64,000 bases of DNA from Enterococcus dispar ATCC 51266. Its GTDB lineage: Bacteria; Bacillota; Bacilli; Lactobacillales; Enterococcaceae. A model generated the notes under the pieces. It saw only the letters and a program-made list of their open reading frames with translations. It was not told the DNA's origin and made no database searches. Position numbers and translations under genes: made by a program. The stretch is from the NCBI RefSeq assembly GCF_000406945.1, contig NZ_KE136354.1, forward strand, positions 1,449,207-1,513,206. Direction: 5' to 3'. How positions within the stretch are numbered: the first letter of the stretch is position 1; every line of letters begins with the position of its first letter. This document shows, in pieces, positions 1 to 64,000 of the stretch.

Positions 1-432
1 TTCGATTTTTTTAAAAATAGACGCTTCGCCTCCAATCATCATACATGCGCCATACTTGGCTCCATTAACACCGCCAGAAGTACCGACATCTAAAAAATGA
101 ATACCTTTTTTCGCTAGAAATTTTGTATTATAAACAGAATCTGTATAATGCGAATTTCCTGCATCAATTACAATACTACCAGGGTTTAAATACTCTGCAG
201 TTTTTTGGATAGTTTCATTTGTAATTTTTCCAGCGGGCAGCATAATCCAAACTAATTGTTGCTCATCTGTTAGTAACGATTGTAGGCTCTCATAGTACGC
301 TCCGCCCCTTTTTTCTAACTCCAAACGTGTCTCTTTAGCAGTATCAAATCCTCTGACTGTATGACCATTGCGCAATAAATTTTCAGCAATTCCCATCCCC
401 ATTTTACCTAATCCGATTACTTTTACTATCAT
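1..432 (-). CDS. 6-phosphogluconate dehydrogenase-like protein, partial (N-terminal 144 residues)
   Basis: The gene starts at 432 behind a clear AGGAGG site and runs off the left edge, so only about half of the protein is present. It opens with a Rossmann dinucleotide-binding motif (GLGKMGMGIAENL) and continues with LPAG, DAGNSHYTDS and DVGTSGG segments, which are typical of the short, roughly 300-residue NAD-dependent 6-phosphogluconate dehydrogenases. The family oxidatively decarboxylates 6-phosphogluconate to ribulose 5-phosphate in the cytosol. A second, complete homologue lies at 20027-20923 in the accessory block. No operon partner is visible; the GH4 gene at 603 is on the same strand but 170 bp upstream. 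Closely related beta-hydroxyacid dehydrogenases cannot be excluded from half a protein. Confidence 0.8.
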   Translation of the reverse strand, partial: MIVKVIGLGKMGMGIAENLLRNGHTVRGFDTAKETRLELEKRGGAYYESLQSLLTDEQQLVWIMLPAGKITNETIQKTAEYLNPGSIVIDAGNSHYTDSVYNTKFLAKKGIHFLDVGTSGGVNGAKYGACMMIGGEASIFKKIE

Positions 433-602
433 TTTTTCCTCCTGTATAGAAAATATCATTTATTTTTCCACTAAAAAACCTGAACCCCAACTTTACTACA
501 TTACTATATTAGGCAATATCAAATTACCAATAACAGTTTTTATGCAGTACATCTAAGTGAGTCCAGGCATGAGTTTTTATTATTTTATTTATCTAGTAGG
601 TA

Positions 603-3544
<2,942 letters not shown>

Positions 3545-3574
3545 ATTTTTAGCTCCTTCTTCTTTGATGTATTC

Positions 3575-3603
3575 AGTATATGGTTAAAGAATCTATAGTT
3601 AAA
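3575..3603 (-). promoter_or_regulatory. Promoter of the alpha-glucoside PTS operon
   Basis: On the minus strand a TATACT -10 (3575-3580) lies 16-17 bp from a weak -35 (TTAACT or TTTAAC, 3597-3603). It is 31 bp upstream of the permease start, with no competing match in the leader. A cre site and a palindrome sit directly upstream. Confidence 0.5.
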
Positions 3604-3604
3604 T

Positions 3605-3619
3605 AGGTAACGCTTACAA
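3605..3619 (-). promoter_or_regulatory. Candidate cre (CcpA) site
   Basis: The minus strand reads TTGTAAGCGTTACCT, a full match to the degenerate cre form WTGNAANCGNWNNCW, just upstream of the -35 of the alpha-glucoside operon. This supports carbon catabolite control. The position upstream of -35 is also used by CcpA-activated promoters, so the sign of regulation is open. Confidence 0.55.
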
Positions 3620-3622
3620 ATT

Positions 3623-3649
3623 AATGTGTTTCAAGAAATGAAACACATT
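3623..3649. promoter_or_regulatory. 11-bp inverted repeat, candidate operator
   Basis: AATGTGTTTCA and TGAAACACATT form a perfect inverted repeat around a 5-bp centre. The TTTCA/TGAAA core resembles RpiR/MurR-family operators, which often control GH4/PTS operons. No regulator gene lies next to it in this window. Confidence 0.45.
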
Positions 3650-3686
3650 TCATAAAGAGCCATTGGGCCTATCATTTATGTTACAC

Positions 3687-3722
3687 CACAAAAAAAGACG
3701 CCAATACAATCATTGGCGTCTT
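3687..3722 (-). terminator. Rho-independent terminator of the secreted hydrolase gene
   Basis: An 11-bp perfect stem (3695-3705 with 3712-3722) and a 6-nt loop, followed on the minus strand by an eight-base T run. It lies 12 bp past the stop of the gene at 3735. Confidence 0.9.
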
Positions 3723-3734
3723 ACTATTTGAAAA

Positions 3735-5063
3735 TTAACGGTGGATATAAGTTAAGCCAGATGCACTTAAAGTTTCAATGTTTGGACCAGTTGGAGATGA
3801 GAAGCCCATACCACCTTGTGAAATTGTAATGGTGTTGTTCGCAGCGTTATAAGATTCTACGTAAGCTACGTGTCCATAAACTGGATCAGCATTCCAACTA
3901 CCTACGCTTTGACCACCGGCAAACACGACAACTGCGCCAGCCGCTGGTGTACCATCTACGCGATAGCCATCAGCTGCAGCAGATGCTCCCCATTGAGCTC
4001 CATTACCCCAGTAAGTACCTACCCAAGGTGCAACTTGTTTTACATACCAAGTACATTGTCCTTGTGCATACATGTTACCTGAGCCAGAATGGTCAACACC
4101 ATTTCCTGAACCACTACCATTGTCAGAGTCATTAGTATCATTATTTGAATTATTGGTATCATTATCATTTGAGTTATTTGTATTGTTTCCTGTATTACTT
4201 GTTTGGTCTTCTTGTGCTGGTTTACTTGTTTCAGTAGAATTTGAATTTGAAGTTGAACCAGTTGTATTACTTACAGGTGTTTTGCTTGTTTCTTGTTGCG
4301 CTTGCGCAGCTAATTTTTCTTGACGAGCTGCTTCTTCAGCGGCTGCTTTTTGTGCAGCTTCTTGTTCTTTACGGATCCGAGCTGCTTGTGCTTCAGCTTC
4401 TGCTTTTTGTTTATTTAATTTGTCTTTATCGCTTTTAGCAGTTGCTTCTTCTGCTGCCAAGTTGGCTTTCAAAACATTCAATTCAGCTTGCTTATTAGCA
4501 ATATCATTTTTTTGTGTTTCTAATTCTTTTTGGGTTGCAGCTAAAGCATTCACTTTTTCTTCGTTTTCTTTAACTTTTGTTTCAACGGCTTGTTTGTCAA
4601 GTTTTTGTTGTGCTACTAAATCATTGTTTGCTTTTACAATGGTTGTCATTGCTTGAACGCGACCAATAGCATCTGATAATGAATCAGATTCAACTACAGC
4701 ATCGATGAAGTTTGTGCTTTGGCCATTGACTTGTACGTCACGGGCTTGCTTTTTAATTGCTTCTTCACGTTTTGCAATTCGCACTTTCAATGTTGCAATC
4801 TTATCTTGTAATTTCATTGTGTCATTATTTAATTTAGCTTGTTTTGCTTCTAAGTTACTTACTTTTTCAGCAACTGCAGCAATTTCAGCTTCTAATGAAC
4901 TAATTTGATTGGATACATCAGCTTGTTGTCCTTTCAAGCTGTTAATTTTTTGATCTTGTGCTTCAATTTTCTCATCAATAGTATCTGCAAAGGCTACATT
5001 ACTTGGTACGGCAGCAAGCGTTAATGAGCAAACTAATAATGCTGATAACAAACTTTTCTTCAC
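3735..5063 (-). CDS. Secreted peptidoglycan hydrolase: SagA/PcsB-type coiled coil with C-terminal CHAP domain
   Basis: 442 residues. A signal peptide ends at about residue 26 (cleavage after AFA). Residues 27-250 are a long Lys/Glu/Gln/Ala-rich coiled coil very like that of enterococcal SagA and streptococcal PcsB. Next comes a low-complexity Asn/Ser/Thr/Asp/Gly linker (about 260-330). A CHAP amidase/endopeptidase domain covers about 331-442, with catalytic Cys337 in GQCTWY and His398 in YGHVAY. It should act outside the cell on peptidoglycan at the septum, where PcsB-type proteins are controlled by FtsEX. E. faecium SagA itself ends in an NlpC/P60 domain, so this is the CHAP-bearing variant. 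Single gene, with its own promoter and terminator. Confidence 0.88.
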   Translation of the reverse strand: MKKSLLSALLVCSLTLAAVPSNVAFADTIDEKIEAQDQKINSLKGQQADVSNQISSLEAEIAAVAEKVSNLEAKQAKLNNDTMKLQDKIATLKVRIAKREEAIKKQARDVQVNGQSTNFIDAVVESDSLSDAIGRVQAMTTIVKANNDLVAQQKLDKQAVETKVKENEEKVNALAATQKELETQKNDIANKQAELNVLKANLAAEEATAKSDKDKLNKQKAEAEAQAARIRKEQEAAQKAAAEEAARQEKLAAQAQQETSKTPVSNTTGSTSNSNSTETSKPAQEDQTSNTGNNTNNSNDNDTNNSNNDTNDSDNGSGSGNGVDHSGSGNMYAQGQCTWYVKQVAPWVGTYWGNGAQWGASAAADGYRVDGTPAAGAVVVFAGGQSVGSWNADPVYGHVAYVESYNAANNTITISQGGMGFSSPTGPNIETLSASGLTYIHR

Positions 5064-5171
5064 GTAAATTTCCTCCGAATGGCGTCTTATTTAATAAATA
5101 ATAATTACAGGTTAAAAACTTAAATTTCTTTTAACGCTAAGAGCAGTTTAACATAGTGATATGTCAAACAA

Positions 5172-5200
5172 ATAATAACTATGTTACAAAATTGTTTCAA
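5172..5200 (-). promoter_or_regulatory. Promoter of the secreted hydrolase with WalR-like box
   Basis: On the minus strand TTGAAA (5195-5200), a 17-bp spacer and TATTAT (5172-5177) form a good sigma-A promoter about 110 bp upstream of the start codon. Overlapping it, the plus strand reads TGTTAC-N5-TGTTTC (5182-5198), matching the WalR consensus TGTWAH-N5-TGTWAH at 11 of 12 positions. WalKR control of PcsB-type hydrolases is well known in related bacteria. Confidence 0.5.
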
Positions 5201-5473
5201 AAGAACCTGTTTTTTTTACATTTATAAAAAAAGTGATTAAATCAACCTTGATCATTGCTTTTTTTATGAAACTTTTTCATTTTTTTGTTCTTTTTAAACA
5301 AATAAAGTTTCTTTTTTATTCAATTACCTAACATTTTTGTCATTTGAAAGTAGAAAAATAATTTTATTTGCCAAGAATATCCTGAATAATTCATAGTTTT
5401 CAAAAACGCTTCAAAAACCTTGTTATAACAGTCTATTTTGTTTCGTTTATTCGCACCCTTTGGGTGTACAAAA

Positions 5474-5529
5474 AGAACCCCAATCTGCTATGGTTAAAGT
5501 GACTAAACCTAACCAAAGAAAGGGGTTCT
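5474..5529 (+). promoter_or_regulatory. Hairpin sequestering the transposase ribosome binding site
   Basis: AGAACCCC (5474-5481) pairs with GGGGTTCT (5522-5529). The right arm contains most of the transposase Shine-Dalgarno sequence (AAAGGGG), four bases before the ATG at 5534. Transcripts entering from outside would fold and hide the site, a common way for IS elements to block expression by read-through. Identical in copies 2 and 3. Confidence 0.5.
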
Positions 5530-5533
5530 CTCA

Positions 5534-6847
5534 ATGGCAACTTTACACGAAAATCGTCTACTTTTCAATTCAAATGTTACAGTATCTCACTCTGGTGGAA
5601 ATTTGTCCTCAGATTCCGGCTTAATATTAGCAAAAGAGTTCATGAACAAATTTGAGTTTAGCCAAATCTTATGTAAAAACATCCAGATTCAAGATGACCG
5701 ACTGTATCATGTTCATGAAAATGAATCTATTCTGGAACAAATCATCTTGCAGTTGATTGCAGGCTATCCTACAGATTCTTCAGCCAATATATTAGCAACG
5801 GATCCTATCTTTCAAGCTGTTTTAAGCAAAAAGCGGTTGGCTTCACAGTCATCCATTTCTCGCTTTTGGGATCGGATGTCAACAGAAAATATCGTCCAAC
5901 TACAAAAGGTTAACCAGATTTTGATTGATAAAGCACGTACGATTCGAAATACGAACGAAATGATTTTCGATTTAGATTCTACTCACAGTGATACCTTTGG
6001 AAACCAAGAAATGACCGATTATAATGCGCATTACCAGACAACCGGTTATCATCCACTCGTTGCCTTTGATGGTCTTACCGGAGACTTTCTTAAAGCAGAA
6101 CTTCGTTCTGGAAATGTCTACACCTCAAAAGGCGTCGCAGCATTTACTCGTCCATTATTTGAGCATTATCACTCTGTGACACCAGTAAGCACTATTATGG
6201 TACGTGCAGATAGTGGATTCGCAATGCCTGATTTGTATGAACTTTGTGAAGAGTACGATAGTTTGTATACTATCCGTTTGAAATCCAATCGTAATCTGTA
6301 CAGAATCGCTGAGCAATTCGTTACCATTAAGGATCATCACGATTGGAGTAAGAAAGAAGTTCATTACTATAACGCCACTTATCAAGCAAAGTCGTGGGGA
6401 AAATCCAGAAGGATCTGCATAAAATCAACCAGAGAAGCTAGTGAATTGCTTTTTAGACATGAATTCATCATTACCAATTTTTCAAAAGACGTCTCTCCAG
6501 AAATGGTTTTCCAAACGTATTCAAAAAGAGGAACGATGGAAAATTACATTAAGGAAGCAAAAAACGGCTTTTACTTGGATAAAACAGATAGCCCACGTTT
6601 TATAGAAAATCATGCTCGTATGATCGTAAGCCTATTGGCTTACAATATCGTGAACTTCATGCGAACATTGTGTTTTACCAATGAAACGAAAGGGTATCAG
6701 GTTTCTACTATTCGCTTATTTCTCTTTAAAATTGCTGGAAAGATAGTTCATTCCGGAAGAAGACAATACTTGAAATTAAGTAGTTACCATGTTTACCAGA
6801 AGTTATTTTATCGGATTCTACAAAACATTCAGGTACTGCAGTGTTAG
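5534..6847 (+). CDS. IS1380-family transposase, copy 1
   Basis: 437 residues, full length for the family. DDE-type catalytic segments are visible: FDLDSTHSD (about residue 148), VRADSGFAMPD (about 224) and GTMENYIKEAKNGFYLDK (about 336). It cuts and joins the element at its CCTGAATAATTCATA ends in the cytosol. It carries Phe in LVAFDG where copies 2 and 3 have Leu. The reading frame is intact and preceded by AAAGGGG partly hidden in a hairpin. The 205 bp after the stop hold no gene and end in the right inverted repeat. Confidence 0.95.
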   Translation: MATLHENRLLFNSNVTVSHSGGNLSSDSGLILAKEFMNKFEFSQILCKNIQIQDDRLYHVHENESILEQIILQLIAGYPTDSSANILATDPIFQAVLSKKRLASQSSISRFWDRMSTENIVQLQKVNQILIDKARTIRNTNEMIFDLDSTHSDTFGNQEMTDYNAHYQTTGYHPLVAFDGLTGDFLKAELRSGNVYTSKGVAAFTRPLFEHYHSVTPVSTIMVRADSGFAMPDLYELCEEYDSLYTIRLKSNRNLYRIAEQFVTIKDHHDWSKKEVHYYNATYQAKSWGKSRRICIKSTREASELLFRHEFIITNFSKDVSPEMVFQTYSKRGTMENYIKEAKNGFYLDKTDSPRFIENHARMIVSLLAYNIVNFMRTLCFTNETKGYQVSTIRLFLFKIAGKIVHSGRRQYLKLSSYHVYQKLFYRILQNIQVLQC

Positions 6848-7199
6848 TTGCGTTTATTGCGCCATTCAAAAAAATTCGTTAACCATTCGATAGGATGAGT
6901 GCGCCCAAAATGAGGTCTTTCTTGAACTTAATCAGTTAGCAAAAATAAATTAAACCCTTTAGAAAAATATTTTTGAGAAAAAGAACCATTGAGCATAAAA
7001 CTAAACAGATAATTATAAAATTTGGTAGTTTATAAAAAGTATGAATTATTCAGGCTTATATTTAAAAGTTAAGGAAAAAAGATGAAAAGCACAAAGAACC
7101 ATTTACGTTTCTAGCGAGAAAGTAGTCACTAGGATAAGGACTGATAACGTAATCCGGATATCAATCAACCACAAGTTTATAAAGAAGGAGAAGATTTTA

Positions 7200-7553
7200 T
7201 TGAACCAAGCTCACTACGGTTTCAACGATTTAAATGAACAAACTGACTACACCTGCCCAACTGAAGCATTAGCAAACTTGTTGGGTAAAAAATGGATTCC
7301 GCAAATTATCGAACTTTTGAACCAACAGGATATGCGCTTTGGCCAATTGCATCAAGCGATGGATGGGAGCACACCTAAAATGATCAAACAACAACTGACA
7401 CTTCTGGAACAAAATAAGATAGTGGGAAATGAGAAAGTAACAGAAAATAATATGCTGCAGTCCACTTACCATTTAACCGCCAAGGGCAAAAAATTAGCAG
7501 TAATAGTTGAGCAAATGAAAATGTGGGGACAAAGAGAACTGGTTTGTCCTTAA
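7200..7553 (+). CDS. HxlR-family (DUF24) transcriptional regulator
   Basis: 117 residues starting with TTG behind AAGGAG. It is a winged-helix protein of the HxlR/YodB type: the single conserved N-terminal cysteine (Cys19 in YTCPTE), the LGKKWIPQII helix and the KMIKQQLTLLE recognition region are all present. In this family that Cys senses disulfide stress, quinones or hypochlorous-type oxidants. A second Cys sits near the C-terminus (ELVCP), which could allow an intersubunit disulfide. It converges on the flavin disulfide reductase at 7596-8924 and shares its terminator; the pairing suggests an oxidant-response unit, though convergent genes need not be regulator and target. The 145 bp between the IS end and this gene hold nothing else I recognise. 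Confidence 0.85.
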   Translation: MNQAHYGFNDLNEQTDYTCPTEALANLLGKKWIPQIIELLNQQDMRFGQLHQAMDGSTPKMIKQQLTLLEQNKIVGNEKVTENNMLQSTYHLTAKGKKLAVIVEQMKMWGQRELVCP

Positions 7554-7558
7554 TGAAA

Positions 7559-7590
7559 AAAGGAGATGAGCAACTAGACTCATCTCCTTT
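7559..7590. terminator. Bidirectional terminator between convergent genes
   Basis: A perfect 12-bp stem (7559-7570 with 7579-7590) with an 8-nt loop, an A run on the left and a T run on the right. It serves both the HxlR gene and the reductase gene. Confidence 0.9.
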
Positions 7591-7595
7591 ATCAT

Positions 7596-8924
7596 TTATT
7601 TCAAGACATCATTCAAAGCTTCCGCCATTGTAGGGTGGGTAAATATTTGATCTCTCAACACTTTATAAGAGATGCCTGCCTTCATGGCTAATGAAATGAT
7701 ATTAATGGTTTCATGGGACTCGATGCCATATAGAGAAGCGCCTAAAATATTCTCGGTTTCTGTGTCCACGATAATTTTATACATGCCACGTGCATCTTCT
7801 GCTACTTGTGCTTTTGGAATCGCGGCAACGGGTTGTTTGAACACTTGATACTTAAAACCTTCTGCCTGCACTTGCCGTTCTGTAAGTCCCACATTGGATA
7901 GTGGCGGAGTTAAGAAAACTGTATAAGGAACTACAGCCCGGTCATTAGTCGATCGGCTGCCATCTCCGAATAATTGATCTGCAATGATACGGTAATCATC
8001 CAACGAGATATAGGTGAACTGCAGTCCGCCTTTTACATCCCCGATGGCCCAGATATTCTCAGTGGTTGTCTGCAATTTTTCATCAACCATAACAGCCCCA
8101 TTCGGCGACACTTCAATAGAAGTATTTTCTAAACCCAAACCTTCTGTGTTTGGCTTCCGGCCCGTTGCAACTAACACCATATCGGCTTCAATCACTTTGG
8201 TTTCGTTGTTTCCATAGTGGATTTCAACAGCCTCTGGATTCTCTACGACTTTAACCAACTGCTGATCCAACTCAAATTTTATACCTTGATTGCCCATGTC
8301 CTCATAAATCATAGCTGCAATATCCTCGTCTTCTCGAGGAATAAATTCTGCACGGCCATCAATCACCGTAACTTCCGAACCAAAATTCGCAAACATTGAA
8401 GCGTATTCCAGTCCAATATAGCCTGCTCCAATGATGACCAACCGATCAGGGCGTCGATCCAAGGACATGATTTCTTTAGAAGTAACCACGCGCTTCCCTA
8501 AAGTAAGCCCATCAATCGAAGGGATAATTGATGTGGCGCCGGTATTGATAAAAATTCTTTCCGCTTTGATTGTCCGTTCTGATCCATCCATCATATTGAC
8601 CAGCAGCTCATGGTCATTTAAAAAGGAAGCTTTTCCTGTCCAGACGGTAGCCGATTCTTCATCCTGAAGCATATGATAGTTTTTGTCTCTTAGTTTTTCT
8701 ATCAAGACATCTTTCTTCAGGACAGCCTGCTCAAAAGCTTCTCCTTTTTCGCCTTGAAGAATCAAAAATTTGGAGGGAATGCAGCCCACGTTGATACAGG
8801 TTCCTCCGTACATTTGGTCGGACTCTTCAATGATCAGTACCTCTTCATTATGCTTGGCTAACAGCTTCGCCAGTGTTTTACCGCCCTTTCCAAACCCGAT
8901 AATCACATTTTTATAAGCTTCCAT
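7596..8924 (-). CDS. FAD-dependent pyridine nucleotide-disulfide reductase, RclA/hypothiocyanous-acid-reductase type
   Basis: 442 residues with the full class-I disulfide reductase layout: FAD-binding N-terminus (VIIGFGKGGKTLAK), redox-active Cys43/Cys48 in GGTCINVGCIPSK, a NAD(P)H-binding GAGYIGLEYA motif in the middle, a second FAD contact (WAIGDVKGG), and the C-terminal dimer-interface motif FTHPTMAEAL with the His/Glu pair. Length and the short pre-Cys region fit the RclA/MerA-like branch, members of which reduce hypothiocyanous acid or protect against hypochlorous acid. Mercuric reductase is less likely because there is no vicinal Cys pair at the C-terminus. Start chosen at the ATG behind AGGAGG. 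Confidence 0.82.
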   Translation of the reverse strand: MEAYKNVIIGFGKGGKTLAKLLAKHNEEVLIIEESDQMYGGTCINVGCIPSKFLILQGEKGEAFEQAVLKKDVLIEKLRDKNYHMLQDEESATVWTGKASFLNDHELLVNMMDGSERTIKAERIFINTGATSIIPSIDGLTLGKRVVTSKEIMSLDRRPDRLVIIGAGYIGLEYASMFANFGSEVTVIDGRAEFIPREDEDIAAMIYEDMGNQGIKFELDQQLVKVVENPEAVEIHYGNNETKVIEADMVLVATGRKPNTEGLGLENTSIEVSPNGAVMVDEKLQTTTENIWAIGDVKGGLQFTYISLDDYRIIADQLFGDGSRSTNDRAVVPYTVFLTPPLSNVGLTERQVQAEGFKYQVFKQPVAAIPKAQVAEDARGMYKIIVDTETENILGASLYGIESHETINIISLAMKAGISYKVLRDQIFTHPTMAEALNDVLK

Positions 8925-9014
8925 CTGAATCCTCCTTTAACGATTTGTGCTATATAAAGTATACCAATAATTTCCAAAAGCTAACAATTAGGTACTTTGA
9001 AGTAACCGGGTAGG

Positions 9015-9203
9015 GTGAATTTTGATGGTTCGGGATTATATACTACTAGGTATTTGAACGTAGAAGACATCCATGAAATGAATGGAGTTTATTTATGGAA
9101 TACACAATTAAAAGCTAGTATAACGATGACAGAGAAGGAACTTGATAGGATAGTTGACACTGCTGTAAATGAGCTTACTAGGTACTACAATATTGTAAAT
9201 TAG
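9015..9203 (+). other. Short open frame, possible remnant (62 codons)
   Basis: A GTG-started frame with no ribosome binding site, encoding a segment like ASITMTEKELDRIVDTAV. It lies between the reductase promoter region and the nuclease gene, and a further protein-like stretch (PTSFKKSFAKDVKSV) follows before a stop at about 9253. This reads like debris of a larger toxin-type gene rather than a functional gene. I do not recognise the family. Confidence 0.25.
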
Positions 9204-9230
9204 TATCTCCCACATCATTTAAAAAGTCGT

Positions 9231-9953
9231 TTGCTAAGGATGTTAAATCAGTATGAAAAAAGACTTATTAGAGTTGATAGCGGGTTTGGTGAAAGGGAAT
9301 ATTGGGCCTATACAAACGAATATTGGCAATTGGTTCGGGTTGCTGCCGCAGAAATCATTTTGCAAAATACTGCCACTGAACCAGTGAATTATGACGGACG
9401 CTATTATGATGATGAAGCAAAAGTTCCGGTTACAGAGAACGCAAATCTTGATCAAGGGCATGTCATTGCCGATTCCTTAGGAGGAGTGGCCAATGCTTAT
9501 AATATTACGCCACAAGACAGTGTGCTGAATCGTCACGGGGACCAGGCTTATATGGAACGAAACATTGTACAAGCAGGTGGGGCCACTAATTTTGAGGCGA
9601 TCATTACCTACCCAGATACAACTACACAAGTTCCGAGTCATTATAGGTACACGTATACGATTAATGGGTATCAAGTAGTAGATGAGTTTCAAAATATTAA
9701 CCCGGATGAATATAATGCAGCACAAGGATTAACAGGAGAGGGCAGCTCGCCTTCTGACGGCTCCGGAACAGCAGCATTCGCTGCGCCCACCGAGACTGCT
9801 GGAGGAGATGTATCTGCTGTAGATACGAACGGAAACGGACAAGTCACAATCCAAGAAGCAAAAAACGCGGGATATGCTATGCCCATTTATAGTGATCATT
9901 GGTTGTATCAGTACATGGATGACCGAGATGGGGATGGGCAAGTCGGAGAATAG
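9231..9953 (+). CDS. DNA/RNA non-specific endonuclease-type protein with C-terminal Ca-binding-like repeats
   Basis: 240 residues. The core (about 50-170) matches the beta-beta-alpha-metal nuclease family: NLDQGHVIADSLGG, with His77 as the expected general base in a DQGH variant of the usual DRGH, then NITPQDSVLNRHGDQAYME carrying the metal-binding Asn and Glu. The C-terminus has two EF-hand-like loops, DTNGNGQVTIQE and DRDGDGQVGE. Such nucleases are normally secreted or are toxin domains. No signal peptide is present in this frame, but a different frame starting at 9253 encodes MKKDLLELIAGLVKG-like sequence, so the true N-terminus may have been lost to a frameshift. Start therefore uncertain. 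A terminator follows. Confidence 0.65.
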   Translation: MLRMLNQYEKRLIRVDSGFGEREYWAYTNEYWQLVRVAAAEIILQNTATEPVNYDGRYYDDEAKVPVTENANLDQGHVIADSLGGVANAYNITPQDSVLNRHGDQAYMERNIVQAGGATNFEAIITYPDTTTQVPSHYRYTYTINGYQVVDEFQNINPDEYNAAQGLTGEGSSPSDGSGTAAFAAPTETAGGDVSAVDTNGNGQVTIQEAKNAGYAMPIYSDHWLYQYMDDRDGDGQVGE

Positions 9954-9983
9954 CTATCTTAATAAGTACAGGTTCATAAAATC

Positions 9984-10030
9984 AACTCCCTTTGAAACAT
10001 CTCATTCAGGTGATTCAAAGGGAGTTTTTG
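9984..10030 (+). terminator. Rho-independent terminator of the nuclease gene
   Basis: A 12-bp stem (9984-9995 with 10015-10026) followed by a T run. About 30 bp past the nuclease stop. Confidence 0.85.
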
Positions 10031-10258
10031 TTATAAAAACCCACTGATATCAAGGTTTACAGCCATTCTCGTTACACAATCCGGGAATGCAGGATAAAAA
10101 TAGGAAGAACCAGGCCGTAATAGGTTACATTATGATTTTTGAATTTTGAAAATACAAAAAGCCAGATATTTCTATCCGACTTTTCTAGCAAATTCAGAAT
10201 GGTTTCACTCATTTGTTTCTATTCTGAAGAAACCGTATAAAAATGCATGAATTCTGTT

Positions 10259-10465
10259 TTATAAAAAAAATCTAATAGTGTAGTTAAGATTTTTTTTTAT
10301 TGAATATATAAGCAGCCAACAAACCGTGTATATTAGAATACCAATAATAGTTATTGAAAAATTATTATTGGTCGACAAAGAATTTTTGCTTAAAATAATT
10401 AGAATGAAAATAATGACTTTCAAGATGCTTTCTTCCCAAGATGATATTAAGTTTTTTTTTTTCAT
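10259..10465 (-). CDS. Small two-helix membrane protein (candidate immunity partner)
   Basis: 68 residues, strongly hydrophobic apart from the Lys-rich N-terminus, with two likely membrane helices (about 15-27 and 38-55). A strong AGGAGG site is followed by two ATGs in different frames (10469 and 10465), just before a run of 11 A. The 10465 frame is the long one; the other ends after about 34 codons, so slippage on the A run could switch frames. It lies 32 bp downstream of the secreted-protein gene at 10498 on the same strand, the usual position of an immunity gene next to a bacteriocin gene. That role is an inference from position and topology only. Confidence 0.45.
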   Translation of the reverse strand: MKKKNLISSWEESILKVIIFILIILSKNSLSTNNNFSITIIGILIYTVCWLLIYSIKKNLNYTIRFFL

Positions 10466-10497
10466 TCATTAATTCCCTCCTACATTTAACTCTTATA

Positions 10498-11271
10498 TTA
10501 ATAATAATAGACTATTTTTTGCCCTATTAAGTTTGTTCTGCTACTATTTGAGTATTGCTTTATAGTAACCCTTTCGCCCATTATAGTAGGGACAGGAGTA
10601 GAATAATCAAAAATCCTATACACATCTTCAGAATTATATACATAGGTTAGGTTCATAGAGTAGGCCATAGCTGCAACTTCGATTAAGTAAGCTGATATTT
10701 GCGCATATACATGTGGAACATAACCAAGTGACTTTGAAATTGCGAGTGCTATTGCTCCCACAGTCAATCCTTTTGCATAGGTACTTGTTTTAAATGTCTT
10801 TAAGTATTCCCAATTGCTATCCATAAAAGGGGTAACTCGGTTATCCGCTGATCGTTTTCCAGTATCTTTTTCAACTTCTCCCAACTCAATATTTTGACTA
10901 AATTCCTCACCATAAAAAATTCCCTCTTGATATAAGGAGTTGTCTATTAGCTCTGTTTTAATTATGGACACTGTTATGGGAGTGTCAGACTCTTTTATTT
11001 CATAGGTAGTGGTTTCCACTTTCCCAGATTTAAAGTCAATTTTCTCAATTGTTTGATAGTTCATATTATCTTTTGAATAGTTATAAACTATTTCTGTAGT
11101 ACTTTGTCTTACAAATTCGAAATTCGTTATACTTTCATTAGTTTCTTCAAAAGTATTTGCCACACTTTCTAAATTATTTTGAGCAGCAGATACTGTAGTA
11201 GATGTGGTTAAAATTGGTGAAGCGACTAATGTAACTATAAAACCTATAGTTATAAATTTTGATAATTTCAT
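10498..11271 (-). CDS. Secreted protein, possibly geobacillin-26-like
   Basis: 257 residues from the ATG at 11271, chosen because GGAGGG sits 8 bp upstream; an upstream in-frame ATG at 11286 has no site. An N-terminal signal peptide ends around VSAAQNN. A beta-rich, acidic region follows (to about 140). The C-terminal part has an Ala/Gly-rich amphipathic stretch (KGLTVGAIALAISKSLGYV) and a Tyr-rich tail ending KIVYYY. The layout reminds me of the geobacillin-26 family of large heat-labile bacteriocins, but I can show no signature motif, so this stays tentative. A perfect cre site lies 146 bp upstream and a tiny membrane protein follows in the same orientation. Confidence 0.5.
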   Translation of the reverse strand: MKLSKFITIGFIVTLVASPILTTSTTVSAAQNNLESVANTFEETNESITNFEFVRQSTTEIVYNYSKDNMNYQTIEKIDFKSGKVETTTYEIKESDTPITVSIIKTELIDNSLYQEGIFYGEEFSQNIELGEVEKDTGKRSADNRVTPFMDSNWEYLKTFKTSTYAKGLTVGAIALAISKSLGYVPHVYAQISAYLIEVAAMAYSMNLTYVYNSEDVYRIFDYSTPVPTIMGERVTIKQYSNSSRTNLIGQKIVYYY

Positions 11272-11416
11272 ATCGATACCCTCCATATCTAAATAGTACT
11301 ATAGAAAAACTGATAGATATTGAACATGGATAATATTGCTTAATTACATGTTCAAATTAACCACTTTGATGCATAAATTTTTATATACTCCTCCTCTCCA
11401 TATTTTTAACAAAAAA

Positions 11417-11430
11417 TGTTAACGCTTACA
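11417..11430 (-). promoter_or_regulatory. cre (CcpA) site upstream of the secreted-protein gene
   Basis: The minus strand reads TGTAAGCGTTAACA, a perfect match to TGWNANCGNTNWCA. It lies in the leader region of the gene starting at 11271, suggesting catabolite control. I could not assign -35/-10 boxes with confidence. Confidence 0.6.
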
Positions 11431-11718
11431 TATAAAGTGTAACATACAGCAGCTAAATTATTACCAAATATCCATAAATGAATATTCGGTGTCTATCCTA
11501 TTAATTTCTTATGTAATGAAAAAGACTTACTTTGGCACCTATAATTATACCCGTCAGTATTTTCAGTAAAACTATACTATCAGATAAGTTTAGCTGTCGA
11601 ACTAATTCTTGCGCTCATTTACTTAATCAAACGTTACAATATACAGATGCAGTATTTCTTAATCGTTTACATATCTCTTCTCGCTTAAGCATAATTATAT
11701 AACACTAAATATAGCGTG

Positions 11719-11750
11719 ATACAAAATAGTCATATACGACTATTTTGTAT
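11719..11750. repeat. 13-bp perfect inverted repeat
   Basis: Perfect 13-bp arms (11719-11731 and 11738-11750) around 6 bp, just past the end of the Fic-like gene. There is no T run on either side, so an operator or recombination site is as likely as a terminator. The rest of 11431-11718 shows no gene or motif I recognise. Confidence 0.5.
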
Positions 11751-11785
11751 TTGGGAAAGTGCTATAAAAATCATACAGACTTTTC

Positions 11786-12379
11786 TTAGAGCATTTCTAT
11801 TGTTTTCAAGTAGACTTTATAGTGAGCACTTCCGCTTAAAAATTTTCCAATGTTCATTAGTATACGTCCTCTGCGTCCATCCCCAACTGAAAACGGATGG
11901 ATCCCTTCGAGTTGATTATATTTATCTAAAATACTCTCTAACTTCTCTTCTTCAGTAGCTGCATTCTCCAACCGGTATTCTAGGTTATACACCAACTGTT
12001 GAATAAGAAATGGCGTTTGCGATAGCGAAGCAGTTTGGAATTCTGCACCTATAATCATGTTTTTTTTCTTTTTGAATTGGCCTTTATCATATTGAAGGCG
12101 ATCGGTTAAATCAGCATGAATCTCTTTGATAATGGCCACAGAAAGTTTATCATTATTCTCTAAATGATCCAATAGATTAGAAAAAGCTATTTTATGATTT
12201 TCAATTTCGTAAAATTCACGTACAGTTGCCCCACCGCTAACTGGCAGTATGCCATTCAAAATAATTGAGACTGTCGCAGGCAATGATATCGTATTTCCTT
12301 CGATCCCTGCTGAGTGGTGAGCAAGACGTACCAACATATCATCTAAATAGTCTTGTGGTATTTTTTTTAAACAAATCAT
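11786..12379 (-). pseudogene. Fic-family protein, C-terminally truncated and with altered active site
   Basis: About 197 residues from the ATG at 12379 (GGAGA 8 bp upstream). A longer frame reaching 12619 runs through a palindrome and a GC-rich block and is not protein-like. The class-II inhibitory motif is present (SAGIEGNT, about residues 18-25). The catalytic loop reads HPFSVGDGRRGR where active Fic AMP-transferases have HPFxxGNGRxxR or HPFxDGNGRxGR; the His is kept, while the metal-binding acidic residue and the Asn are changed. After MNIGKF the sequence leaves the family pattern and stops about 20 residues later, removing the C-terminal helices. Fic proteins usually AMPylate target proteins, often as toxins. 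This copy is probably inactive. Confidence 0.6.
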
Positions 12380-12490
12380 ATGGCTTCTCCAATAATAAAA
12401 ATAAGTTTCTACTATCAAATAATATAAAATAAAGTTGACTAAACACACTAAGTATACTAGCAGAGGAGAGGGAATGAGCAAGTGAGCAGA

Positions 12491-12539
12491 GTTGTACTCT
12501 AATTCACTAAAAAATTTTTTTAGTGAATTAGAGTACAAC
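12491..12539. repeat. Perfect 24-bp inverted repeat with 1-bp centre
   Basis: Arms 12491-12514 and 12516-12539 are exact complements around one T. The centre is A6/T7, so it could act as a terminator in either direction, but 49-bp near-spacerless palindromes are unusual. It separates the Fic gene from the GC-rich block. Confidence 0.85.
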
Positions 12540-12540
12540 A

Positions 12541-12770
12541 TGCTTATGCAAGTCCGTTCTAGCGTCGGATCGGTCAGTCGCGTGTTTCGCATCTGTATGC
12601 GTCGGTGTCTTTTCAACACACCTGAAACCCTCTTAAAATCCTCCCTAAGAGCATTGTTTCCGGTTACCGGGCTTTCGGCCCAGGATTACCACCCCCGCCG
12701 TTTACGGCCGCGGACGCCATTCGGGGAGAGCATGCATACAGTAATGCTCTTGATCCCCTAGCATTATTTA
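12541..12770. other. GC-rich structured block of unknown identity
   Basis: About 230 bp with markedly higher GC than its surroundings and several short hairpins: GGGC-TTTCG-GCCC near 12670, CCGTTTACGG near 12700, and AGAGCAT-N10-ATGCTCT near 12728-12751. No convincing reading frame on either strand. It lies where plasmids with this partition type often keep a replication gene or its control region. It could be a structured RNA or the remains of a replication or transfer origin; I recognise no named family. Confidence 0.45.
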
Positions 12771-12853
12771 TTGCAGCGGCTAATGCTTAACCTTTCCACT
12801 TCGTTTCTAAATTAATAGATCGCTGCTTGGCTCCAACGATGTTAAAAAAGCCT

Positions 12854-12882
12854 TTGCCATTTGTCCAGGTGCTTGGTATAAT
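12854..12882 (+). promoter_or_regulatory. Strong promoter of a short transcript
   Basis: TTGCCA (12854-12859), a 17-bp spacer, then a perfect TATAAT (12877-12882). No coding region follows before a terminator 32 bp later. Confidence 0.7.
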
Positions 12883-12888
12883 GACAGT

Positions 12889-12944
12889 ACATAAATCGTG
12901 AGTTATGTTTTGTCCTGCGAACGCCAATTCGTGGGGCTTTTTTT
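12889..12944 (+). ncRNA. Candidate small regulatory RNA (about 56 nt)
   Basis: A strong promoter is followed, after about 25 nt, by a terminator hairpin (CCTGCGAA with TTCGTGGG, two G-U pairs, 12914-12935) and a seven-T run. A transcript this short cannot encode much and fits a plasmid antisense or counter-transcribed RNA. A minus-strand 20-codon frame (12956-13018) points towards the same terminator, but it is not hydrophobic and does not resemble an Fst-type toxin. Confidence 0.5.
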
Positions 12945-13082
12945 GTATTCAATTTTTAACCTCTATCAAACCTTATAAGATACTCACAGAAAGCTTCTTC
13001 AATATTTTGAATACTCATAAAGTTACCTTAACCTAACTTATTTTGTAAGTAAACCCTTTAATGCTCCTCAAAACTACACAAG

Positions 13083-13400
13083 AGTATACTGGTATACCAA
13101 AATAACTATACAAGAGTATACCAGTATACTTCCGCGTAGTTATTTTTAGGTCAAATCACTCTCGCGAAATTTTAAATCGCCTATATAACTTGTTTTCATT
13201 TCCTTTCATTCCGGAATACAAAATACACGTAAGTATACCAGTATACTTACGCACCAGTATACTAAAAAAACTATGCAAGAGTATACTGGTATACTCTTGC
13301 ATATATTACATTTCTGTTACATCCTTACAAAAGTATCTTTCAAATGAGTATACCGTTGCATAGTTTTTTATGAATGGTATAATCTATACATGAGTATACT
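13083..13400. repeat. Palindromic repeat cluster (AGTATAC..GTATACT), candidate centromere/operator
   Basis: Four full 16-bp sites of the form AGTATAC-YR-GTATACY (13083-13098, 13115-13130, 13232-13247, 13280-13295) and three half sites (13254-13263, 13347-13354, 13393-13400). Two are extended palindromes: 12-bp arms at 13275-13300 and 11-bp arms around 13232. The last two half sites flank the parA promoter. This is the expected arrangement of a partition site bound by the small protein encoded after parA, which would also repress parA. Enterococcal pheromone-plasmid repB/repC-type modules likewise carry 8-bp repeats here. Confidence 0.75.
13356..13383 (+). promoter_or_regulatory. parA promoter
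   Basis: TTGCAT (13356-13361), 16-bp spacer, TATAAT (13378-13383), bracketed by AGTATAC half sites at 13347 and 13393. The parA start codon follows GGAGGG at 13427. Confidence 0.7.
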
Positions 13401-13426
13401 ATTGAATATTTTTCGGAGGGACATAC

Positions 13427-14245
13427 ATGGACGGAAAAGTATATGTTGTAGGAAATTTTAAAGGTGGCGTAGGAAAAACAAAAGTCGTCACAATGTTAGC
13501 GTATGAAGCAGCCACACAATTTAAAGATCGCACTTTAGTAATCGATTTGGATCCACAAGGGAATGCCACACGTGTCTTAGCCAAAACGGGTAATATTGAT
13601 AATATAGATAAATCTATTACTGACGGATTTCGTGTAGGTAATTTAGAGAATGAAGTCATATCCATTATGCCTAAACTTGATTTGATACCAGCCAATACTT
13701 CCTTCAGGAACTTAACAAAAGTATTGTTCGAAAAGTTTCCAGAAGATGAGATTTCTCAAATTTCTTATTTAAAAGAGTTAATCAAACCGTTGAAAGGAAA
13801 ATACGATCGTATTTATATTGATGTTCCACCTACCATTTCGGATTACTCAGACAATGCAATGATGGCAGCAGACTACTGTATTATTGTCTTACAGACGCAA
13901 GAATTATCATTAGATGGCGCGCAGACATATATCGCTTATATGCAGTTTCTCTCTGAAAAGTACAACGCACATTTGCAAGTACTGGGAATCATTCCTATGA
14001 TGTTACGACAGGGAGGACGTGTTGATACAAAAGTCCTCGATCAAGCAAAAGAAATGTATGGGAATAATGTATTGGGAACAATTGTAAATTACCAGGAACG
14101 CTTGAAAGTTTATGACGTGGAAGGTATCCATGTAAACAGAAATATCAGTGGAACTATAGAAATGTGGGACGGAAAGGCACACCAATTATTCATAGATGTT
14201 TTGACAGAGCTAGATGAACACGAAAGGTACTTGGAAAGCATTTAG
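13427..14245 (+). CDS. parA: ParA-family partition ATPase
   Basis: 272 residues. The deviant Walker A motif KGGVGKTK sits at residues 12-19 with the signature first Lys, followed by the switch region VIDLDPQGNATR (about 40) and YDRIYIDVPPTISDYSDNA (about 125), the Walker B-type segment. ParA ATPases bind DNA non-specifically and move or hold plasmid copies via a centromere-binding partner. The next gene (14276) and the upstream palindromic repeats supply the other two parts. Organisation and size match RepB/PrgP of enterococcal RepA_N-type plasmids. No replication initiator gene is visible nearby. Confidence 0.88.
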   Translation: MDGKVYVVGNFKGGVGKTKVVTMLAYEAATQFKDRTLVIDLDPQGNATRVLAKTGNIDNIDKSITDGFRVGNLENEVISIMPKLDLIPANTSFRNLTKVLFEKFPEDEISQISYLKELIKPLKGKYDRIYIDVPPTISDYSDNAMMAADYCIIVLQTQELSLDGAQTYIAYMQFLSEKYNAHLQVLGIIPMMLRQGGRVDTKVLDQAKEMYGNNVLGTIVNYQERLKVYDVEGIHVNRNISGTIEMWDGKAHQLFIDVLTELDEHERYLESI

Positions 14246-14275
14246 ATTATTATCGCGTAGGAAAGGAGTCGTTTT

Positions 14276-14686
14276 ATGAGTAAATCATTTGAACCACTTA
14301 TCAAAAAGAATAAGAATAGCCTACTAGAAAAAAATGTCAGCATTAAAGGAACCAATGAATTCGATCGGACACCCCTTCGGCCTATTATAACGCCCTCAAA
14401 AATAGACAGACCTTCTGAGCAAAAAATAGAACAACAATCACAAGAAAAAAGTATTCCAGATAATTTTTTTAAGGCTACAAAAACCGCAAAGTTATCACCC
14501 GACGTATTACTTCGATTAAATACTTTGAAACCATTTATTGAAGAGTTAGAAGAGACAGATAAGTCTACAGTTAATGATATGATGCAAATGCTGATTGAAT
14601 GTTATGTGAATACACGACTCACTACTCGTCAAAGAGAAGGATATAATCAAATGTATGCTCACCTTTTTGAGCACTCAAAAAAGTAA
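14276..14686 (+). CDS. Small partition partner protein (RepC/PrgO-like position)
   Basis: 136 residues, starting 30 bp after parA behind AGGAG. The N-terminal 65 residues are Lys/Gln/Ser-rich and probably disordered. The C-terminal half (about 66-130) is helical: KLSPDVLLRLNTLKPFIEEL and a segment STVNDMMQMLIECYVNTRL resembling the helices of ribbon-helix-helix or ParG-type proteins. It probably binds the AGTATAC repeats, contacts ParA through its N-terminus, and represses the operon. I recognise no specific family, and the function is inferred from position. Confidence 0.65.
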   Translation: MSKSFEPLIKKNKNSLLEKNVSIKGTNEFDRTPLRPIITPSKIDRPSEQKIEQQSQEKSIPDNFFKATKTAKLSPDVLLRLNTLKPFIEELEETDKSTVNDMMQMLIECYVNTRLTTRQREGYNQMYAHLFEHSKK

Positions 14687-14960
14687 AGCTTCTGATAAAT
14701 ATGCCCTACACTTAATCAAAAGCATGGATAACTGTCAATAAGCACCTTATGATGCGCAGTGCTCTTATTTAAGAGTATCCGAGACAAAGGAAGTTTGAAA
14801 TTCTTTATTCCTTAATACGTATTTAAAAGTAAACATTTTATCACTACTAATGACTAACTTATGATTCTGTAATTCAGTGAAAAAAATATTTTTGACTCAG
14901 CCTAATTCGTTAAAGGTAAGTCTAAAGTTATTTTTCCATGAGCATAAGGAGGTCACTCCG
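14687..14960. other. Non-coding stretch after the partition operon
   Basis: No reading frame with a ribosome binding site, no clear terminator and no recognised repeat. Confidence 0.4.
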
Positions 14961-15122
14961 CTGCGGTTTTCTCAATCTCTCGAAAACCGCGGCAGATCAG
15001 GCAAAGCCTGATGCGTCCTCTACTCCGCTCAAAACGACCCAAAAAGGCCTATTTTAATAGTTTTTAATAGGAATTAGTAGTTTTTAATAAGCCTAAAACA
15101 CATTTTTAATAACTTTTAATAA
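14961..15122. other. oriT-like region: inverted repeats plus 10-bp direct repeats
   Basis: GCGGTTTTC (14963-14971) pairs with GAAAACCGC (14982-14990). A second hairpin ATCAGGC-AAA-GCCTGAT lies at 14996-15012. These are followed by units related to TTTTTAATAG/A at 15052, 15061, 15071 (diverged), 15081, 15103 and 15113, mostly with 10-bp spacing. Hairpins next to short A/T direct repeats are typical of transfer origins of enterococcal conjugative plasmids. No relaxase gene is in the window, so the element would need help. Confidence 0.4.
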
Positions 15123-15524
15123 GAGGATGAAAGTCATCTTAATCAAGAATTTCTCTCCTCGTCTTTATATAATTGAGTAAAGAATGCCGCAGTCCATTCT
15201 TATTCTTGCTTTGCTTAAGAATAGGATAAAAGATTAGAGACTTTTCATATCCAATAGTCTATTGAGACAAAATTTTGTAGGATATACTTTGGGGAAATTT
15301 GAATTTTCTTGATAAATCGTAGACATATCCGATTAAGAACATACATTCAATAAAACAAATATCTGCTGTAAAGAAAACACACAGGTACTATTATTTGCAA
15401 ACAGATTTCCTTTCCTTTGATTGAGTATATGAGTAGATTGTTTTCTTGGTTATGAACTTCTAGTTCGTCATTTCCCTACTTATATTAATTTCAACAGGGC
15501 TTATTTCACGCTAATTGTTATAAG
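15123..15524. other. Non-coding stretch
   Basis: AT-rich, with no reading frame, repeat or promoter I can support. Confidence 0.4.
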
Positions 15525-15566
15525 AAAGCGACTCTTTCTACTAGACCAGAAAGAGTCGCTTTTTAT
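15525..15566. terminator. Terminator, probably bidirectional
   Basis: A perfect 15-bp stem (15525-15539 with 15548-15562) and 8-nt loop. The T run is better on the plus strand, but the nearest gene end is that of the minus-strand ATPase at 15615. Confidence 0.8.
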
Positions 15567-15614
15567 TAATGTAAGAAAGAAAAGAAGTGTTGTTCCCGGG
15601 TTTATACGGGGCCG

Positions 15615-16811
15615 CTATTCTTCCAGTAGAAAATCAAAAACATTTTTGTGTAGAATCCCATTTTGGGACATATCCAGTCGATCCATCGTGATCAACCATT
15701 TTGGATAATTGTCCGTAATTTTTTCAAAAGCTTTAAATTCTCGTTCTTTTGTCTGCTCGTCCATCACCGAAAGAGAGACTTGAATATACATTTTTGTATC
15801 CGATCTTTCCGCAATGAAATCAATTTCGGCGGTCCCGTTTTTCCCAACAAAAACCTGGTATCCTCGTCTGATTAACTCTAAGAACACAATGTTCTCAAGA
15901 TCGTGGCCCATGTTGGAAGACTTATAGCCGATCAATTGATTGCGTAGTCCCATGTCGACAATATAATACTTCCCGTTCGTCCGTAAGAGCTCTTTTCCGC
16001 GTATGTCATAACGATTGCACTGGTAAAGAATATAGGCATTACACATCAACATCAAGTAATTATCCACTGTGTCATGGCTGATTTTTGATCCCTCAGAACG
16101 TAACGTATTGGCTATTTTATTGGTAGACAGACTATTGCCGATATTATCAAATACAAATTTTGCGACCTTGTAGAAGCCACCAATTTCTCTTATTTCACCG
16201 CGGCTAATAATATCTCTTGAGAAAATAGAATCAAAGAGTCCTTGGTTAATCGTTCGAATCAAATTTTCGTCTTCCACCAGGTTCACTGCGGGGAAGGATC
16301 CGCTGCGGATATACTCTTGATAATGTTGTTCTAGATTATTTACCGTATCGTACTGTTTAAACTCCAAAAACTCACGGAAAGACAAGGGGTAGACCTTTAT
16401 TTCAATATACCGTCCGGATAAGTAAGTAAGATATTCTCCAGAAAAAAGACTGGAGTTTGATCCTGTCACATAAATATCCGCATTGAACGTCACCTTGAGA
16501 CTATTTATAACCTTAGCCCATTCCTGAATTTCCTGCGCTTCGTCAATCAGCAGATACACCCGCTTCTGTCCTGGAATCCGTTCCCTTAGATAAGCATGGA
16601 GGCGGTGGCCGTCTTTCAAAGGTTCATTTTCCATCTTCTCATAACTGATTTCGATAACTTGATCTTCTTCGACTCCACGCTCCAGCAGCCAGTCTTTATA
16701 CAGCATTAAAAGGGTTGATTTCCCACAGCGTCGGACCCCAGTCAGTACTTTTACAAAATCGCTGTCTTTTGCCTGAATTAATTTATCTAAATAACTCTGA
16801 CGATTAAACAT
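15615..16811 (-). CDS. AAA-type ATPase with C-terminal DUF4143 domain
   Basis: About 398 residues from the ATG at 16811, which follows AGGAGG; an upstream in-frame start at 16862 has no site. Walker A is GVRRCGKST (residues 25-33) and Walker B is VYLLIDEAQEI (about 90). The C-terminal half carries the DUF4143/nuclease-like domain with GKNGTAEIDFIAE. These proteins are widespread in accessory regions, and their role (DNA binding, toxin-like or defence) is not established. Two copies of TTTCGATTATACTC lie upstream. Confidence 0.85.
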   Translation of the reverse strand: MFNRQSYLDKLIQAKDSDFVKVLTGVRRCGKSTLLMLYKDWLLERGVEEDQVIEISYEKMENEPLKDGHRLHAYLRERIPGQKRVYLLIDEAQEIQEWAKVINSLKVTFNADIYVTGSNSSLFSGEYLTYLSGRYIEIKVYPLSFREFLEFKQYDTVNNLEQHYQEYIRSGSFPAVNLVEDENLIRTINQGLFDSIFSRDIISRGEIREIGGFYKVAKFVFDNIGNSLSTNKIANTLRSEGSKISHDTVDNYLMLMCNAYILYQCNRYDIRGKELLRTNGKYYIVDMGLRNQLIGYKSSNMGHDLENIVFLELIRRGYQVFVGKNGTAEIDFIAERSDTKMYIQVSLSVMDEQTKEREFKAFEKITDNYPKWLITMDRLDMSQNGILHKNVFDFLLEE

Positions 16812-16906
16812 ACTGTTCCTCCTAAAATCCTGCGACATAAGCGAAATATGTCTCATTCTCAATTATATTTCAAACATACTCTAATAATTTTCTTTCTATG
16901 CATATA

Positions 16907-16959
16907 TTTCGATTATACTCTAAAAAATCATTTATTTGTTTACTTTTTCGATTATACTC
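16907..16959. repeat. 14-bp direct repeat upstream of the ATPase gene
   Basis: TTTCGATTATACTC occurs at 16907-16920 and 16946-16959, 39 bp apart, with a weaker third copy near 16868. It is a candidate regulator binding site. The remainder of 16812-17216 contains no gene I can support. Confidence 0.45.
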
Positions 16960-17216
16960 GAGGAATTTTTGTTAATCGTAAAATCTAGTGAACTTTAATG
17001 GGTAGATACCTCTTATTCAGAATGAACGTGCCTTAAAACCCTTTATTTTACCACCCCTTTTAAAGTAAAAATGGGTCTGAGGTTAGTTGAGAGAAATATA
17101 ATACGTCTTTCTGCACAAAGAATACACGTTCGCTCATCGTCCTTGATAAAGGCTTTCCGAGAGGGGTAAAATAGAGAAAAGAATTATTCGGGCTAAGATG
17201 AAAGGCAGGCGGTAAT

Positions 17217-17528
17217 ATGTTGCGGGGCGAAAAAATTGTATTTACGGGTAAATTGGATACGTTATCTCGGAAGCAAGCGCAGGCCTTAGTCACTGCCTTA
17301 GGCGGAAAGCCGCAAGCAGCTGTCACTAAGGACACGACGATTCTAGTGGTAGGAAAGGCGAACACCAATCTTTTCCAAGAAGACCCGAGGAGTTTGAAGA
17401 TGCAAAAAGTGGAAGCTTTGCAACAAGAAGGCCATTCTGTTTGTGTTTTATCTGAGCAGGCGTTCTTGGAGAAAGCTCTGTTACACCTAAATCAAGTAGT
17501 GGGGATCATGAAAGGGAATCGTGGATAG
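17217..17528 (+). CDS. BRCT-domain protein
   Basis: 103 residues. Residues 4-82 form a BRCT fold like that at the C-terminus of DNA ligase: VFTGKLDTLSRKQAQALVTALGG, then the TTILVVGKANTN strand. Stand-alone BRCT proteins bind DNA ends or phosphopeptides; in Firmicutes they are found on plasmids and near Y-family polymerases, but their role is unknown. The ribosome binding site is weak (GGCGG-like), so the start is moderately certain. A terminator follows at 17578. Confidence 0.75.
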   Translation: MLRGEKIVFTGKLDTLSRKQAQALVTALGGKPQAAVTKDTTILVVGKANTNLFQEDPRSLKMQKVEALQQEGHSVCVLSEQAFLEKALLHLNQVVGIMKGNRG

Positions 17529-17577
17529 GAATATCCCTATTTAATTTTCGAACGGTTAAATGTCTTAAAGAAATTAA

Positions 17578-17623
17578 AGAAGGAACAATGCCTGATTTAG
17601 TCAGCTTTGTTCCTTCTTTTTTT
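17578..17623 (+). terminator. Rho-independent terminator
   Basis: An 11-bp stem (17578-17588 with 17607-17617) followed by seven T. It ends the BRCT-gene transcript. Confidence 0.85.
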
Positions 17624-17668
17624 CGTAGTAGATTTTGATAGGTAGTCCCTATGAGTAACCGACCGTTG

Positions 17669-17905
17669 CTACTGCTGGTCGGATTTGTACTTCAATAATT
17701 GTGATTGGAGTATCTTTAGTGCTTCGTTCAATCCGCTAAGACGGCCCTCTTCACTATCCAGCAATGCATAATGATCAGAGAATTGCTCTACCGGTGCACC
17801 CGAGCGTAATTGCTTATGTAGATACGTCTCTGTCTTTTTGATAGTAGCCTTACTAGTTGCAATCTTAGAACAAATCTGATCAACTACTTCCGCATAATGT
17901 TCCAA
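17669..17905 (-). CDS. Hypothetical small helical protein
   Basis: 78 residues with a TTG start behind AAGGGGGG. Entirely helical by composition, with heptad-like patterning (SKIATSKATIKKTETYLHK and LSGLNEALKILQSQLLKYK). I do not recognise the family. It stands alone between the BRCT gene and another hypothetical gene. Confidence 0.55.
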   Translation of the reverse strand: MEHYAEVVDQICSKIATSKATIKKTETYLHKQLRSGAPVEQFSDHYALLDSEEGRLSGLNEALKILQSQLLKYKSDQQ

Positions 17906-18045
17906 CTTTATGATATCCCCCCCTTAAAATTAAGTATACGCTCTCTTAATCAGGAAAGAAATAGTTCAAAAACTAGAAAAAAACGCTGAACAGCCGTACG
18001 CTACATACCTATTTCTGAGATGGCTAGATATCCCAGGTGCCTCGA

Positions 18046-18318
18046 CTACTCTATCCACTCCTCGCTCTGATTGAAGTCCTCAATCCAGGTAATTTCCGTA
18101 TCCAAAGTATCATTTTCTTCAATAGGGGAAGATGTTGGATTAGGATTCTTTCCGGCTATTTGCATTCGATTATTTGTAAAGACGTGAATCTGGAACCATT
18201 TTTCCTCTTGTAAAAGCTGTATATTGCGAATAGATTCCAGTGAAATCCATTGATTGTTAATGAAGATTTTATTTCCCCTTTTATTATTACTAATAAATAT
18301 ATAAAAATCTACTACCAC
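18046..18318 (-). CDS. Hypothetical protein, N-terminus uncertain
   Basis: Up to 90 residues. The frame is open from a GTG at 18318, but that start lies inside the terminator at 18304-18357 and has no ribosome binding site. An AGGGG site further in is not followed by a standard start codon. The C-terminus is acidic (ITWIEDFNQSEEWIE). The gene is probably truncated or uses an unusual start. No family recognised. Confidence 0.35.
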   Translation of the reverse strand: MVVDFYIFISNNKRGNKIFINNQWISLESIRNIQLLQEEKWFQIHVFTNNRMQIAGKNPNPTSSPIEENDTLDTEITWIEDFNQSEEWIE

Positions 18319-18357
18319 TATTGAACAAACAGTTCATTAGCTTTGGAAGTAGATTTT
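18304..18357. terminator. Terminator of the gluconate genes
   Basis: AAAATCTACT (18304-18313) pairs with AGTAGATTTT (18348-18357), with T runs on both sides. It lies 20 bp past the gluconokinase stop. Confidence 0.7.
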
Positions 18358-18377
18358 TTTGAAGCTTTTCTTCATTA

Positions 18378-19913
18378 CTATTTTGTATACTTATTCTGAA
18401 ATTCCACTATCGCATCATATTCTTGTTCATACATACGGCTCAAGCGAATATATAAAGGCATTATTTCATTGTAGATAGTGTTTTTCTCTTCATCTGGATA
18501 ATTAATAGTTTCTGTCTGGACCATATATTTGACTTCGGAAAGGTCTTCGACTTCTCCTAGAGCATACATCCCTAGAATCGCTGCTCCTAAACAGGCACTT
18601 TCGACCGTTTTTGGAACATGGACTTCCTGCCCAAAAATATCTGCGATCATCTGCCGCCAGACTTCTGAGTGCGCAAAGCCGCCGGTTGCACGGACTTCTT
18701 TTGGTGTACCGATCAATTCTTCCAAAGCGAGCATCACCATATGAATGTTCATACTGATGCCTTCTAAAACTGCCCGCATCATGTGTTCTCTATGATGATG
18801 GATGGCCAGTCCGAAAAAAGATCCTCTGGCATTGGCATTCCAGGAAGGTGCTCTTTCTCCGGATAAGTAAGGGTGGAATAACAACCCTTCAGATCCTGCT
18901 GGAACCTGATCGATTTTCTCGGTAATCAGGTCATATGGATCTCGCCCCTGTCGGTTTGCTTCCTGCACCTCTTCCGAACATAGCTCATCCCTCATCCATC
19001 TGAAAACCATGCCGCCATTGTTCACAGGACCACCGATGACCCAGTGATTTTCGGTCAAAGCATAACAGAAGGTCCGGCCTTTTTCGTCAATAACCGGTTT
19101 GTCGGTGACGGTTCGAATCGCTCCGCTTGTCCCGATCGTAATGGCTACTTCTCCCGGCATGACGGCATCTACACCGAGATTTGCCGAGCAGCCGTCATTA
19201 GCGCCGATTACAAAAACAACCTGTTCATCCAGTCCCAGCTCTTCTGCCAGTGCCGGTTCAATGCCTTTAAATTGAGTAGTTGTCGGTACAATCCGGGATA
19301 ACTTTTCTGGCCCGATTCCCAGAATGTTGAGTGCTTCCTCATCCCAGTCCAATGTATGCAGATTGAACATTCCTGTAGCCGAAGCAATCGAATGATCAAT
19401 GACATATTCTTTAAAGAATGCATGGAACACATATTCCTTAATGCCAATGAACCGGTCCGTCTGTTCAAACACTTCCGGTCTATCTGTTTTAATCCAGAGG
19501 ATATTGGTTAATGGCGACATCGGATGAATCGGCGTGCCGGTTCTTTTATATAAGTCTAACCCTGTTTGAGCTTTGATTTGTTCTGCATAAAGGGCGCTTC
19601 GCTGATCTGCCCAGGTAATGGATGGCGTGAGCGGCTTTCCCTCTTGATTGATCGCTATCAGGCTATGCATCGCTGCACTGAATGAGACCACCTTTAAATC
19701 TTTTGGATCAATGCTGCTCTCTTTCATGACCGTTCTGATCGATTGCTTGACCGCCTCCAGAATTTCGTCGGGATCCTGCTCTGCAGCACCTGGCTCTGGA
19801 ACGTTCAGCGGATATTCTATGGATGACTGTTTCACAGCGTTGCCTTGTCGGTCGAACAAGACGGCTTTTGTACTAGTCGTTCCAATATCTACTCCCAGCA
19901 TATATGATTTCAT
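18378..19913 (-). CDS. gntK: Gluconokinase (FGGY family)
   Basis: 511 residues from the ATG at 19913 (AGAGGA upstream; an earlier TTG at 19934 lacks a site). The N-terminal sugar-kinase motif MLGVDIGTTSTKAVLFD and the FGGY-family C-terminal ATP-binding segments VAITIGTSGAIR and RATGGFAHSEVWRQMIADIF are clear. It phosphorylates gluconate to 6-phosphogluconate in the cytosol. It follows the 6-phosphogluconate dehydrogenase gene (20027-20923), giving a gluconate-to-ribulose-5-phosphate route. No gluconate permease is adjacent. Xylulokinase is the main alternative, but context and GntK-like length favour gluconate. Confidence 0.85.
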   Translation of the reverse strand: MKSYMLGVDIGTTSTKAVLFDRQGNAVKQSSIEYPLNVPEPGAAEQDPDEILEAVKQSIRTVMKESSIDPKDLKVVSFSAAMHSLIAINQEGKPLTPSITWADQRSALYAEQIKAQTGLDLYKRTGTPIHPMSPLTNILWIKTDRPEVFEQTDRFIGIKEYVFHAFFKEYVIDHSIASATGMFNLHTLDWDEEALNILGIGPEKLSRIVPTTTQFKGIEPALAEELGLDEQVVFVIGANDGCSANLGVDAVMPGEVAITIGTSGAIRTVTDKPVIDEKGRTFCYALTENHWVIGGPVNNGGMVFRWMRDELCSEEVQEANRQGRDPYDLITEKIDQVPAGSEGLLFHPYLSGERAPSWNANARGSFFGLAIHHHREHMMRAVLEGISMNIHMVMLALEELIGTPKEVRATGGFAHSEVWRQMIADIFGQEVHVPKTVESACLGAAILGMYALGEVEDLSEVKYMVQTETINYPDEEKNTIYNEIMPLYIRLSRMYEQEYDAIVEFQNKYTK

Positions 19914-20026
19914 ATAGATAATCCTCTCTAGCAAGATATAATTACTTTGGGTTCGTTTACATACTTTGCTTCTTAAGCATAACGATAAAAGTCGATTCTG
20001 TCTATTTCAAATTTGAAAAATCCTTT

Positions 20027-20923
20027 TTAACGCTTTTCTACAGCATGTCCGCCAAATTGATTTCTTAATGAAGCCACCACTTTTCCGCTGAAAGAATCCT
20101 CTTCCAGTGAACGATTTCTCATCATCAGTGACAAAGCAATAACAGGAGCGGCTGTCTGCAGTTCCATGGCCGTCTCAACCGTCCATTTTCCTTCACCGGA
20201 CGCTTGGACGACACCTTTGATTTCATCTAACTTCGGATCTTCTGAAAATGCATTTTCCATCAATTCCATCAGCCAGGAGCGGATTACTGAACCATTATTC
20301 CAAACACGCGCTACTTTTTCATGGTCAAAGTCATAGTCGCTTTTTTCTAAAATATCAAAGCCTTCACTAATCGCTTGCATCATGCCGTATTCCACACCGT
20401 TATGCACCATTTTTAAAAAGTGTCCGCTGCCTGACTTTCCAGTATATAAATACCCATTCTCTACTGAAATGTCTTTGAAAATCGGCTCGATCTGCTCAAA
20501 GACTTTCTGGTCGCCGCCGATCATTGTGCAAGCACCTCCCCGAGCGCCCTCCATACCGCCGCTTGTCCCTACATCTACATAAGAAACACCTTGATTTTTC
20601 AATGCTTCATATCTTCTGACTGTATCTTTGTAGTTGCTGTTTCCTCCATCAATCAGGACATCTCTTTCTGACAGAAGCGGTTTCAATTCATTGATCAGAT
20701 TCTCTGTAATCTCACCTGCCGGCACCATCATCCAGACTATTTTCTGTTCTCCCAACAACTGTATAGCTTCTTCTGCAGACCCGGCAGGTTCCGCACCTTT
20801 TGCCGCTGCCTGTCTGACCGTTTCTTCATGAATGTCGTAAGCTACTACTTCGTGCCCATGGTCTAATAAATTCAGCATCAAGTTCCAACCCATTTTTCCT
20901 AATCCTAATAATGCTAGTTTCAT
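20027..20923 (-). CDS. gntZ: 6-phosphogluconate dehydrogenase, NAD-type (GntZ/YqeC-like)
   Basis: 298 residues: Rossmann motif GLGKMGWNLMLNLLDHG, then MVPAG, DGGNSNYKDT, DVGTSGGMEGA and the catalytic-site helix SGSGHFLKMVHNGVEYGMMQ. This is the short form of the decarboxylating enzyme. It converts 6-phosphogluconate made by the kinase downstream into ribulose 5-phosphate. The gene runs divergently from the RpiR regulator at 21069. It is a paralogue of the partial gene at 1-432. Confidence 0.88.
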   Translation of the reverse strand: MKLALLGLGKMGWNLMLNLLDHGHEVVAYDIHEETVRQAAAKGAEPAGSAEEAIQLLGEQKIVWMMVPAGEITENLINELKPLLSERDVLIDGGNSNYKDTVRRYEALKNQGVSYVDVGTSGGMEGARGGACTMIGGDQKVFEQIEPIFKDISVENGYLYTGKSGSGHFLKMVHNGVEYGMMQAISEGFDILEKSDYDFDHEKVARVWNNGSVIRSWLMELMENAFSEDPKLDEIKGVVQASGEGKWTVETAMELQTAAPVIALSLMMRNRSLEEDSFSGKVVASLRNQFGGHAVEKR

Positions 20924-20939
20924 AATTGATTCCTCCTAA

Positions 20940-21014
20940 GAAATTTTATTTCGCACTATCAGTATATAAAAGAATTTTATTCTGCACAAGTGAATAGAAG
21001 AAAAATATTTCTTC
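20940..21014. promoter_or_regulatory. Candidate RpiR operators in the divergent gnt intergenic region
   Basis: Two related sites, GAAATTTTATTTCGCA (20940-20955) and GAATTTTATTCTGCA (20972-20986), plus the palindrome GAAGAAA-AATA-TTTCTTC (20997-21014). GAAA/TTTC dyads fit RpiR/MurR-family operators. They lie between the regulator gene and the gluconate genes it probably controls. Confidence 0.5.
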
Positions 21015-21068
21015 CAGCTGTCTTTTTATTTATAATAGCTCTAACGATAGTAAAGGAGCTGACGAGGT

Positions 21069-21923
21069 ATGCCGACTGAAAATCAAACCTGCAAAATGAG
21101 GATCCGCTCAATCTACGGAACTTTTAGTACAAAAGAAAAACGATTAGCCGATTACATCTTGAATCACCCTGAAAAAATGATCCACGGGACCATCAGCCAA
21201 ATTGCTGCAGAAACAGAACTGGCTGAATCGACCGTTTTTCGTTTCTGCAAAAGGATTGGATATAAAGGATTCCAGGCTATGAAGATTGCACTCGCTTCTG
21301 AACAGACCGAAGAATTTCCTGATATTCATGAACATATCTCTGCTGATGATGATGAAAAAGCGGTTTTGAAAAAGGTCTTTCAGTCAAATATCAAAACACT
21401 GGAAGATACATTGACCGTACTAGACGAGACAGCCTTTAAAAAAGCTGTTTCCGCTTTACTGGATTCAGATAGAATCGAACTGTTCGGGTTCGGCGGCTCG
21501 AATGTTATCGCTTTGGATGGATATCATAAATTTGTGCGGACCGGTCTGCCTGTCTCCACCCAGATCGATGCCCATATGCAGATGATGTCTGCTTCACAAC
21601 TGACTGCCGGTGCAACAGCCATTTTGATTTCTCATACTGGTCAATCAAAAGATATCCTGGAGCTGCTAGAAACCTTGCAGCACAATCAAGTGACCACCAT
21701 CGGAGTTACCAGTTTCACTCAATCACCTTTAAGCCGTAAAGTCGATATACCGTTATACACCCTATCAGAAGAAACCGATTATCGATCTGAGGCTTTAGCT
21801 TCGAGAATCGCTCAACTCAGCCTGCTGGATGCCCTCTATGTCAACTTAATGATGCAGCTGGAAGAAAAAGGAACACACTCGCTTAAAAAAGTGCGTGAAG
21901 CTATTCAGAACCGCCGCATCTAA
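21069..21923 (+). CDS. RpiR/MurR-family transcriptional regulator of gluconate genes
   Basis: 284 residues. An N-terminal helix-turn-helix domain (about 1-77: TISQIAAETELAESTVFRFC) is followed by a SIS sugar-phosphate-binding domain (about 120-250: RIELFGFGGSNVIALDGYHKF, AILISHTGQSKDILELL). It is divergent from gntZ-gntK, so it probably senses 6-phosphogluconate or a related phosphosugar and controls both directions. Start behind AAAGGAG. Confidence 0.88.
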   Translation: MPTENQTCKMRIRSIYGTFSTKEKRLADYILNHPEKMIHGTISQIAAETELAESTVFRFCKRIGYKGFQAMKIALASEQTEEFPDIHEHISADDDEKAVLKKVFQSNIKTLEDTLTVLDETAFKKAVSALLDSDRIELFGFGGSNVIALDGYHKFVRTGLPVSTQIDAHMQMMSASQLTAGATAILISHTGQSKDILELLETLQHNQVTTIGVTSFTQSPLSRKVDIPLYTLSEETDYRSEALASRIAQLSLLDALYVNLMMQLEEKGTHSLKKVREAIQNRRI

Positions 21924-22038
21924 TGGACTGATTAGCGATATACTGACCAACCTGAAACTCTTCACATTAGAAAGGGTCCATTTGATTAGAAAAAATATTA
22001 TCATTGACTTAAAGAAACCCATAAAAAGGAGAATATTA

Positions 22039-22392
22039 ATGACAACGAGAAAAAACTATATATTAGAAATGTCAGAAGTTGATCCTTTAGGAGTACCCAT
22101 TTACTTTTTAGTTTCATTAGGTAGAGGGACACTTAGTGACGGAGGGAGAACTCTCCAAAATTTGGAAAGCTTACAACAAAATATAGAAACATATATCCCT
22201 TTATTTCATTCTTTTGGAGTTTCCTATATACCTGAAGAAATAGTTTTTCAAACCAAAGACATAGATGTTCGAAAAGGTGGCGAATTACTCGTTTCGGTGT
22301 GTTCAGAAGAAGATGTAAATTATAAAATTTGGGATTTTGTTGATTGTTTATCTGCTTTGAATCAAAAGATAAAAGAAGAAACACCTCAATAG
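22039..22392 (+). CDS. Hypothetical protein
   Basis: 117 residues from the ATG at 22039, which follows AAAAGGAG; the frame is open further upstream but without a start signal. Soluble, with no signal peptide or membrane helix. I do not recognise a family. It stands downstream of the RpiR gene on the same strand with a 115-bp gap and ends before a terminator. Confidence 0.6.
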   Translation: MTTRKNYILEMSEVDPLGVPIYFLVSLGRGTLSDGGRTLQNLESLQQNIETYIPLFHSFGVSYIPEEIVFQTKDIDVRKGGELLVSVCSEEDVNYKIWDFVDCLSALNQKIKEETPQ

Positions 22393-22484
22393 AACATAAT
22401 ATAAACCTATAAGTAAAGATATACTAGCATTAGGTGTGCAAAATAGAACCCAGATGAGGCAGAATACGTCCTTTTAGCAGAAAC

Positions 22485-22533
22485 GAAAAAAGACAAGAAT
22501 ATAAAAAAGATAAACATGTCCTTGTCTTTTTTT
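22485..22533. terminator. Bidirectional terminator
   Basis: An 11-bp stem AAAAAGACAAG/CTTGTCTTTTT with flanking A and T runs. It separates the hypothetical gene from the truncated csp fragment. Confidence 0.8.
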
Positions 22534-22573
22534 GGTTATGAATTTTACTAGGGTTAAATTTATACTTTACTAC

Positions 22574-22675
22574 TTAGATTTTAACTACGTTTGTAGCTTG
22601 AGGTCCACGGTTTCCTTCTTCGATATCGAATTCTACCGCTTGGCCTTCGTCTAGAGATTTGAATCCTTCTTCTTG
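22574..22675 (-). pseudogene. Cold-shock protein fragment (C-terminal third)
   Basis: The minus strand encodes [30 protein letters not shown] with short spacing differences from CspA-type proteins, ending in a stop at 22574. The RNA-binding N-terminal two thirds are missing, and the sequence joins directly to a piece of lgt on the other strand. This is a recombination scar, not a working gene. Confidence 0.8.
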
Positions 22676-22951
22676 CGGAACAAAAATCAATTCCTTCGCC
22701 AAGGAGAAGTGGCGCTCAGCTATGTCATCTGGTATTCAGCTGGAAGGTTTTTTATTGAAGGCATGCGGACAGACAGCTTATGGATAGGCGATTTCTTGCG
22801 AGTTTCACAAGGCTTGTCCCTCGTTTTGGTCGTAGCAGCAATTGGAGTTTGGATGTATCGCAGATATTATAGTTACCCACCCGCACCTTACTATAGGGGT
22901 AAACTTAATCTTCACAAGGCAGTTAATTACGAGGAGGTAAAAATATGCTAA
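22676..22951 (+). pseudogene. lgt: lgt fragment (prolipoprotein diacylglyceryl transferase C-terminus)
   Basis: About 90 residues reading [19 protein letters not shown], then [20 protein letters not shown], the conserved C-terminal membrane part of Lgt. The first two thirds, including the catalytic His region, are absent. No start signal. It joins the csp fragment head to tail at about 22675. Confidence 0.8.
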
Positions 22952-23070
22952 ACAGATGGCAGTTAATTAACAGAGAGACCGACAAAGTGGAAATGGAAGG
23001 AACATTGCAAGAGATTCTGGAAGAATTGGAAGTGCCCTCTCCTGAAGAGATTCAGATCAATACACACTAA
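22945..23070 (+). CDS. Small acidic protein (41 residues)
   Basis: An ATG at 22945 follows an excellent GAGGAGG site and overlaps the end of the lgt fragment by 7 bp. The product is acidic and helical, with a [10 protein letters not shown] core. I recognise no family. The strong site suggests translation, but it may simply be the next gene of the former lgt operon, cut off from its promoter. Confidence 0.4.
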
Positions 23071-23147
23071 CGAAACCTCAAAATCACTCCACAGGAGATC
23101 ATGAAAAAAGAAGAGTCAATGAATAAAGCTCTTTTTAGGTTAAACGC

Positions 23148-23195
23148 AAAAGCTGAATCAGAAAAAGTTTACGACTTTTTGATTCAGCTTTTTTG
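23148..23195 (+). terminator. Rho-independent terminator
   Basis: A long stem (AAAAGCTGAATC at 23148-23159 with GATTCAGCTTTT at 23181-23192, extended by A/T pairs), followed by T residues. Confidence 0.85.
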
Positions 23196-23231
23196 TCGAT
23201 TATGAGTGTACCCCAAAACTACATAGCTAGA

Positions 23232-23269
23232 ACTTCTTCCATACAAAAATATTTTTGTATGGAAGAAGT
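23232..23269. repeat. Perfect 38-bp palindrome
   Basis: Two exact 19-bp arms with no spacer (23232-23250 and 23251-23269), A/T rich at the centre. It lies 36 bp upstream of a 24-codon hydrophobic frame. Terminator, operator and cruciform are all possible. Confidence 0.85.
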
Positions 23270-23304
23270 GTCTATTAATTTAGGATGTGTAGTGAGGATG
23301 ATCG

Positions 23305-23379
23305 ATGTTGAGTGATATACTTATTTTACCTGGTATTCTAACCTATATCTTTAACGTTCTCTTTAACTCGGAGCGCTAG
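23305..23379 (+). CDS. Tiny hydrophobic peptide (24 residues), doubtful
   Basis: ATG with GAGGATG about 6 bp upstream. The product is mostly Leu/Ile/Phe with a Pro in the membrane-spanning part and a charged end (NSER). That outline is shared with Fst/Ldr type-I toxins, but similarity is only compositional and no antisense RNA could be shown. Confidence 0.2.
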   Translation: MLSDILILPGILTYIFNVLFNSER

Positions 23380-23457
23380 GCGAATTTGAGTATAGAAGAA
23401 GAGAATGAAATAGAGTAGCAGTTATTCACTATAAAGTTGAAAAGGAATAATTTTAGA

Positions 23458-24194
23458 ATGTTAAATAAAAATATAATTGAAAAATATAAAAAAATAAAAG
23501 CTAGTAAAAATAGGATGGGCGACTATAAGAAAACATTATTTCATGTGCATACTCCAGCTTCCTATGATTACCGATTCAAATCTGAATGGAATAGTAATGA
23601 TTATAAAGGGCTATCTGAACAAGACTTATTCCATGAACATATTGTTAGTAGTTTTGATAATGAGATTGCTGCGTTAATTGGCGAAGTAGAACTAAACGGA
23701 GAATTGGCTATTTTTGAAACAAAAAAGGACTTTTATTCATACTTATTAATAGCAAATCAGTTAGTAAAAAATAATTATGAAATTGTAGTTGTAACCGATC
23801 ATAATACTACGAAAGGGATTGTGAAACTACAAAAAGCTTTAGATGAACATAGAACCAATATGCACAAGCACTGTAATGTAATTTACGGTATCGAAATTAC
23901 ATGTGCAGATAGACTCCACGTTGTGGGGATGTTTCGAGCAGAGCAACTAAGAGAAGTTGAACAGTGGCTATCTGATCATCTTATTTCAGAAGAGTATGGA
24001 GTCATGAAAAGTAGCTACGATGTCCTTAAGTATTTTTATGATAAACAGAGCTATGCATACATAGCACATATAAATACTTCAGAATTATTTAGTAAAAAGA
24101 ATATATACAGCGGTGGTTATAAAAAAGAATTATTAAGCGATCGCTATTCTAAATTTATCGGAGTTAATTCCGAAAAAGAAATTTCAAGATATAA
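23458..24194 (+). pseudogene. PHP-domain protein N-terminus, truncated by an IS1380-family insertion
   Basis: About 246 residues from the ATG at 23458 (AAAGGA upstream). PHP phosphoesterase metal-ligand motifs are present: LFHVHTPASYD, VVVTDHNTTKG and YGIEITCADRLHVVGMF, then AYIAHINTSE. The arrangement fits the N-terminal PHP half of PHP-ATPase (TrlF-type) proteins, which occur in defence islands; the ATPase half would follow but is missing. The reading frame runs into the IS end at 24195 and stops 15 bp inside it. Confidence 0.65.
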
Positions 24195-25868
24195 CCTGAA
24201 TAATTCATAGTTTTCAAAAACGCTTCAAAAACCTTGTTATAACAGTCTATTTTGTTTCGTTTATTCGCACCCTTTGGGTGTACAAAAAGAACCCCAATCT
24301 GCTATGGTTAAAGTGACTAAACCTAACCAAAGAAAGGGGTTCTCTCAATGGCAACTTTACACGAAAATCGTCTACTTTTCAATTCAAATGTTACAGTATC
24401 TCACTCTGGTGGAAATTTGTCCTCAGATTCCGGCTTAATATTAGCAAAAGAGTTCATGAACAAATTTGAGTTTAGCCAAATCTTATGTAAAAACATCCAG
24501 ATTCAAGATGACCGACTGTATCATGTTCATGAAAATGAATCTATTCTGGAACAAATCATCTTGCAGTTGATTGCAGGCTATCCTACAGATTCTTCAGCCA
24601 ATATATTAGCAACGGATCCTATCTTTCAAGCTGTTTTAAGCAAAAAGCGGTTGGCTTCACAGTCATCCATTTCTCGCTTTTGGGATCGGATGTCAACAGA
24701 AAATATCGTCCAACTACAAAAGGTTAACCAGATTTTGATTGATAAAGCACGTACGATTCGAAATACGAACGAAATGATTTTCGATTTAGATTCTACTCAC
24801 AGTGATACCTTTGGAAACCAAGAAATGACCGATTATAATGCGCATTACCAGACAACCGGTTATCATCCACTCGTTGCCTTAGATGGTCTTACCGGAGACT
24901 TTCTTAAAGCAGAACTTCGTTCTGGAAATGTCTACACCTCAAAAGGCGTCGCAGCATTTACTCGTCCATTATTTGAGCATTATCACTCTGTGACACCAGT
25001 AAGCACTATTATGGTACGTGCAGATAGTGGATTCGCAATGCCTGATTTGTATGAACTTTGTGAAGAGTACGATAGTTTGTATACTATCCGTTTGAAATCC
25101 AATCGTAATCTGTACAGAATCGCTGAGCAATTCGTTACCATTAAGGATCATCACGATTGGAGTAAGAAAGAAGTTCATTACTATAACGCCACTTATCAAG
25201 CAAAGTCGTGGGGAAAATCCAGAAGGATCTGCATAAAATCAACCAGAGAAGCTAGTGAATTGCTTTTTAGACATGAATTCATCATTACCAATTTTTCAAA
25301 AGACGTCTCTCCAGAAATGGTTTTCCAAACGTATTCAAAAAGAGGAACGATGGAAAATTACATTAAGGAAGCAAAAAACGGCTTTTACTTGGATAAAACA
25401 GATAGCCCACGTTTTATAGAAAATCATGCTCGTATGATCGTAAGCCTATTGGCTTACAATATCGTGAACTTCATGCGAACATTGTGTTTTACCAATGAAA
25501 CGAAAGGGTATCAGGTTTCTACTATTCGCTTATTTCTCTTTAAAATTGCTGGAAAGATAGTTCATTCCGGAAGAAGACAATACTTGAAATTAAGTAGTTA
25601 CCATGTTTACCAGAAGTTATTTTATCGGATTCTACAAAACATTCAGGTACTGCAGTGTTAGTTGCGTTTATTGCGCCATTCAAAAAAATTCGTTAACCAT
25701 TCGATAGGATGAGTGCGCCCAAAATGAGGTCTTTCTTGAACTTAATCAGTTAGCAAAAATAAATTAAACCCTTTAGAAAAATATTTTTGAGAAAAAGAAC
25801 CATTGAGCATAAAACTAAACAGATAATTATAAAATTTGGTAGTTTATAAAAAGTATGAATTATTCAGG
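24195..25868 (+). mobile_element. IS1380-family element, copy 2 (1674 bp)
   Basis: Same ends and length as copy 1. The immediate flanks (TATAA left, CAGAA right) do not match, but TATAA recurs at 26041-26045, 172 bp beyond the right end, directly after TATTCAAG, a near match to the IS terminus TATTCAGG. This suggests movement with adjacent DNA from an alternative right end. Confidence 0.95.
24348..25661 (+). CDS. IS1380-family transposase, copy 2
   Basis: 437 residues, identical to copy 1 except Leu for Phe in LVALDG (A at 24881). Frame and catalytic segments intact, so it should be functional. The same hairpin hides the ribosome binding site. Confidence 0.95.
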   Translation: MATLHENRLLFNSNVTVSHSGGNLSSDSGLILAKEFMNKFEFSQILCKNIQIQDDRLYHVHENESILEQIILQLIAGYPTDSSANILATDPIFQAVLSKKRLASQSSISRFWDRMSTENIVQLQKVNQILIDKARTIRNTNEMIFDLDSTHSDTFGNQEMTDYNAHYQTTGYHPLVALDGLTGDFLKAELRSGNVYTSKGVAAFTRPLFEHYHSVTPVSTIMVRADSGFAMPDLYELCEEYDSLYTIRLKSNRNLYRIAEQFVTIKDHHDWSKKEVHYYNATYQAKSWGKSRRICIKSTREASELLFRHEFIITNFSKDVSPEMVFQTYSKRGTMENYIKEAKNGFYLDKTDSPRFIENHARMIVSLLAYNIVNFMRTLCFTNETKGYQVSTIRLFLFKIAGKIVHSGRRQYLKLSSYHVYQKLFYRILQNIQVLQC

Positions 25869-26045
25869 CAGAATTTAGTCATGTTATGAATCCAATAAAG
25901 TAGATATGGAATATTTATTTTCTCTTGTCTAATTTATAAGAACTAAATGATTTCATCATTGTTTTGACACTCTCAGATAAAGCAGTGAAGACAAGTAATT
26001 ATTACTTTGAAGATGTAGCATAACTATTACTATTCAAGTATAACC
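25869..26045. other. 177-bp non-coding segment between two IS elements
   Basis: No reading frame. It may be DNA carried along by copy 2 from another location: bases 25869-26040 lie between the IS end and the second TATAA, and match neither the right flank of copy 1 nor that of copy 3. Confidence 0.45.
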
Positions 26046-27456
26046 TGAATAATTCATACTTATAAATTTCCTTTATTTATTTGGGAAAATCATTGGTTTT
26101 TCTTGTTTATCAGGGATTTCCGGATGAGAATCGCGTCGTTGGCGCAAAATGTACCTATTTTTTCGGAACGGCAGGAATTTATTCCGAATTTCGGACGCAA
26201 AGACCCCTCGGAACCGGTGAAATTTTAAAAATTTAACTGTGCATGGCTTTTACCCAGGGAGCTGTTGGATTTTATCCAAGAGACAGTAGAATAGATCCTG
26301 GTAAACATAGGAGGAGCTCATTTTCAGAAATAGCTTCCGTCCGCTCCGAACGAGCTTTCCGGCCACCTGGAAGGCTGCTTCTTTTGCCGGCAGGCAGAGG
26401 GTCTTCATGAAGTTGACCAGGTTTTAGGCCAGTAAGCTGACCATCATTCGGGCATGATTTTCCAGGAAATCAGAGCTGTCCGTCTTGTCCAAGTAAAAGC
26501 CGTTCTTCGCTTCCATGATGTAGTTTTCCTTTGCGACACGTTTTTGGTACAACTGGAAAACCATTTTTACAGAAAGGTTTTCCGATAGACCCGTCACTAC
26601 ATATTCGTGGCGGAAGGTCAGTTCCCCGGCTTCCCGCGTAGATTGGATGCAGACCCGCCATCCTTTTGGCCAGCTGCTGGCCCGGTAAGAAATCGAGTAA
26701 TGGTCAACTTCTTCCTGTTCCCAGGGGTGATTGTCCCCGATCCGAACGAGGGATTCCACCAATGCGGCCAGCTTGGCATTCACCTTATGGCGAATCACGT
26801 AGTGTCTTTGGTAAGTTTCGCAGACATCGTACACTTCCGGTGTCGCAAACCCGCTGTCCCCACGCACCAGAATGTCCGTGCAAGGAAGCGTCTGGGTATA
26901 ATGTTCCAGCAAGGGCTCCAGAACCCCCCCCGTTGGAGATATAGACATTACCGGAACGAAGTTCCGCCTTCAGTAAGTCGCCGGTCAAACCGTCAAAAGC
27001 GACTAAGGGATGGTACCCATTTGTTTCATAGCGGGCGTTGTAGTCCGTGTCCTCCTGGTTCCCAACGATATCGGAATAGGCGGAATCCAAATCAATCAGG
27101 AGTTCCGTTGTATTCCGTTCCAGCCGGCTTTGTCCACCAAAGCTTGATTTAGGTTTAGGTTTTAGAATTGGGAAATGGTTTACGGCGTGATCCGTCCCCA
27201 GAACCGGGAAAGTCAATCTTGGGAAGCAATCCCCCTTCAGGGAGTTGGCGGCCGAATCCGCTGGGTAGCCGACAATCAGCTGAAACAAGAGCTGTTCCAG
27301 TAAGGAAAGGTTGTCGTGAATCCAGTAGCTTCGGTTATCCCGGAACGTGAGCAGCCGGGCGGCCATTTCCGATAAACCGATGGAATGCATAAAATCCTTC
27401 ACCAAAATCAAGCCGGCATCGGTCGAAAGATTGACACCGAATCTCCTCCCCTTTCC
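26046..27456 (-). mobile_element. Decayed IS1380-family element (different subtype), interrupted by the group II intron
   Basis: One terminus, CCTGAATAATTCATACTT, is present at 26046. The other end and the first codons of the transposase are missing because the intron boundary follows at about 27456. It is more GC-rich than the three intact copies. A related terminus with about 240 bp of similar sequence recurs at 36985. Confidence 0.8.
26250..27456 (-). pseudogene. IS1380-family transposase, inactivated
   Basis: Related along its length to the intact transposases (VNLSTDAGLILVKDF, LIDLDSAYSD, VRGDSGFATPE, KENYIMEAKNGFYLDKTD). At least three lesions: N-terminus lost at the intron junction; a frameshift in an eight-C run (26924-26931, plus strand); and a nonsense change where SLLA is followed by TAA instead of a Tyr codon (26424). 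The C-terminal part continues in frame to a stop at 26250. Confidence 0.85.
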
Positions 27457-29300
27457 CAATCGAGTAGAGGGAAAATAAAATAATTTATTTTCGCCCCTCT
27501 CACAACACCGTACGTACGGTTCTCGTATAGGGCGTTTCAATTTATATTACAGTATGTACTTTTAGATAACGTTCCAAAGCAGAGGGGATGCCTCTCTGCT
27601 TTAATCGTTTATTTGAGAGTGCTCTGTGAAAAACTTTCGATAATCCGATATACCGATAACCTTTCCTGCAGTAAGTTAAGCCTTTGGCTTCTTCTTCCGG
27701 TATCCCTAGTTGGATTAACGATTTGATTTGTTTTCGGGGTTTCTTCCATTGTTTCCAGATAATTACCCGGATTCTTGACCGCAATTTCTCATCTATCCGA
27801 GTCATTGCTTTCTTCATATTAGCGATTCTAAAGTAATTGACCCAGCCCACAATAACTTGTTTTAATTTCACGATTCGGTAGTCCAATGGAACACTCCAAT
27901 TTCGCTTCGTCAGATGCCGAAGCTTCCTTTGGAATTTCCGAACGGAAATCTGATGGGGTTTCACTTGGTATCTTTTGTTTCTGAAATCGTAATAGTAGCC
28001 GAATCCTAAGAATTTCAAGTCTTTCGAGCGAGAGATTCTGCTCTTCTCGGCGTTGACGATTAATCCCAGTTTTCCTTCGATTAGCTTCACGATGGAATGT
28101 ATCACGCGATTTGCCGCTTTCTCGCTTTTCACAAACAAAGATGAGCGCATCATCGGCATATCTGATGAATCGCAGTCCTCTGCTCTCAAATTCTTTATCA
28201 AGTTCGTTTAACATGATATTACTGAGTAACGGGCTGAGGTTCCCTCCTTGCGGAGTCCCGACAGGCGTCTCTTCGTATTTCCCCTTCACCATGACACCAC
28301 TGACCAGATATTTTCTGATAAGCGAAATGACATCTCCATCATCTATTGTATTGGCGATGATTCGCATGAGCTTGTCGTGGTGGACGGTATCGAAGAACCT
28401 TTCCAGGTCGATGTCCACAACCCAATCGTATCCGTCATTTAAAAATTCCAAGCTTTTGACAATCGCCATCTCACAACTTCTTTTTGGTCTGAAACCATAA
28501 CTGAATTCACTGAACTGTTTTTCAAATATCGGACTGAGTACTTGATGAATAGCCTGCTGAACGACCCGGTCCACTACTGTTGGTATGCCCAATTTGCGCA
28601 TCTTGCCATTCTCTTTTGGGATTTCCACTCGTAAGGCAGCCTGTGGCTGGTACTTTCTTGCTCTGATGCGCTGGCGCAGTTCATCCTTGTTCTCTTTCAG
28701 GTATTCTTTCAGTTCTTCGACCGTGATTCCATCAACCCCACTTGCTCCTTTATTTCGGTAAACACGCAAGTAGGCTTCATTCATGTTTTGATTACTTAGA
28801 ATCTGTTCTAAAAGGTTCACACTCGTTTCTCCTTTCCTCTCGCGTAGTAACTGATAGCTCCATTTTGGGTTGTCCTTTGAGATACGCTCATACTTTCACC
28901 CGTAACACATTCGGTGTTCGTCTCTTACGCACTCGCGGCGTTGAAACTCTATAAATTGTTCTGCCCTTCACGAATCTCTTCGCTATTATGGCTTCGGCTG
29001 ACTTCTTGCGGCTAACCTTTTTCGACTGCACCTCCCAGGGTAAGACAACTATCTTTCCTCTTTTACTCGCCTGATCTACCCATCAAAGTTACGCACATCT
29101 TTTGGACTTCGACTTGTTATGGAGCCTTATCCCTTTGAAAAGCCTTCGTATCAGATTTCTGTTCGTCGAGCCAAGATTTTATTCCACACTTCCTCCAGCC
29201 CTTACCTCACGGCAAGCACCTTGTGCTTCCTTAGTGGTTGGTCAATGTGTACCCCCACAGTGGACTTTCACCACCTAGATAGTTGCCATGCCTGGCACAC
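27457..29300 (-). mobile_element. Group II intron, class IIC type (about 1.84 kb)
   Basis: The minus strand begins GTGTGCC at 29300, matching group II 5' ends, and closes with a domain V/VI-like region: GAACCGTACGTACGGT near 27507-27525, then a tail ending CTACTCGATT near 27457. The encoded reverse transcriptase lacks an endonuclease domain and resembles the Geobacillus IIC enzyme. The 5' boundary lies directly after a terminator hairpin and T run, the classic IIC target. The exact 3' end is uncertain by a few bases. The 480-bp intron 5' part (28821-29300) holds structured RNA, no gene. Confidence 0.85.
27542..28820 (-). pseudogene. ltrA: Group II intron reverse transcriptase/maturase, frameshifted
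   Basis: It starts at GTG 28820 behind AAAGGAG. RT motifs are clear (GASGVDGIT, LGIPTVVDRVVQQAI, YGFRPKRSC, VDIDLERFFDTV, GTPQGGNLSPLLSNI, and catalytic YADD), followed by the maturase region (VGWVNYFRIANMKKAM, CRKGYRYIGLSK). Directly after YADDALIFV the frame is broken: the plus strand has CAAACAAA at 28132-28139, a tandem duplication of four bases. Without it the product would be about 427 residues, normal for class IIC. The intron is therefore probably immobile unless helped in trans. Confidence 0.88.
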
Positions 29301-29305
29301 ATAAA

Positions 29306-29332
29306 AAAAGCTGCCTTCTGCAGGCAGCTTTT
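29306..29332 (-). terminator. Terminator of the beta-galactosidase/ABC operon
   Basis: A 10-bp stem (29306-29315 with 29323-29332), 7-nt loop and T run on the minus strand, 3 bp past the last permease stop. The intron begins 6 bp beyond the stem. Confidence 0.9.
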
Positions 29333-29335
29333 GGT

Positions 29336-30163
29336 TTATTTGACTGATCCCAGCATTCCGGCCACGAAGTATTTCTGCAGGGCGAAGAATACAAATGCGG
29401 TCGGGATGGTGGCGATGAAGATGGCCATCATCATGAGTCCGAAATCGGGGGTGTAGCTGGAGCCCAGGTTGGAAATCATGAGCGGCAGGGTTTGTTTACT
29501 TGGCGACTGGATGACGATTAGCGGCCACAGGTAGTTATTCCAACTGTTCAGGAAGGCGATGATACCGGCAGCTGCGTATGTGGTTTTCATGGTTGGGACG
29601 TAAATCCGGAAGAAGAGTCCCAGTTCGGATAGTCCGTCGATTCGTCCGGCTTCTAGTAAGGCTTTCGGGAACATTTTGGTGTTCTGCCGGAAGAAGAAAA
29701 TCAGGAAAGCTGTGGACAAATATGGCAAGATAACCGCGCTGATGGTGTCGATCCCGATAATCGGAGCGACGGCGGATAAAGTTCCAAACATTTGAAACAG
29801 CGGCACCATGAGAGCAGCGAACGGAATCATCATCGACAAGAGCAAAATGCGGAAAACAATTTCTTTGCCTTTGCTTTGGTGGATTTCAAAACCGTATCCG
29901 GCTAAGGAAGCCAGGAAAATCGACAATATCGTCTGCAAGAGGGAAATTACCAAGCTGTTTTTGGCTGCTGTCCAAATATCGTATTGGCTCGTCAAGTTGC
30001 GCAAGTTTTCTATAAAGTACGTTCCCGGTGTCAGGACGCCTTGCATGATGTCGCTTGATTTGTTGGTGGCGCTGACAATCAAGAAATAGAACGGGAAGGC
30101 AAAAATAATTGCCATGACAACTAAAAAGAGATAGGTACAGAATTTTTTCATCGGTTTGTTCAT
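29336..30163 (-). CDS. ABC sugar transporter permease (MalG type)
   Basis: 275 residues, six membrane helices, with the EAA-loop ALLEAGRIDGLSELGLFFRIYVPTMKT that contacts the ATPase. The start overlaps the stop of the upstream permease by 4 bp (ATGA), indicating coupling. It forms a heterodimeric membrane channel with 30160-31062 for a sugar delivered by the binding protein. Last gene of the operon. Confidence 0.9.
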   Translation of the reverse strand: MNKPMKKFCTYLFLVVMAIIFAFPFYFLIVSATNKSSDIMQGVLTPGTYFIENLRNLTSQYDIWTAAKNSLVISLLQTILSIFLASLAGYGFEIHQSKGKEIVFRILLLSMMIPFAALMVPLFQMFGTLSAVAPIIGIDTISAVILPYLSTAFLIFFFRQNTKMFPKALLEAGRIDGLSELGLFFRIYVPTMKTTYAAAGIIAFLNSWNNYLWPLIVIQSPSKQTLPLMISNLGSSYTPDFGLMMMAIFIATIPTAFVFFALQKYFVAGMLGSVK

Positions 30164-31062
30164 CTTGATTTCTCCTCCGCTTTGAATTGGATTATGGAAA
30201 ATATGATAACCAGAATCACAATGGCGTAGGAAACGGCTGCAGCATAACCGAAGTCCGGCGTATATTTAAAGGAGAGGTTGTAAATATACTGGGAAATGGT
30301 TGTAGTCGCGTTCCCCGGTCCGCCTTGTGTCAAGTTCATCGGTTCGTCAAACAACTGCAAGGTACCAATTGTGGAAGTGATGGAAGAAAACAGGATGACC
30401 GGCCGTAGCATTGGGATGGTGATGGTGAAAAACTGCTTCACAGCGGAAGCTCCGTCGATCCGTGCTGCTTCATAAATTTCTTCATCGATATTCTGCAGTG
30501 CGGAAAGGAAGAAAATCATATTGTATCCAGTCCAGCGCCAAGTGATCGCCAGAATAATGACAAACTTCGACCAGAACGGGCTGGAAAAAAAGGCGATCGG
30601 CTGAGCTACCAAATGGAATTGTACCAAGAGATGATTGATGATTCCTTCGTTAGCGAATAAGGTTTTGAAAACGATAGAATACGCAACCAGAGAGGTAACC
30701 GCCGGCAAGAAGACTATCGTCCGGAACAGGCCTTTCAAGTGCAGCGTCTTGTTATTCAAAAGCACCGAGAAGAAAATTGCCATGACAACCATAATGGGTA
30801 CTTGGAATAGCAGGAAAATCAACGTATTTTTTGTAGCTGTCAGAAAGGTTGGGTCGGAAAACAGGCGTTTATAGTTATCTAAGCCGACAAAGGACAAGTT
30901 GGTGCCTGCTCCTGACTGGAAGGAAAGAATCAAGGCTTTGATCATCGGGTAGAAGTAGAAAATAGAAATCAGTATGACGGAGAATGAAACGAATGACCAG
31001 CTCATGATCTTCTTTCTCATCTCCAAGGAATGCAGCAAACTTTTTTTATTGGGATTCATCAA
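30160..31062 (-). CDS. ABC sugar transporter permease (MalF type)
   Basis: 300 residues (299 if the second Met at 31059 is used; the first codon is TTG), six membrane helices, EAA-loop YEAARIDGASAVKQFFTITI. Translated after the binding-protein gene with a 149-bp gap and an AAAGGAG site. It pairs with the MalG-type permease. No ATPase gene is present in the operon; such CUT1 systems usually share an MsmK-type ATPase. Confidence 0.9.
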   Translation of the reverse strand: MMNPNKKSLLHSLEMRKKIMSWSFVSFSVILISIFYFYPMIKALILSFQSGAGTNLSFVGLDNYKRLFSDPTFLTATKNTLIFLLFQVPIMVVMAIFFSVLLNNKTLHLKGLFRTIVFLPAVTSLVAYSIVFKTLFANEGIINHLLVQFHLVAQPIAFFSSPFWSKFVIILAITWRWTGYNMIFFLSALQNIDEEIYEAARIDGASAVKQFFTITIPMLRPVILFSSITSTIGTLQLFDEPMNLTQGGPGNATTTISQYIYNLSFKYTPDFGYAAAVSYAIVILVIIFSIIQFKAEEKSR

Positions 31063-31211
31063 TCATTCGTCTCCTTTGTGTTCGACAACGAGAGGGAAAT
31101 ATCTGCTCGTCTTTTCTGTTTCGAGTTGTTTTGTTTTAAAAGGCAGCCCCGATGATCGTTCATCCTGCAAGGCAGCAACGGTTCGGGACTGATAACCTTT
31201 TTTACGTTCGT

Positions 31212-32519
31212 TTATTTCACTTGTGTTTCAGCTGTTTTTTGAGCTTCTTCCAAGGCTTTGTCCAAGTCTTTTCCGTTCATGTAGTCTTGGAGAGTAGTTT
31301 TGACTACGTCTTCGAATGCATAAGTGTTTTTACCGAAGTTCACAGCTGGAACTTCTTTTGCCCACTCGATGAAATCATGGTAGATTTTCTGGTTGTCGAA
31401 GAAAGCATCTTCTTGCTGGTAAGTCTCGGTTTCCGCTGCCGGTTCGTAAGAGCCGATTGCGCCGATTTCTGTTGCCAAGTCTTCGTAGAAGTCTACGTCT
31501 TTGCCAAAGGTTTCTGCAATAAATTCAGCTGCTTCTTCTTTACCGTCGATATTCAAAATGTAGATGGAAGATCCACCCAAGTTGGAAGCGTTGGTTGCTC
31601 CGACGATGCCTTCTTGTCTTGGGTAAGGAACAACTACCCAGTCGCCTGCTTGGCTTTCTTCCGCTTTGATGGAAGGGATGATCCAGTTTCCTTGCGCCAC
31701 ACCGGCTACTCGACCGCTGTTGAAGTTGGCAACCAATTGATCCCAAGCGTTATGTGTAATCATGACGCCACTGTCCATCATTTCCTTGAAGTCTTGTAAA
31801 GCAATTTTCAAAGACTCGTTACCGGCGAAGTTCGGTGTAGAACCGTCTTCTTTGGAATACCAGCTGCCGCTGGAGTGCATCATCGTTCTTAAGAGACCCA
31901 AGTCGTTCATGTCAGAAGACAAAAGCGGTTTGTCAGTTTTGTCTTTGACTTGTTTGCCCAATTCAATGAATTCAGTCCAAGTGATGTCGGTAAAGTCTTC
32001 TGGAGCCAAACCAGCGTCCCCAATTACTGATTTTCTCAGGAACAAACCGGTCACCCCGGAGTCGAATGGAGTCCCATATTGAACGCCGTCCACAGAAGTA
32101 GCTGCGATTTTATAGTCCATGAATTCGCTCGGGTCGATAAAATCGGTTACCGGGAAGAAGGAATCCGGAAAAGCTTCTAGGAAGCTCTTGGCACGGTAGT
32201 CTTCAATCATGACGATATTCGGCAAGCCGGTTTTAGTTCCGGAACTCAGGTTGGTATTCAGCTTTTGAACCATATCTTTTTGTGCATTTTCCACGATGTT
32301 CAGTTTAAAGTCAGGATTGTCTTTTTGGTAATCAGCCTCTGCCATTTCAAAAGCAGCGATGTTGAATTTCGGATCCCAAGCCCAAACAGTCAAGGCATCT
32401 TTGGCGTTTCCTCCCCCGGCTGTGGAGTCTCCGGTACCGGCGCTTCCGCCGTTTCCGCATGCGGCCAGTGTCAAAAGTGTTCCTACAGCAATCCCCAGTT
32501 TCCATAATCCATTTTTCAT
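31212..32519 (-). CDS. ABC sugar transporter substrate-binding lipoprotein
   Basis: 435 residues from the ATG at 32519, behind GGAGG and 25 bp after the beta-galactosidase stop; the open frame further upstream overlaps that gene and has no start signal. Type II signal peptide with lipobox LAAC (Cys about 21), then a Gly/Ser linker and a family-1 solute-binding fold. Anchored outside the membrane, it hands an oligosaccharide to the two permeases. With LacZ in the operon, a beta-galactoside is likely. Confidence 0.9.
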   Translation of the reverse strand: MKNGLWKLGIAVGTLLTLAACGNGGSAGTGDSTAGGGNAKDALTVWAWDPKFNIAAFEMAEADYQKDNPDFKLNIVENAQKDMVQKLNTNLSSGTKTGLPNIVMIEDYRAKSFLEAFPDSFFPVTDFIDPSEFMDYKIAATSVDGVQYGTPFDSGVTGLFLRKSVIGDAGLAPEDFTDITWTEFIELGKQVKDKTDKPLLSSDMNDLGLLRTMMHSSGSWYSKEDGSTPNFAGNESLKIALQDFKEMMDSGVMITHNAWDQLVANFNSGRVAGVAQGNWIIPSIKAEESQAGDWVVVPYPRQEGIVGATNASNLGGSSIYILNIDGKEEAAEFIAETFGKDVDFYEDLATEIGAIGSYEPAAETETYQQEDAFFDNQKIYHDFIEWAKEVPAVNFGKNTYAFEDVVKTTLQDYMNGKDLDKALEEAQKTAETQVK

Positions 32520-32544
32520 CTTGTTTTCCTCCGTTTGTTTTCGT

Positions 32545-35566
<3,022 letters not shown>

Positions 35567-35573
35567 ATTTATA

Positions 35574-35601
35574 AGTATAACAGAAAAAATTTCGCATCAA
35601 A
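35574..35601 (-). promoter_or_regulatory. lacZ operon promoter
   Basis: TTTGAT (35596-35601), 16-bp spacer, TATACT (35574-35579) on the minus strand. The divergent AraC gene has a TATAAT at 35626-35631 without a good -35. Confidence 0.6.
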
Positions 35602-35662
35602 CTATATAATCTACCCTATCCATGTTATAATGTGTACAAAATTGAAATAAGCGAGGAGAAAA

Positions 35663-36484
35663 ATGAAGTTATTATGGAAACATTATAAACCGTCTAATTC
35701 AGATTTGAATGTCATTGAATGCGGAATTGAACAATTTTATCTTAATCTGACTTATGATTACAAAGTTAGGCAAGAATTTGTAATACACTATATTGAAGAA
35801 GGTGAAGGCTTTTTTATGCTGGATAATAAAAAAGTCGAGTTGAAAGCCGGAGATGGATTTATTTTGCGGAAGGGAATGGTTCCGAAATACGGCACTAGGA
35901 AAGAAAATCCTTGGAAGTATTACTGGGTTGGCGTGAGCGGTGAAAAAGCACTGGAATACTTGATGCGTTCATCTGTCTTAAATTCCTTTGGCTTTACTTA
36001 TCCAGATTCTTCGCAATCTCCTGCCATCATCAAAGATATTTGCGAAATTTCTATGAATGAAACGGAATATTTGTCGAGTGACTTGAAGAAACTGGCTAAG
36101 CTGTATGATTTGACTTATGATTTGATTGCTTCTTTCCCCTCTGATTATTCTGAAAAAAATCTCCAGCTTGCTTTTCCACTGCAAGACGCAATTCTTTTCA
36201 TGAATGAACATTACAATGAAAAAATCGCGATTACCGAAATCTCCGCCCATGCCAACATCAGCCGCAGCTATCTTTATAAATTGTTCATGCGCTATACATT
36301 CCAGACTCCGCAAAGTTATCTAATCAATCTGCGTTTATTCAAAGCTTCTATTTTGTTGAAGAACACTCCGCAAACTGTCAAAGAAATCGCCCTACAAGTC
36401 GGCTATTCCGACCCATTTGTCTTTTCGCATGCTTTTAAAAAGAATTACGGCGTTTCACCGAGCGAGTATCGGATGCATCCTTAG
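35663..36484 (+). CDS. AraC-family transcriptional regulator
   Basis: 273 residues: an N-terminal cupin-like sugar-sensing domain (about 10-90, FVIHYIEEGEGFFML) and two C-terminal helix-turn-helix motifs (about 175-273; ITEISAHANISRSYLYKLF and VKEIALQVGYSDPFVFSHAF). It is divergent from lacZ with a 133-bp shared control region and is probably the operon's substrate-responsive activator. Start behind GAGGAG. Confidence 0.88.
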   Translation: MKLLWKHYKPSNSDLNVIECGIEQFYLNLTYDYKVRQEFVIHYIEEGEGFFMLDNKKVELKAGDGFILRKGMVPKYGTRKENPWKYYWVGVSGEKALEYLMRSSVLNSFGFTYPDSSQSPAIIKDICEISMNETEYLSSDLKKLAKLYDLTYDLIASFPSDYSEKNLQLAFPLQDAILFMNEHYNEKIAITEISAHANISRSYLYKLFMRYTFQTPQSYLINLRLFKASILLKNTPQTVKEIALQVGYSDPFVFSHAFKKNYGVSPSEYRMHP

Positions 36485-36638
36485 AGTTGCTTCTTAAAAA
36501 CTTTGAAAACTTCCTGTCTGCTTCTAAAATAATTTATTTTGCGTATAATGAAATCACACAAAATAAAACAAACAGCTTCACCTATCTGTTCGAAGCAAAA
36601 TCCAATCAAAAAAGATAGAAGAAAAAGGAGGGGAGGTT

Positions 36639-36984
36639 TTGCAAGAAGTAGAAGACACAAGAATGGGAACAGAGCCTGTCTCTGGGTTGATGTTTTCTTT
36701 GGCGCTGCCTTCTATTTTGGCGCAAGTCATCAATATTCTTTACAACATTGTGACCGGATGTATATCGGCCACATTCCTGAAGTCGGTGCTTATGCTTTGA
36801 AGGGATTGGGAATCAGTGTGCCGCTTTTGCTGATTATTTCCGCTTTCAGTATGCTGGTCGGCGGAGGCGGAGCGCCTTTAGCTGCGATTGCCTTGGGGAG
36901 GAAAGACCGGGAAGAAGCAGAGAGGATTTTGGGAGCCGGGACTTTTTTTCTGACTGTTCTTGGTATTTTTTTGCCCATTATTAT
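36639..36984 (+). pseudogene. MATE-family efflux transporter, truncated and frameshifted
   Basis: A TTG start at 36639 follows GGGGAGG. The product opens TEPVSGLMFSLALPSILAQV, then INILYNIV, and continues in another frame as RMYIGHIPEVGAYALKG. One G is missing at about 36751, where the family reads NIVDRMYIG. The gene is cut after about 115 codons by an IS1380-type terminus at 36985. MATE proteins export drugs or cations with Na+ or H+; this one cannot work. Confidence 0.8.
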
Positions 36985-37222
36985 CCTGAATTATTCATAC
37001 TTCTAAATTCCCTTTATTTATTTGGGAAAATCGTTGGTTTTCTTGTTTATCAGGGATTTCCGGATGAGAATCGCGCCGTTGGCGCAAAATGTACCTATTT
37101 TTTCGGAACGCCAGGAAATTCTTCCGAATTTTGGATGCAAAGATCCCTTGGAACCGGTGAAGTTTTTAAAAATTCAACTGTGCATGGCTTTTACCAACGG
37201 AGCTGTTGGATTTTATCCAAGA
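36985..37222 (-). mobile_element. IS1380-family end fragment
   Basis: Starts CCTGAATTATTCATACTT and runs parallel to 26046-26275 (TTGGGAAAATCNTTGG, GCGCAAAATGTACC and GGAGCTGTTGGATTTTAT are shared) up to about 37222, where similarity fades. Only the 3' end of the decayed subtype is present. Confidence 0.75.
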
Positions 37223-37507
37223 GGCGGAGGCTTTTCTCGGCTTCCGTTCTAAGTAAAAAACGTTCTTATCCTAAGCTCCTCATTATAGCATGAGCGGACA
37301 AACAAAAAACGCATAAAGTAGAAATTATTCGCGCCTTTTTAATTATTTTGTTGACAGTTGATCGTTAGCTACACCGTTTAGTAATTGCCAACATTTCTTA
37401 CACAATCGCGCCCAACCCGGAACAATTTAAACTCAACTAACTTTATGATAAGTTGAATAGTTCTATTGTCTCGAAATAGATAGCTCTTATGTGCCTTAGT
37501 ACTTTTC
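37223..37507. other. Non-coding stretch
   Basis: No supported gene, promoter or terminator. Confidence 0.4.
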
Positions 37508-38074
37508 TCAGCTCTCAATTTGTTTAATAAAATATTCTACAGTTGATTTTTCTTGCCATTGCTGAATAGTAGAGGCATCTAAATGAACGAATGGCCCATC
37601 TTCAACTATTAGGTATTCTCCATCCTGCGAACCGACCCCACCTGCTTCAACATGTTTTTCTATTTTTTCATAATGCATGGTAATCGCGTTACGGACTTCT
37701 TCACGCGCTGTAATGTAGCTTTCTGTTTCTTCATTTGGGATGAGATACGTATCAACTTGTGTCATACCTTCTACACGTCCTTCGACCTCACCTATAATAG
37801 GCAGCTTATCCCAAATGAAAAGTTCAATTCGCCCATCATCAGGAGTAAACATATATTTTGTAAAAGGATAGCGGCTTCCTTTCCACACAATTTCCTCATA
37901 GAGCGGCAAATCCTCGTAATTCATCGTATAGGTTACAAATTCTTGCCCTCCAAAAACTTCACTTTCTTTACGAACATAAGGAAGTGCTTCAATCCATTCT
38001 TTCGCTTCCTTTTTTTCTCTAAACAAACCCACTGTATGGCGTCGATCTCCTTGTTGTAATTCTACTAAATACAT
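37508..38074 (-). CDS. Hypothetical protein
   Basis: 188 residues from the ATG at 38074 (GGGAGGAAT upstream; an earlier in-frame start at 38113 is unsupported). Acidic, soluble, no signal peptide. It has an antiparallel beta feel (MYLVELQQGDRRHTVGLFRE, YLIVEDGPFVHLDAST) but I recognise no family. It stands alone between the IS fragment and the pyruvate oxidase terminator. Confidence 0.65.
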   Translation of the reverse strand: MYLVELQQGDRRHTVGLFREKKEAKEWIEALPYVRKESEVFGGQEFVTYTMNYEDLPLYEEIVWKGSRYPFTKYMFTPDDGRIELFIWDKLPIIGEVEGRVEGMTQVDTYLIPNEETESYITAREEVRNAITMHYEKIEKHVEAGGVGSQDGEYLIVEDGPFVHLDASTIQQWQEKSTVEYFIKQIES

Positions 38075-38316
38075 AGTGATTCCTCCCGGTATGTTTTCTT
38101 CTAGTCTACACACCTTAATTTTTCTGTCTAGTTAATTGTAGCCCATCCAACGAATACGTTCATTATGTAAATAACTGTCCTTTAAAATTATATGTCTTTA
38201 CGCGAATAGATAATTTAAAACAAAGGATAGAAAATAGAATCATATATGGTGGTGTAGTTTTGACAGATAAAAGAAACAGTAGAAAACGACAAAGTTCTTT
38301 ACTAAATCTGCCTAAC

Positions 38317-38358
38317 AAAAAAGGCAAGTCACTATAACATAGCGACTCACCTTTTTTA
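38317..38358 (-). terminator. Terminator of pyruvate oxidase
   Basis: AAAAAAGG with CCTTTTTT and an inner AGTC/GACT pairing. The T run faces the minus-strand gene ending at 38386. Confidence 0.7.
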
Positions 38359-38385
38359 TTAAACTATAAGTTGTACATCAAAAAA

Positions 38386-40167
38386 TTATTTAGCTACGAT
38401 AGATTCTAGACCTTCAGCTTTTAGGTACTCGCTAAATGGTACTAATTCTTCAGCTTCATATTTTTCTTTGTAAGCTTTGATTTCTTCTGCGCTGTACAAT
38501 GCAGGGTCTAATTTCAATGTTTCTACTGGAATTGGACGATCTTTAGTGATCTTAGCATCGATTACAACTGTTTTACCTTCTTTGTTAGCTTTAATAGCTT
38601 CAGCCATTACTTGATCCATGTCTTCGATACGGCTTACTGTGAAACCAACAGCACCTTGTGCTTCACCAATTTTAGCGTAGTCTACATCAGTAAATTCAGT
38701 ACCGAAAGTATTTGTGTTTGTATCTTCGTATTTGTTCTTGATGAAACCATACTCAGTGTTAGTGAATACTACGTTGATAACAGGCATGTTGTAACGTACG
38801 TTAGTAACAACATCTTGGTAGTTCATAGAGAACGCACCGTCACCCATTAAGTTAAATACTTGACGTCCAGGGTAAACATTATTCGCTGCAATACCACCTG
38901 GAAGTGCGATACCCATTGAAGCAAACAATGGAGAAGTTCTCCACATGTTTTTAGGAGTCATGTGCAAGTGACGGATAGATGTTTGAGTTGAGTTACCAAC
39001 ATCAATTGAGTAGATTGCATCTTCGTCAGCATATTTGTTGATAGCGTTGTATACTTGATAAAGTTGTAAAGCACCAGATTCTTTAGTTTCCAACTTAGTC
39101 ATGTAGTCATGCCAGTTTTGAACGTTTTTCAAGTTAGCATTCCACCAAGCTGATTCTTCAACAGGTGCTACTTTTTCTAGTAATGAATGAACTGCTTCAC
39201 CAGCATCACCAAGAATAGCAACATCTGCGTTATGGCGTTTACCAAGCATTGTTGGGTTGTTGTCGATTTGGATGAATTTTTCAACGCTTCCGAAAGTATT
39301 TTCTACTTCAGCAAACGGGAAGTTTGAACCAACGAAAAGAACTGTATCTGCTTCTCTAACAGCTTCGTTAGCTGGTTTCCAACCAACACGGTATGTTGAA
39401 CCAGTTAATCCTTCAAAGTCATAGTCGAAAGTTTCAAAGTTTTTACCAGTTGTGATAACTGGAGCTTTTAATTTACGAGATAATTCTTGGACTGCTGGAC
39501 CGTGTCCCATAGTTCCGATACCTGCATAGATAACAGGTCGTTTAGCGTTGTTTAACACTTCAACAGCTGCGTCGATATCTGCTTCATTGATTGCAGAAGA
39601 AACGTAATCACGGTAGCTGTGACCTGAAGAGTAGAATGCGTTGTTAGCAATTTCATGGTAACCGAAGTCGCCAGGTACTTCTAATACGGCTACTCCACGT
39701 TTAGAGATAGCAGTACGGATTGCATCGTCAATCAATTTTGGTAATTGTTCAGCGTAAGCAACACGACGGTTATATACTGCAATATGATCAAACATTGGAT
39801 TTTGGTTCAATTCTTGGAACGCGTCCATATTCAATTCTCTTTGAGGGCGAGATCCTAAAATAGCTAAAACTGGTGTATTATCCATAGCTGCATCGTAAAG
39901 ACCATTGATTAAGTGAGAAGCACCAGGACCACCTGATCCAACACACACACCTAGTTTCCCTCCGAATTTCCATTGCATTACAGCTGCCATTGCTCCAACT
40001 TCTTCATGTTTTACTTGAAGGAATTTAATATCTGTCTCTTCTTGTTCACCTAAAGCTTCCATTAAAGGGGCTAAAGTTCCCGAAGGAATTCCATAAATTG
40101 TGTCTATTCCCCATCCTGCTAACACTTTTAGTGAAGCTGTACTAACTTTAATTTTTCCATCTGTCAT
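38386..40167 (-). CDS. pox: Pyruvate oxidase (TPP/FAD enzyme)
   Basis: 593 residues, normal for Pox5/SpxB. N-terminal PYR domain with the TPP-activating Glu in [11 protein letters not shown], central FAD-binding domain (about 190-340), C-terminal TPP/Mg motif [16 protein letters not shown]. It converts pyruvate, phosphate and O2 to acetyl phosphate, CO2 and H2O2 in the cytosol. Acetolactate synthase is the nearest alternative, but length and the Pox-like C-terminus argue against it. The start follows AGGAGG. IS copy 3 ends 56 bp upstream, 8 bp from a TATACT -10-like box, so the native -35 has been replaced. Confidence 0.9.
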
Positions 40168-40223
40168 TCAAATGATCCTCCTAGAGATTAATTTCACAAA
40201 AAAATTCCAAGTATAATCTTACC

Positions 40224-41897
40224 CCTGAATAATTCATAGTTTTCAAAAACGCTTCAAAAACCTTGTTATAACAGTCTATTTTGTTTCGTTTATTCGCACC
40301 CTTTGGGTGTACAAAAAGAACCCCAATCTGCTATGGTTAAAGTGACTAAACCTAACCAAAGAAAGGGGTTCTCTCAATGGCAACTTTACACGAAAATCGT
40401 CTACTTTTCAATTCAAATGTTACAGTATCTCACTCTGGTGGAAATTTGTCCTCAGATTCCGGCTTAATATTAGCAAAAGAGTTCATGAACAAATTTGAGT
40501 TTAGCCAAATCTTATGTAAAAACATCCAGATTCAAGATGACCGACTGTATCATGTTCATGAAAATGAATCTATTCTGGAACAAATCATCTTGCAGTTGAT
40601 TGCAGGCTATCCTACAGATTCTTCAGCCAATATATTAGCAACGGATCCTATCTTTCAAGCTGTTTTAAGCAAAAAGCGGTTGGCTTCACAGTCATCCATT
40701 TCTCGCTTTTGGGATCGGATGTCAACAGAAAATATCGTCCAACTACAAAAGGTTAACCAGATTTTGATTGATAAAGCACGTACGATTCGAAATACGAACG
40801 AAATGATTTTCGATTTAGATTCTACTCACAGTGATACCTTTGGAAACCAAGAAATGACCGATTATAATGCGCATTACCAGACAACCGGTTATCATCCACT
40901 CGTTGCCTTAGATGGTCTTACCGGAGACTTTCTTAAAGCAGAACTTCGTTCTGGAAATGTCTACACCTCAAAAGGCGTCGCAGCATTTACTCGTCCATTA
41001 TTTGAGCATTATCACTCTGTGACACCAGTAAGCACTATTATGGTACGTGCAGATAGTGGATTCGCAATGCCTGATTTGTATGAACTTTGTGAAGAGTACG
41101 ATAGTTTGTATACTATCCGTTTGAAATCCAATCGTAATCTGTACAGAATCGCTGAGCAATTCGTTACCATTAAGGATCATCACGATTGGAGTAAGAAAGA
41201 AGTTCATTACTATAACGCCACTTATCAAGCAAAGTCGTGGGGAAAATCCAGAAGGATCTGCATAAAATCAACCAGAGAAGCTAGTGAATTGCTTTTTAGA
41301 CATGAATTCATCATTACCAATTTTTCAAAAGACGTCTCTCCAGAAATGGTTTTCCAAACGTATTCAAAAAGAGGAACGATGGAAAATTACATTAAGGAAG
41401 CAAAAAACGGCTTTTACTTGGATAAAACAGATAGCCCACGTTTTATAGAAAATCATGCTCGTATGATCGTAAGCCTATTGGCTTACAATATCGTGAACTT
41501 CATGCGAACATTGTGTTTTACCAATGAAACGAAAGGGTATCAGGTTTCTACTATTCGCTTATTTCTCTTTAAAATTGCTGGAAAGATAGTTCATTCCGGA
41601 AGAAGACAATACTTGAAATTAAGTAGTTACCATGTTTACCAGAAGTTATTTTATCGGATTCTACAAAACATTCAGGTACTGCAGTGTTAGTTGCGTTTAT
41701 TGCGCCATTCAAAAAAATTCGTTAACCATTCGATAGGATGAGTGCGCCCAAAATGAGGTCTTTCTTGAACTTAATCAGTTAGCAAAAATAAATTAAACCC
41801 TTTAGAAAAATATTTTTGAGAAAAAGAACCATTGAGCATAAAACTAAACAGATAATTATAAAATTTGGTAGTTTATAAAAAGTATGAATTATTCAGG
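40224..41897 (+). mobile_element. IS1380-family element, copy 3 (1674 bp)
   Basis: The same ends and length as copies 1 and 2. Left flank TTACC, right flank AATAT; the right flank equals the left flank of copy 1, while its own flanks do not match. Confidence 0.95.
40377..41690 (+). CDS. IS1380-family transposase, copy 3
   Basis: 437 residues, same protein as copy 2 (LVALDG form). Frame intact. It is divergent from pox, with the IS left end between them. Confidence 0.95.
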   Translation: MATLHENRLLFNSNVTVSHSGGNLSSDSGLILAKEFMNKFEFSQILCKNIQIQDDRLYHVHENESILEQIILQLIAGYPTDSSANILATDPIFQAVLSKKRLASQSSISRFWDRMSTENIVQLQKVNQILIDKARTIRNTNEMIFDLDSTHSDTFGNQEMTDYNAHYQTTGYHPLVALDGLTGDFLKAELRSGNVYTSKGVAAFTRPLFEHYHSVTPVSTIMVRADSGFAMPDLYELCEEYDSLYTIRLKSNRNLYRIAEQFVTIKDHHDWSKKEVHYYNATYQAKSWGKSRRICIKSTREASELLFRHEFIITNFSKDVSPEMVFQTYSKRGTMENYIKEAKNGFYLDKTDSPRFIENHARMIVSLLAYNIVNFMRTLCFTNETKGYQVSTIRLFLFKIAGKIVHSGRRQYLKLSSYHVYQKLFYRILQNIQVLQC

Positions 41898-42069
41898 AAT
41901 ATTTCTTCAATATTTAATTGTCTTTTTTTCATACTATTTATGTAAAATTCACATTATCTCCATCACTTTTCTTAAAGGAAGAATTATATGAAAGTGTTAC
42001 TCAAATTTCTTATAATGAAGTTTGGTATTCTACCATATCCTTTGTGAAAATCAGCTAAGCGCTTTACCT
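41898..42069. other. Non-coding stretch right of IS copy 3
   Basis: Holds a 19-codon hydrophobic frame at 41988-42047 behind AAAGGAAG, too short to support as a gene, and nothing else recognised. Confidence 0.35.
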
Positions 42070-42102
42070 AATAGAGCCTACTGAAATTCAGCAGGCTCTA
42101 TT
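42070..42102 (-). terminator. Terminator of the glutathione peroxidase gene
   Basis: AATAGAGCCT (42070-42079) with AGGCTCTATT (42093-42102), about 46 bp past the stop. The T tract is weak. Confidence 0.6.
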
Positions 42103-42147
42103 AACCACTTATTTAATTTAAAATTTCCAACAAATTTTTCTGCAAAC

Positions 42148-42621
42148 CTAAAGTAATTTCTCAATGGTTGAGACAATCTTTTCTGGCGATGTAGCTGAAG
42201 CAAAGCGTTTGACGACATTGCCATTACGATCGACCACAAATTTCGTAAAGTTCCATTTAATCGCTTCGCCTAAACCTTTTTGCTGACTTTTTAAAAATTG
42301 GTATAATGGCGCCGCATCCTCACCATTCACCTTAATTTTTGCAAAAGTTTTAAACGTTGTGTGATAGCGCAACTGACAAAATGATTGAATTTCTTCATTG
42401 CTACCAGGAGCTTGATTGCCAAATTGATTACAGGGAAAATCCAATATTTCCAGTCCTTCTTTTTGAAACTCTTGGTATAAATTTTCTAGTCCTTCATATT
42501 GTGGTGTAAATCCGCAACCTGTTGCAGTATTGACAATCAGCAATACTTTTCCTTTATAGTCTTTCATTGAAATTGATTTGCCGCCGACATCTTTCACTGT
42601 GTAATCATAAATTGCTTCCAT
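42148..42621 (-). CDS. Glutathione peroxidase-family thiol peroxidase
   Basis: 157 residues, normal length. Cys36 in NTATGCGFTPQY replaces selenocysteine as the peroxidatic residue, and the Gln and Trp/Asn partners are in FPCNQFGNQAP and KWNFTKFVVDRNG. It reduces hydroperoxides using thioredoxin or glutathione. Start behind AGGAGAG. It is a single gene and the first one right of the IS-bounded block. Confidence 0.9.
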   Translation of the reverse strand: MEAIYDYTVKDVGGKSISMKDYKGKVLLIVNTATGCGFTPQYEGLENLYQEFQKEGLEILDFPCNQFGNQAPGSNEEIQSFCQLRYHTTFKTFAKIKVNGEDAAPLYQFLKSQQKGLGEAIKWNFTKFVVDRNGNVVKRFASATSPEKIVSTIEKLL

Positions 42622-42807
42622 ACTCTATCTCTCCTTTATAAGTAGGATATTTCAATTAGTATACGTTAACTTTTTTTCTTTGAATATTTTTTTGTTTAAG
42701 ACAAATGCAATTTAAATATTTCGTAGTTTTTCTATTTGTATTTTCCCTAAAATTCAATTTAATAGGTGATTGGCTTATCTTTATTCTTCCCACACATAGT
42801 AAAAAGT
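42622..42807. other. Non-coding stretch
   Basis: Intergenic region upstream of the peroxidase gene. A 61-codon frame on the minus strand has no site and odd composition, and I do not call it. Confidence 0.4.
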
Positions 42808-42888
42808 AAAACAGACCTAGCTCTAAAAGAAGTTGTCCCATATGCTGAATAATTCAGCGCAACTCTTTTAGTAAACTAGGTCTTTTTT
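42808..42888 (-). terminator. Large terminator hairpin of the KDG operon
   Basis: AGACCTAG (42813-42820) pairs with CTAGGTCT (42875-42882), extended inward by CTCTAAAAGAAGTTG with CAACTCTTTTAG and an inner palindrome. It lies 32 bp past the aldolase stop. Confidence 0.7.
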
Positions 42889-42919
42889 GCTTAATTTTTA
42901 TTGCAATCTATTTAAAACG

Positions 42920-43558
42920 TTACGCTTGCTGCCATTTTTTAATATAAGCAGTCGCCGTGTTCTGCACTTGTTCATAATCATTTTCTGACACGCCTTTAAA
43001 AAGATTTCCTCCAACACCAACTAATGCGGCTCCTGCTTCTTTCCAAGTCAATAAATTTTCTAAATTGATGCCCCCTGTAGGCATAATACTAATTTGCGGC
43101 AATGGTGCTTTCACACTTTTGATTAGACTCGGTTCAAAATTATTTGCGGGAAATAGTTTCACAATTTCAACCCCACTTATCATCGCCTGTTGCATTTCGG
43201 TTATAGTCATACAGCCAGGTAAATAAGGTACTTGATATAAGTTACATACTTGTGCTGTTTCCAAATTAAAACTAGGACTGACAATAAATTCTGCGCCTGA
43301 CATAATTGCAAACCGTGCTGTGATGGCATCTAAAACGGTTCCTGCTCCTACTACTACCTCACTTGATGAGGAATACATTTTTTTTAATCGGGTAATTACA
43401 GAAGCTGCATTGGGAACAGAAAAAGTGATTTCAAGTCCTAAAATACAACCATCTACTACTGCTTGTGCTGCTTTTAAAGCATGTGTTTCTGTTTGTTCAC
43501 GAACCACGGCAACAATCCCTGCTTTTTCCAACCGTGCTAAAACGTCTCCTTTTTTCAT
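42920..43558 (-). CDS. eda: KDPG/KHG aldolase
   Basis: 212 residues; the Met at 43558 is preferred because AGGGG lies 7 bp upstream, whereas the Met at 43564 touches that site. Class-I aldolase residues are visible: Glu in GLEITFSVPNA and the Schiff-base Lys in VEIVKLFPANNF, plus the phosphate-binding MPTGGINLENL. It splits 2-keto-3-deoxy-6-phosphogluconate to pyruvate and glyceraldehyde 3-phosphate. Last gene of the LacI-controlled operon, using the product of the KDG kinase at 44733. Confidence 0.92.
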   Translation of the reverse strand: MKKGDVLARLEKAGIVAVVREQTETHALKAAQAVVDGCILGLEITFSVPNAASVITRLKKMYSSSSEVVVGAGTVLDAITARFAIMSGAEFIVSPSFNLETAQVCNLYQVPYLPGCMTITEMQQAMISGVEIVKLFPANNFEPSLIKSVKAPLPQISIMPTGGINLENLLTWKEAGAALVGVGGNLFKGVSENDYEQVQNTATAYIKKWQQA

Positions 43559-43567
43559 AGCCATCCC

Positions 43568-44110
43568 CTACTCTACGTTTACATGTTCATGTAACGCATC
43601 TTCGTTAGAAGTTTGATCCCGTGCGGCTAATTTCAATGTCAAAGCATCTAAGGTAATATGAACAGTCTGATCAAAAAGACTTGAAAGTAATTGAACGGAT
43701 TGAATACCGGCACCCGTTTTTGTCGCACCAGGAACAACAATGACTTTATCTGCTAATTGGGCTAATGGGGATTGCGAATCACTTGTTAAAACAACAATAT
43801 CTAACCCTAATTTTTTTGCTGCTTGTGTGTCCGCTACAATGCCTTTAGTTGTACCTGATCCAGAAATAGCGACCCAAGTATCACCTTTTTGAATAGAAGG
43901 AGTAATGGTTTCTCCCATCACGAAATCAGTATAGCCAATATGCATCAACCGCATCGCAAAACCTTTGGCTTGAAAACCACTGCGTCCGGCGCCAATTACA
44001 AAAATCCGTTTATCCTTTTTAAATAATGGCAAAGCTTGATCGAGTTGTGTTTCATCGACTAACGCCATCACTTGATTAATTTCGGTCATAATTGTTTCAA
44101 TTGTTTTCAT
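43568..44110 (-). CDS. hxlB: 6-phospho-3-hexuloisomerase
   Basis: 180 residues of SIS fold with the GAGRSGFQAKGFAMRLMH nucleotide-like phosphosugar site and SGSGTTKG loop. It interconverts 3-hexulose 6-phosphate and fructose 6-phosphate. The start overlaps the end of hxlA by 14 bp, with its GGAGG inside hxlA. Partner of the synthase at 44097. Confidence 0.9.
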   Translation of the reverse strand: MKTIETIMTEINQVMALVDETQLDQALPLFKKDKRIFVIGAGRSGFQAKGFAMRLMHIGYTDFVMGETITPSIQKGDTWVAISGSGTTKGIVADTQAAKKLGLDIVVLTSDSQSPLAQLADKVIVVPGATKTGAGIQSVQLLSSLFDQTVHITLDALTLKLAARDQTSNEDALHEHVNVE

Positions 44111-44732
44111 AATGAATTGCCTCCATAAATTCTTCTACTGCTTTTACTGGATCTTGCGCTTTGCTAATTTTAGAGCCGACGATAATAATTTCCAGTATGC
44201 CTTGTGCGGCTAATTTTTTTGCCTGCATTAAATCAATGCCTCCAGCAATTGCCAAACGTTTAATTGTCGGAAACTTTTCATGAAATGCCGCCACGCTTGC
44301 TACTGCATCCATTTTATCTTTACGATCAATTGAATGATGTAAAGCATAAATCGCTTCTGGAAAATCTTTTATGATGGCAATTTTTTCATCACTTACTTCC
44401 AATAAATCAATCATCATGGTTTTGTTTTCTTTTTGTGCTACCTCATAACAAGCTGATAATGTGTCATAAGATGCCGCACCCATGACGGTAACAATATCGC
44501 CGCCATGCAAAAAAGCTTGTGTAAATTCATAAGCGCCTTCATCAATCGTTTTACTATCAACCAATAAAGTCGTATGGTCCAATTTTTCTTTTAATCTTTG
44601 TATTGCAGTATTCCCGTAATCCTTTACTAGCGATGTGCCCATTTCTAAAATATCTGTTTTACCGTTTAACTGTTCTGCTAAAGCTTCAGCTTCTGACAAG
44701 GGGACACGATCAATTGCCGTTTGTAACTTCAT
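44097..44732 (-). CDS. hxlA: 3-hexulose-6-phosphate synthase family (HxlA/UlaD type)
   Basis: 211 residues, orotidine-decarboxylase-like barrel with the family DxKxxD motif (VDSKTIDEG), TVMGAASYDTL and the phosphate-binding AIAGGIDLMQ. Known activities are aldol condensation of formaldehyde with ribulose 5-phosphate (or the reverse) and decarboxylation of 3-keto-L-gulonate 6-phosphate. The adjacent PHI gene favours the hexulose activity. Its ATG follows directly on the kinase stop (TAAATG). Confidence 0.85.
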   Translation of the reverse strand: MKLQTAIDRVPLSEAEALAEQLNGKTDILEMGTSLVKDYGNTAIQRLKEKLDHTTLLVDSKTIDEGAYEFTQAFLHGGDIVTVMGAASYDTLSACYEVAQKENKTMMIDLLEVSDEKIAIIKDFPEAIYALHHSIDRKDKMDAVASVAAFHEKFPTIKRLAIAGGIDLMQAKKLAAQGILEIIIVGSKISKAQDPVKAVEEFMEAIHYENN

Positions 44733-45692
44733 TTATTTCACCTTCTGATTTTGTAAAAATGCCGCTAATTGTTCTGGTGTTGGATAACCATCATTGTCAC
44801 CAGGGGATTGAACAGCCATAGCTCCAATCGCATTAGCCCGAACCACGGCTTCTTCTAATTCTTTTCCTTCAATTAACGCAGTAATCAAGCCAACCGCAAA
44901 ACCATCACCGGCACCGACGGTATCAACTACTTCTGCCACTTTAAAGCCAGGAACTGTATAACTTGATCCATCTTTTTGTTTCACAAAAGCGCCTTCTGTT
45001 CCTAATTTTACAATAACTGTTTTAGTTGCAGAACCATTATTCAAATAAAAGTCCGCAATAGCCTCAGGATCACGGCTGCCCATCAAAATTTCGCCTTCAT
45101 TAATTCCTGGTAAAACAATTTCTGCATGAGAAGCTAAATCGTTAATCGTTTCTACCATTTCTTCTGTGCTTGCCCATAATTGGGGACGTAAGTTGGGGTC
45201 AAAAGTGGTCCGAATTTGATTTTTTTCCAGCAATTCAATCAAATAGCGAAATGCGCTTTGTGCGGCCGGTGAAATTGCTGGAAAGATTCCGGATAAATGG
45301 GCCATTTTAACTTCAGAAAAATCGATCTTATCTAAAATTTCTTTTTCAAAGTGAGCTGCAGCTGATCCTTTACGGAAATAAAAAATACTTGGATCACCAT
45401 CGCTTACTCTATCTTTTAATTGAAAAGCTGTCCAAAAATCTGCTGTTTCAGAGATATAGTCAGTACCAATTTTATTTTCATGTAGCCGGTCAATAATAAA
45501 TTCACCGAAAGGATCTTTACCTACTTGGGTAATGTATTCACTACTATGACCCAAACGGGAAACTCCCACGGCCACGTTAACCTCAGCGCCAGCCAAAAAT
45601 TTTTGAAAATGAAGCGCATCTTTTAAAGATTTATCTACTTCTTCTGATCCAAATAATGCAATTGGTTCACCAATTGTTAAAAATTCACTCAT
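44733..45692 (-). CDS. kdgK: PfkB-family sugar kinase, probably 2-keto-3-deoxygluconate kinase
   Basis: 319 residues from the ATG at 45692 (AGAGGAA 8 bp upstream). PfkB signatures: GAEVNVAVGVSRLG near residue 35 and DTVGAGDGFAVGLI near 255 with the catalytic Asp. In an operon with KDPG aldolase it should phosphorylate KDG to KDPG. Ribokinase-like alternatives are possible. Confidence 0.85.
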   Translation of the reverse strand: MSEFLTIGEPIALFGSEEVDKSLKDALHFQKFLAGAEVNVAVGVSRLGHSSEYITQVGKDPFGEFIIDRLHENKIGTDYISETADFWTAFQLKDRVSDGDPSIFYFRKGSAAAHFEKEILDKIDFSEVKMAHLSGIFPAISPAAQSAFRYLIELLEKNQIRTTFDPNLRPQLWASTEEMVETINDLASHAEIVLPGINEGEILMGSRDPEAIADFYLNNGSATKTVIVKLGTEGAFVKQKDGSSYTVPGFKVAEVVDTVGAGDGFAVGLITALIEGKELEEAVVRANAIGAMAVQSPGDNDGYPTPEQLAAFLQNQKVK

Positions 45693-45711
45693 GTTCATTT
45701 CCTCTTTTCTT

Positions 45712-46983
45712 TTAAAGTAAAATATAGGCAGCAATTAAATTCAAAACAGTTGCAGCCCACGCCCATGGCAGACCTGTTAATAAAAATGTTTTCGTATCAA
45801 GCCCGGCATATTGTACCGACCATAGATTCCAAGATTGGGTAATACATGCGGATACTCCCATCATAGAAGGCACTACAAGTAATCCATATAAAAAGTATTG
45901 ATCAAACATTCCTGTTCCCACTAGAATTGCAGCTGTAGCAGCCCCTGCCCCATAAAGCATCAATGGGCCGCGGAAATATGAAAGGGGTGCGATAATCGCT
46001 ACAATTACAATCAATGCCAGCTTATTATCAGGAATGATTTGTTGAAAGACTGTCGTAAAGCCCGACATCGCGTGCACAGCGGCTGATTGGAACATAGTTA
46101 AAACAAACAGCATAATTAATAATCCCGCGATATCGCTGATTGCATGTTTTGCCGTTTCGTTCATCATCATGACAAACTTTGTATATTTCTTCATATTGCC
46201 CGTTGCAGCAAATGCAATAATTGTTGAAAGTAATAATGCTGGTACCGCATCCCATTTCGCAAAGATACTTAATGCGACTGGTAATACAGGTAAAATATAG
46301 GTCCAAATTGGAACTTCAACAATTTCTTCTTCTGTCTGGCTTTCAACAATTTCAGGTTTTCCATTTCGGATTTTTTTGGCATTAAATAAGATAAATAAAA
46401 CCAAAATTACCATCTGAATTCCCATTGCTATAAAACCAAACCGTTGGTAGTGTGGTCCCCAAGCAACTTTAGGAAAGAAAACTTGAAATTGAACAAATAA
46501 GACATTATTGACATACATAGCAGCACCAATTGCAATCGTAAAGACTGAAACAGCAATATTACGAGGTACGCCAATGGAAAACATAATTGGAAATAGAATA
46601 ACGCCGACGGCAATCGCAGAACCAACACCATAGGAACTCGTAAAAATTAAAGCGATTACAAAAGCAATTAAAATTGTTGCCAAGACGGGACTTTTTTTCC
46701 CAACCTTTTCCGTTTTCCGACTGATACTTCCTGCAATTCCGGTATCTACCAACACACGTCCAAACCAAGAACCAAAAATAATATATGCTGCTGTTTTTCC
46801 GTAATTTAAAACAGGTTCAGTAAAAATTTCTTTAATTGCTTGGTTAAAAGGTACCAAGCCAATCATCGTCCATAAAACTGCCATCACGAAGAAACCGACA
46901 GTCAAATTACCGCCTTTCATGGCGTAGATGACAAATATGATAAAGGTTAATGCAAGTAAAATTCCAGTTATTGCGCCACCCAT
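45712..46983 (-). CDS. Sugar-acid permease (GntP/ion-transporter superfamily-like)
   Basis: 423 residues with about 11 membrane segments, including Gly-rich SSYGVGSAIAVGVILFP and PLSYFRGPLMLYGAG. It lies between the isomerase and the kinase, so it probably brings in the operon's sugar acid by proton symport. The precise family is uncertain. It has 12 bp to the upstream gene and 19 bp to the downstream one. Confidence 0.75.
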   Translation of the reverse strand: MGGAITGILLALTFIIFVIYAMKGGNLTVGFFVMAVLWTMIGLVPFNQAIKEIFTEPVLNYGKTAAYIIFGSWFGRVLVDTGIAGSISRKTEKVGKKSPVLATILIAFVIALIFTSSYGVGSAIAVGVILFPIMFSIGVPRNIAVSVFTIAIGAAMYVNNVLFVQFQVFFPKVAWGPHYQRFGFIAMGIQMVILVLFILFNAKKIRNGKPEIVESQTEEEIVEVPIWTYILPVLPVALSIFAKWDAVPALLLSTIIAFAATGNMKKYTKFVMMMNETAKHAISDIAGLLIMLFVLTMFQSAAVHAMSGFTTVFQQIIPDNKLALIVIVAIIAPLSYFRGPLMLYGAGAATAAILVGTGMFDQYFLYGLLVVPSMMGVSACITQSWNLWSVQYAGLDTKTFLLTGLPWAWAATVLNLIAAYILL

Positions 46984-46995
46984 TGTTTACGCCTC

Positions 46996-47241
46996 CTAAT
47001 ATTTGTTTAACTCACTCAAAATACGTTGATAATTAGATACTGGTTTTTTATGATCTTCTACAAAAAAGTCATTTTCTAAATGATTGAATTTTTGAATTAA
47101 ATAATAAGCTGTTAAGTATGCAGCTAATGCTTCTTTAGCTGCACCTTCCATCCCTTCTGTATCAATTTCTGGCCGATTGATCGTATCCATAAAATGATAA
47201 GCAAATTTTTCAGCATCTATTTTTGTTTGTTGGTCACTCAT
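46996..47241 (-). CDS. Small hypothetical protein of the KDG operon
   Basis: 81 residues, helical and acidic. Its ATG overlaps the stop of the isomerase by 4 bp (ATGA) and the permease follows 12 bp later, so it is a real, coupled gene. I do not recognise the family. A permease-associated helper is possible. Confidence 0.7.
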   Translation of the reverse strand: MSDQQTKIDAEKFAYHFMDTINRPEIDTEGMEGAAKEALAAYLTAYYLIQKFNHLENDFFVEDHKKPVSNYQRILSELNKY

Positions 47242-47978
47242 TTTACTTCCTCCTCTAAAAGATTTTTTGCTTCTAGAATTTCTTCGTTCGTCTTTGTAGG
47301 GTACTCAATCGCAATCGGAAGATTATCAGGTAAAATGGATAGAACTTTACGCCAATCAATAACGCCGTGGTCTAGCCCGGTCGCTTGTGGCTGATTGGCT
47401 TCATAACGAACGTCTTTTACGTGAATGTAGTGAACGTATTCTGCCAATGCTTCAGCAGCGGTTACTTCGTCTTCGCCAACAAAACGCCAGTTGCCTAAAT
47501 CATAAACATAACCAATTGCTAAGTTTTCTGCTGTAACAGCAGTCATGTATTTTTTGATGGCTGAGATAGTACCAGAAGTTTGAGTTTGATCATTTTCAAT
47601 GGTTATCGCTACACCAGAATCGATAAGCGCTTTCAATTCTTCTGCATGAAGTTCGCCATTAAAATCTCCTATATTCCACTTAATTTGCTTAACACTCATT
47701 TCATTTGCTTCTTGTAAATACCCCACTAAATTGGGATTAATACTACCAGAGACATACACTTCATCGGGTACGCTATAAAATAAATCAAGCCCTAAACGTG
47801 CCGCTTCTTTTTTAATAAGTGGGATTTCTTTTTGAATATCTTTGAAGTATTCTCTTCTGATTTCCACTGCCTGAAAACCCAATGCTTTAATATCTGCTAA
47901 TAATTCATTTTGCTGGCGACCATTGGCAATTTTTTCAGCAAAAACTAAAAAGTTAAGTACGATTTGATTATTCTTCAT
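47238..47978 (-). CDS. Sugar-phosphate isomerase/epimerase (xylose-isomerase-like TIM barrel)
   Basis: 246 residues from the Met at 47978; the Met at 47987 abuts the GAGAGG site. AP-endonuclease-2 family barrel with metal-binding Glu/Asp/His in GVAITIENDQ, YVYDLGNWRF, YIHVKDVRY and IAIEYPT. First gene of the operon. It likely epimerises or isomerises the imported sugar acid before phosphorylation; the exact substrate is unknown. Confidence 0.8.
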   Translation of the reverse strand: MKNNQIVLNFLVFAEKIANGRQQNELLADIKALGFQAVEIRREYFKDIQKEIPLIKKEAARLGLDLFYSVPDEVYVSGSINPNLVGYLQEANEMSVKQIKWNIGDFNGELHAEELKALIDSGVAITIENDQTQTSGTISAIKKYMTAVTAENLAIGYVYDLGNWRFVGEDEVTAAEALAEYVHYIHVKDVRYEANQPQATGLDHGVIDWRKVLSILPDNLPIAIEYPTKTNEEILEAKNLLEEEVK

Positions 47979-47997
47979 AAAGCCCATCCTCTCAATT

Positions 47998-48037
47998 AGT
48001 TAACCGGTTTCTATACACAGATAGTAAACCGGTTTCC
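47998..48037 (-). promoter_or_regulatory. LacI operators O1 and O2
   Basis: O1, GTTAACCGGTTTCT, sits around 47999-48012 in the leader. O2, GTAAACCGGTTTCC (48024-48037), lies within the promoter spacer and -10. Both share the AACCGGTT core with the centre of the terminator palindrome at 48091. Confidence 0.75.
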
Positions 48038-48049
48038 AAAAAATGTCAA
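48021..48049 (-). promoter_or_regulatory. KDG operon promoter
   Basis: TTGACA (48044-48049), 17-bp spacer, TACTAT (48021-48026) on the minus strand, about 45 bp before the first start codon. Operator O2 lies in the spacer, so repressor binding would exclude RNA polymerase. Confidence 0.8.
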
Positions 48050-48058
48050 CGGTTTCAT
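48044..48058 (-). promoter_or_regulatory. cre (CcpA) site over the -35
   Basis: The minus strand reads ATGAAACCGTTGACA, a perfect match to both the WTGNAANCGNWNNCW and TGWNANCGNTNWCA forms. It contains the -35 hexamer itself. Confidence 0.7.
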
Positions 48059-48090
48059 AATTAAAAAACAACACTTGGAATATTAAAAAA

Positions 48091-48130
48091 GCAAAGAGCT
48101 TTTGGAAACCGGTTTCCAAAAGCTCTTTGC
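48091..48130 (-). terminator. lacI terminator with an embedded LacI operator (40-bp palindrome)
   Basis: Two perfect 20-bp arms with no spacer (48091-48110, 48111-48130), followed by TTTTTT on the minus strand, 30 bp past the regulator stop. The centre is GGAAACCGGTTTCC, the same operator as O2 60-70 bp away. As RNA it should terminate; as DNA it should bind the repressor. Confidence 0.85.
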
Positions 48131-48160
48131 CCTAAACTATTTTTTCTAAAAAAACTTTAT

Positions 48161-49147
48161 TCAGACCGATTTACGCCAACGAATTGTCGAAGGAACGATA
48201 AACTCTTCTGGCTGATGAATATTTTCAATTACTATCTTCAACAACTCTTCTGCCGCAATCTCACCAATTTTTTGTGATGGTTGCTCAATACTCGTAATGC
48301 CAGGCCCTACCAGAGCTGTCAGACTCCAATCATCAAACCCAGTGATGCCAATTGTTTCGGGTAAAATAATTTTTTTATTAATTAAAACAGCTAAGCTTTC
48401 CATCAAAACACGACCATTTGAAGCAAATAGAAGCTTTTTATTTGGTTGGGCTAAAATTGCTTCAATTGCTTCTACAAGTTCTGCTTTGCTGGCAACTTCA
48501 ATCACCTGACATTTTTTCTTAGCAGCTAAAACAGTTTGAACAACCGTTTGGGAACGCAATTCACGCGTACTAACATTTTTAATAGGTTCGCTTAAAACAA
48601 AGAATTCTTCATAGCCCTGTTGCAAAGCTTTTTCCAAAACTTCTTTTGTAGCCGCAATATTATTGGTTAAAACTGACGGCCATTGTTCCGGTTCCGTTTG
48701 GCGATCTACTAACAAAAGTGGAATATTATGTTTTTTGATAAATTCATATTGTTGGGATTGCCTTGAAGAAGGCTGTAGAATAATTCCTTCAACACTTTGA
48801 TCAAGTAACTTTTGCAATAACTCTCTTTCCCGTGTAATGGAATTGCCAGCATCCATAATAATCATTTGATACCCATTTTTTTCCAAGATTGTACCTATTC
48901 CTTTTAGTAACAAAGAAGAGTACATATTTGAAATATCAGCCACCACTACACCAATCAAATAACTGTGTTTTGATTTTAATGCCTGAGCTTGTTTACTAGG
49001 TCTATAGCCTAAACGTTCAATAACTTCAGCAATTCTCGCTTTTGTTTCTTTGGACATATTGCCATAATTATGATTCAAAAAGCGCGAGATAGTTGTTTTG
49101 GAGACTCCGGCTTCTTCAGCAACCTCTTTAATGGTAATTTTTTTCAT
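48161..49147 (-). CDS. LacI-family repressor of the KDG operon
   Basis: 328 residues from the ATG at 49147 (TGGAGAA upstream; TTG at 49162 is not needed). N-terminal helix-turn-helix ITIKEVAEEAGVSKTTISRF, then a periplasmic-binding-protein-like sensor domain (about 60-328: YLIGVVVADISNMYSSLLLKG, VVDRQTEPEQW-like segment, IGITGFDDWSL). It lies upstream of and co-directional with the operon; AACCGGTT operators at 47999, 48024 and 48104 are its likely targets. KdgR-like inducers would be KDG or KDPG. Confidence 0.88.
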   Translation of the reverse strand: MKKITIKEVAEEAGVSKTTISRFLNHNYGNMSKETKARIAEVIERLGYRPSKQAQALKSKHSYLIGVVVADISNMYSSLLLKGIGTILEKNGYQMIIMDAGNSITRERELLQKLLDQSVEGIILQPSSRQSQQYEFIKKHNIPLLLVDRQTEPEQWPSVLTNNIAATKEVLEKALQQGYEEFFVLSEPIKNVSTRELRSQTVVQTVLAAKKKCQVIEVASKAELVEAIEAILAQPNKKLLFASNGRVLMESLAVLINKKIILPETIGITGFDDWSLTALVGPGITSIEQPSQKIGEIAAEELLKIVIENIHQPEEFIVPSTIRWRKSV

Positions 49148-49340
49148 TTTTATATTCTCCAACTGGGTATTTTTTCTTATTGTAGCGAATTTTTTTTAGA
49201 AAGAAAAGAGTTGTTTCTTCTTAGTTATTCACGTTATGTCAAAACAAAGATAACCAAAAAAGCATTGACATAAGCCAATGCAAATACGTTTGTCTAACAG
49301 ATACTATTTTTTAGGCTTAAGTACATAATAAAAACAGCTG

Positions 49341-49529
49341 CTATTTTTCATTTTCCTTATCTGTTGGACGGGCAGTTTTTTTACGCTTTTTAACTGCTGT
49401 TGTCAATAGGTATTCTATTTGTCCATTCACACTGCGAAATTCATCTTCTGCCCAACTAGCCAATTCTTCATAAAGTTCCGCAGAAAGACGTAACGGCACT
49501 TGTTTTTTTGCCTTAGTTTTTTTGTCCAC
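49341..49529 (-). CDS. Arc-type ribbon-helix-helix DNA-binding protein
   Basis: 62 residues with a GTG start behind AAAGGAG. The RHH core reads [20 protein letters not shown], then [19 protein letters not shown], with Lys/Arg-rich ends. It follows the SPFH gene by 50 bp on the same strand. It probably regulates this pair; without a toxin partner, an antitoxin role is unlikely. Confidence 0.8.
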
Positions 49530-49579
49530 AAGTACCGCTCCTTTTACTTAATCTCTATTCCATCATATTGTATCAAAAA

Positions 49580-50611
49580 TTAATACAATGAGCCGCTATT
49601 CACAATTGGCTGGGCATCACGATTACCACATAAAACTACCATCAAGTTACTGACCATCGCCGCTTTTCTTTCTTCATCCAAATCAACGACATCTTTTTCA
49701 TTTAACTTTTCAATTGCCATTTCTACCATCCCGACTGCACCTTCCACAATCAATTGACGTGCATCTACGATAGCTGCTGCTTGTTGGCGTTGTAACATAG
49801 CGGCTGCGATTTCTGGTGCATAAGCTAAATGGGTAATTTTTGCCTCTAAAATTTCAATGCCAGCGACGTTTACTTTACTTTGGATTTCTTCAGCCAGACG
49901 CGCGCTAACCTCTAAACTTGATCCTCTTAAACTCTTTTCGTTGGCGTCTTCATCATCTGTTGCATCATAAGGGTATAGACGTACAATATTTCGTAAAGCA
50001 GAATCTGATTGAATAGAGAGATAATCAACAAAATTATCCACATCAAACATTGCTTTTGCCGTATCTTGAATTCGCCAAATAACTACAATAGAAATCATAA
50101 TTGGATTTCCCAATTTATCATTTACTTTTTGCTTATTATTACTTAAAGCCATCGTTTTTAAAGACAATCGTTTTTTTGCTGAATTAGCAGTAGCCTTTTT
50201 ATTACCCGCAGCCGCGTCCATTTCCAAATCACTGCCTATAAGTTCTTGAGTATTGCTTTTAGCGACTGGCGCAGCAGTCATAAAAGGGTTCACATAATAA
50301 AAACCCGCCCCTTTTAATGTGCCAACATATTTACCAAAAAGCGTCATTACCAAGGCTTCATTGGGGTGAATAACTTTTAATCCAGCGATTAATAACCACA
50401 AAGGCAGTACCCAATAAAAGATACCTAATCCAAGTAAAATCCCTCCAAAAACACTGTGACTCTCTTTGTTTAAAATAAAAATCCCCCAAATAAAAGCGAT
50501 GATTGATAAAACTATTCCCAACAACATCAGTAAAAAAATTGGCATCCCGTTACGTGCCTTTAAAATAATTTCTTGGGTAGGTGTTTTTAATGCCACTTCT
50601 TCATTTTCCAT
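49580..50611 (-). CDS. SPFH/band-7 domain membrane protein
   Basis: 343 residues: two N-terminal membrane helices (about 22-45 and 52-75) and a band-7 domain (about 80-290: VIHPNEALVMTLFGKYVGTLKGAGFYYVNPF, VSARLAEEIQSKVNVAGIEI, LQRQQAAAIVDARQLIVEGA). Flotillin/stomatin-like proteins organise membrane microdomains. Start behind AAAGGAGG. It pairs with a small RHH protein. Confidence 0.88.
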   Translation of the reverse strand: MENEEVALKTPTQEIILKARNGMPIFLLMLLGIVLSIIAFIWGIFILNKESHSVFGGILLGLGIFYWVLPLWLLIAGLKVIHPNEALVMTLFGKYVGTLKGAGFYYVNPFMTAAPVAKSNTQELIGSDLEMDAAAGNKKATANSAKKRLSLKTMALSNNKQKVNDKLGNPIMISIVVIWRIQDTAKAMFDVDNFVDYLSIQSDSALRNIVRLYPYDATDDEDANEKSLRGSSLEVSARLAEEIQSKVNVAGIEILEAKITHLAYAPEIAAAMLQRQQAAAIVDARQLIVEGAVGMVEMAIEKLNEKDVVDLDEERKAAMVSNLMVVLCGNRDAQPIVNSGSLY

Positions 50612-50860
50612 TTGCTTCCTCCTTTGATATCATTTTGATATCACTTTAATTATTATCCAAATAATATCACGCCCTCGTCAAAATAGCAAACAAACCCATA
50701 GGGAACATCGAAACTAAAAGATATAACTAATAAAAAAGCTTACCAAATCCGCACAACTCGCTAGCTTATTGTCGCCAAGAGTTCGTTTATATAGCGAAAT
50801 CCCGAAAATCTCAGTATTTCGGGTTATTCTTTTTGTGAACCAGATAATTTCGTTAGCGAT

Positions 50861-50896
50861 AAAAAAAAGACCTCAATAAGATGAGGTCTTTTTTTA
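50861..50896 (-). terminator. Terminator of the DsrE gene
   Basis: Stem of AGACCTCA-type arms (A run plus CCTCA 50871-50875, with TGAGG 50882-50886) and a T run on either strand. It adjoins the stop at 50899. Another hairpin, CCCGAAA/TTTCGGG, lies near 50800-50821. The rest of 50612-50860 shows nothing. Confidence 0.8.
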
Positions 50897-50898
50897 CT

Positions 50899-51216
50899 TT
50901 AGGGCTTAATATAAGCATAGCCTGCCGCTTGTAACGCAATTAAATCCAAAACGCCAGCTGGAACAATTTTTACTGATGCAGGTAAGTCTGCTTCATCCAT
51001 CTGAAAAGCTTTCAGTGCATTGTGACAGGCGTGAAAAGAAATATTAGGATTTTCTCTAATAAATTTTTGCGCATGTTTTAACTGATAACTTTGAATACCA
51101 CTTCCATTAACCAATAAAACGACTTCTGCTTTTTCTTCTAAGTGCAATAAATTGCGAATATTATTTGTCGCTTCTTGCCATTTTCCCATTTCATCCACGT
51201 GAAATACCACTTTCAT
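50899..51216 (-). CDS. DsrE-family protein
   Basis: 105 residues: KVVFHVDEMGKWQEATNNIRN, VVLLVNGSGIQSY and a conserved Cys in FHACHNALKAF match the DsrE/DsrF-like fold linked to sulfur transfer. The cellular role in Firmicutes is not clear. It follows the antiporter gene by 28 bp and is probably co-transcribed. Confidence 0.8.
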   Translation of the reverse strand: MKVVFHVDEMGKWQEATNNIRNLLHLEEKAEVVLLVNGSGIQSYQLKHAQKFIRENPNISFHACHNALKAFQMDEADLPASVKIVPAGVLDLIALQAAGYAYIKP

Positions 51217-51244
51217 CTTTGTTCCTCCTTAGTAATGATTCTAA

Positions 51245-52393
51245 TTAGTCATAGATTTTTTTAGTAAAATACTTGAGTAAAAATGGTGAGGAAAGGGTGG
51301 TTAGTAGAATAATTAAAACAAATGCGGAATAATAGTTTTCAGCTACCATTTTTGCTTGAAAACCTAGTTGTACAATAATTAATGCCATTTCTCCTCTTGA
51401 AACCATGCCTGATCCCACCATAAGACTACTGTTATTGCTAAAGCCTACTAATTTGCCACCAAGGAACCCACCAATCAATTTAGACAAAATAGCAATGGCA
51501 GTCAACGCTATAATAAGTAGCAGTTGCGAGCCAATTCCATCAAAGGAAATTTCTAACCCAATGCTGACAAAAAAGACCGGAATAAACACGGCATACCCAA
51601 TTGCCTCGATGTTGCGGGAAACTTCTTGCCACACTTTTGTTTGACCAATCGCTACCCCTGTGAAAAATGCGCCAATAACCGAACTTAAGCCAATAAAATC
51701 AGCCAAATAAGACATACCTAAACATAAAATCAACGAGACAATAATAATGGAGGACTCAGCCATTAATTTCTTACTCAGCTCCATTAAATATGGCGCCCCC
51801 CAGCGAATTAAGAAGAAAACCCCAATAAAAAATAGTAATTGTTCAATTAACATAACGCCTAATGAATTATTGCTACTTGACTGCGTACCAATAAAGGACA
51901 TACTCAGACTTACAATTAAAACGACTAAAATATCATCTACCACAGAAGCACCTAAAATAGTGGAACCTTCTTTAGTATTAATCACATTTAATTCTTTTAA
52001 TACTTCAACTGAGATGCTCACCGAAGTAGCAGCAAGTATTAATCCTAAGAAAAACGATTGCGTCAATTGAATGTTAAAAAATAATCCCCCCATCATTCCC
52101 ATGAAAACGGGGAGCAAAATTCCTAAAACAGCTACATACATTCCCGGTCTGAAATATTTTTTTAATAAAGACAAGTCACTTTCAATCCCAGCTAAAAACA
52201 TCAATAAAATAACACCTATTTCCGAAAAATCTTCTACCAATATATCGGGATGAACAAGTTTTAGCCCTGCATTACCTAATAATATTCCGACTAATAATTG
52301 CCCGATTACAGCTGGTATACCAATACGTCGTGAAAAATGACCAGCAATTGTTGTGCTGGCTAAAATCAGACACAAAACCCCAATAAACTCCAC
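51245..52393 (-). CDS. napA: Na+/H+ antiporter, NapA-like (CPA2 family)
   Basis: 382 residues, 11-13 membrane helices. The conserved acidic pair is in GASVVDDILVVL (about residue 150), and IGLSSVIGAFFTGVAIGQ is typical of CPA2. Length and pattern are close to Enterococcus hirae NapA (about 383 residues). It exports Na+ (or Li+) in exchange for H+. KefB-type K+ efflux is less likely since there is no NAD-binding C-terminal domain. Confidence 0.85.
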   Translation of the reverse strand: MEFIGVLCLILASTTIAGHFSRRIGIPAVIGQLLVGILLGNAGLKLVHPDILVEDFSEIGVILLMFLAGIESDLSLLKKYFRPGMYVAVLGILLPVFMGMMGGLFFNIQLTQSFFLGLILAATSVSISVEVLKELNVINTKEGSTILGASVVDDILVVLIVSLSMSFIGTQSSSNNSLGVMLIEQLLFFIGVFFLIRWGAPYLMELSKKLMAESSIIIVSLILCLGMSYLADFIGLSSVIGAFFTGVAIGQTKVWQEVSRNIEAIGYAVFIPVFFVSIGLEISFDGIGSQLLLIIALTAIAILSKLIGGFLGGKLVGFSNNSSLMVGSGMVSRGEMALIIVQLGFQAKMVAENYYSAFVLIILLTTLSSPFLLKYFTKKIYD

Positions 52394-52659
52394 TATTTAC
52401 ACCCTCTTTTTTTTATAACCTACCGCTACTTTTAAAAGCATCACAAGGCTCACTAACAGTCTATCGAAAAAGTTACGGAATGAAAAATATTAGCACTTAT
52501 TCAATAATATTCTATACCACTTAATTGCTCTATTTTTGTACCTACTCTTACTATTTGAAATATTCTCTTACCCCAGTGAGTTCGTTCAGATAGCTAGACA
52601 CCAACGTTAAGCTACTTATCGATCTTATTCCTTATATAAACCAGATAATCCTTTTACCT
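52394..52659. other. Non-coding stretch upstream of the antiporter
   Basis: Contains the antiporter leader; no clear promoter motif or gene. Confidence 0.4.
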
Positions 52660-52691
52660 AAAAAAGATCAAGAGACTTTCCTCTTGATCTT
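52660..52691 (-). terminator. Terminator of the alpha-galactosidase operon
   Basis: An 11-bp perfect stem (52664-52674 with 52681-52691), 6-nt loop, and T run on the minus strand. Confidence 0.85.
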
Positions 52692-52779
52692 AAGTGATAT
52701 TAATTTTTTTAGCGTACCCGTTCTTATCTTCACAAAATTAATGAAAAATCCTATCCACAGGGTACTTTCGCTTTGTTAG

Positions 52780-54957
52780 CTATTTCGTAACTTTTAAGTA
52801 CGTTAAACTACTTTGAAAATCTCCTTGACTATGAGGTTGGGCGTAAAAGCCTAGATGCATGAGTTCATTACCGTAGCCTTTGATTTGTTCACCTTCATAA
52901 TATAAATTAGGGTCCAATCCCACTAATTTTAACGTATGAAAAGGAGTAGAAGCTTGGTTTAAAGTACGACTATAAAAAACAAGTGCTTCTGCTTTATTTT
53001 CTGAGACAAACATCCAAGCAGCTTCATTTCCCTCAAAAGGATTTAACAAGCGGTAAAAATTACCATACTGAATCAAGCGGCGATGTGTTTTATAAAAAGC
53101 AACTTGCGCTTTCATTTCAATTTTTTCATCTTCTGTTAATATGGTTAAATCTAACTCATATCCAAATATTCCAGACATTGCCACATTTCCTCTAGTTTCC
53201 AGACTAGTAATGCGGCCAGTTTGGTGATTCGGAACACTTGCCACATGAGCACCCATTGTAGCAGGTGGATAAACTAGACTTGTGCCATATTGAATTCCAA
53301 TTCGAGAAATAGCATCGGTATTATCACTTGTCCACACTTGTGGCATATAAGCCAGCATTCCTAAATCAAAACGTCCGCCGCCACCTGAGCAACTTTCAAA
53401 TAAAATATTAGGAAACTCTTGCGTCATTTTTTCTAAAAAGTCGTATAGACCCAAGACATAGCGATGGGATACTTCCCCTTGCTGATTTTTAGCAAGTGCG
53501 GTAGAAAAAACTTCAGTCATATTCCGATTCATGTCCCATTTCACATAGTCTACTTTCACAGTAGTTAGAACCATTTTCATCGCTTTATAAATGTAATCTC
53601 GGACATCTTGCCGTGAAAAATCTAAAACATATTGTCCGCGGCCAGGTGACAGATCACGACCGGGAACTTGTAAGGCCCAATCCGGATGTTGAGCAAACAA
53701 TTGACTATCTTGGGAAACCATCTCGGGTTCAAACCATAGACCAAATTGCAAACCTGCTTGATGAATCTTCTCTGAAAGTGCAGCTAGTCCATGCGGGAGC
53801 TTACGACGGTCTTCTATCCAGTCTCCTAATGAAGACGTATCATCATCACGATGGCCAAACCAGCCATCATCTAAGACAAATAATTCGACTCCAATTTTTT
53901 TAGCTTCTTCTGCTATCTTTAAAATCTTTTCTTCATCAAAATCAAAAAAGGTCGCTTCCCAGTTATTAGCTAAAATGGGTCGATCAAGGTTTTTGTATGG
54001 GCTCTGTACCAAACGCTCTTGAATAAGCTGATGAAAAGTTTGTGACATCTGATTGAGCCCCGATTCACTAAAAACGAGTACTGCTTCAGGTGTGGTAAAG
54101 CTGGCATCAGGAAGCAATTGCCAATAAAAATTTTTAGGATTGATCCCCAACCACAGACGCGTTTGCTGATAGGGATCTTTTTCCACTAAAAATTCGTGAT
54201 TCCCACTATATACGAGACTTGTCCCATAGATTTCACCTTTTTGTTCATCGGCGTTGGGATCAACGAGAGCCATAAAAGGGTTATGATGATGGCTACTTGC
54301 TCCCCGAGAGCTGCCAATTGCCTTTATTCCAGCAAACACTTTTTCTCTCACAATTTCTCGTTCCCGTGACCAAGAACCACTCAAATGAATCATTTCAAAT
54401 TCTCGATTGGGAAAATCTATTGTGGCAGAAGCCATTTTAGCAATATAAAGGGGCACATCACTCTCATTACGCAATTGATTGGAACGCGTAATGACCCGAC
54501 GATTTTGATAAATCGTATAAGATAAATCTAAGTACACAGCTTCTTTTGTATCTTTTAAGTGAATAATTAACGTTTCGCCATCTTCTTCATCATAAAAGGA
54601 AGGCAGCTGAGATAATGCAGGTTTTTTTTGTACAATCTGGTAGGAAACGTAACGAAAATCCGAGACATTCGAACCATCGTTATAGTCAATTTCCAATGCT
54701 TGTGTCCGATAATCACCCGTATTGACAGGATATTCCAGCATCATCGTGTCATAAGAAAATAAACGTTCCTGACTGTTGGGAGGATTAGGTGAAAAGGAGC
54801 GATCGGCAGCCGGGTAGCGATAGCCTCCCGTATAGTGTATCGCTTTTCCAAAATAAAGATGCTCCAATATCCCTTCTCTAACCGCAAAAATATAACTAAT
54901 CAAACCATTGGTTAAGTGAAATGATTGGTTTGTTTGATCATAAGTAATCATGTTCAT
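52780..54957 (-). CDS. Alpha-galactosidase, GH36
   Basis: 725 residues from the ATG at 54957 (GGAGG 7 bp upstream). GH36 layout: beta-sandwich N-domain, TIM barrel with LFVLDDGWFGHRDDD, nucleophile Asp in YVKWDMNRN and acid/base Asp in QVWTSDNTDAISR, plus the CSGGGGRFD motif. Cytosolic hydrolysis of raffinose, melibiose or stachyose. Last gene of the ABC operon that supplies them. Confidence 0.92.
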   Translation of the reverse strand: MNMITYDQTNQSFHLTNGLISYIFAVREGILEHLYFGKAIHYTGGYRYPAADRSFSPNPPNSQERLFSYDTMMLEYPVNTGDYRTQALEIDYNDGSNVSDFRYVSYQIVQKKPALSQLPSFYDEEDGETLIIHLKDTKEAVYLDLSYTIYQNRRVITRSNQLRNESDVPLYIAKMASATIDFPNREFEMIHLSGSWSREREIVREKVFAGIKAIGSSRGASSHHHNPFMALVDPNADEQKGEIYGTSLVYSGNHEFLVEKDPYQQTRLWLGINPKNFYWQLLPDASFTTPEAVLVFSESGLNQMSQTFHQLIQERLVQSPYKNLDRPILANNWEATFFDFDEEKILKIAEEAKKIGVELFVLDDGWFGHRDDDTSSLGDWIEDRRKLPHGLAALSEKIHQAGLQFGLWFEPEMVSQDSQLFAQHPDWALQVPGRDLSPGRGQYVLDFSRQDVRDYIYKAMKMVLTTVKVDYVKWDMNRNMTEVFSTALAKNQQGEVSHRYVLGLYDFLEKMTQEFPNILFESCSGGGGRFDLGMLAYMPQVWTSDNTDAISRIGIQYGTSLVYPPATMGAHVASVPNHQTGRITSLETRGNVAMSGIFGYELDLTILTEDEKIEMKAQVAFYKTHRRLIQYGNFYRLLNPFEGNEAAWMFVSENKAEALVFYSRTLNQASTPFHTLKLVGLDPNLYYEGEQIKGYGNELMHLGFYAQPHSQGDFQSSLTYLKVTK

Positions 54958-55030
54958 CACTCTTCCTCCATAATAGCTGAACAAGTTGGCACATTGAAAT
55001 AATCAAATGTCCCAACTTGCATCATCTTTC

Positions 55031-55861
55031 TCATTTTACTGCACCGTTGGTCATTCCGGAAATAATATTCTTTTGGAAAACCAGGTAGACAATTAAAATC
55101 ACCACAATCCCTACTACATATGATGCAAATGAAGGTCCGAAGTCATTAAAATACTGTCCAGAATAATTATATTGGAACAACGGTAATGTCCAATAGGAAG
55201 AATCTTTGTTCAAGATTAACAACGGCAGTAAGAAATCATTCCAGATCCATAAAGCATTGATAATTAAAGCAGTAGCGTGCATTGGCTTCATCAATGGAAA
55301 CGCAATTTGAAAATACATTCTTACCCGTCCGGCACCATCAATTGCCGCTGCTTCATCGATTTCTTCTGGGACAGAAGTTTTGATGTAACCCACATATAAG
55401 AACAACGTCTGCGGTATTGAATAGGCTAAGTATAAAATAATTAAGCCAGGGATATTCGAGAGACCAAATTTTGACATCATGCTTGTGATTGGAATCATGA
55501 TAACTTGAAACGGTACAAAGTTCCCTAAAATTAAGAAGATATACATAAAAGCAAACGCCTTACGTTTAGACATATTTCGCGCAATTGAAAAAGCTGCCAT
55601 GGGGACAAAAATCAAAATTAACAAAATCGCTATTACCGAAATGGTAATGGAATTGAAGAAGTATTGACCAATTCCGTCATTCATCAAACGTTGAAAGTTG
55701 TCACCAGTAAAAGGATTAGGAAAACTTAAAAAGTTTTTGGTAATCTGTTTTGTTTCTTTGAAGGAGCTGATTACTGTAAAATATAATGGGAAAAAGATCA
55801 ATAGCAATCCCAAACTCAAAATGCCATATCTTGCACCGTTACCGAGTTTTTTACGAATCAT
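55031..55861 (-). CDS. msmG: ABC sugar transporter permease (MalG/MsmG type)
   Basis: 276 residues, six membrane helices, EAA-loop DEAAAIDGAGRVRMYFQIAFP. It pairs with the permease at 55863 (1-bp gap) and precedes alpha-galactosidase. Part of an Msm/Raf-type importer for alpha-galactosides. Confidence 0.9.
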   Translation of the reverse strand: MIRKKLGNGARYGILSLGLLLIFFPLYFTVISSFKETKQITKNFLSFPNPFTGDNFQRLMNDGIGQYFFNSITISVIAILLILIFVPMAAFSIARNMSKRKAFAFMYIFLILGNFVPFQVIMIPITSMMSKFGLSNIPGLIILYLAYSIPQTLFLYVGYIKTSVPEEIDEAAAIDGAGRVRMYFQIAFPLMKPMHATALIINALWIWNDFLLPLLILNKDSSYWTLPLFQYNYSGQYFNDFGPSFASYVVGIVVILIVYLVFQKNIISGMTNGAVK

Positions 55862-55862
55862 T

Positions 55863-56735
55863 TTAGTTCACCTCAAACTTTCTTGATACTTTGATTTGAA
55901 TAAAGGAGATTACCGCAATCACTAGGAATAAAACGGCTGAGATAGCATTCGCGTAGCCAAATTGGTTGCTTTTAAACGCATAGTTATAGACTAAAAGTCC
56001 AATTGAAGTTGTCGTACCACTAGGCCCTCCAGCAGTCAAAGAAAAAATCAAGTCAAACGCTGTTAGTCCACTTTTAAGCGCCAAGATGAAAACCATGCTA
56101 ATAGAGGGCAAAAGATAAGGCAACTCAATACGAGCAAAACTTTGCCATTTCGAAGCACCATCGATAGAAGCCGCTTCTAACACATCATCCGGGATACTTT
56201 GTAATCCCGATAAGAAAATAACAATTGGAATTGCAATTCCCTGCCATAAAGCGACAAATAAGACCATATAGACTGCCGTACTGGAATTAGCTAACAAATT
56301 AGTAGCTAAAAACTCACTACCAATCATCTCACCAAAACGAGGAATACCATAATTACAAATTTGCTTAAAAATTAAACCCAAGATGACTGTACTCAAAACA
56401 GCTGGAAAGAAAAATGCTGTTCTAAAAAAACCAATACCTTTTAGTTTTGAATTAAGTAAACGAGCAATGGCAATTCCAAGTCCCACTTCACCAATAATCA
56501 ACCCCACAGTAAAAACCAAAGTAAAACCAACCGATGTAACCAACTTGCTGTCAGAAAGCATTCGCGAGAAATTGGCAAGCCCAATGAAGTTTGAATCTGG
56601 CGTTAATCCTGTCCAATCTGTCAAACTATAAAAGAACCCTTGAAACGTTGGTATATAAAAGAAGATAATTTGTAACAATAGTGGAATAGCAATAAAGCCA
56701 TAGGCCCATATCCCTGAATACTTTTTCTTTCTCAC
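55863..56735 (-). CDS. msmF: ABC sugar transporter permease (MalF/MsmF type)
   Basis: 290 residues, six membrane helices, EAA-loop LEAASIDGASKWQSFARIEL. Follows the binding-protein gene by 21 bp. The operon has no ATPase gene. Confidence 0.9.
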   Translation of the reverse strand: MRKKKYSGIWAYGFIAIPLLLQIIFFYIPTFQGFFYSLTDWTGLTPDSNFIGLANFSRMLSDSKLVTSVGFTLVFTVGLIIGEVGLGIAIARLLNSKLKGIGFFRTAFFFPAVLSTVILGLIFKQICNYGIPRFGEMIGSEFLATNLLANSSTAVYMVLFVALWQGIAIPIVIFLSGLQSIPDDVLEAASIDGASKWQSFARIELPYLLPSISMVFILALKSGLTAFDLIFSLTAGGPSGTTTSIGLLVYNYAFKSNQFGYANAISAVLFLVIAVISFIQIKVSRKFEVN

Positions 56736-56756
56736 AGCAAACGCTCCTTTTTAAAT

Positions 56757-58025
56757 CTAATCTTTCATTGTGTCAAAAAATGCATTTAATGATTTTTCGT
56801 ATTTGGCACTATCACCATCAATAATATAGTCCAAGTTGGCATACCAGAAATCTTCTTCTGATGTCCAATCTTTGTGTAACCAAATAATTTGTTGGTCTGT
56901 TCCAACTAAACTTGAAATTCCTTCTAATTCTGGGGATTTTCCTTTGGTATCAACTGATTTTACAAAAGTAGGTGAACCATCTACATCGAAATAAGGTTGC
57001 ATTGCTTCTTTTGTTGTTAAGTATTCTACAAATTTTTGAGCTGCTTTTTGATGTTTTGATTTTTCACTAATGGCTACAGATAAATCTGCCGCACCAGCTG
57101 TCATAGGCTTAGTTGAATCTGTTCCAGGAAAAGCAAAAGTTCCGATTTCAAAGCTTGGTTCTAACTTTTGAATTGCAGGCAGTGCCCAAGAACCATTGGG
57201 AAACATCAACGCTTGTCCATCAGCAAAAGCTGCAATAGAATCATCATAAGTTGCCCCTTGCGCATTTTTTTGCGTATTGCCGTGCAAAAGATCCAAATCC
57301 TTGGTAACTGCTTTGAAAGTAGCAGAATCTGCTTTAATTCCGCCTTTAGCACTGTGTAATAAAGCATCTTCAGCTTGATCATAGCCACCTGCTGCTGTAG
57401 CCCATGCTAATTGTTCATAACCATTTAAAAATCCAGCTGCTTCGGTTGTCAAAGCTGCAGAAAATGGTGTTTTACCATCATCTTTAATTTTTTGAACTAC
57501 TTGTTGGAATTCATCGTAAGTAGTTGGCACTTCTAATCCTAATTTTTTGAAAGCATCTTTATTGTAAAAGAAACCATATGCATTATTTGTTAAAGGAATA
57601 GCATAAACTTTATCTTTAACGCTGTATTGTTCAGGTACGCCATCTGTAATATTACTCAAGTAACTAGCGTCGCTTAAATCTTTAAAGACACCTGATTCTG
57701 CCCATCCTTTAAAATCAGCATTTGCAGGATATACATGAACAACATCTGGTGCGTCGCCGCCTGCCATCCGTGTTTTCAAAACTGTTGCGCCATCTGTCAC
57801 TTGCGTTAACTTAACAGAAATATCGCTATTTTCTTTTTCAAAATCGTCAATAATCTTTTGCATGGTATCAACCATTTCAGTTTTTTGGAAGAAAAATTCA
57901 ATTTCCTCTTTATCCCCACTTGCAGCTTTATTGGAATCCCCTGTACCACTCGCATTACCACATGCCCCGAGTAAACCAACCAAACCTAAAGCTGCTGCTC
58001 CTAACATCCATTTTGCTTTCTTCAT
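56757..58025 (-). CDS. msmE: ABC sugar-binding lipoprotein (MsmE type)
   Basis: 422 residues. Lipoprotein signal with lipobox LLGAC (Cys about 22), then a solute-binding family-1 fold. First structural gene of the operon, behind AAGGAGA, directly after a strong promoter with a LacI operator and a cre-like site. It captures alpha-galactosides outside the membrane. Confidence 0.9.
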   Translation of the reverse strand: MKKAKWMLGAAALGLVGLLGACGNASGTGDSNKAASGDKEEIEFFFQKTEMVDTMQKIIDDFEKENSDISVKLTQVTDGATVLKTRMAGGDAPDVVHVYPANADFKGWAESGVFKDLSDASYLSNITDGVPEQYSVKDKVYAIPLTNNAYGFFYNKDAFKKLGLEVPTTYDEFQQVVQKIKDDGKTPFSAALTTEAAGFLNGYEQLAWATAAGGYDQAEDALLHSAKGGIKADSATFKAVTKDLDLLHGNTQKNAQGATYDDSIAAFADGQALMFPNGSWALPAIQKLEPSFEIGTFAFPGTDSTKPMTAGAADLSVAISEKSKHQKAAQKFVEYLTTKEAMQPYFDVDGSPTFVKSVDTKGKSPELEGISSLVGTDQQIIWLHKDWTSEEDFWYANLDYIIDGDSAKYEKSLNAFFDTMKD

Positions 58026-58046
58026 TTCATTTCTCCTTCCGTAAAC

Positions 58047-58060
58047 GGTTAACGCTTACA
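58047..58060 (-). promoter_or_regulatory. cre-like site in the msm leader
   Basis: The minus strand reads TGTAAGCGTTAACC, 13 of 14 positions of the cre consensus, downstream of the -10. Confidence 0.55.
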
Positions 58061-58072
58061 TTTGATGTTTAC

Positions 58073-58101
58073 AAATTACTGTTTACTAAATTATTTGTCA
58101 A
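58073..58101 (-). promoter_or_regulatory. msm operon promoter with LacI operator in the spacer
   Basis: TTGACA (58096-58101), 17-bp spacer, TAATTT (58073-58078). TGTTTACTAAA (58080-58090, plus-strand reading) fills the spacer and recurs twice at the regulator's own promoter. Confidence 0.7.
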
Positions 58102-58148
58102 GAGCAAAAGAAAAAAAGAATCAAAAAATTTTCGATTCTTTTTTTTAT

Positions 58149-59156
58149 CTATTTAATTGCTTGTTCACTACCACGTACAATGACTTTAGCCGGGATTTTG
58201 GCTTGCATGGGAATTGTTCGTTCTCCGATAATCTTATCCCGTGCCATTCGAAGAGCAATCCGTCCTAATTCGGTAGCTTCCAAGTCGACTGTTGACAATG
58301 GCCGGGTCAAAAAACTAGCGACTTCGATATTATCAAAAGAAACGACAGAAATATCTTCTGGAATCTGTAAGCCGGCTTTTTGAACTGCCCGATAAACCCC
58401 CACAGCCATAGGATCACTTCCTGCGATAATAGCAGTTGGCTTGCCTTCTTTAAGCATTTTTTCTGTCAGTCGCATGCCGTCTAAGGCAGCCCACTCACCT
58501 AAATAACTACGGGAAGTCAAATTGTGTGCTTTCATCCAAGCACTGTAAGTAAAGGCACGAATGTCATTATCTTGCTCTTGGTATTGGCCAGTTATATCAA
58601 TTGTCCGGCGATAACCACCAATATAAACCATTTCTCGGTGCCCGTCGCGGTAAAGACGCTCTAAGTGATCGGTCATCGCTTGTTCTAAATCTACGAAGAT
58701 AGCATCGGTTTCGCGAGGAGAAAAAGGATCATCTGCAATAATAATACTTTCATTTTGTTTTTTTACTTCTTCTAAAATTTCTGTGCCCATATGTCCCACA
58801 ATAATTACAGCTCCGAGCCCTTTTAGCACACGAAAATCCAGCTGATCATTTACACGATAAATACGATTAGCAGCAATTTTTTGTGTTTTTGCTTCCTGCA
58901 CAATTCCCAACCGAATGGATCGAAAATATGGATCATCAATTTCTGCTTCTTCAGACATGATCGTCAATATTCCAACAGAAGAATTCTTTTTTTGCCCCAC
59001 TGTACTTTTTTTCTTGTAATCTAAGTCTGAAACAGCTTGTTCTATCCGTTGTTTGGTTTCTTTAGTAATAGACAGCGCCGGATCTTGATTTAAAAATCGA
59101 GAGACTGTTGCAGGTGAAACCTTAGCGCGTCGTGCTACATCGCGAATACTTGCCAT
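58149..59156 (-). CDS. LacI-family repressor of the msm/alpha-galactosidase operon
   Basis: 335 residues from the ATG at 59156 (AAAGAGG upstream). N-terminal IRDVARRAKVSPATVSRFLN, then the sensor domain (VGILTIMSEEAEIDDPYFRS, AIIAGSDPMAVGVYRAVQK, ISVVSFDN). Upstream of and co-directional with the operon. TGTTTACTAA-type operators occur at 58080 and at its own promoter (59179, 59199), so it probably represses both. Confidence 0.88.
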   Translation of the reverse strand: MASIRDVARRAKVSPATVSRFLNQDPALSITKETKQRIEQAVSDLDYKKKSTVGQKKNSSVGILTIMSEEAEIDDPYFRSIRLGIVQEAKTQKIAANRIYRVNDQLDFRVLKGLGAVIIVGHMGTEILEEVKKQNESIIIADDPFSPRETDAIFVDLEQAMTDHLERLYRDGHREMVYIGGYRRTIDITGQYQEQDNDIRAFTYSAWMKAHNLTSRSYLGEWAALDGMRLTEKMLKEGKPTAIIAGSDPMAVGVYRAVQKAGLQIPEDISVVSFDNIEVASFLTRPLSTVDLEATELGRIALRMARDKIIGERTIPMQAKIPAKVIVRGSEQAIK

Positions 59157-59178
59157 AAAAAAACCTCTTTTTCTTTTT

Positions 59179-59218
59179 TGTTTACTAAAACTATACACTG
59201 TTTACTAATCATCTGCAA
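59179..59218 (-). promoter_or_regulatory. Repressor-gene promoter with two operators
   Basis: TTGCAG (59213-59218), 17-bp spacer, TATAGT (59190-59195). TGTTTACTAAA (59179-59189) and TGTTTACTAAT (59199-59209) flank the -10, pointing to autoregulation. Confidence 0.65.
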
Positions 59219-59281
59219 GGATATCTCATTTAATGAATAGTAGTTAAAACTTATTATTCCAGCTAATTTTTTTGCTAAAGT

Positions 59282-59322
59282 AAAAAAACGCATGGAATCA
59301 ACTGACATTGATTCCATACGTT
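59282..59322 (-). terminator. Terminator of the GH65 operon
   Basis: A 14-bp stem with one mismatch (AACGCATGGAATCA/TGATTCCATACGTT) followed by a seven-T run on the minus strand; 25 bp past the hydrolase stop. Confidence 0.85.
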
Positions 59323-59346
59323 ACAAATAAAAATAATAGGATGAAA

Positions 59347-60147
59347 TTATTTACTTTGAGATTCCAACCATGCATGGCAAAGCTCGGGCCATACTTGGAC
59401 TTCTGGTTGAATTAGCAAAGGTGAAGAACTTCTTTTAGTTTCTGCTGTCCCTAGAGAAAGTCCATGTAAGCCTTCCGTAAACAAATGAAATTCAGTCGGT
59501 ATACCATAGGCAATCAATTGATTAACTAATAATAGGCTATTTTGCACCGGAACAGTATCATCTTGTTGCGTATGCCACACAAAGGTTGGCGGATATGTTG
59601 CATCAACTAACTTTTCTAAAGAAAGACTATCACGCTGCTCATAATTAGAAGCTAGTAATGCGTGAAAACTATCAGTATGAGCAAATTCCCCACTAGTAAC
59701 AACTGGATAACTTAGTACTATTGCCTGAATCTGTCGTTTTTCTTTTGTACCAATATCTTTTAATAATACTTCTTGTGCATATGAGCTCCCATAAAGTCCA
59801 GCTAGATGTCCACCTGCAGAAAAGCCCATTAAAATAATACGATCTGAATCAATAAAGTATTGTTCATGATGCTCTTTTAAATATAGGATTGCTTCTGCCA
59901 ATTGAAAAATTGCGGTCGGAAATACTTCTGGCGCTACACTATAAGACAAAACAGCAGTTTGATAGCCCATCGCTAAAAACTTTAGAGCTACTGGTTCTGA
60001 CTCACGAAAAGAAAGATTTTCATAACCCCCACCTGGACAAATCAAGATACAGGGTCTTTTACGCTTGGCATCTATTTCAGATGAATTGGACTGAGAATAT
60101 ATTTGTAAACTACCTGCTTTGGCTAAGTCAATTTTATCAATAACCAT
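59347..60147 (-). CDS. Alpha/beta hydrolase (BD-FAE/esterase-like)
   Basis: 266 residues. Oxyanion motif CPGGGYENLS, nucleophile in MGFSAGGHLAG, Asp in TQQDDTVPVQNS and His in EGLHGLSLG complete the triad. No signal peptide, so cytosolic. Two bases after the GH65 stop, with its GGAGG overlapping that gene's end. It probably removes acyl groups from imported sugars. Confidence 0.85.
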   Translation of the reverse strand: MVIDKIDLAKAGSLQIYSQSNSSEIDAKRKRPCILICPGGGYENLSFRESEPVALKFLAMGYQTAVLSYSVAPEVFPTAIFQLAEAILYLKEHHEQYFIDSDRIILMGFSAGGHLAGLYGSSYAQEVLLKDIGTKEKRQIQAIVLSYPVVTSGEFAHTDSFHALLASNYEQRDSLSLEKLVDATYPPTFVWHTQQDDTVPVQNSLLLVNQLIAYGIPTEFHLFTEGLHGLSLGTAETKRSSSPLLIQPEVQVWPELCHAWLESQSK

Positions 60148-60149
60148 AC

Positions 60150-62390
60150 TTACGCCTCCATTGTAATTATACTAGTCTTTTGTTTTGCAAGTTGATACTC
60201 TTTTCCAAATACACCAATCGTCATATTTTCTGACGCTGTAATTTCCACAGCTTCCTGAGTTACATTAACAGCGACTTTGGTTCCGTGATATTGAAAACAA
60301 AATGCGTACTGTGGCCATTTTTGTGGTATTTTAGGATTTAGTTCGACTTTTTGCGAAGTTAAACGTAATCCTGCAAAACCATAAACTAAGCCTAAATACG
60401 TGCCCCCCATGTTAGCAGCATGAATACCATCTTTGGTATTTTTATGAGTATTTTGAATGTCAATTTTAGATGACTCTTCAAAATAGCGATAGCCTTTTTC
60501 AACATCTCCCAGTTGTGTCGCTACAATTCCAAAGATACAAGAAGAAAGAGAGGAGTCATGTGTCGTTAAAGGTTCATAATATGCAAAACCTTGCGCCATT
60601 TTCTTTGGATCAAACTGTTGCATAAACAAAAAATAAGCTAAAACTAAATCTGCTTGCTTGCAGACTTGGTGTCTATATAAGAAAAGGGGATGATAATGTA
60701 ATAACAAGGGAAATTTTTCTTCTGGTATTTTGTTTAGTTCGAGTACTGGTTTGGCAAGGAAACTATCATCTTGACCGTGCAATCCCTTGTCTGAAACGGA
60801 TAGAAACATTTGCGCTGCTGCTTTTGAAAAAGCAGCAATTTCAGTTGCCGTTAAATCAATTTGTTTGATTAATGACGAACCCTGTAATTTTTGATACAGT
60901 TCTACTGCCCACAATAAATGATTTTTTGCAGAAAGATTTGTATAGTAATTATTATTAATTAAACAAGTGTACTCATCCGGGCCTGTCACACCGAAAATTT
61001 CAAATCCCCGCGCAGTAAAATTACCAATTTGCAGCCATGTTCGTGCGGTTTCAAAAATAATTTCTGCACCCATCTCCTCCATAAGTTGCCAATCGCCTGT
61101 CGCCCAATAATATTGCATAATTCCATAAGCAATATCACTATTGATATGATATTGCGCAGTTCCAGAAGGATAATAACCCGAAGATTCGCTTCCTTGAATC
61201 GTGCGCCATGGATAAAGAGCGCCTGTTGGGTGACCCAAAATTCGGGCATTTTGACGTGCGCTTTCTAAAATAGAATAGCGATAGGTAATCAATTGTTTGG
61301 AGATAGCAGGGTTAGTTAATGTAAAAAAGGGCATCATATATATTTCTGTATCCCAAAAATAATGGCCTTCATAGCCCTCACCGCTTAGTCCTTTTGCAGC
61401 AATATTACTTTTGCCATCTTTACCTGCAGCTTGTAACAGTGAAAATAAGCTAAAATTCAAAGAGTCATTCAACTCAGTATCACCTGTAACTGAAACTTGA
61501 CTATTTTCCCAAAATTTCTGTAAATAGATTTGTTGCTCCTGATACCATTTTGTCAGCGGCTTTTGATTCGCTACCGCTGTCAAGTGAGCTGTTTCCTCTA
61601 AATCAAAACGAGCAGAATCATAAAAATAGGCACGTTTTTCCAATTTTAGCTTTTCGCCAGGTCGAATTTTTTGGTTAAAAATTTGTGTAATGCGTTCTTT
61701 TTCAACTTTTGTTTTACAAAATGTCATGCCTTGATGGTAAACATAACTGGCCAATTGAAGATTCGAACGTTGCGTCTTTGTCAAAAAATAGCTTTCCCCA
61801 GCGCTGGCTTTGTGGGCAATGATACTTAGGTAATCTTCGGCTTCAGCAGCTAAGCGGGGATCGCTTGGGTCAACATAGTTGTGAACAAGCCCAATATGGT
61901 CTGATTCAACTACAATCTCCCCTTCATAATCTAACGATTCAATTTCTATCTCAGTAGTAAATAGTGACAAATCAATAAAAGAAGCCATGCGACGAAATGT
62001 TAGGCGCAATTTTCCGGCTGCACTCCCCCAAGTGAAGCTGCGTTCACTAACACCTTTTTCCATATTTAAAATACGTTGAAAATCAGTAGCATTTTCAAAC
62101 ATCGTCACGGCAACCCCTGATGCAAAGATACGTGCACTTTGTGTATCTGCTACATTTAGCATCACTTCTTTTTGATTTGCAAATCCATACAATTGCTCTG
62201 CCTGCTTCATATCCGCAATATCATAAAAACCATTTACGTATTGTCCCCGCATTGTCTGCATGCCGGCTGGATAGCCTTCTTCAAAATTTCCCCGCACGCC
62301 TAAATAACCGTTAGCAGTGTGAAACAATGTTTCTTGTAGCCCAAGCTCAGCTTCTGTTAGTTCAAATGCTTTTTTTTCTAATACTTTCAT
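60150..62390 (-). CDS. GH65 disaccharide phosphorylase (kojibiose/maltose/nigerose type)
   Basis: 746 residues from the ATG at 62390 (GGAGG upstream; the frame further upstream overlaps the next gene without a start signal). GH65 pattern: HTANGYLGVRGNFEEGYP at the N-terminus, HYFWDTEIYMMPFF, and the general-acid Glu in VTGPDEYTCLINNNYYTN. It cleaves an alpha-linked glucose disaccharide with phosphate to beta-glucose 1-phosphate and glucose (or another acceptor). Linkage specificity cannot be read by eye. Between a hydrolase and a GPH transporter gene in one operon. Confidence 0.9.
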   Translation of the reverse strand: MKVLEKKAFELTEAELGLQETLFHTANGYLGVRGNFEEGYPAGMQTMRGQYVNGFYDIADMKQAEQLYGFANQKEVMLNVADTQSARIFASGVAVTMFENATDFQRILNMEKGVSERSFTWGSAAGKLRLTFRRMASFIDLSLFTTEIEIESLDYEGEIVVESDHIGLVHNYVDPSDPRLAAEAEDYLSIIAHKASAGESYFLTKTQRSNLQLASYVYHQGMTFCKTKVEKERITQIFNQKIRPGEKLKLEKRAYFYDSARFDLEETAHLTAVANQKPLTKWYQEQQIYLQKFWENSQVSVTGDTELNDSLNFSLFSLLQAAGKDGKSNIAAKGLSGEGYEGHYFWDTEIYMMPFFTLTNPAISKQLITYRYSILESARQNARILGHPTGALYPWRTIQGSESSGYYPSGTAQYHINSDIAYGIMQYYWATGDWQLMEEMGAEIIFETARTWLQIGNFTARGFEIFGVTGPDEYTCLINNNYYTNLSAKNHLLWAVELYQKLQGSSLIKQIDLTATEIAAFSKAAAQMFLSVSDKGLHGQDDSFLAKPVLELNKIPEEKFPLLLHYHPLFLYRHQVCKQADLVLAYFLFMQQFDPKKMAQGFAYYEPLTTHDSSLSSCIFGIVATQLGDVEKGYRYFEESSKIDIQNTHKNTKDGIHAANMGGTYLGLVYGFAGLRLTSQKVELNPKIPQKWPQYAFCFQYHGTKVAVNVTQEAVEITASENMTIGVFGKEYQLAKQKTSIITMEA

Positions 62391-63345
62391 AATCTTCCTC
62401 CACGAAATGAAAATTTGTCTGTCTTTGTAAAAATCCCTGAATTGCTTGCCAATATTGTGCACCAGCTACTATTCCCGCCATTCCATGTTGGGCATTCGCA
62501 ACTAAAAAACGCTCTTTGGGTCCTCTTTGGGCTTGATAACATTCTGCCAGCATCTCGACTGGTACAAAGGTATCAGCTTGTCCATGAATAAACAAAACCG
62601 GAAGTTTATTTTTCGCCAATTGTTTTTTGGCATCCGCCGTTTTTAATCCCCAGCCTTGACGGAATTTATTAATCAAAGAGACAAATGATAGAATGGGAAA
62701 ACTTGGCAAATGGAATAAAGATTGCATTTGGTAAGTAAGTTCTTTTTCGACTGAACTGTATCCACAATCTTCTATTCCAGCCACGATATAAGCAGGCAAA
62801 TCTTCTCCTAAAGTCATCATAACAGTAGCTGCTCCCATTGAAATTCCATAAAGTAAAATTTGGGCCTCAGGATCGCGTTTACGAAGATAGTTCGCCCACT
62901 TCACAATATCTAAACGATCCGACCAGCCAAAACCAATCCAACGCCCTTCACTTTGTCCATGACTGCGATTATCCGGTAACAATAAATTAAACCCCATATC
63001 TGAAAAGTACGGCGCTTTATCAAACATTTCTTGATGATTGCCTCCAAAACCATGGACCAAAATGACCCATTGATGAAGATTGTTTTGCTGATAGATAAAG
63101 CCTGTTAATTTTAGTCCATCCACCGTTATGAAAACCTGCTCTTCTTTTTGACCAGCTAACCACATTTCTTTTTTTGCTAAGACTGGAAGTAACTTTTCAT
63201 CCACAGGCGTGTCAATTTGATTATGATCAGCTTCAAATGCTTTTTGACGATCCCCCGTTCGTGAGAATGCAAGCTGATACATCTTAAAGGCTATGAGAAA
63301 AAGCACAATTAATAGTAAGAAAATAAGACTAAGCAACCATTTCAT
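62362..63345 (-). CDS. Membrane-anchored alpha/beta hydrolase
   Basis: 327 residues. One N-terminal membrane helix (about 4-22), then HGFGGNHQEMF, nucleophile in LLYGISMGAATVM, Asp in HGQADTFVP and His near NAQHGMAGI. It overlaps the GH65 gene by 29 bp and the transporter by 17 bp, so all are coupled. The bulk probably faces the outside. Substrate unknown. Confidence 0.85.
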   Translation of the reverse strand: MKWLLSLIFLLLIVLFLIAFKMYQLAFSRTGDRQKAFEADHNQIDTPVDEKLLPVLAKKEMWLAGQKEEQVFITVDGLKLTGFIYQQNNLHQWVILVHGFGGNHQEMFDKAPYFSDMGFNLLLPDNRSHGQSEGRWIGFGWSDRLDIVKWANYLRKRDPEAQILLYGISMGAATVMMTLGEDLPAYIVAGIEDCGYSSVEKELTYQMQSLFHLPSFPILSFVSLINKFRQGWGLKTADAKKQLAKNKLPVLFIHGQADTFVPVEMLAECYQAQRGPKERFLVANAQHGMAGIVAGAQYWQAIQGFLQRQTNFHFVEEDYESIRKKSI

Positions 63346-64000
63346 CTTGTTTTCTCCTCTCTACTAGTTCCGCATTTAATGATTCAAATTCTGTTTCAGA
63401 TAAAAGCTGCTTACTCTTATACAAACGATAGCAAATATAAATACCAATTAACGGTACAGCCGTTATAAAGAGCAACAGCAGCGTGCTTTTTTGATTAGGT
63501 GTAGTGAGGATGATTTGCTGAATCGCTTGTGTTTTTTCCGCACCAGAAATCGTCGCTTGTGCGGCCTCATTTTCAATTAAAGAGATTTTATTTGTGGCAC
63601 TTAAAATGCCAACAAGTAGATATATTGCCATTGTCAATAATTGACCTAATCCCATTCCTAATTGTGTTACAAAAGGACGTACTGAAAAAATGATGCCTTC
63701 ATTTCGTTTACCAAAAGCCCATTCATTATATTCAACAGCATTAGCAATATTAATCATTACCACGAGATAAAAAACACCATTTCCAATAGAAGGTAAAATA
63801 TTGAAAGCTGCCATAACGGCCAATTTCACCATTTCTAATGACGAGTTTAAAAATGTTCCTGATAAAAACAATAAAGTATAGCCTGTAATCGACAACAACA
63901 CAGCTAGTCGAACTAAACGATTGCGCCCTAATTTTCGTGAGAGTAAAGGAAAAATAATAAATACGACCGCACCTGAAACTTGGCCTACGATATTAAATAG
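63329..64000 (-). CDS. GPH-family sugar transporter (MelB type), partial
   Basis: The C-terminal 223 residues or so; the frame is open to the right edge of the window. It has at least five membrane helices, a conserved ANAVEYNEWAFGKRNEGIIFS loop and a soluble tail ending ELVERRKQDEMVA. GPH carriers import sugars with H+ or Na+. It probably brings in the disaccharide split by the GH65 enzyme. Confidence 0.85.
   Translation of the reverse strand, partial: LFNIVGQVSGAVVFIIFPLLSRKLGRNRLVRLAVLLSITGYTLLFLSGTFLNSSLEMVKLAVMAAFNILPSIGNGVFYLVVMINIANAVEYNEWAFGKRNEGIIFSVRPFVTQLGMGLGQLLTMAIYLLVGILSATNKISLIENEAAQATISGAEKTQAIQQIILTTPNQKSTLLLLFITAVPLIGIYICYRLYKSKQLLSETEFESLNAELVERRKQDEMVA

Follow-up and report, generated by a model that had tools for sequence, protein, structure and literature searches.

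In Hfr-type integration, a plasmid enters the chromosome by recombination between a chromosomal IS and a plasmid IS. The IS1380 family offers two precedents that are close to the locus described here. PMC8859459 reports plasmid fusion through homologous recombination at ISEcp1. PMC12116815 shows ISEc9/ISEcp1 moving a 36,130-bp plasmid fragment into the chromosome, at a non-coding position and with a repeat of 5 bp, and quotes for the family a target duplication of 4-5 bp. We analysed a stretch of 64,000 nucleotides from Enterococcus dispar ATCC 51266 (the window), in which a block of 36,517 bp (34,843 bp once one IS is subtracted) lies in intergenic DNA, with a PcsB-like gene on one side and a glutathione peroxidase gene on the other.

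The block contains three co-oriented IS1380-family copies on the + strand, each 1,674 bp long and with 0-1 mismatch between copies: copy 1 (5381..7054, transposase 5534-6847), copy 2 (24195..25868) and copy 3 (40224..41897), whose starts are spaced by 18,814 and 16,029 bp. The IS scored 372 bits against the IS1380 transposase profile NF033539 (cutoff 180), and its 15-bp terminal inverted repeats (CCTGAATAATTCATA) and 5-bp duplications are also those of the IS1380 family. Copy 2 is identical to copy 3, and both carry A at nt 687, the only base at which copy 1 departs from them; its T is shared by the three further full copies outside the block and by one E. faecium plasmid copy. These solitary copies all have a perfect 5-bp duplication (3/3; AAATA/AAATA, ATAGT/ATAGT and TTTAC/TTTAC). 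Direct reading of the flanks in the block gave AATAT/CTTAT for copy 1, TATAA/CAGAA for copy 2 and TTACC/AATAT for copy 3. As the preliminary description had stated, no copy in the block (0/3) has matching flanks of its own, and the outermost flanks (5376..5380 and 41898..41902) are both AATAT. When the left flanks of all six copies were compared with all right flanks, four pairs agreed at 5/5 positions, namely the three solitary self-pairs and the left flank of copy 1 with the right flank of copy 3. Thus, as in a composite transposon, two IS bound the cargo and the duplication is present at the outer ends only.

Could the two AATAT agree by chance, the region between them being old chromosome into which IS copies had inserted here and there? 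One given flank pair would match at random with a probability between 0.0024 (from samples of the local DNA) and 0.0076 (from the composition of the flanks), and any of the nine pairs in the window with 0.02 to 0.07; therefore the sequence alone could not dismiss chance, a caution that the preliminary description had also raised. The question was settled by the congener that is closest at the locus (G008, in which 88% identity extends as far as the final base of the left flank). Its junction, ...GCTAATAATATTTCTTCAA..., is empty and holds a single AATAT, to which the left AATAT aligns, whereas the window has one at each end of the block. Because this empty site carries a single AATAT, the repeat of AATAT on either side of the block (36,517 bp) is a genuine target duplication, and the single insertion event that the preliminary description had read from it, along with the empty site it had proposed to look for in relatives, is borne out. 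A chance match is refuted unless that alignment is wrong, and we consider it very improbable. The block was not seen in any of the nine congeners searched, and no second location of it was seen among 59 genomes and two further genomes. Neither the interior segment to the left of copy 2 (A) nor that to its right (B) was found at this locus in the nine congeners, where, with five candidates scored in each genome, the matches to both were only short or of weak similarity. An old chromosomal region that only gained IS copies was therefore rejected: at the same search depth, the syntenic version free of IS that would have spoken for it was not seen. At this locus one congener (G001) has a 231-bp gap, with an alignment too poor for placing AATAT; another (G004) has 2.9 kb containing an ORF whose end resembles an LPXTG surface protein; and a third (G009) is split across two contigs.

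In content the block is a mosaic, made up of plasmid pieces and metabolic cargo. At the left end of segment A, an HxlR regulator (+) and a flavin disulphide oxidoreductase (-) resembling RclA/MerA-type reductases (7200..8924, below curated cutoffs) are followed by a DNA/RNA non-specific endonuclease (9231..9953, +), which is 90% identical to Trichococcus pasteurii contig C28 and 89% to a Carnobacterium maltaromaticum plasmid. A partition module of plasmid type, as expected of an integrated plasmid, comes next. It comprises a ParA ATPase (13427..14245, +; PrgP-like, below cutoff), whose protein sequence T. collinsii and T. pasteurii share at 100% identity; GTATAC-rich inverted and direct repeats upstream of parA (13060..13413), probably the partition site; and a small protein without a Pfam match (14276..14686, +), which is kept next to ParA in Carnobacterium and Jeotgalibaca plasmids and is probably its partner. 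The module is 91-95% identical in Trichococcus contigs and 72-75% in named Carnobacteriaceae plasmids. More precisely, 12457-14686 is 72-75% identical to pWNCR47, pCAR50 and a Jeotgalibaca plasmid, and 11862-18041 is 91-95% identical to T. pasteurii contigs, which may or may not be plasmids. A Fic-domain protein (11786..12619, -) overlaps the segment 11862-13262, which has the same 91-95% identity to T. pasteurii. Farther right are an AAA_14/DUF4143 ATPase (15615..16862, -) and a cluster of an FGGY kinase (-), a 6-phosphogluconate dehydrogenase (-) and an RpiR regulator (+) (18378..21923, 72% to genome G040), the substrate of which may be of gluconate type.

Both sides of copy 2 have relatives in Enterococcus plasmids (22673-24194 and 25869-25979). 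To its left, an Lgt C-terminal fragment with adjoining DNA (22673..23217, +) is 92% identical to E. faecalis plasmids, and an ATPase gene of the Spaf_1101 family retains its 5' part (23306..24194, +) up to TATAA, where copy 2 truncates it; this part is 89.8% identical to E. gilvus pCR1B, where the sequence runs on beyond TATAA. It scored 243 bits against NF045781, under the cutoff of 475, as expected for a fragment. To the right, a fragment (25869..25979, +) that sits upstream of a tyrosine recombinase gene on plasmids is 94-99% identical in the listed Enterococcus and Vagococcus plasmids (283 records match). Beyond it are a decayed second IS1380-type element (IS-B; 26044..27460, -; right limit approximate), 71-75% identical to the active IS where alignable, and a group II intron with LtrA (27458..29308, -), 89% and 83% identical to Lysinibacillus and Peribacillus plasmid copies, respectively. 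The remaining cargo consists of a sugar-type ABC transporter, a GH2 beta-galactosidase and an AraC regulator (29336..36484; G+C 45% versus 35-37% in the flanks), a MATE gene fragment (36539..37223) broken by a 240-bp end of IS-B, and a pyruvate oxidase of SpxB type (38386..40167, -; TIGR02720, 859 bits, cutoff 638; 86% to G040).

The plasmid-derived content that the preliminary description had proposed is thus upheld by the ParA module and the Enterococcus-plasmid fragments. Two of its other suggestions fared worse. The interior was not found as a free plasmid: no plasmid record holds the whole block, and by megablast the best single place covered at most 5% of segment A and at most 13% of segment B (a more sensitive search with the 6.6-kb query 9000-15620 covered up to 29% of the query). 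An oriT-like region was unconfirmed, as no MobA/L relaxase (PF03389) was present in any of the four genomes searched, including the window's own, and 14690-15600 had no match among plasmid records at E <= 1e-3. In this genome RepA_N occurs only at C1:1722725, outside the block, and Rep_3 not at all; among the 68 interior ORFs listed, the 27 that were scanned contain no Pfam replication domain, and the block may carry an initiator of an unrecognised type. The same ORFs include no integrase, and the block ends in IS ends with an IS-type duplication, not in the att sites of an integrative element. Another contig of the genome (C2) has an E. casseliflavus plasmid as its closest match (82% covered, 94.8%).

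How did the block reach AATAT? In the leading model, to which we assign a probability of about 0.5, a circular plasmid-derived molecule integrated by recombination with a resident IS. A solitary IS1380-family element would have occupied AATAT between the PcsB-like and glutathione peroxidase genes; the incoming circle would already have carried the same IS twice; and a RecA-type crossover between one of these and the resident copy would have pushed the two parts of the resident's duplication apart by 34,843 bp of mosaic plasmid DNA and IS. That the molecule was circular, that the IS was there first and that homologous recombination, not transposase action, was at work is what we infer here. The true outer duplication, the plasmid relatives of several segments and the precedent of the ISEcp1 fusion count for the model. 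A resident copy is plausible because the chromosome has three solitary copies outside the block, each with a duplication of its own, and T in copy 1 with A in copies 2 and 3 is the pattern expected from a crossover between a resident T and a plasmid A to the right of nt 687. Against the model, the flanks of the donor IS would not have matched (TTACC/CTTAT), so that IS copies must have rearranged with each other beforehand; the searches gave no free counterpart of the block as a whole; and an initiator of replication would be expected from a complete plasmid, whereas RepA_N and Rep_3 are not in the block. The last objection is softened because RepA_N is also absent from the related circular plasmids pCAR50 and pWNCR47 (the Jeotgalibaca plasmid searched alongside has it).

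Transposition of the whole unit, from the left end of copy 1 to the right end of copy 3, as a 36.5-kb composite inserted at AATAT also predicts identical outer AATAT, and we regard it as a genuine, if tentative, possibility. CTTAT and TTACC would then stem from the donor site, each having flanked a different IS copy there. Therefore, of the circle and resident IS in the preliminary description, the insertion at AATAT and the idea of flank exchange stand, but the circle and the pre-existing IS are not established; its inner-flank mismatch was seen, but the 'lost duplication' that it invoked is unneeded under transposition. Transposition also requires no initiator or relaxase, in line with the searches for RepA_N, Rep_3 and MobA/L, and has the ISEc9/ISEcp1 fragment as a precedent. 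However, the case described in PMC12116815 used transformation-acquired DNA, at 2.7e-8 transformants per recipient, and transposition gives no particular reason for the T allele common to copy 1 and the solitary copies.

Copy 2 bears on a further route, in which one IS at AATAT was joined in succession by at least two separate IS-bearing circles (18.8 and 16.0 kb). Copy 2 does split the block into two such lengths, and the G+C of A and B differs (0.377 vs 0.38-0.45). Yet Enterococcus-type plasmid fragments flank it on both sides, and Spaf_1101 and the right-hand piece have their homologues on one and the same plasmid, pCR1B. This points to a single donor lineage, and we consider separate circles improbable. 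The flanks of copy 2 have two candidate explanations. An IS in Spaf_1101 may have recombined with one upstream of the tyrosine recombinase gene; the native sites, TATAA and CAGAA, respectively, are both on pCR1B in opposite orientation, so this would yield an inversion, of which just one of the two products is present here. Alternatively, copy 2 and the following 170 bp (24195-26038), with TATAA on both sides, may be a one-ended unit. It terminates in CTATTACTATTCAAG, which agrees with the true right end at 8/15 bases and at 7/8 of the final ones. Among the 18 TATAA sites in 25869-40223, this is the only one with such a neighbour (background frequency 0.00035 per position), and the same scan for copies 1 and 3 gave nothing comparable. 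Against this option, TATAA is a favoured target of the IS, found also in one E. faecium plasmid, so that its repetition is cheap, and the end of IS-B, not Spaf_1101, follows the second TATAA. That this Gram-positive IS1380 element mobilises adjacent DNA in the manner of ISEcp1, with 24195-26038 as a one-ended unit and the block as a giant transposition unit, seems less likely than not.

The locus shows cleanly how an IS can bring operons for sugar utilisation, along with the partition module of a plasmid, into a chromosome, and the exchanged duplications together with the empty-site relative render the route testable. Because the 1,674-bp direct repeats are nearly identical, the block is predicted to be still able to exit as a circle, or else its two halves (18.8 and 16.0 kb) to do so. 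An IS 99% identical to that of the block occurs on enterococcal plasmids. On E. faecium vanA plasmids (e.g. pEF0656-2) it likewise has a 5-bp duplication, TATAA, but the setting is another one, and the block ORFs scanned contain no resistance gene. The Carnobacteriaceae plasmids pCAR50, pWNCR47 and pMA1X17-3 share with the block ParA, its small partner, the Fic gene and the upstream repeats at 70-75% DNA identity; they differ in that the block, like T. pasteurii, has the Fic gene on the opposite side of parA, and pCAR50 and pWNCR47 have no further DNA match to the window save pWNCR47's own IS1380. The ISEc9/ISEcp1 event, as reported in PMC12116815, involves the same IS family, ∼36 kb of plasmid DNA, a non-coding target and a 5-bp duplication; it relied on a single IS end together with a right end that was imperfect, whereas two complete IS bound the block. 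As in Hfr-type integration and the ISEcp1 fusion described in PMC8859459, IS-plasmid-IS would replace one IS, in direct repeat and with the original flanks outermost. That fusion joined plasmids in the laboratory, whereas the event here is reconstructed from a single chromosome; the block has three IS copies, and no initiator was recognised in it. The insertion of IS-bounded plasmid DNA is a familiar event, which at this locus is unusually well marked by the flanking duplications.

The window holds three copies of an insertion sequence (IS) whose transposase exceeds the cutoff of the NCBIfam IS1380 model, each 1,674 bp long and all in the same direction. Copy 1 (5381-7054) is flanked by AATAT/CTTAT, copy 2 (24195-25868) by TATAA/CAGAA and copy 3 (40224-41897) by TTACC/AATAT, as the preliminary description had read them. 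Three more full copies are present in the genome (2.82 Mb, three contigs), and all three solitary copies have perfect 5-bp flanking repeats (AAATA, ATAGT and TTTAC). Among the 36 left-right flank pairs, the only full match beyond the solitary copies was that of the copy 1 left flank with the copy 3 right flank. The probability of a 5-bp chance match is 0.0024-0.0076 for one given flank pair and 0.02-0.07 for any of the nine window pairs, values that make the AATAT match suggestive from the sequence alone.

We searched each flank of the 36,517-bp block (5381-41897) against 59 genomes, nine congeners among them. Both flanks were well matched in 4 of the 9 congeners; the matches were adjacent in three (G001, G004 and G008) and split over two contigs in the fourth (G009). 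In G008 the left flank is 88% identical through its final base and the right-flank homology restarts 250 bp on. The junction reads GCTAATAATATTTCTTCAACTTT, compared to GCCAAGAATAT at the left and AATATTTCTTCAATATTT at the right of the block in the window, so that AATAT occurs once in G008 and twice in the window. This empty site is decisive: AATAT is a real target duplication, and the caveat that the match might be due to chance is thereby countered. G001 likewise lacks the block and has a 231-bp gap, its divergence being too great to position the 5-mer. In G004 the same intergenic site is occupied by 2.9 kb of different DNA. This G004 insert contains an ORF with a long SEP-rich repeat and an LPXTG-like surface-protein end.

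Segment A (7055-24194, between copies 1 and 2) carries an HxlR regulator, an RclA/MerA-like oxidoreductase, a non-specific endonuclease, a Fic protein, GTATAC-rich repeats, ParA with a small partner, an AAA/DUF4143 ATPase, a gluconate-type cluster, an Lgt fragment and the 5' part of a Spaf_1101 gene. Segment B (25869-40223, between copies 2 and 3) contains a 111-bp Enterococcus-plasmid fragment, a second, decayed IS1380-type element adjoining a group II intron (26044-29308 together), a sugar-type ABC transporter with a GH2 beta-galactosidase and an AraC regulator, a MATE fragment broken by another end of the older IS1380-type element (remnant 36985-37223), and pyruvate oxidase. We listed 68 ORFs in the block, many of them overlapping: 41 in A with a minimum length of 60 aa and 27 in B with a minimum of 80 aa. 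The Pfam scan covered 27 of the 68. The G+C content is 0.45 in the intron/lactose part versus 0.35-0.37 in the flanks. The two remnants of the second IS1380-type element have ∼240 bp in common at 92%, and the best plasmid copies of the intron among the matches listed are from Lysinibacillus (89%) and Peribacillus (83%).

Trichococcus collinsii DSM 14526 and T. pasteurii DSM 2381 each have a ParA protein 100% identical to the one in the block. Two T. pasteurii contigs match at 91-95% (C28 to 11862-13262, C12 to 13257-18041), both ending within the repeat region upstream of parA, and 13257-17511 is 95% identical to a 4.6-kb contig of T. collinsii; these Trichococcus contigs may be plasmids. C28 carries a diol/glycerol dehydratase operon, and its end seems to lie next to the parA module of C12; the 1,3-propanediol trait (PMC6950789) may be plasmid-borne. 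Circular plasmids of Carnobacterium and Jeotgalibaca are 72-75% identical to 12457-14686. The segment common to T. pasteurii includes a perfect 24-bp inverted repeat with arms 1 base apart (12491-12539); the Fic gene adjoins it, and in the Carnobacterium plasmids this gene is on the opposite side of parA. With ParA, its partner and the repeats present and with matches to Carnobacterium, Jeotgalibaca and Enterococcus plasmids, the reading of the block as plasmid-like held. When five candidates were scored per genome, neither A nor B had a long counterpart (E ≤ 1e-30), and the IS no match (E ≤ 1e-100), in any of the nine congeners; five of the nine matched A over 0.4-1.3 kb with 65-70% identity, and three contained the plasmid piece of B (102-111 bp, 95-99%).

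A free counterpart, which the preliminary description had proposed to look for, did not emerge: by megablast single plasmid records cover at most 5% of A or 13% of B in one place, the 13% being the group II intron, and a more sensitive plasmid search of 9000-15620 reached up to 29% of the query. RepA_N occurs once in the genome, on the main chromosome contig ∼232 kb beyond the block (C1:1722725-1722949, 333-aa frame), perhaps in another integrated plasmid; Rep_3 and MobA/L were not found in this genome. As RepA_N is likewise missing from the related plasmids pCAR50 and pWNCR47, an unrecognised initiator is possible, perhaps within the shared parA region, and that of these two plasmids may be of an undescribed type. 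The Jeotgalibaca plasmid searched alongside has RepA_N. Both pCAR50 and pWNCR47 are circular (50 and 47 kb) and have in common mainly parA/partner/Fic, a glutamine amidotransferase and two recombinases.

Enterococcus gilvus pCR1B matches both Spaf_1101 (89.8%) and the sequence that follows copy 2 on its right (99% over 103 bp), and one E. faecalis plasmid holds 22673-23217 (92%) together with the latter sequence. Since TATAA occurs natively in Spaf_1101 and CAGAA in the region upstream of a tyrosine recombinase, the unmatched flanks of copy 2 may have arisen when two insertions of the IS on a pCR1B-like plasmid recombined. TATAA is also found at 26039-26043, where the bases directly before it are similar to the IS right end (8/15; 7 of the last 8); among the 18 TATAA sites downstream, no other has such a neighbour. 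Together with the next 170 bp, copy 2 (24190-26043, TATAA at both ends) could be a one-ended, ISEcp1-like transposition unit, or the bracket could be a coincidence at a favoured target. TATAA is indeed a favoured target, as in the E. faecium plasmid examined the same IS sits in TATAA/TATAA, and this makes the repeat weaker evidence than it appears. The IS in this plasmid, pEF0656-2, is 99% identical and lies near a predicted vanR gene.

How did the block enter the chromosome? The two leading models both predict AATAT at its outer ends, and we weighted them by judgement, not by computation. We give a probability of about one half to the model in which a circle carrying the IS would have recombined with a resident IS at AATAT. 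Copies 2 and 3 are identical and have A at nt 687, the only position at which copy 1 differs from them; copy 1 has T there, like all three solitary copies and one E. faecium copy. This pattern fits recombination, as does the occurrence of solitary copies in the genome. The model must assume that the donor IS had lost its own matching flanks, and it leaves the absent initiator unexplained. No lost duplication is required if the whole unit, from the left end of copy 1 to the right end of copy 3, transposed, which we consider a less probable but serious alternative.

Thus, the finding set out in the preliminary description is real and was well read: the block is an island of plasmid origin bounded by IS copies, and an empty site demonstrates its target duplication. 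It adds a fresh example of an already known type of event. Recombination has an IS1380-family precedent (PMC8859459), and for transposition of the unit there is a parallel in the demonstrated insertion of 36,130 bp by ISEc9, which left a 5-bp repeat (PMC12116815).
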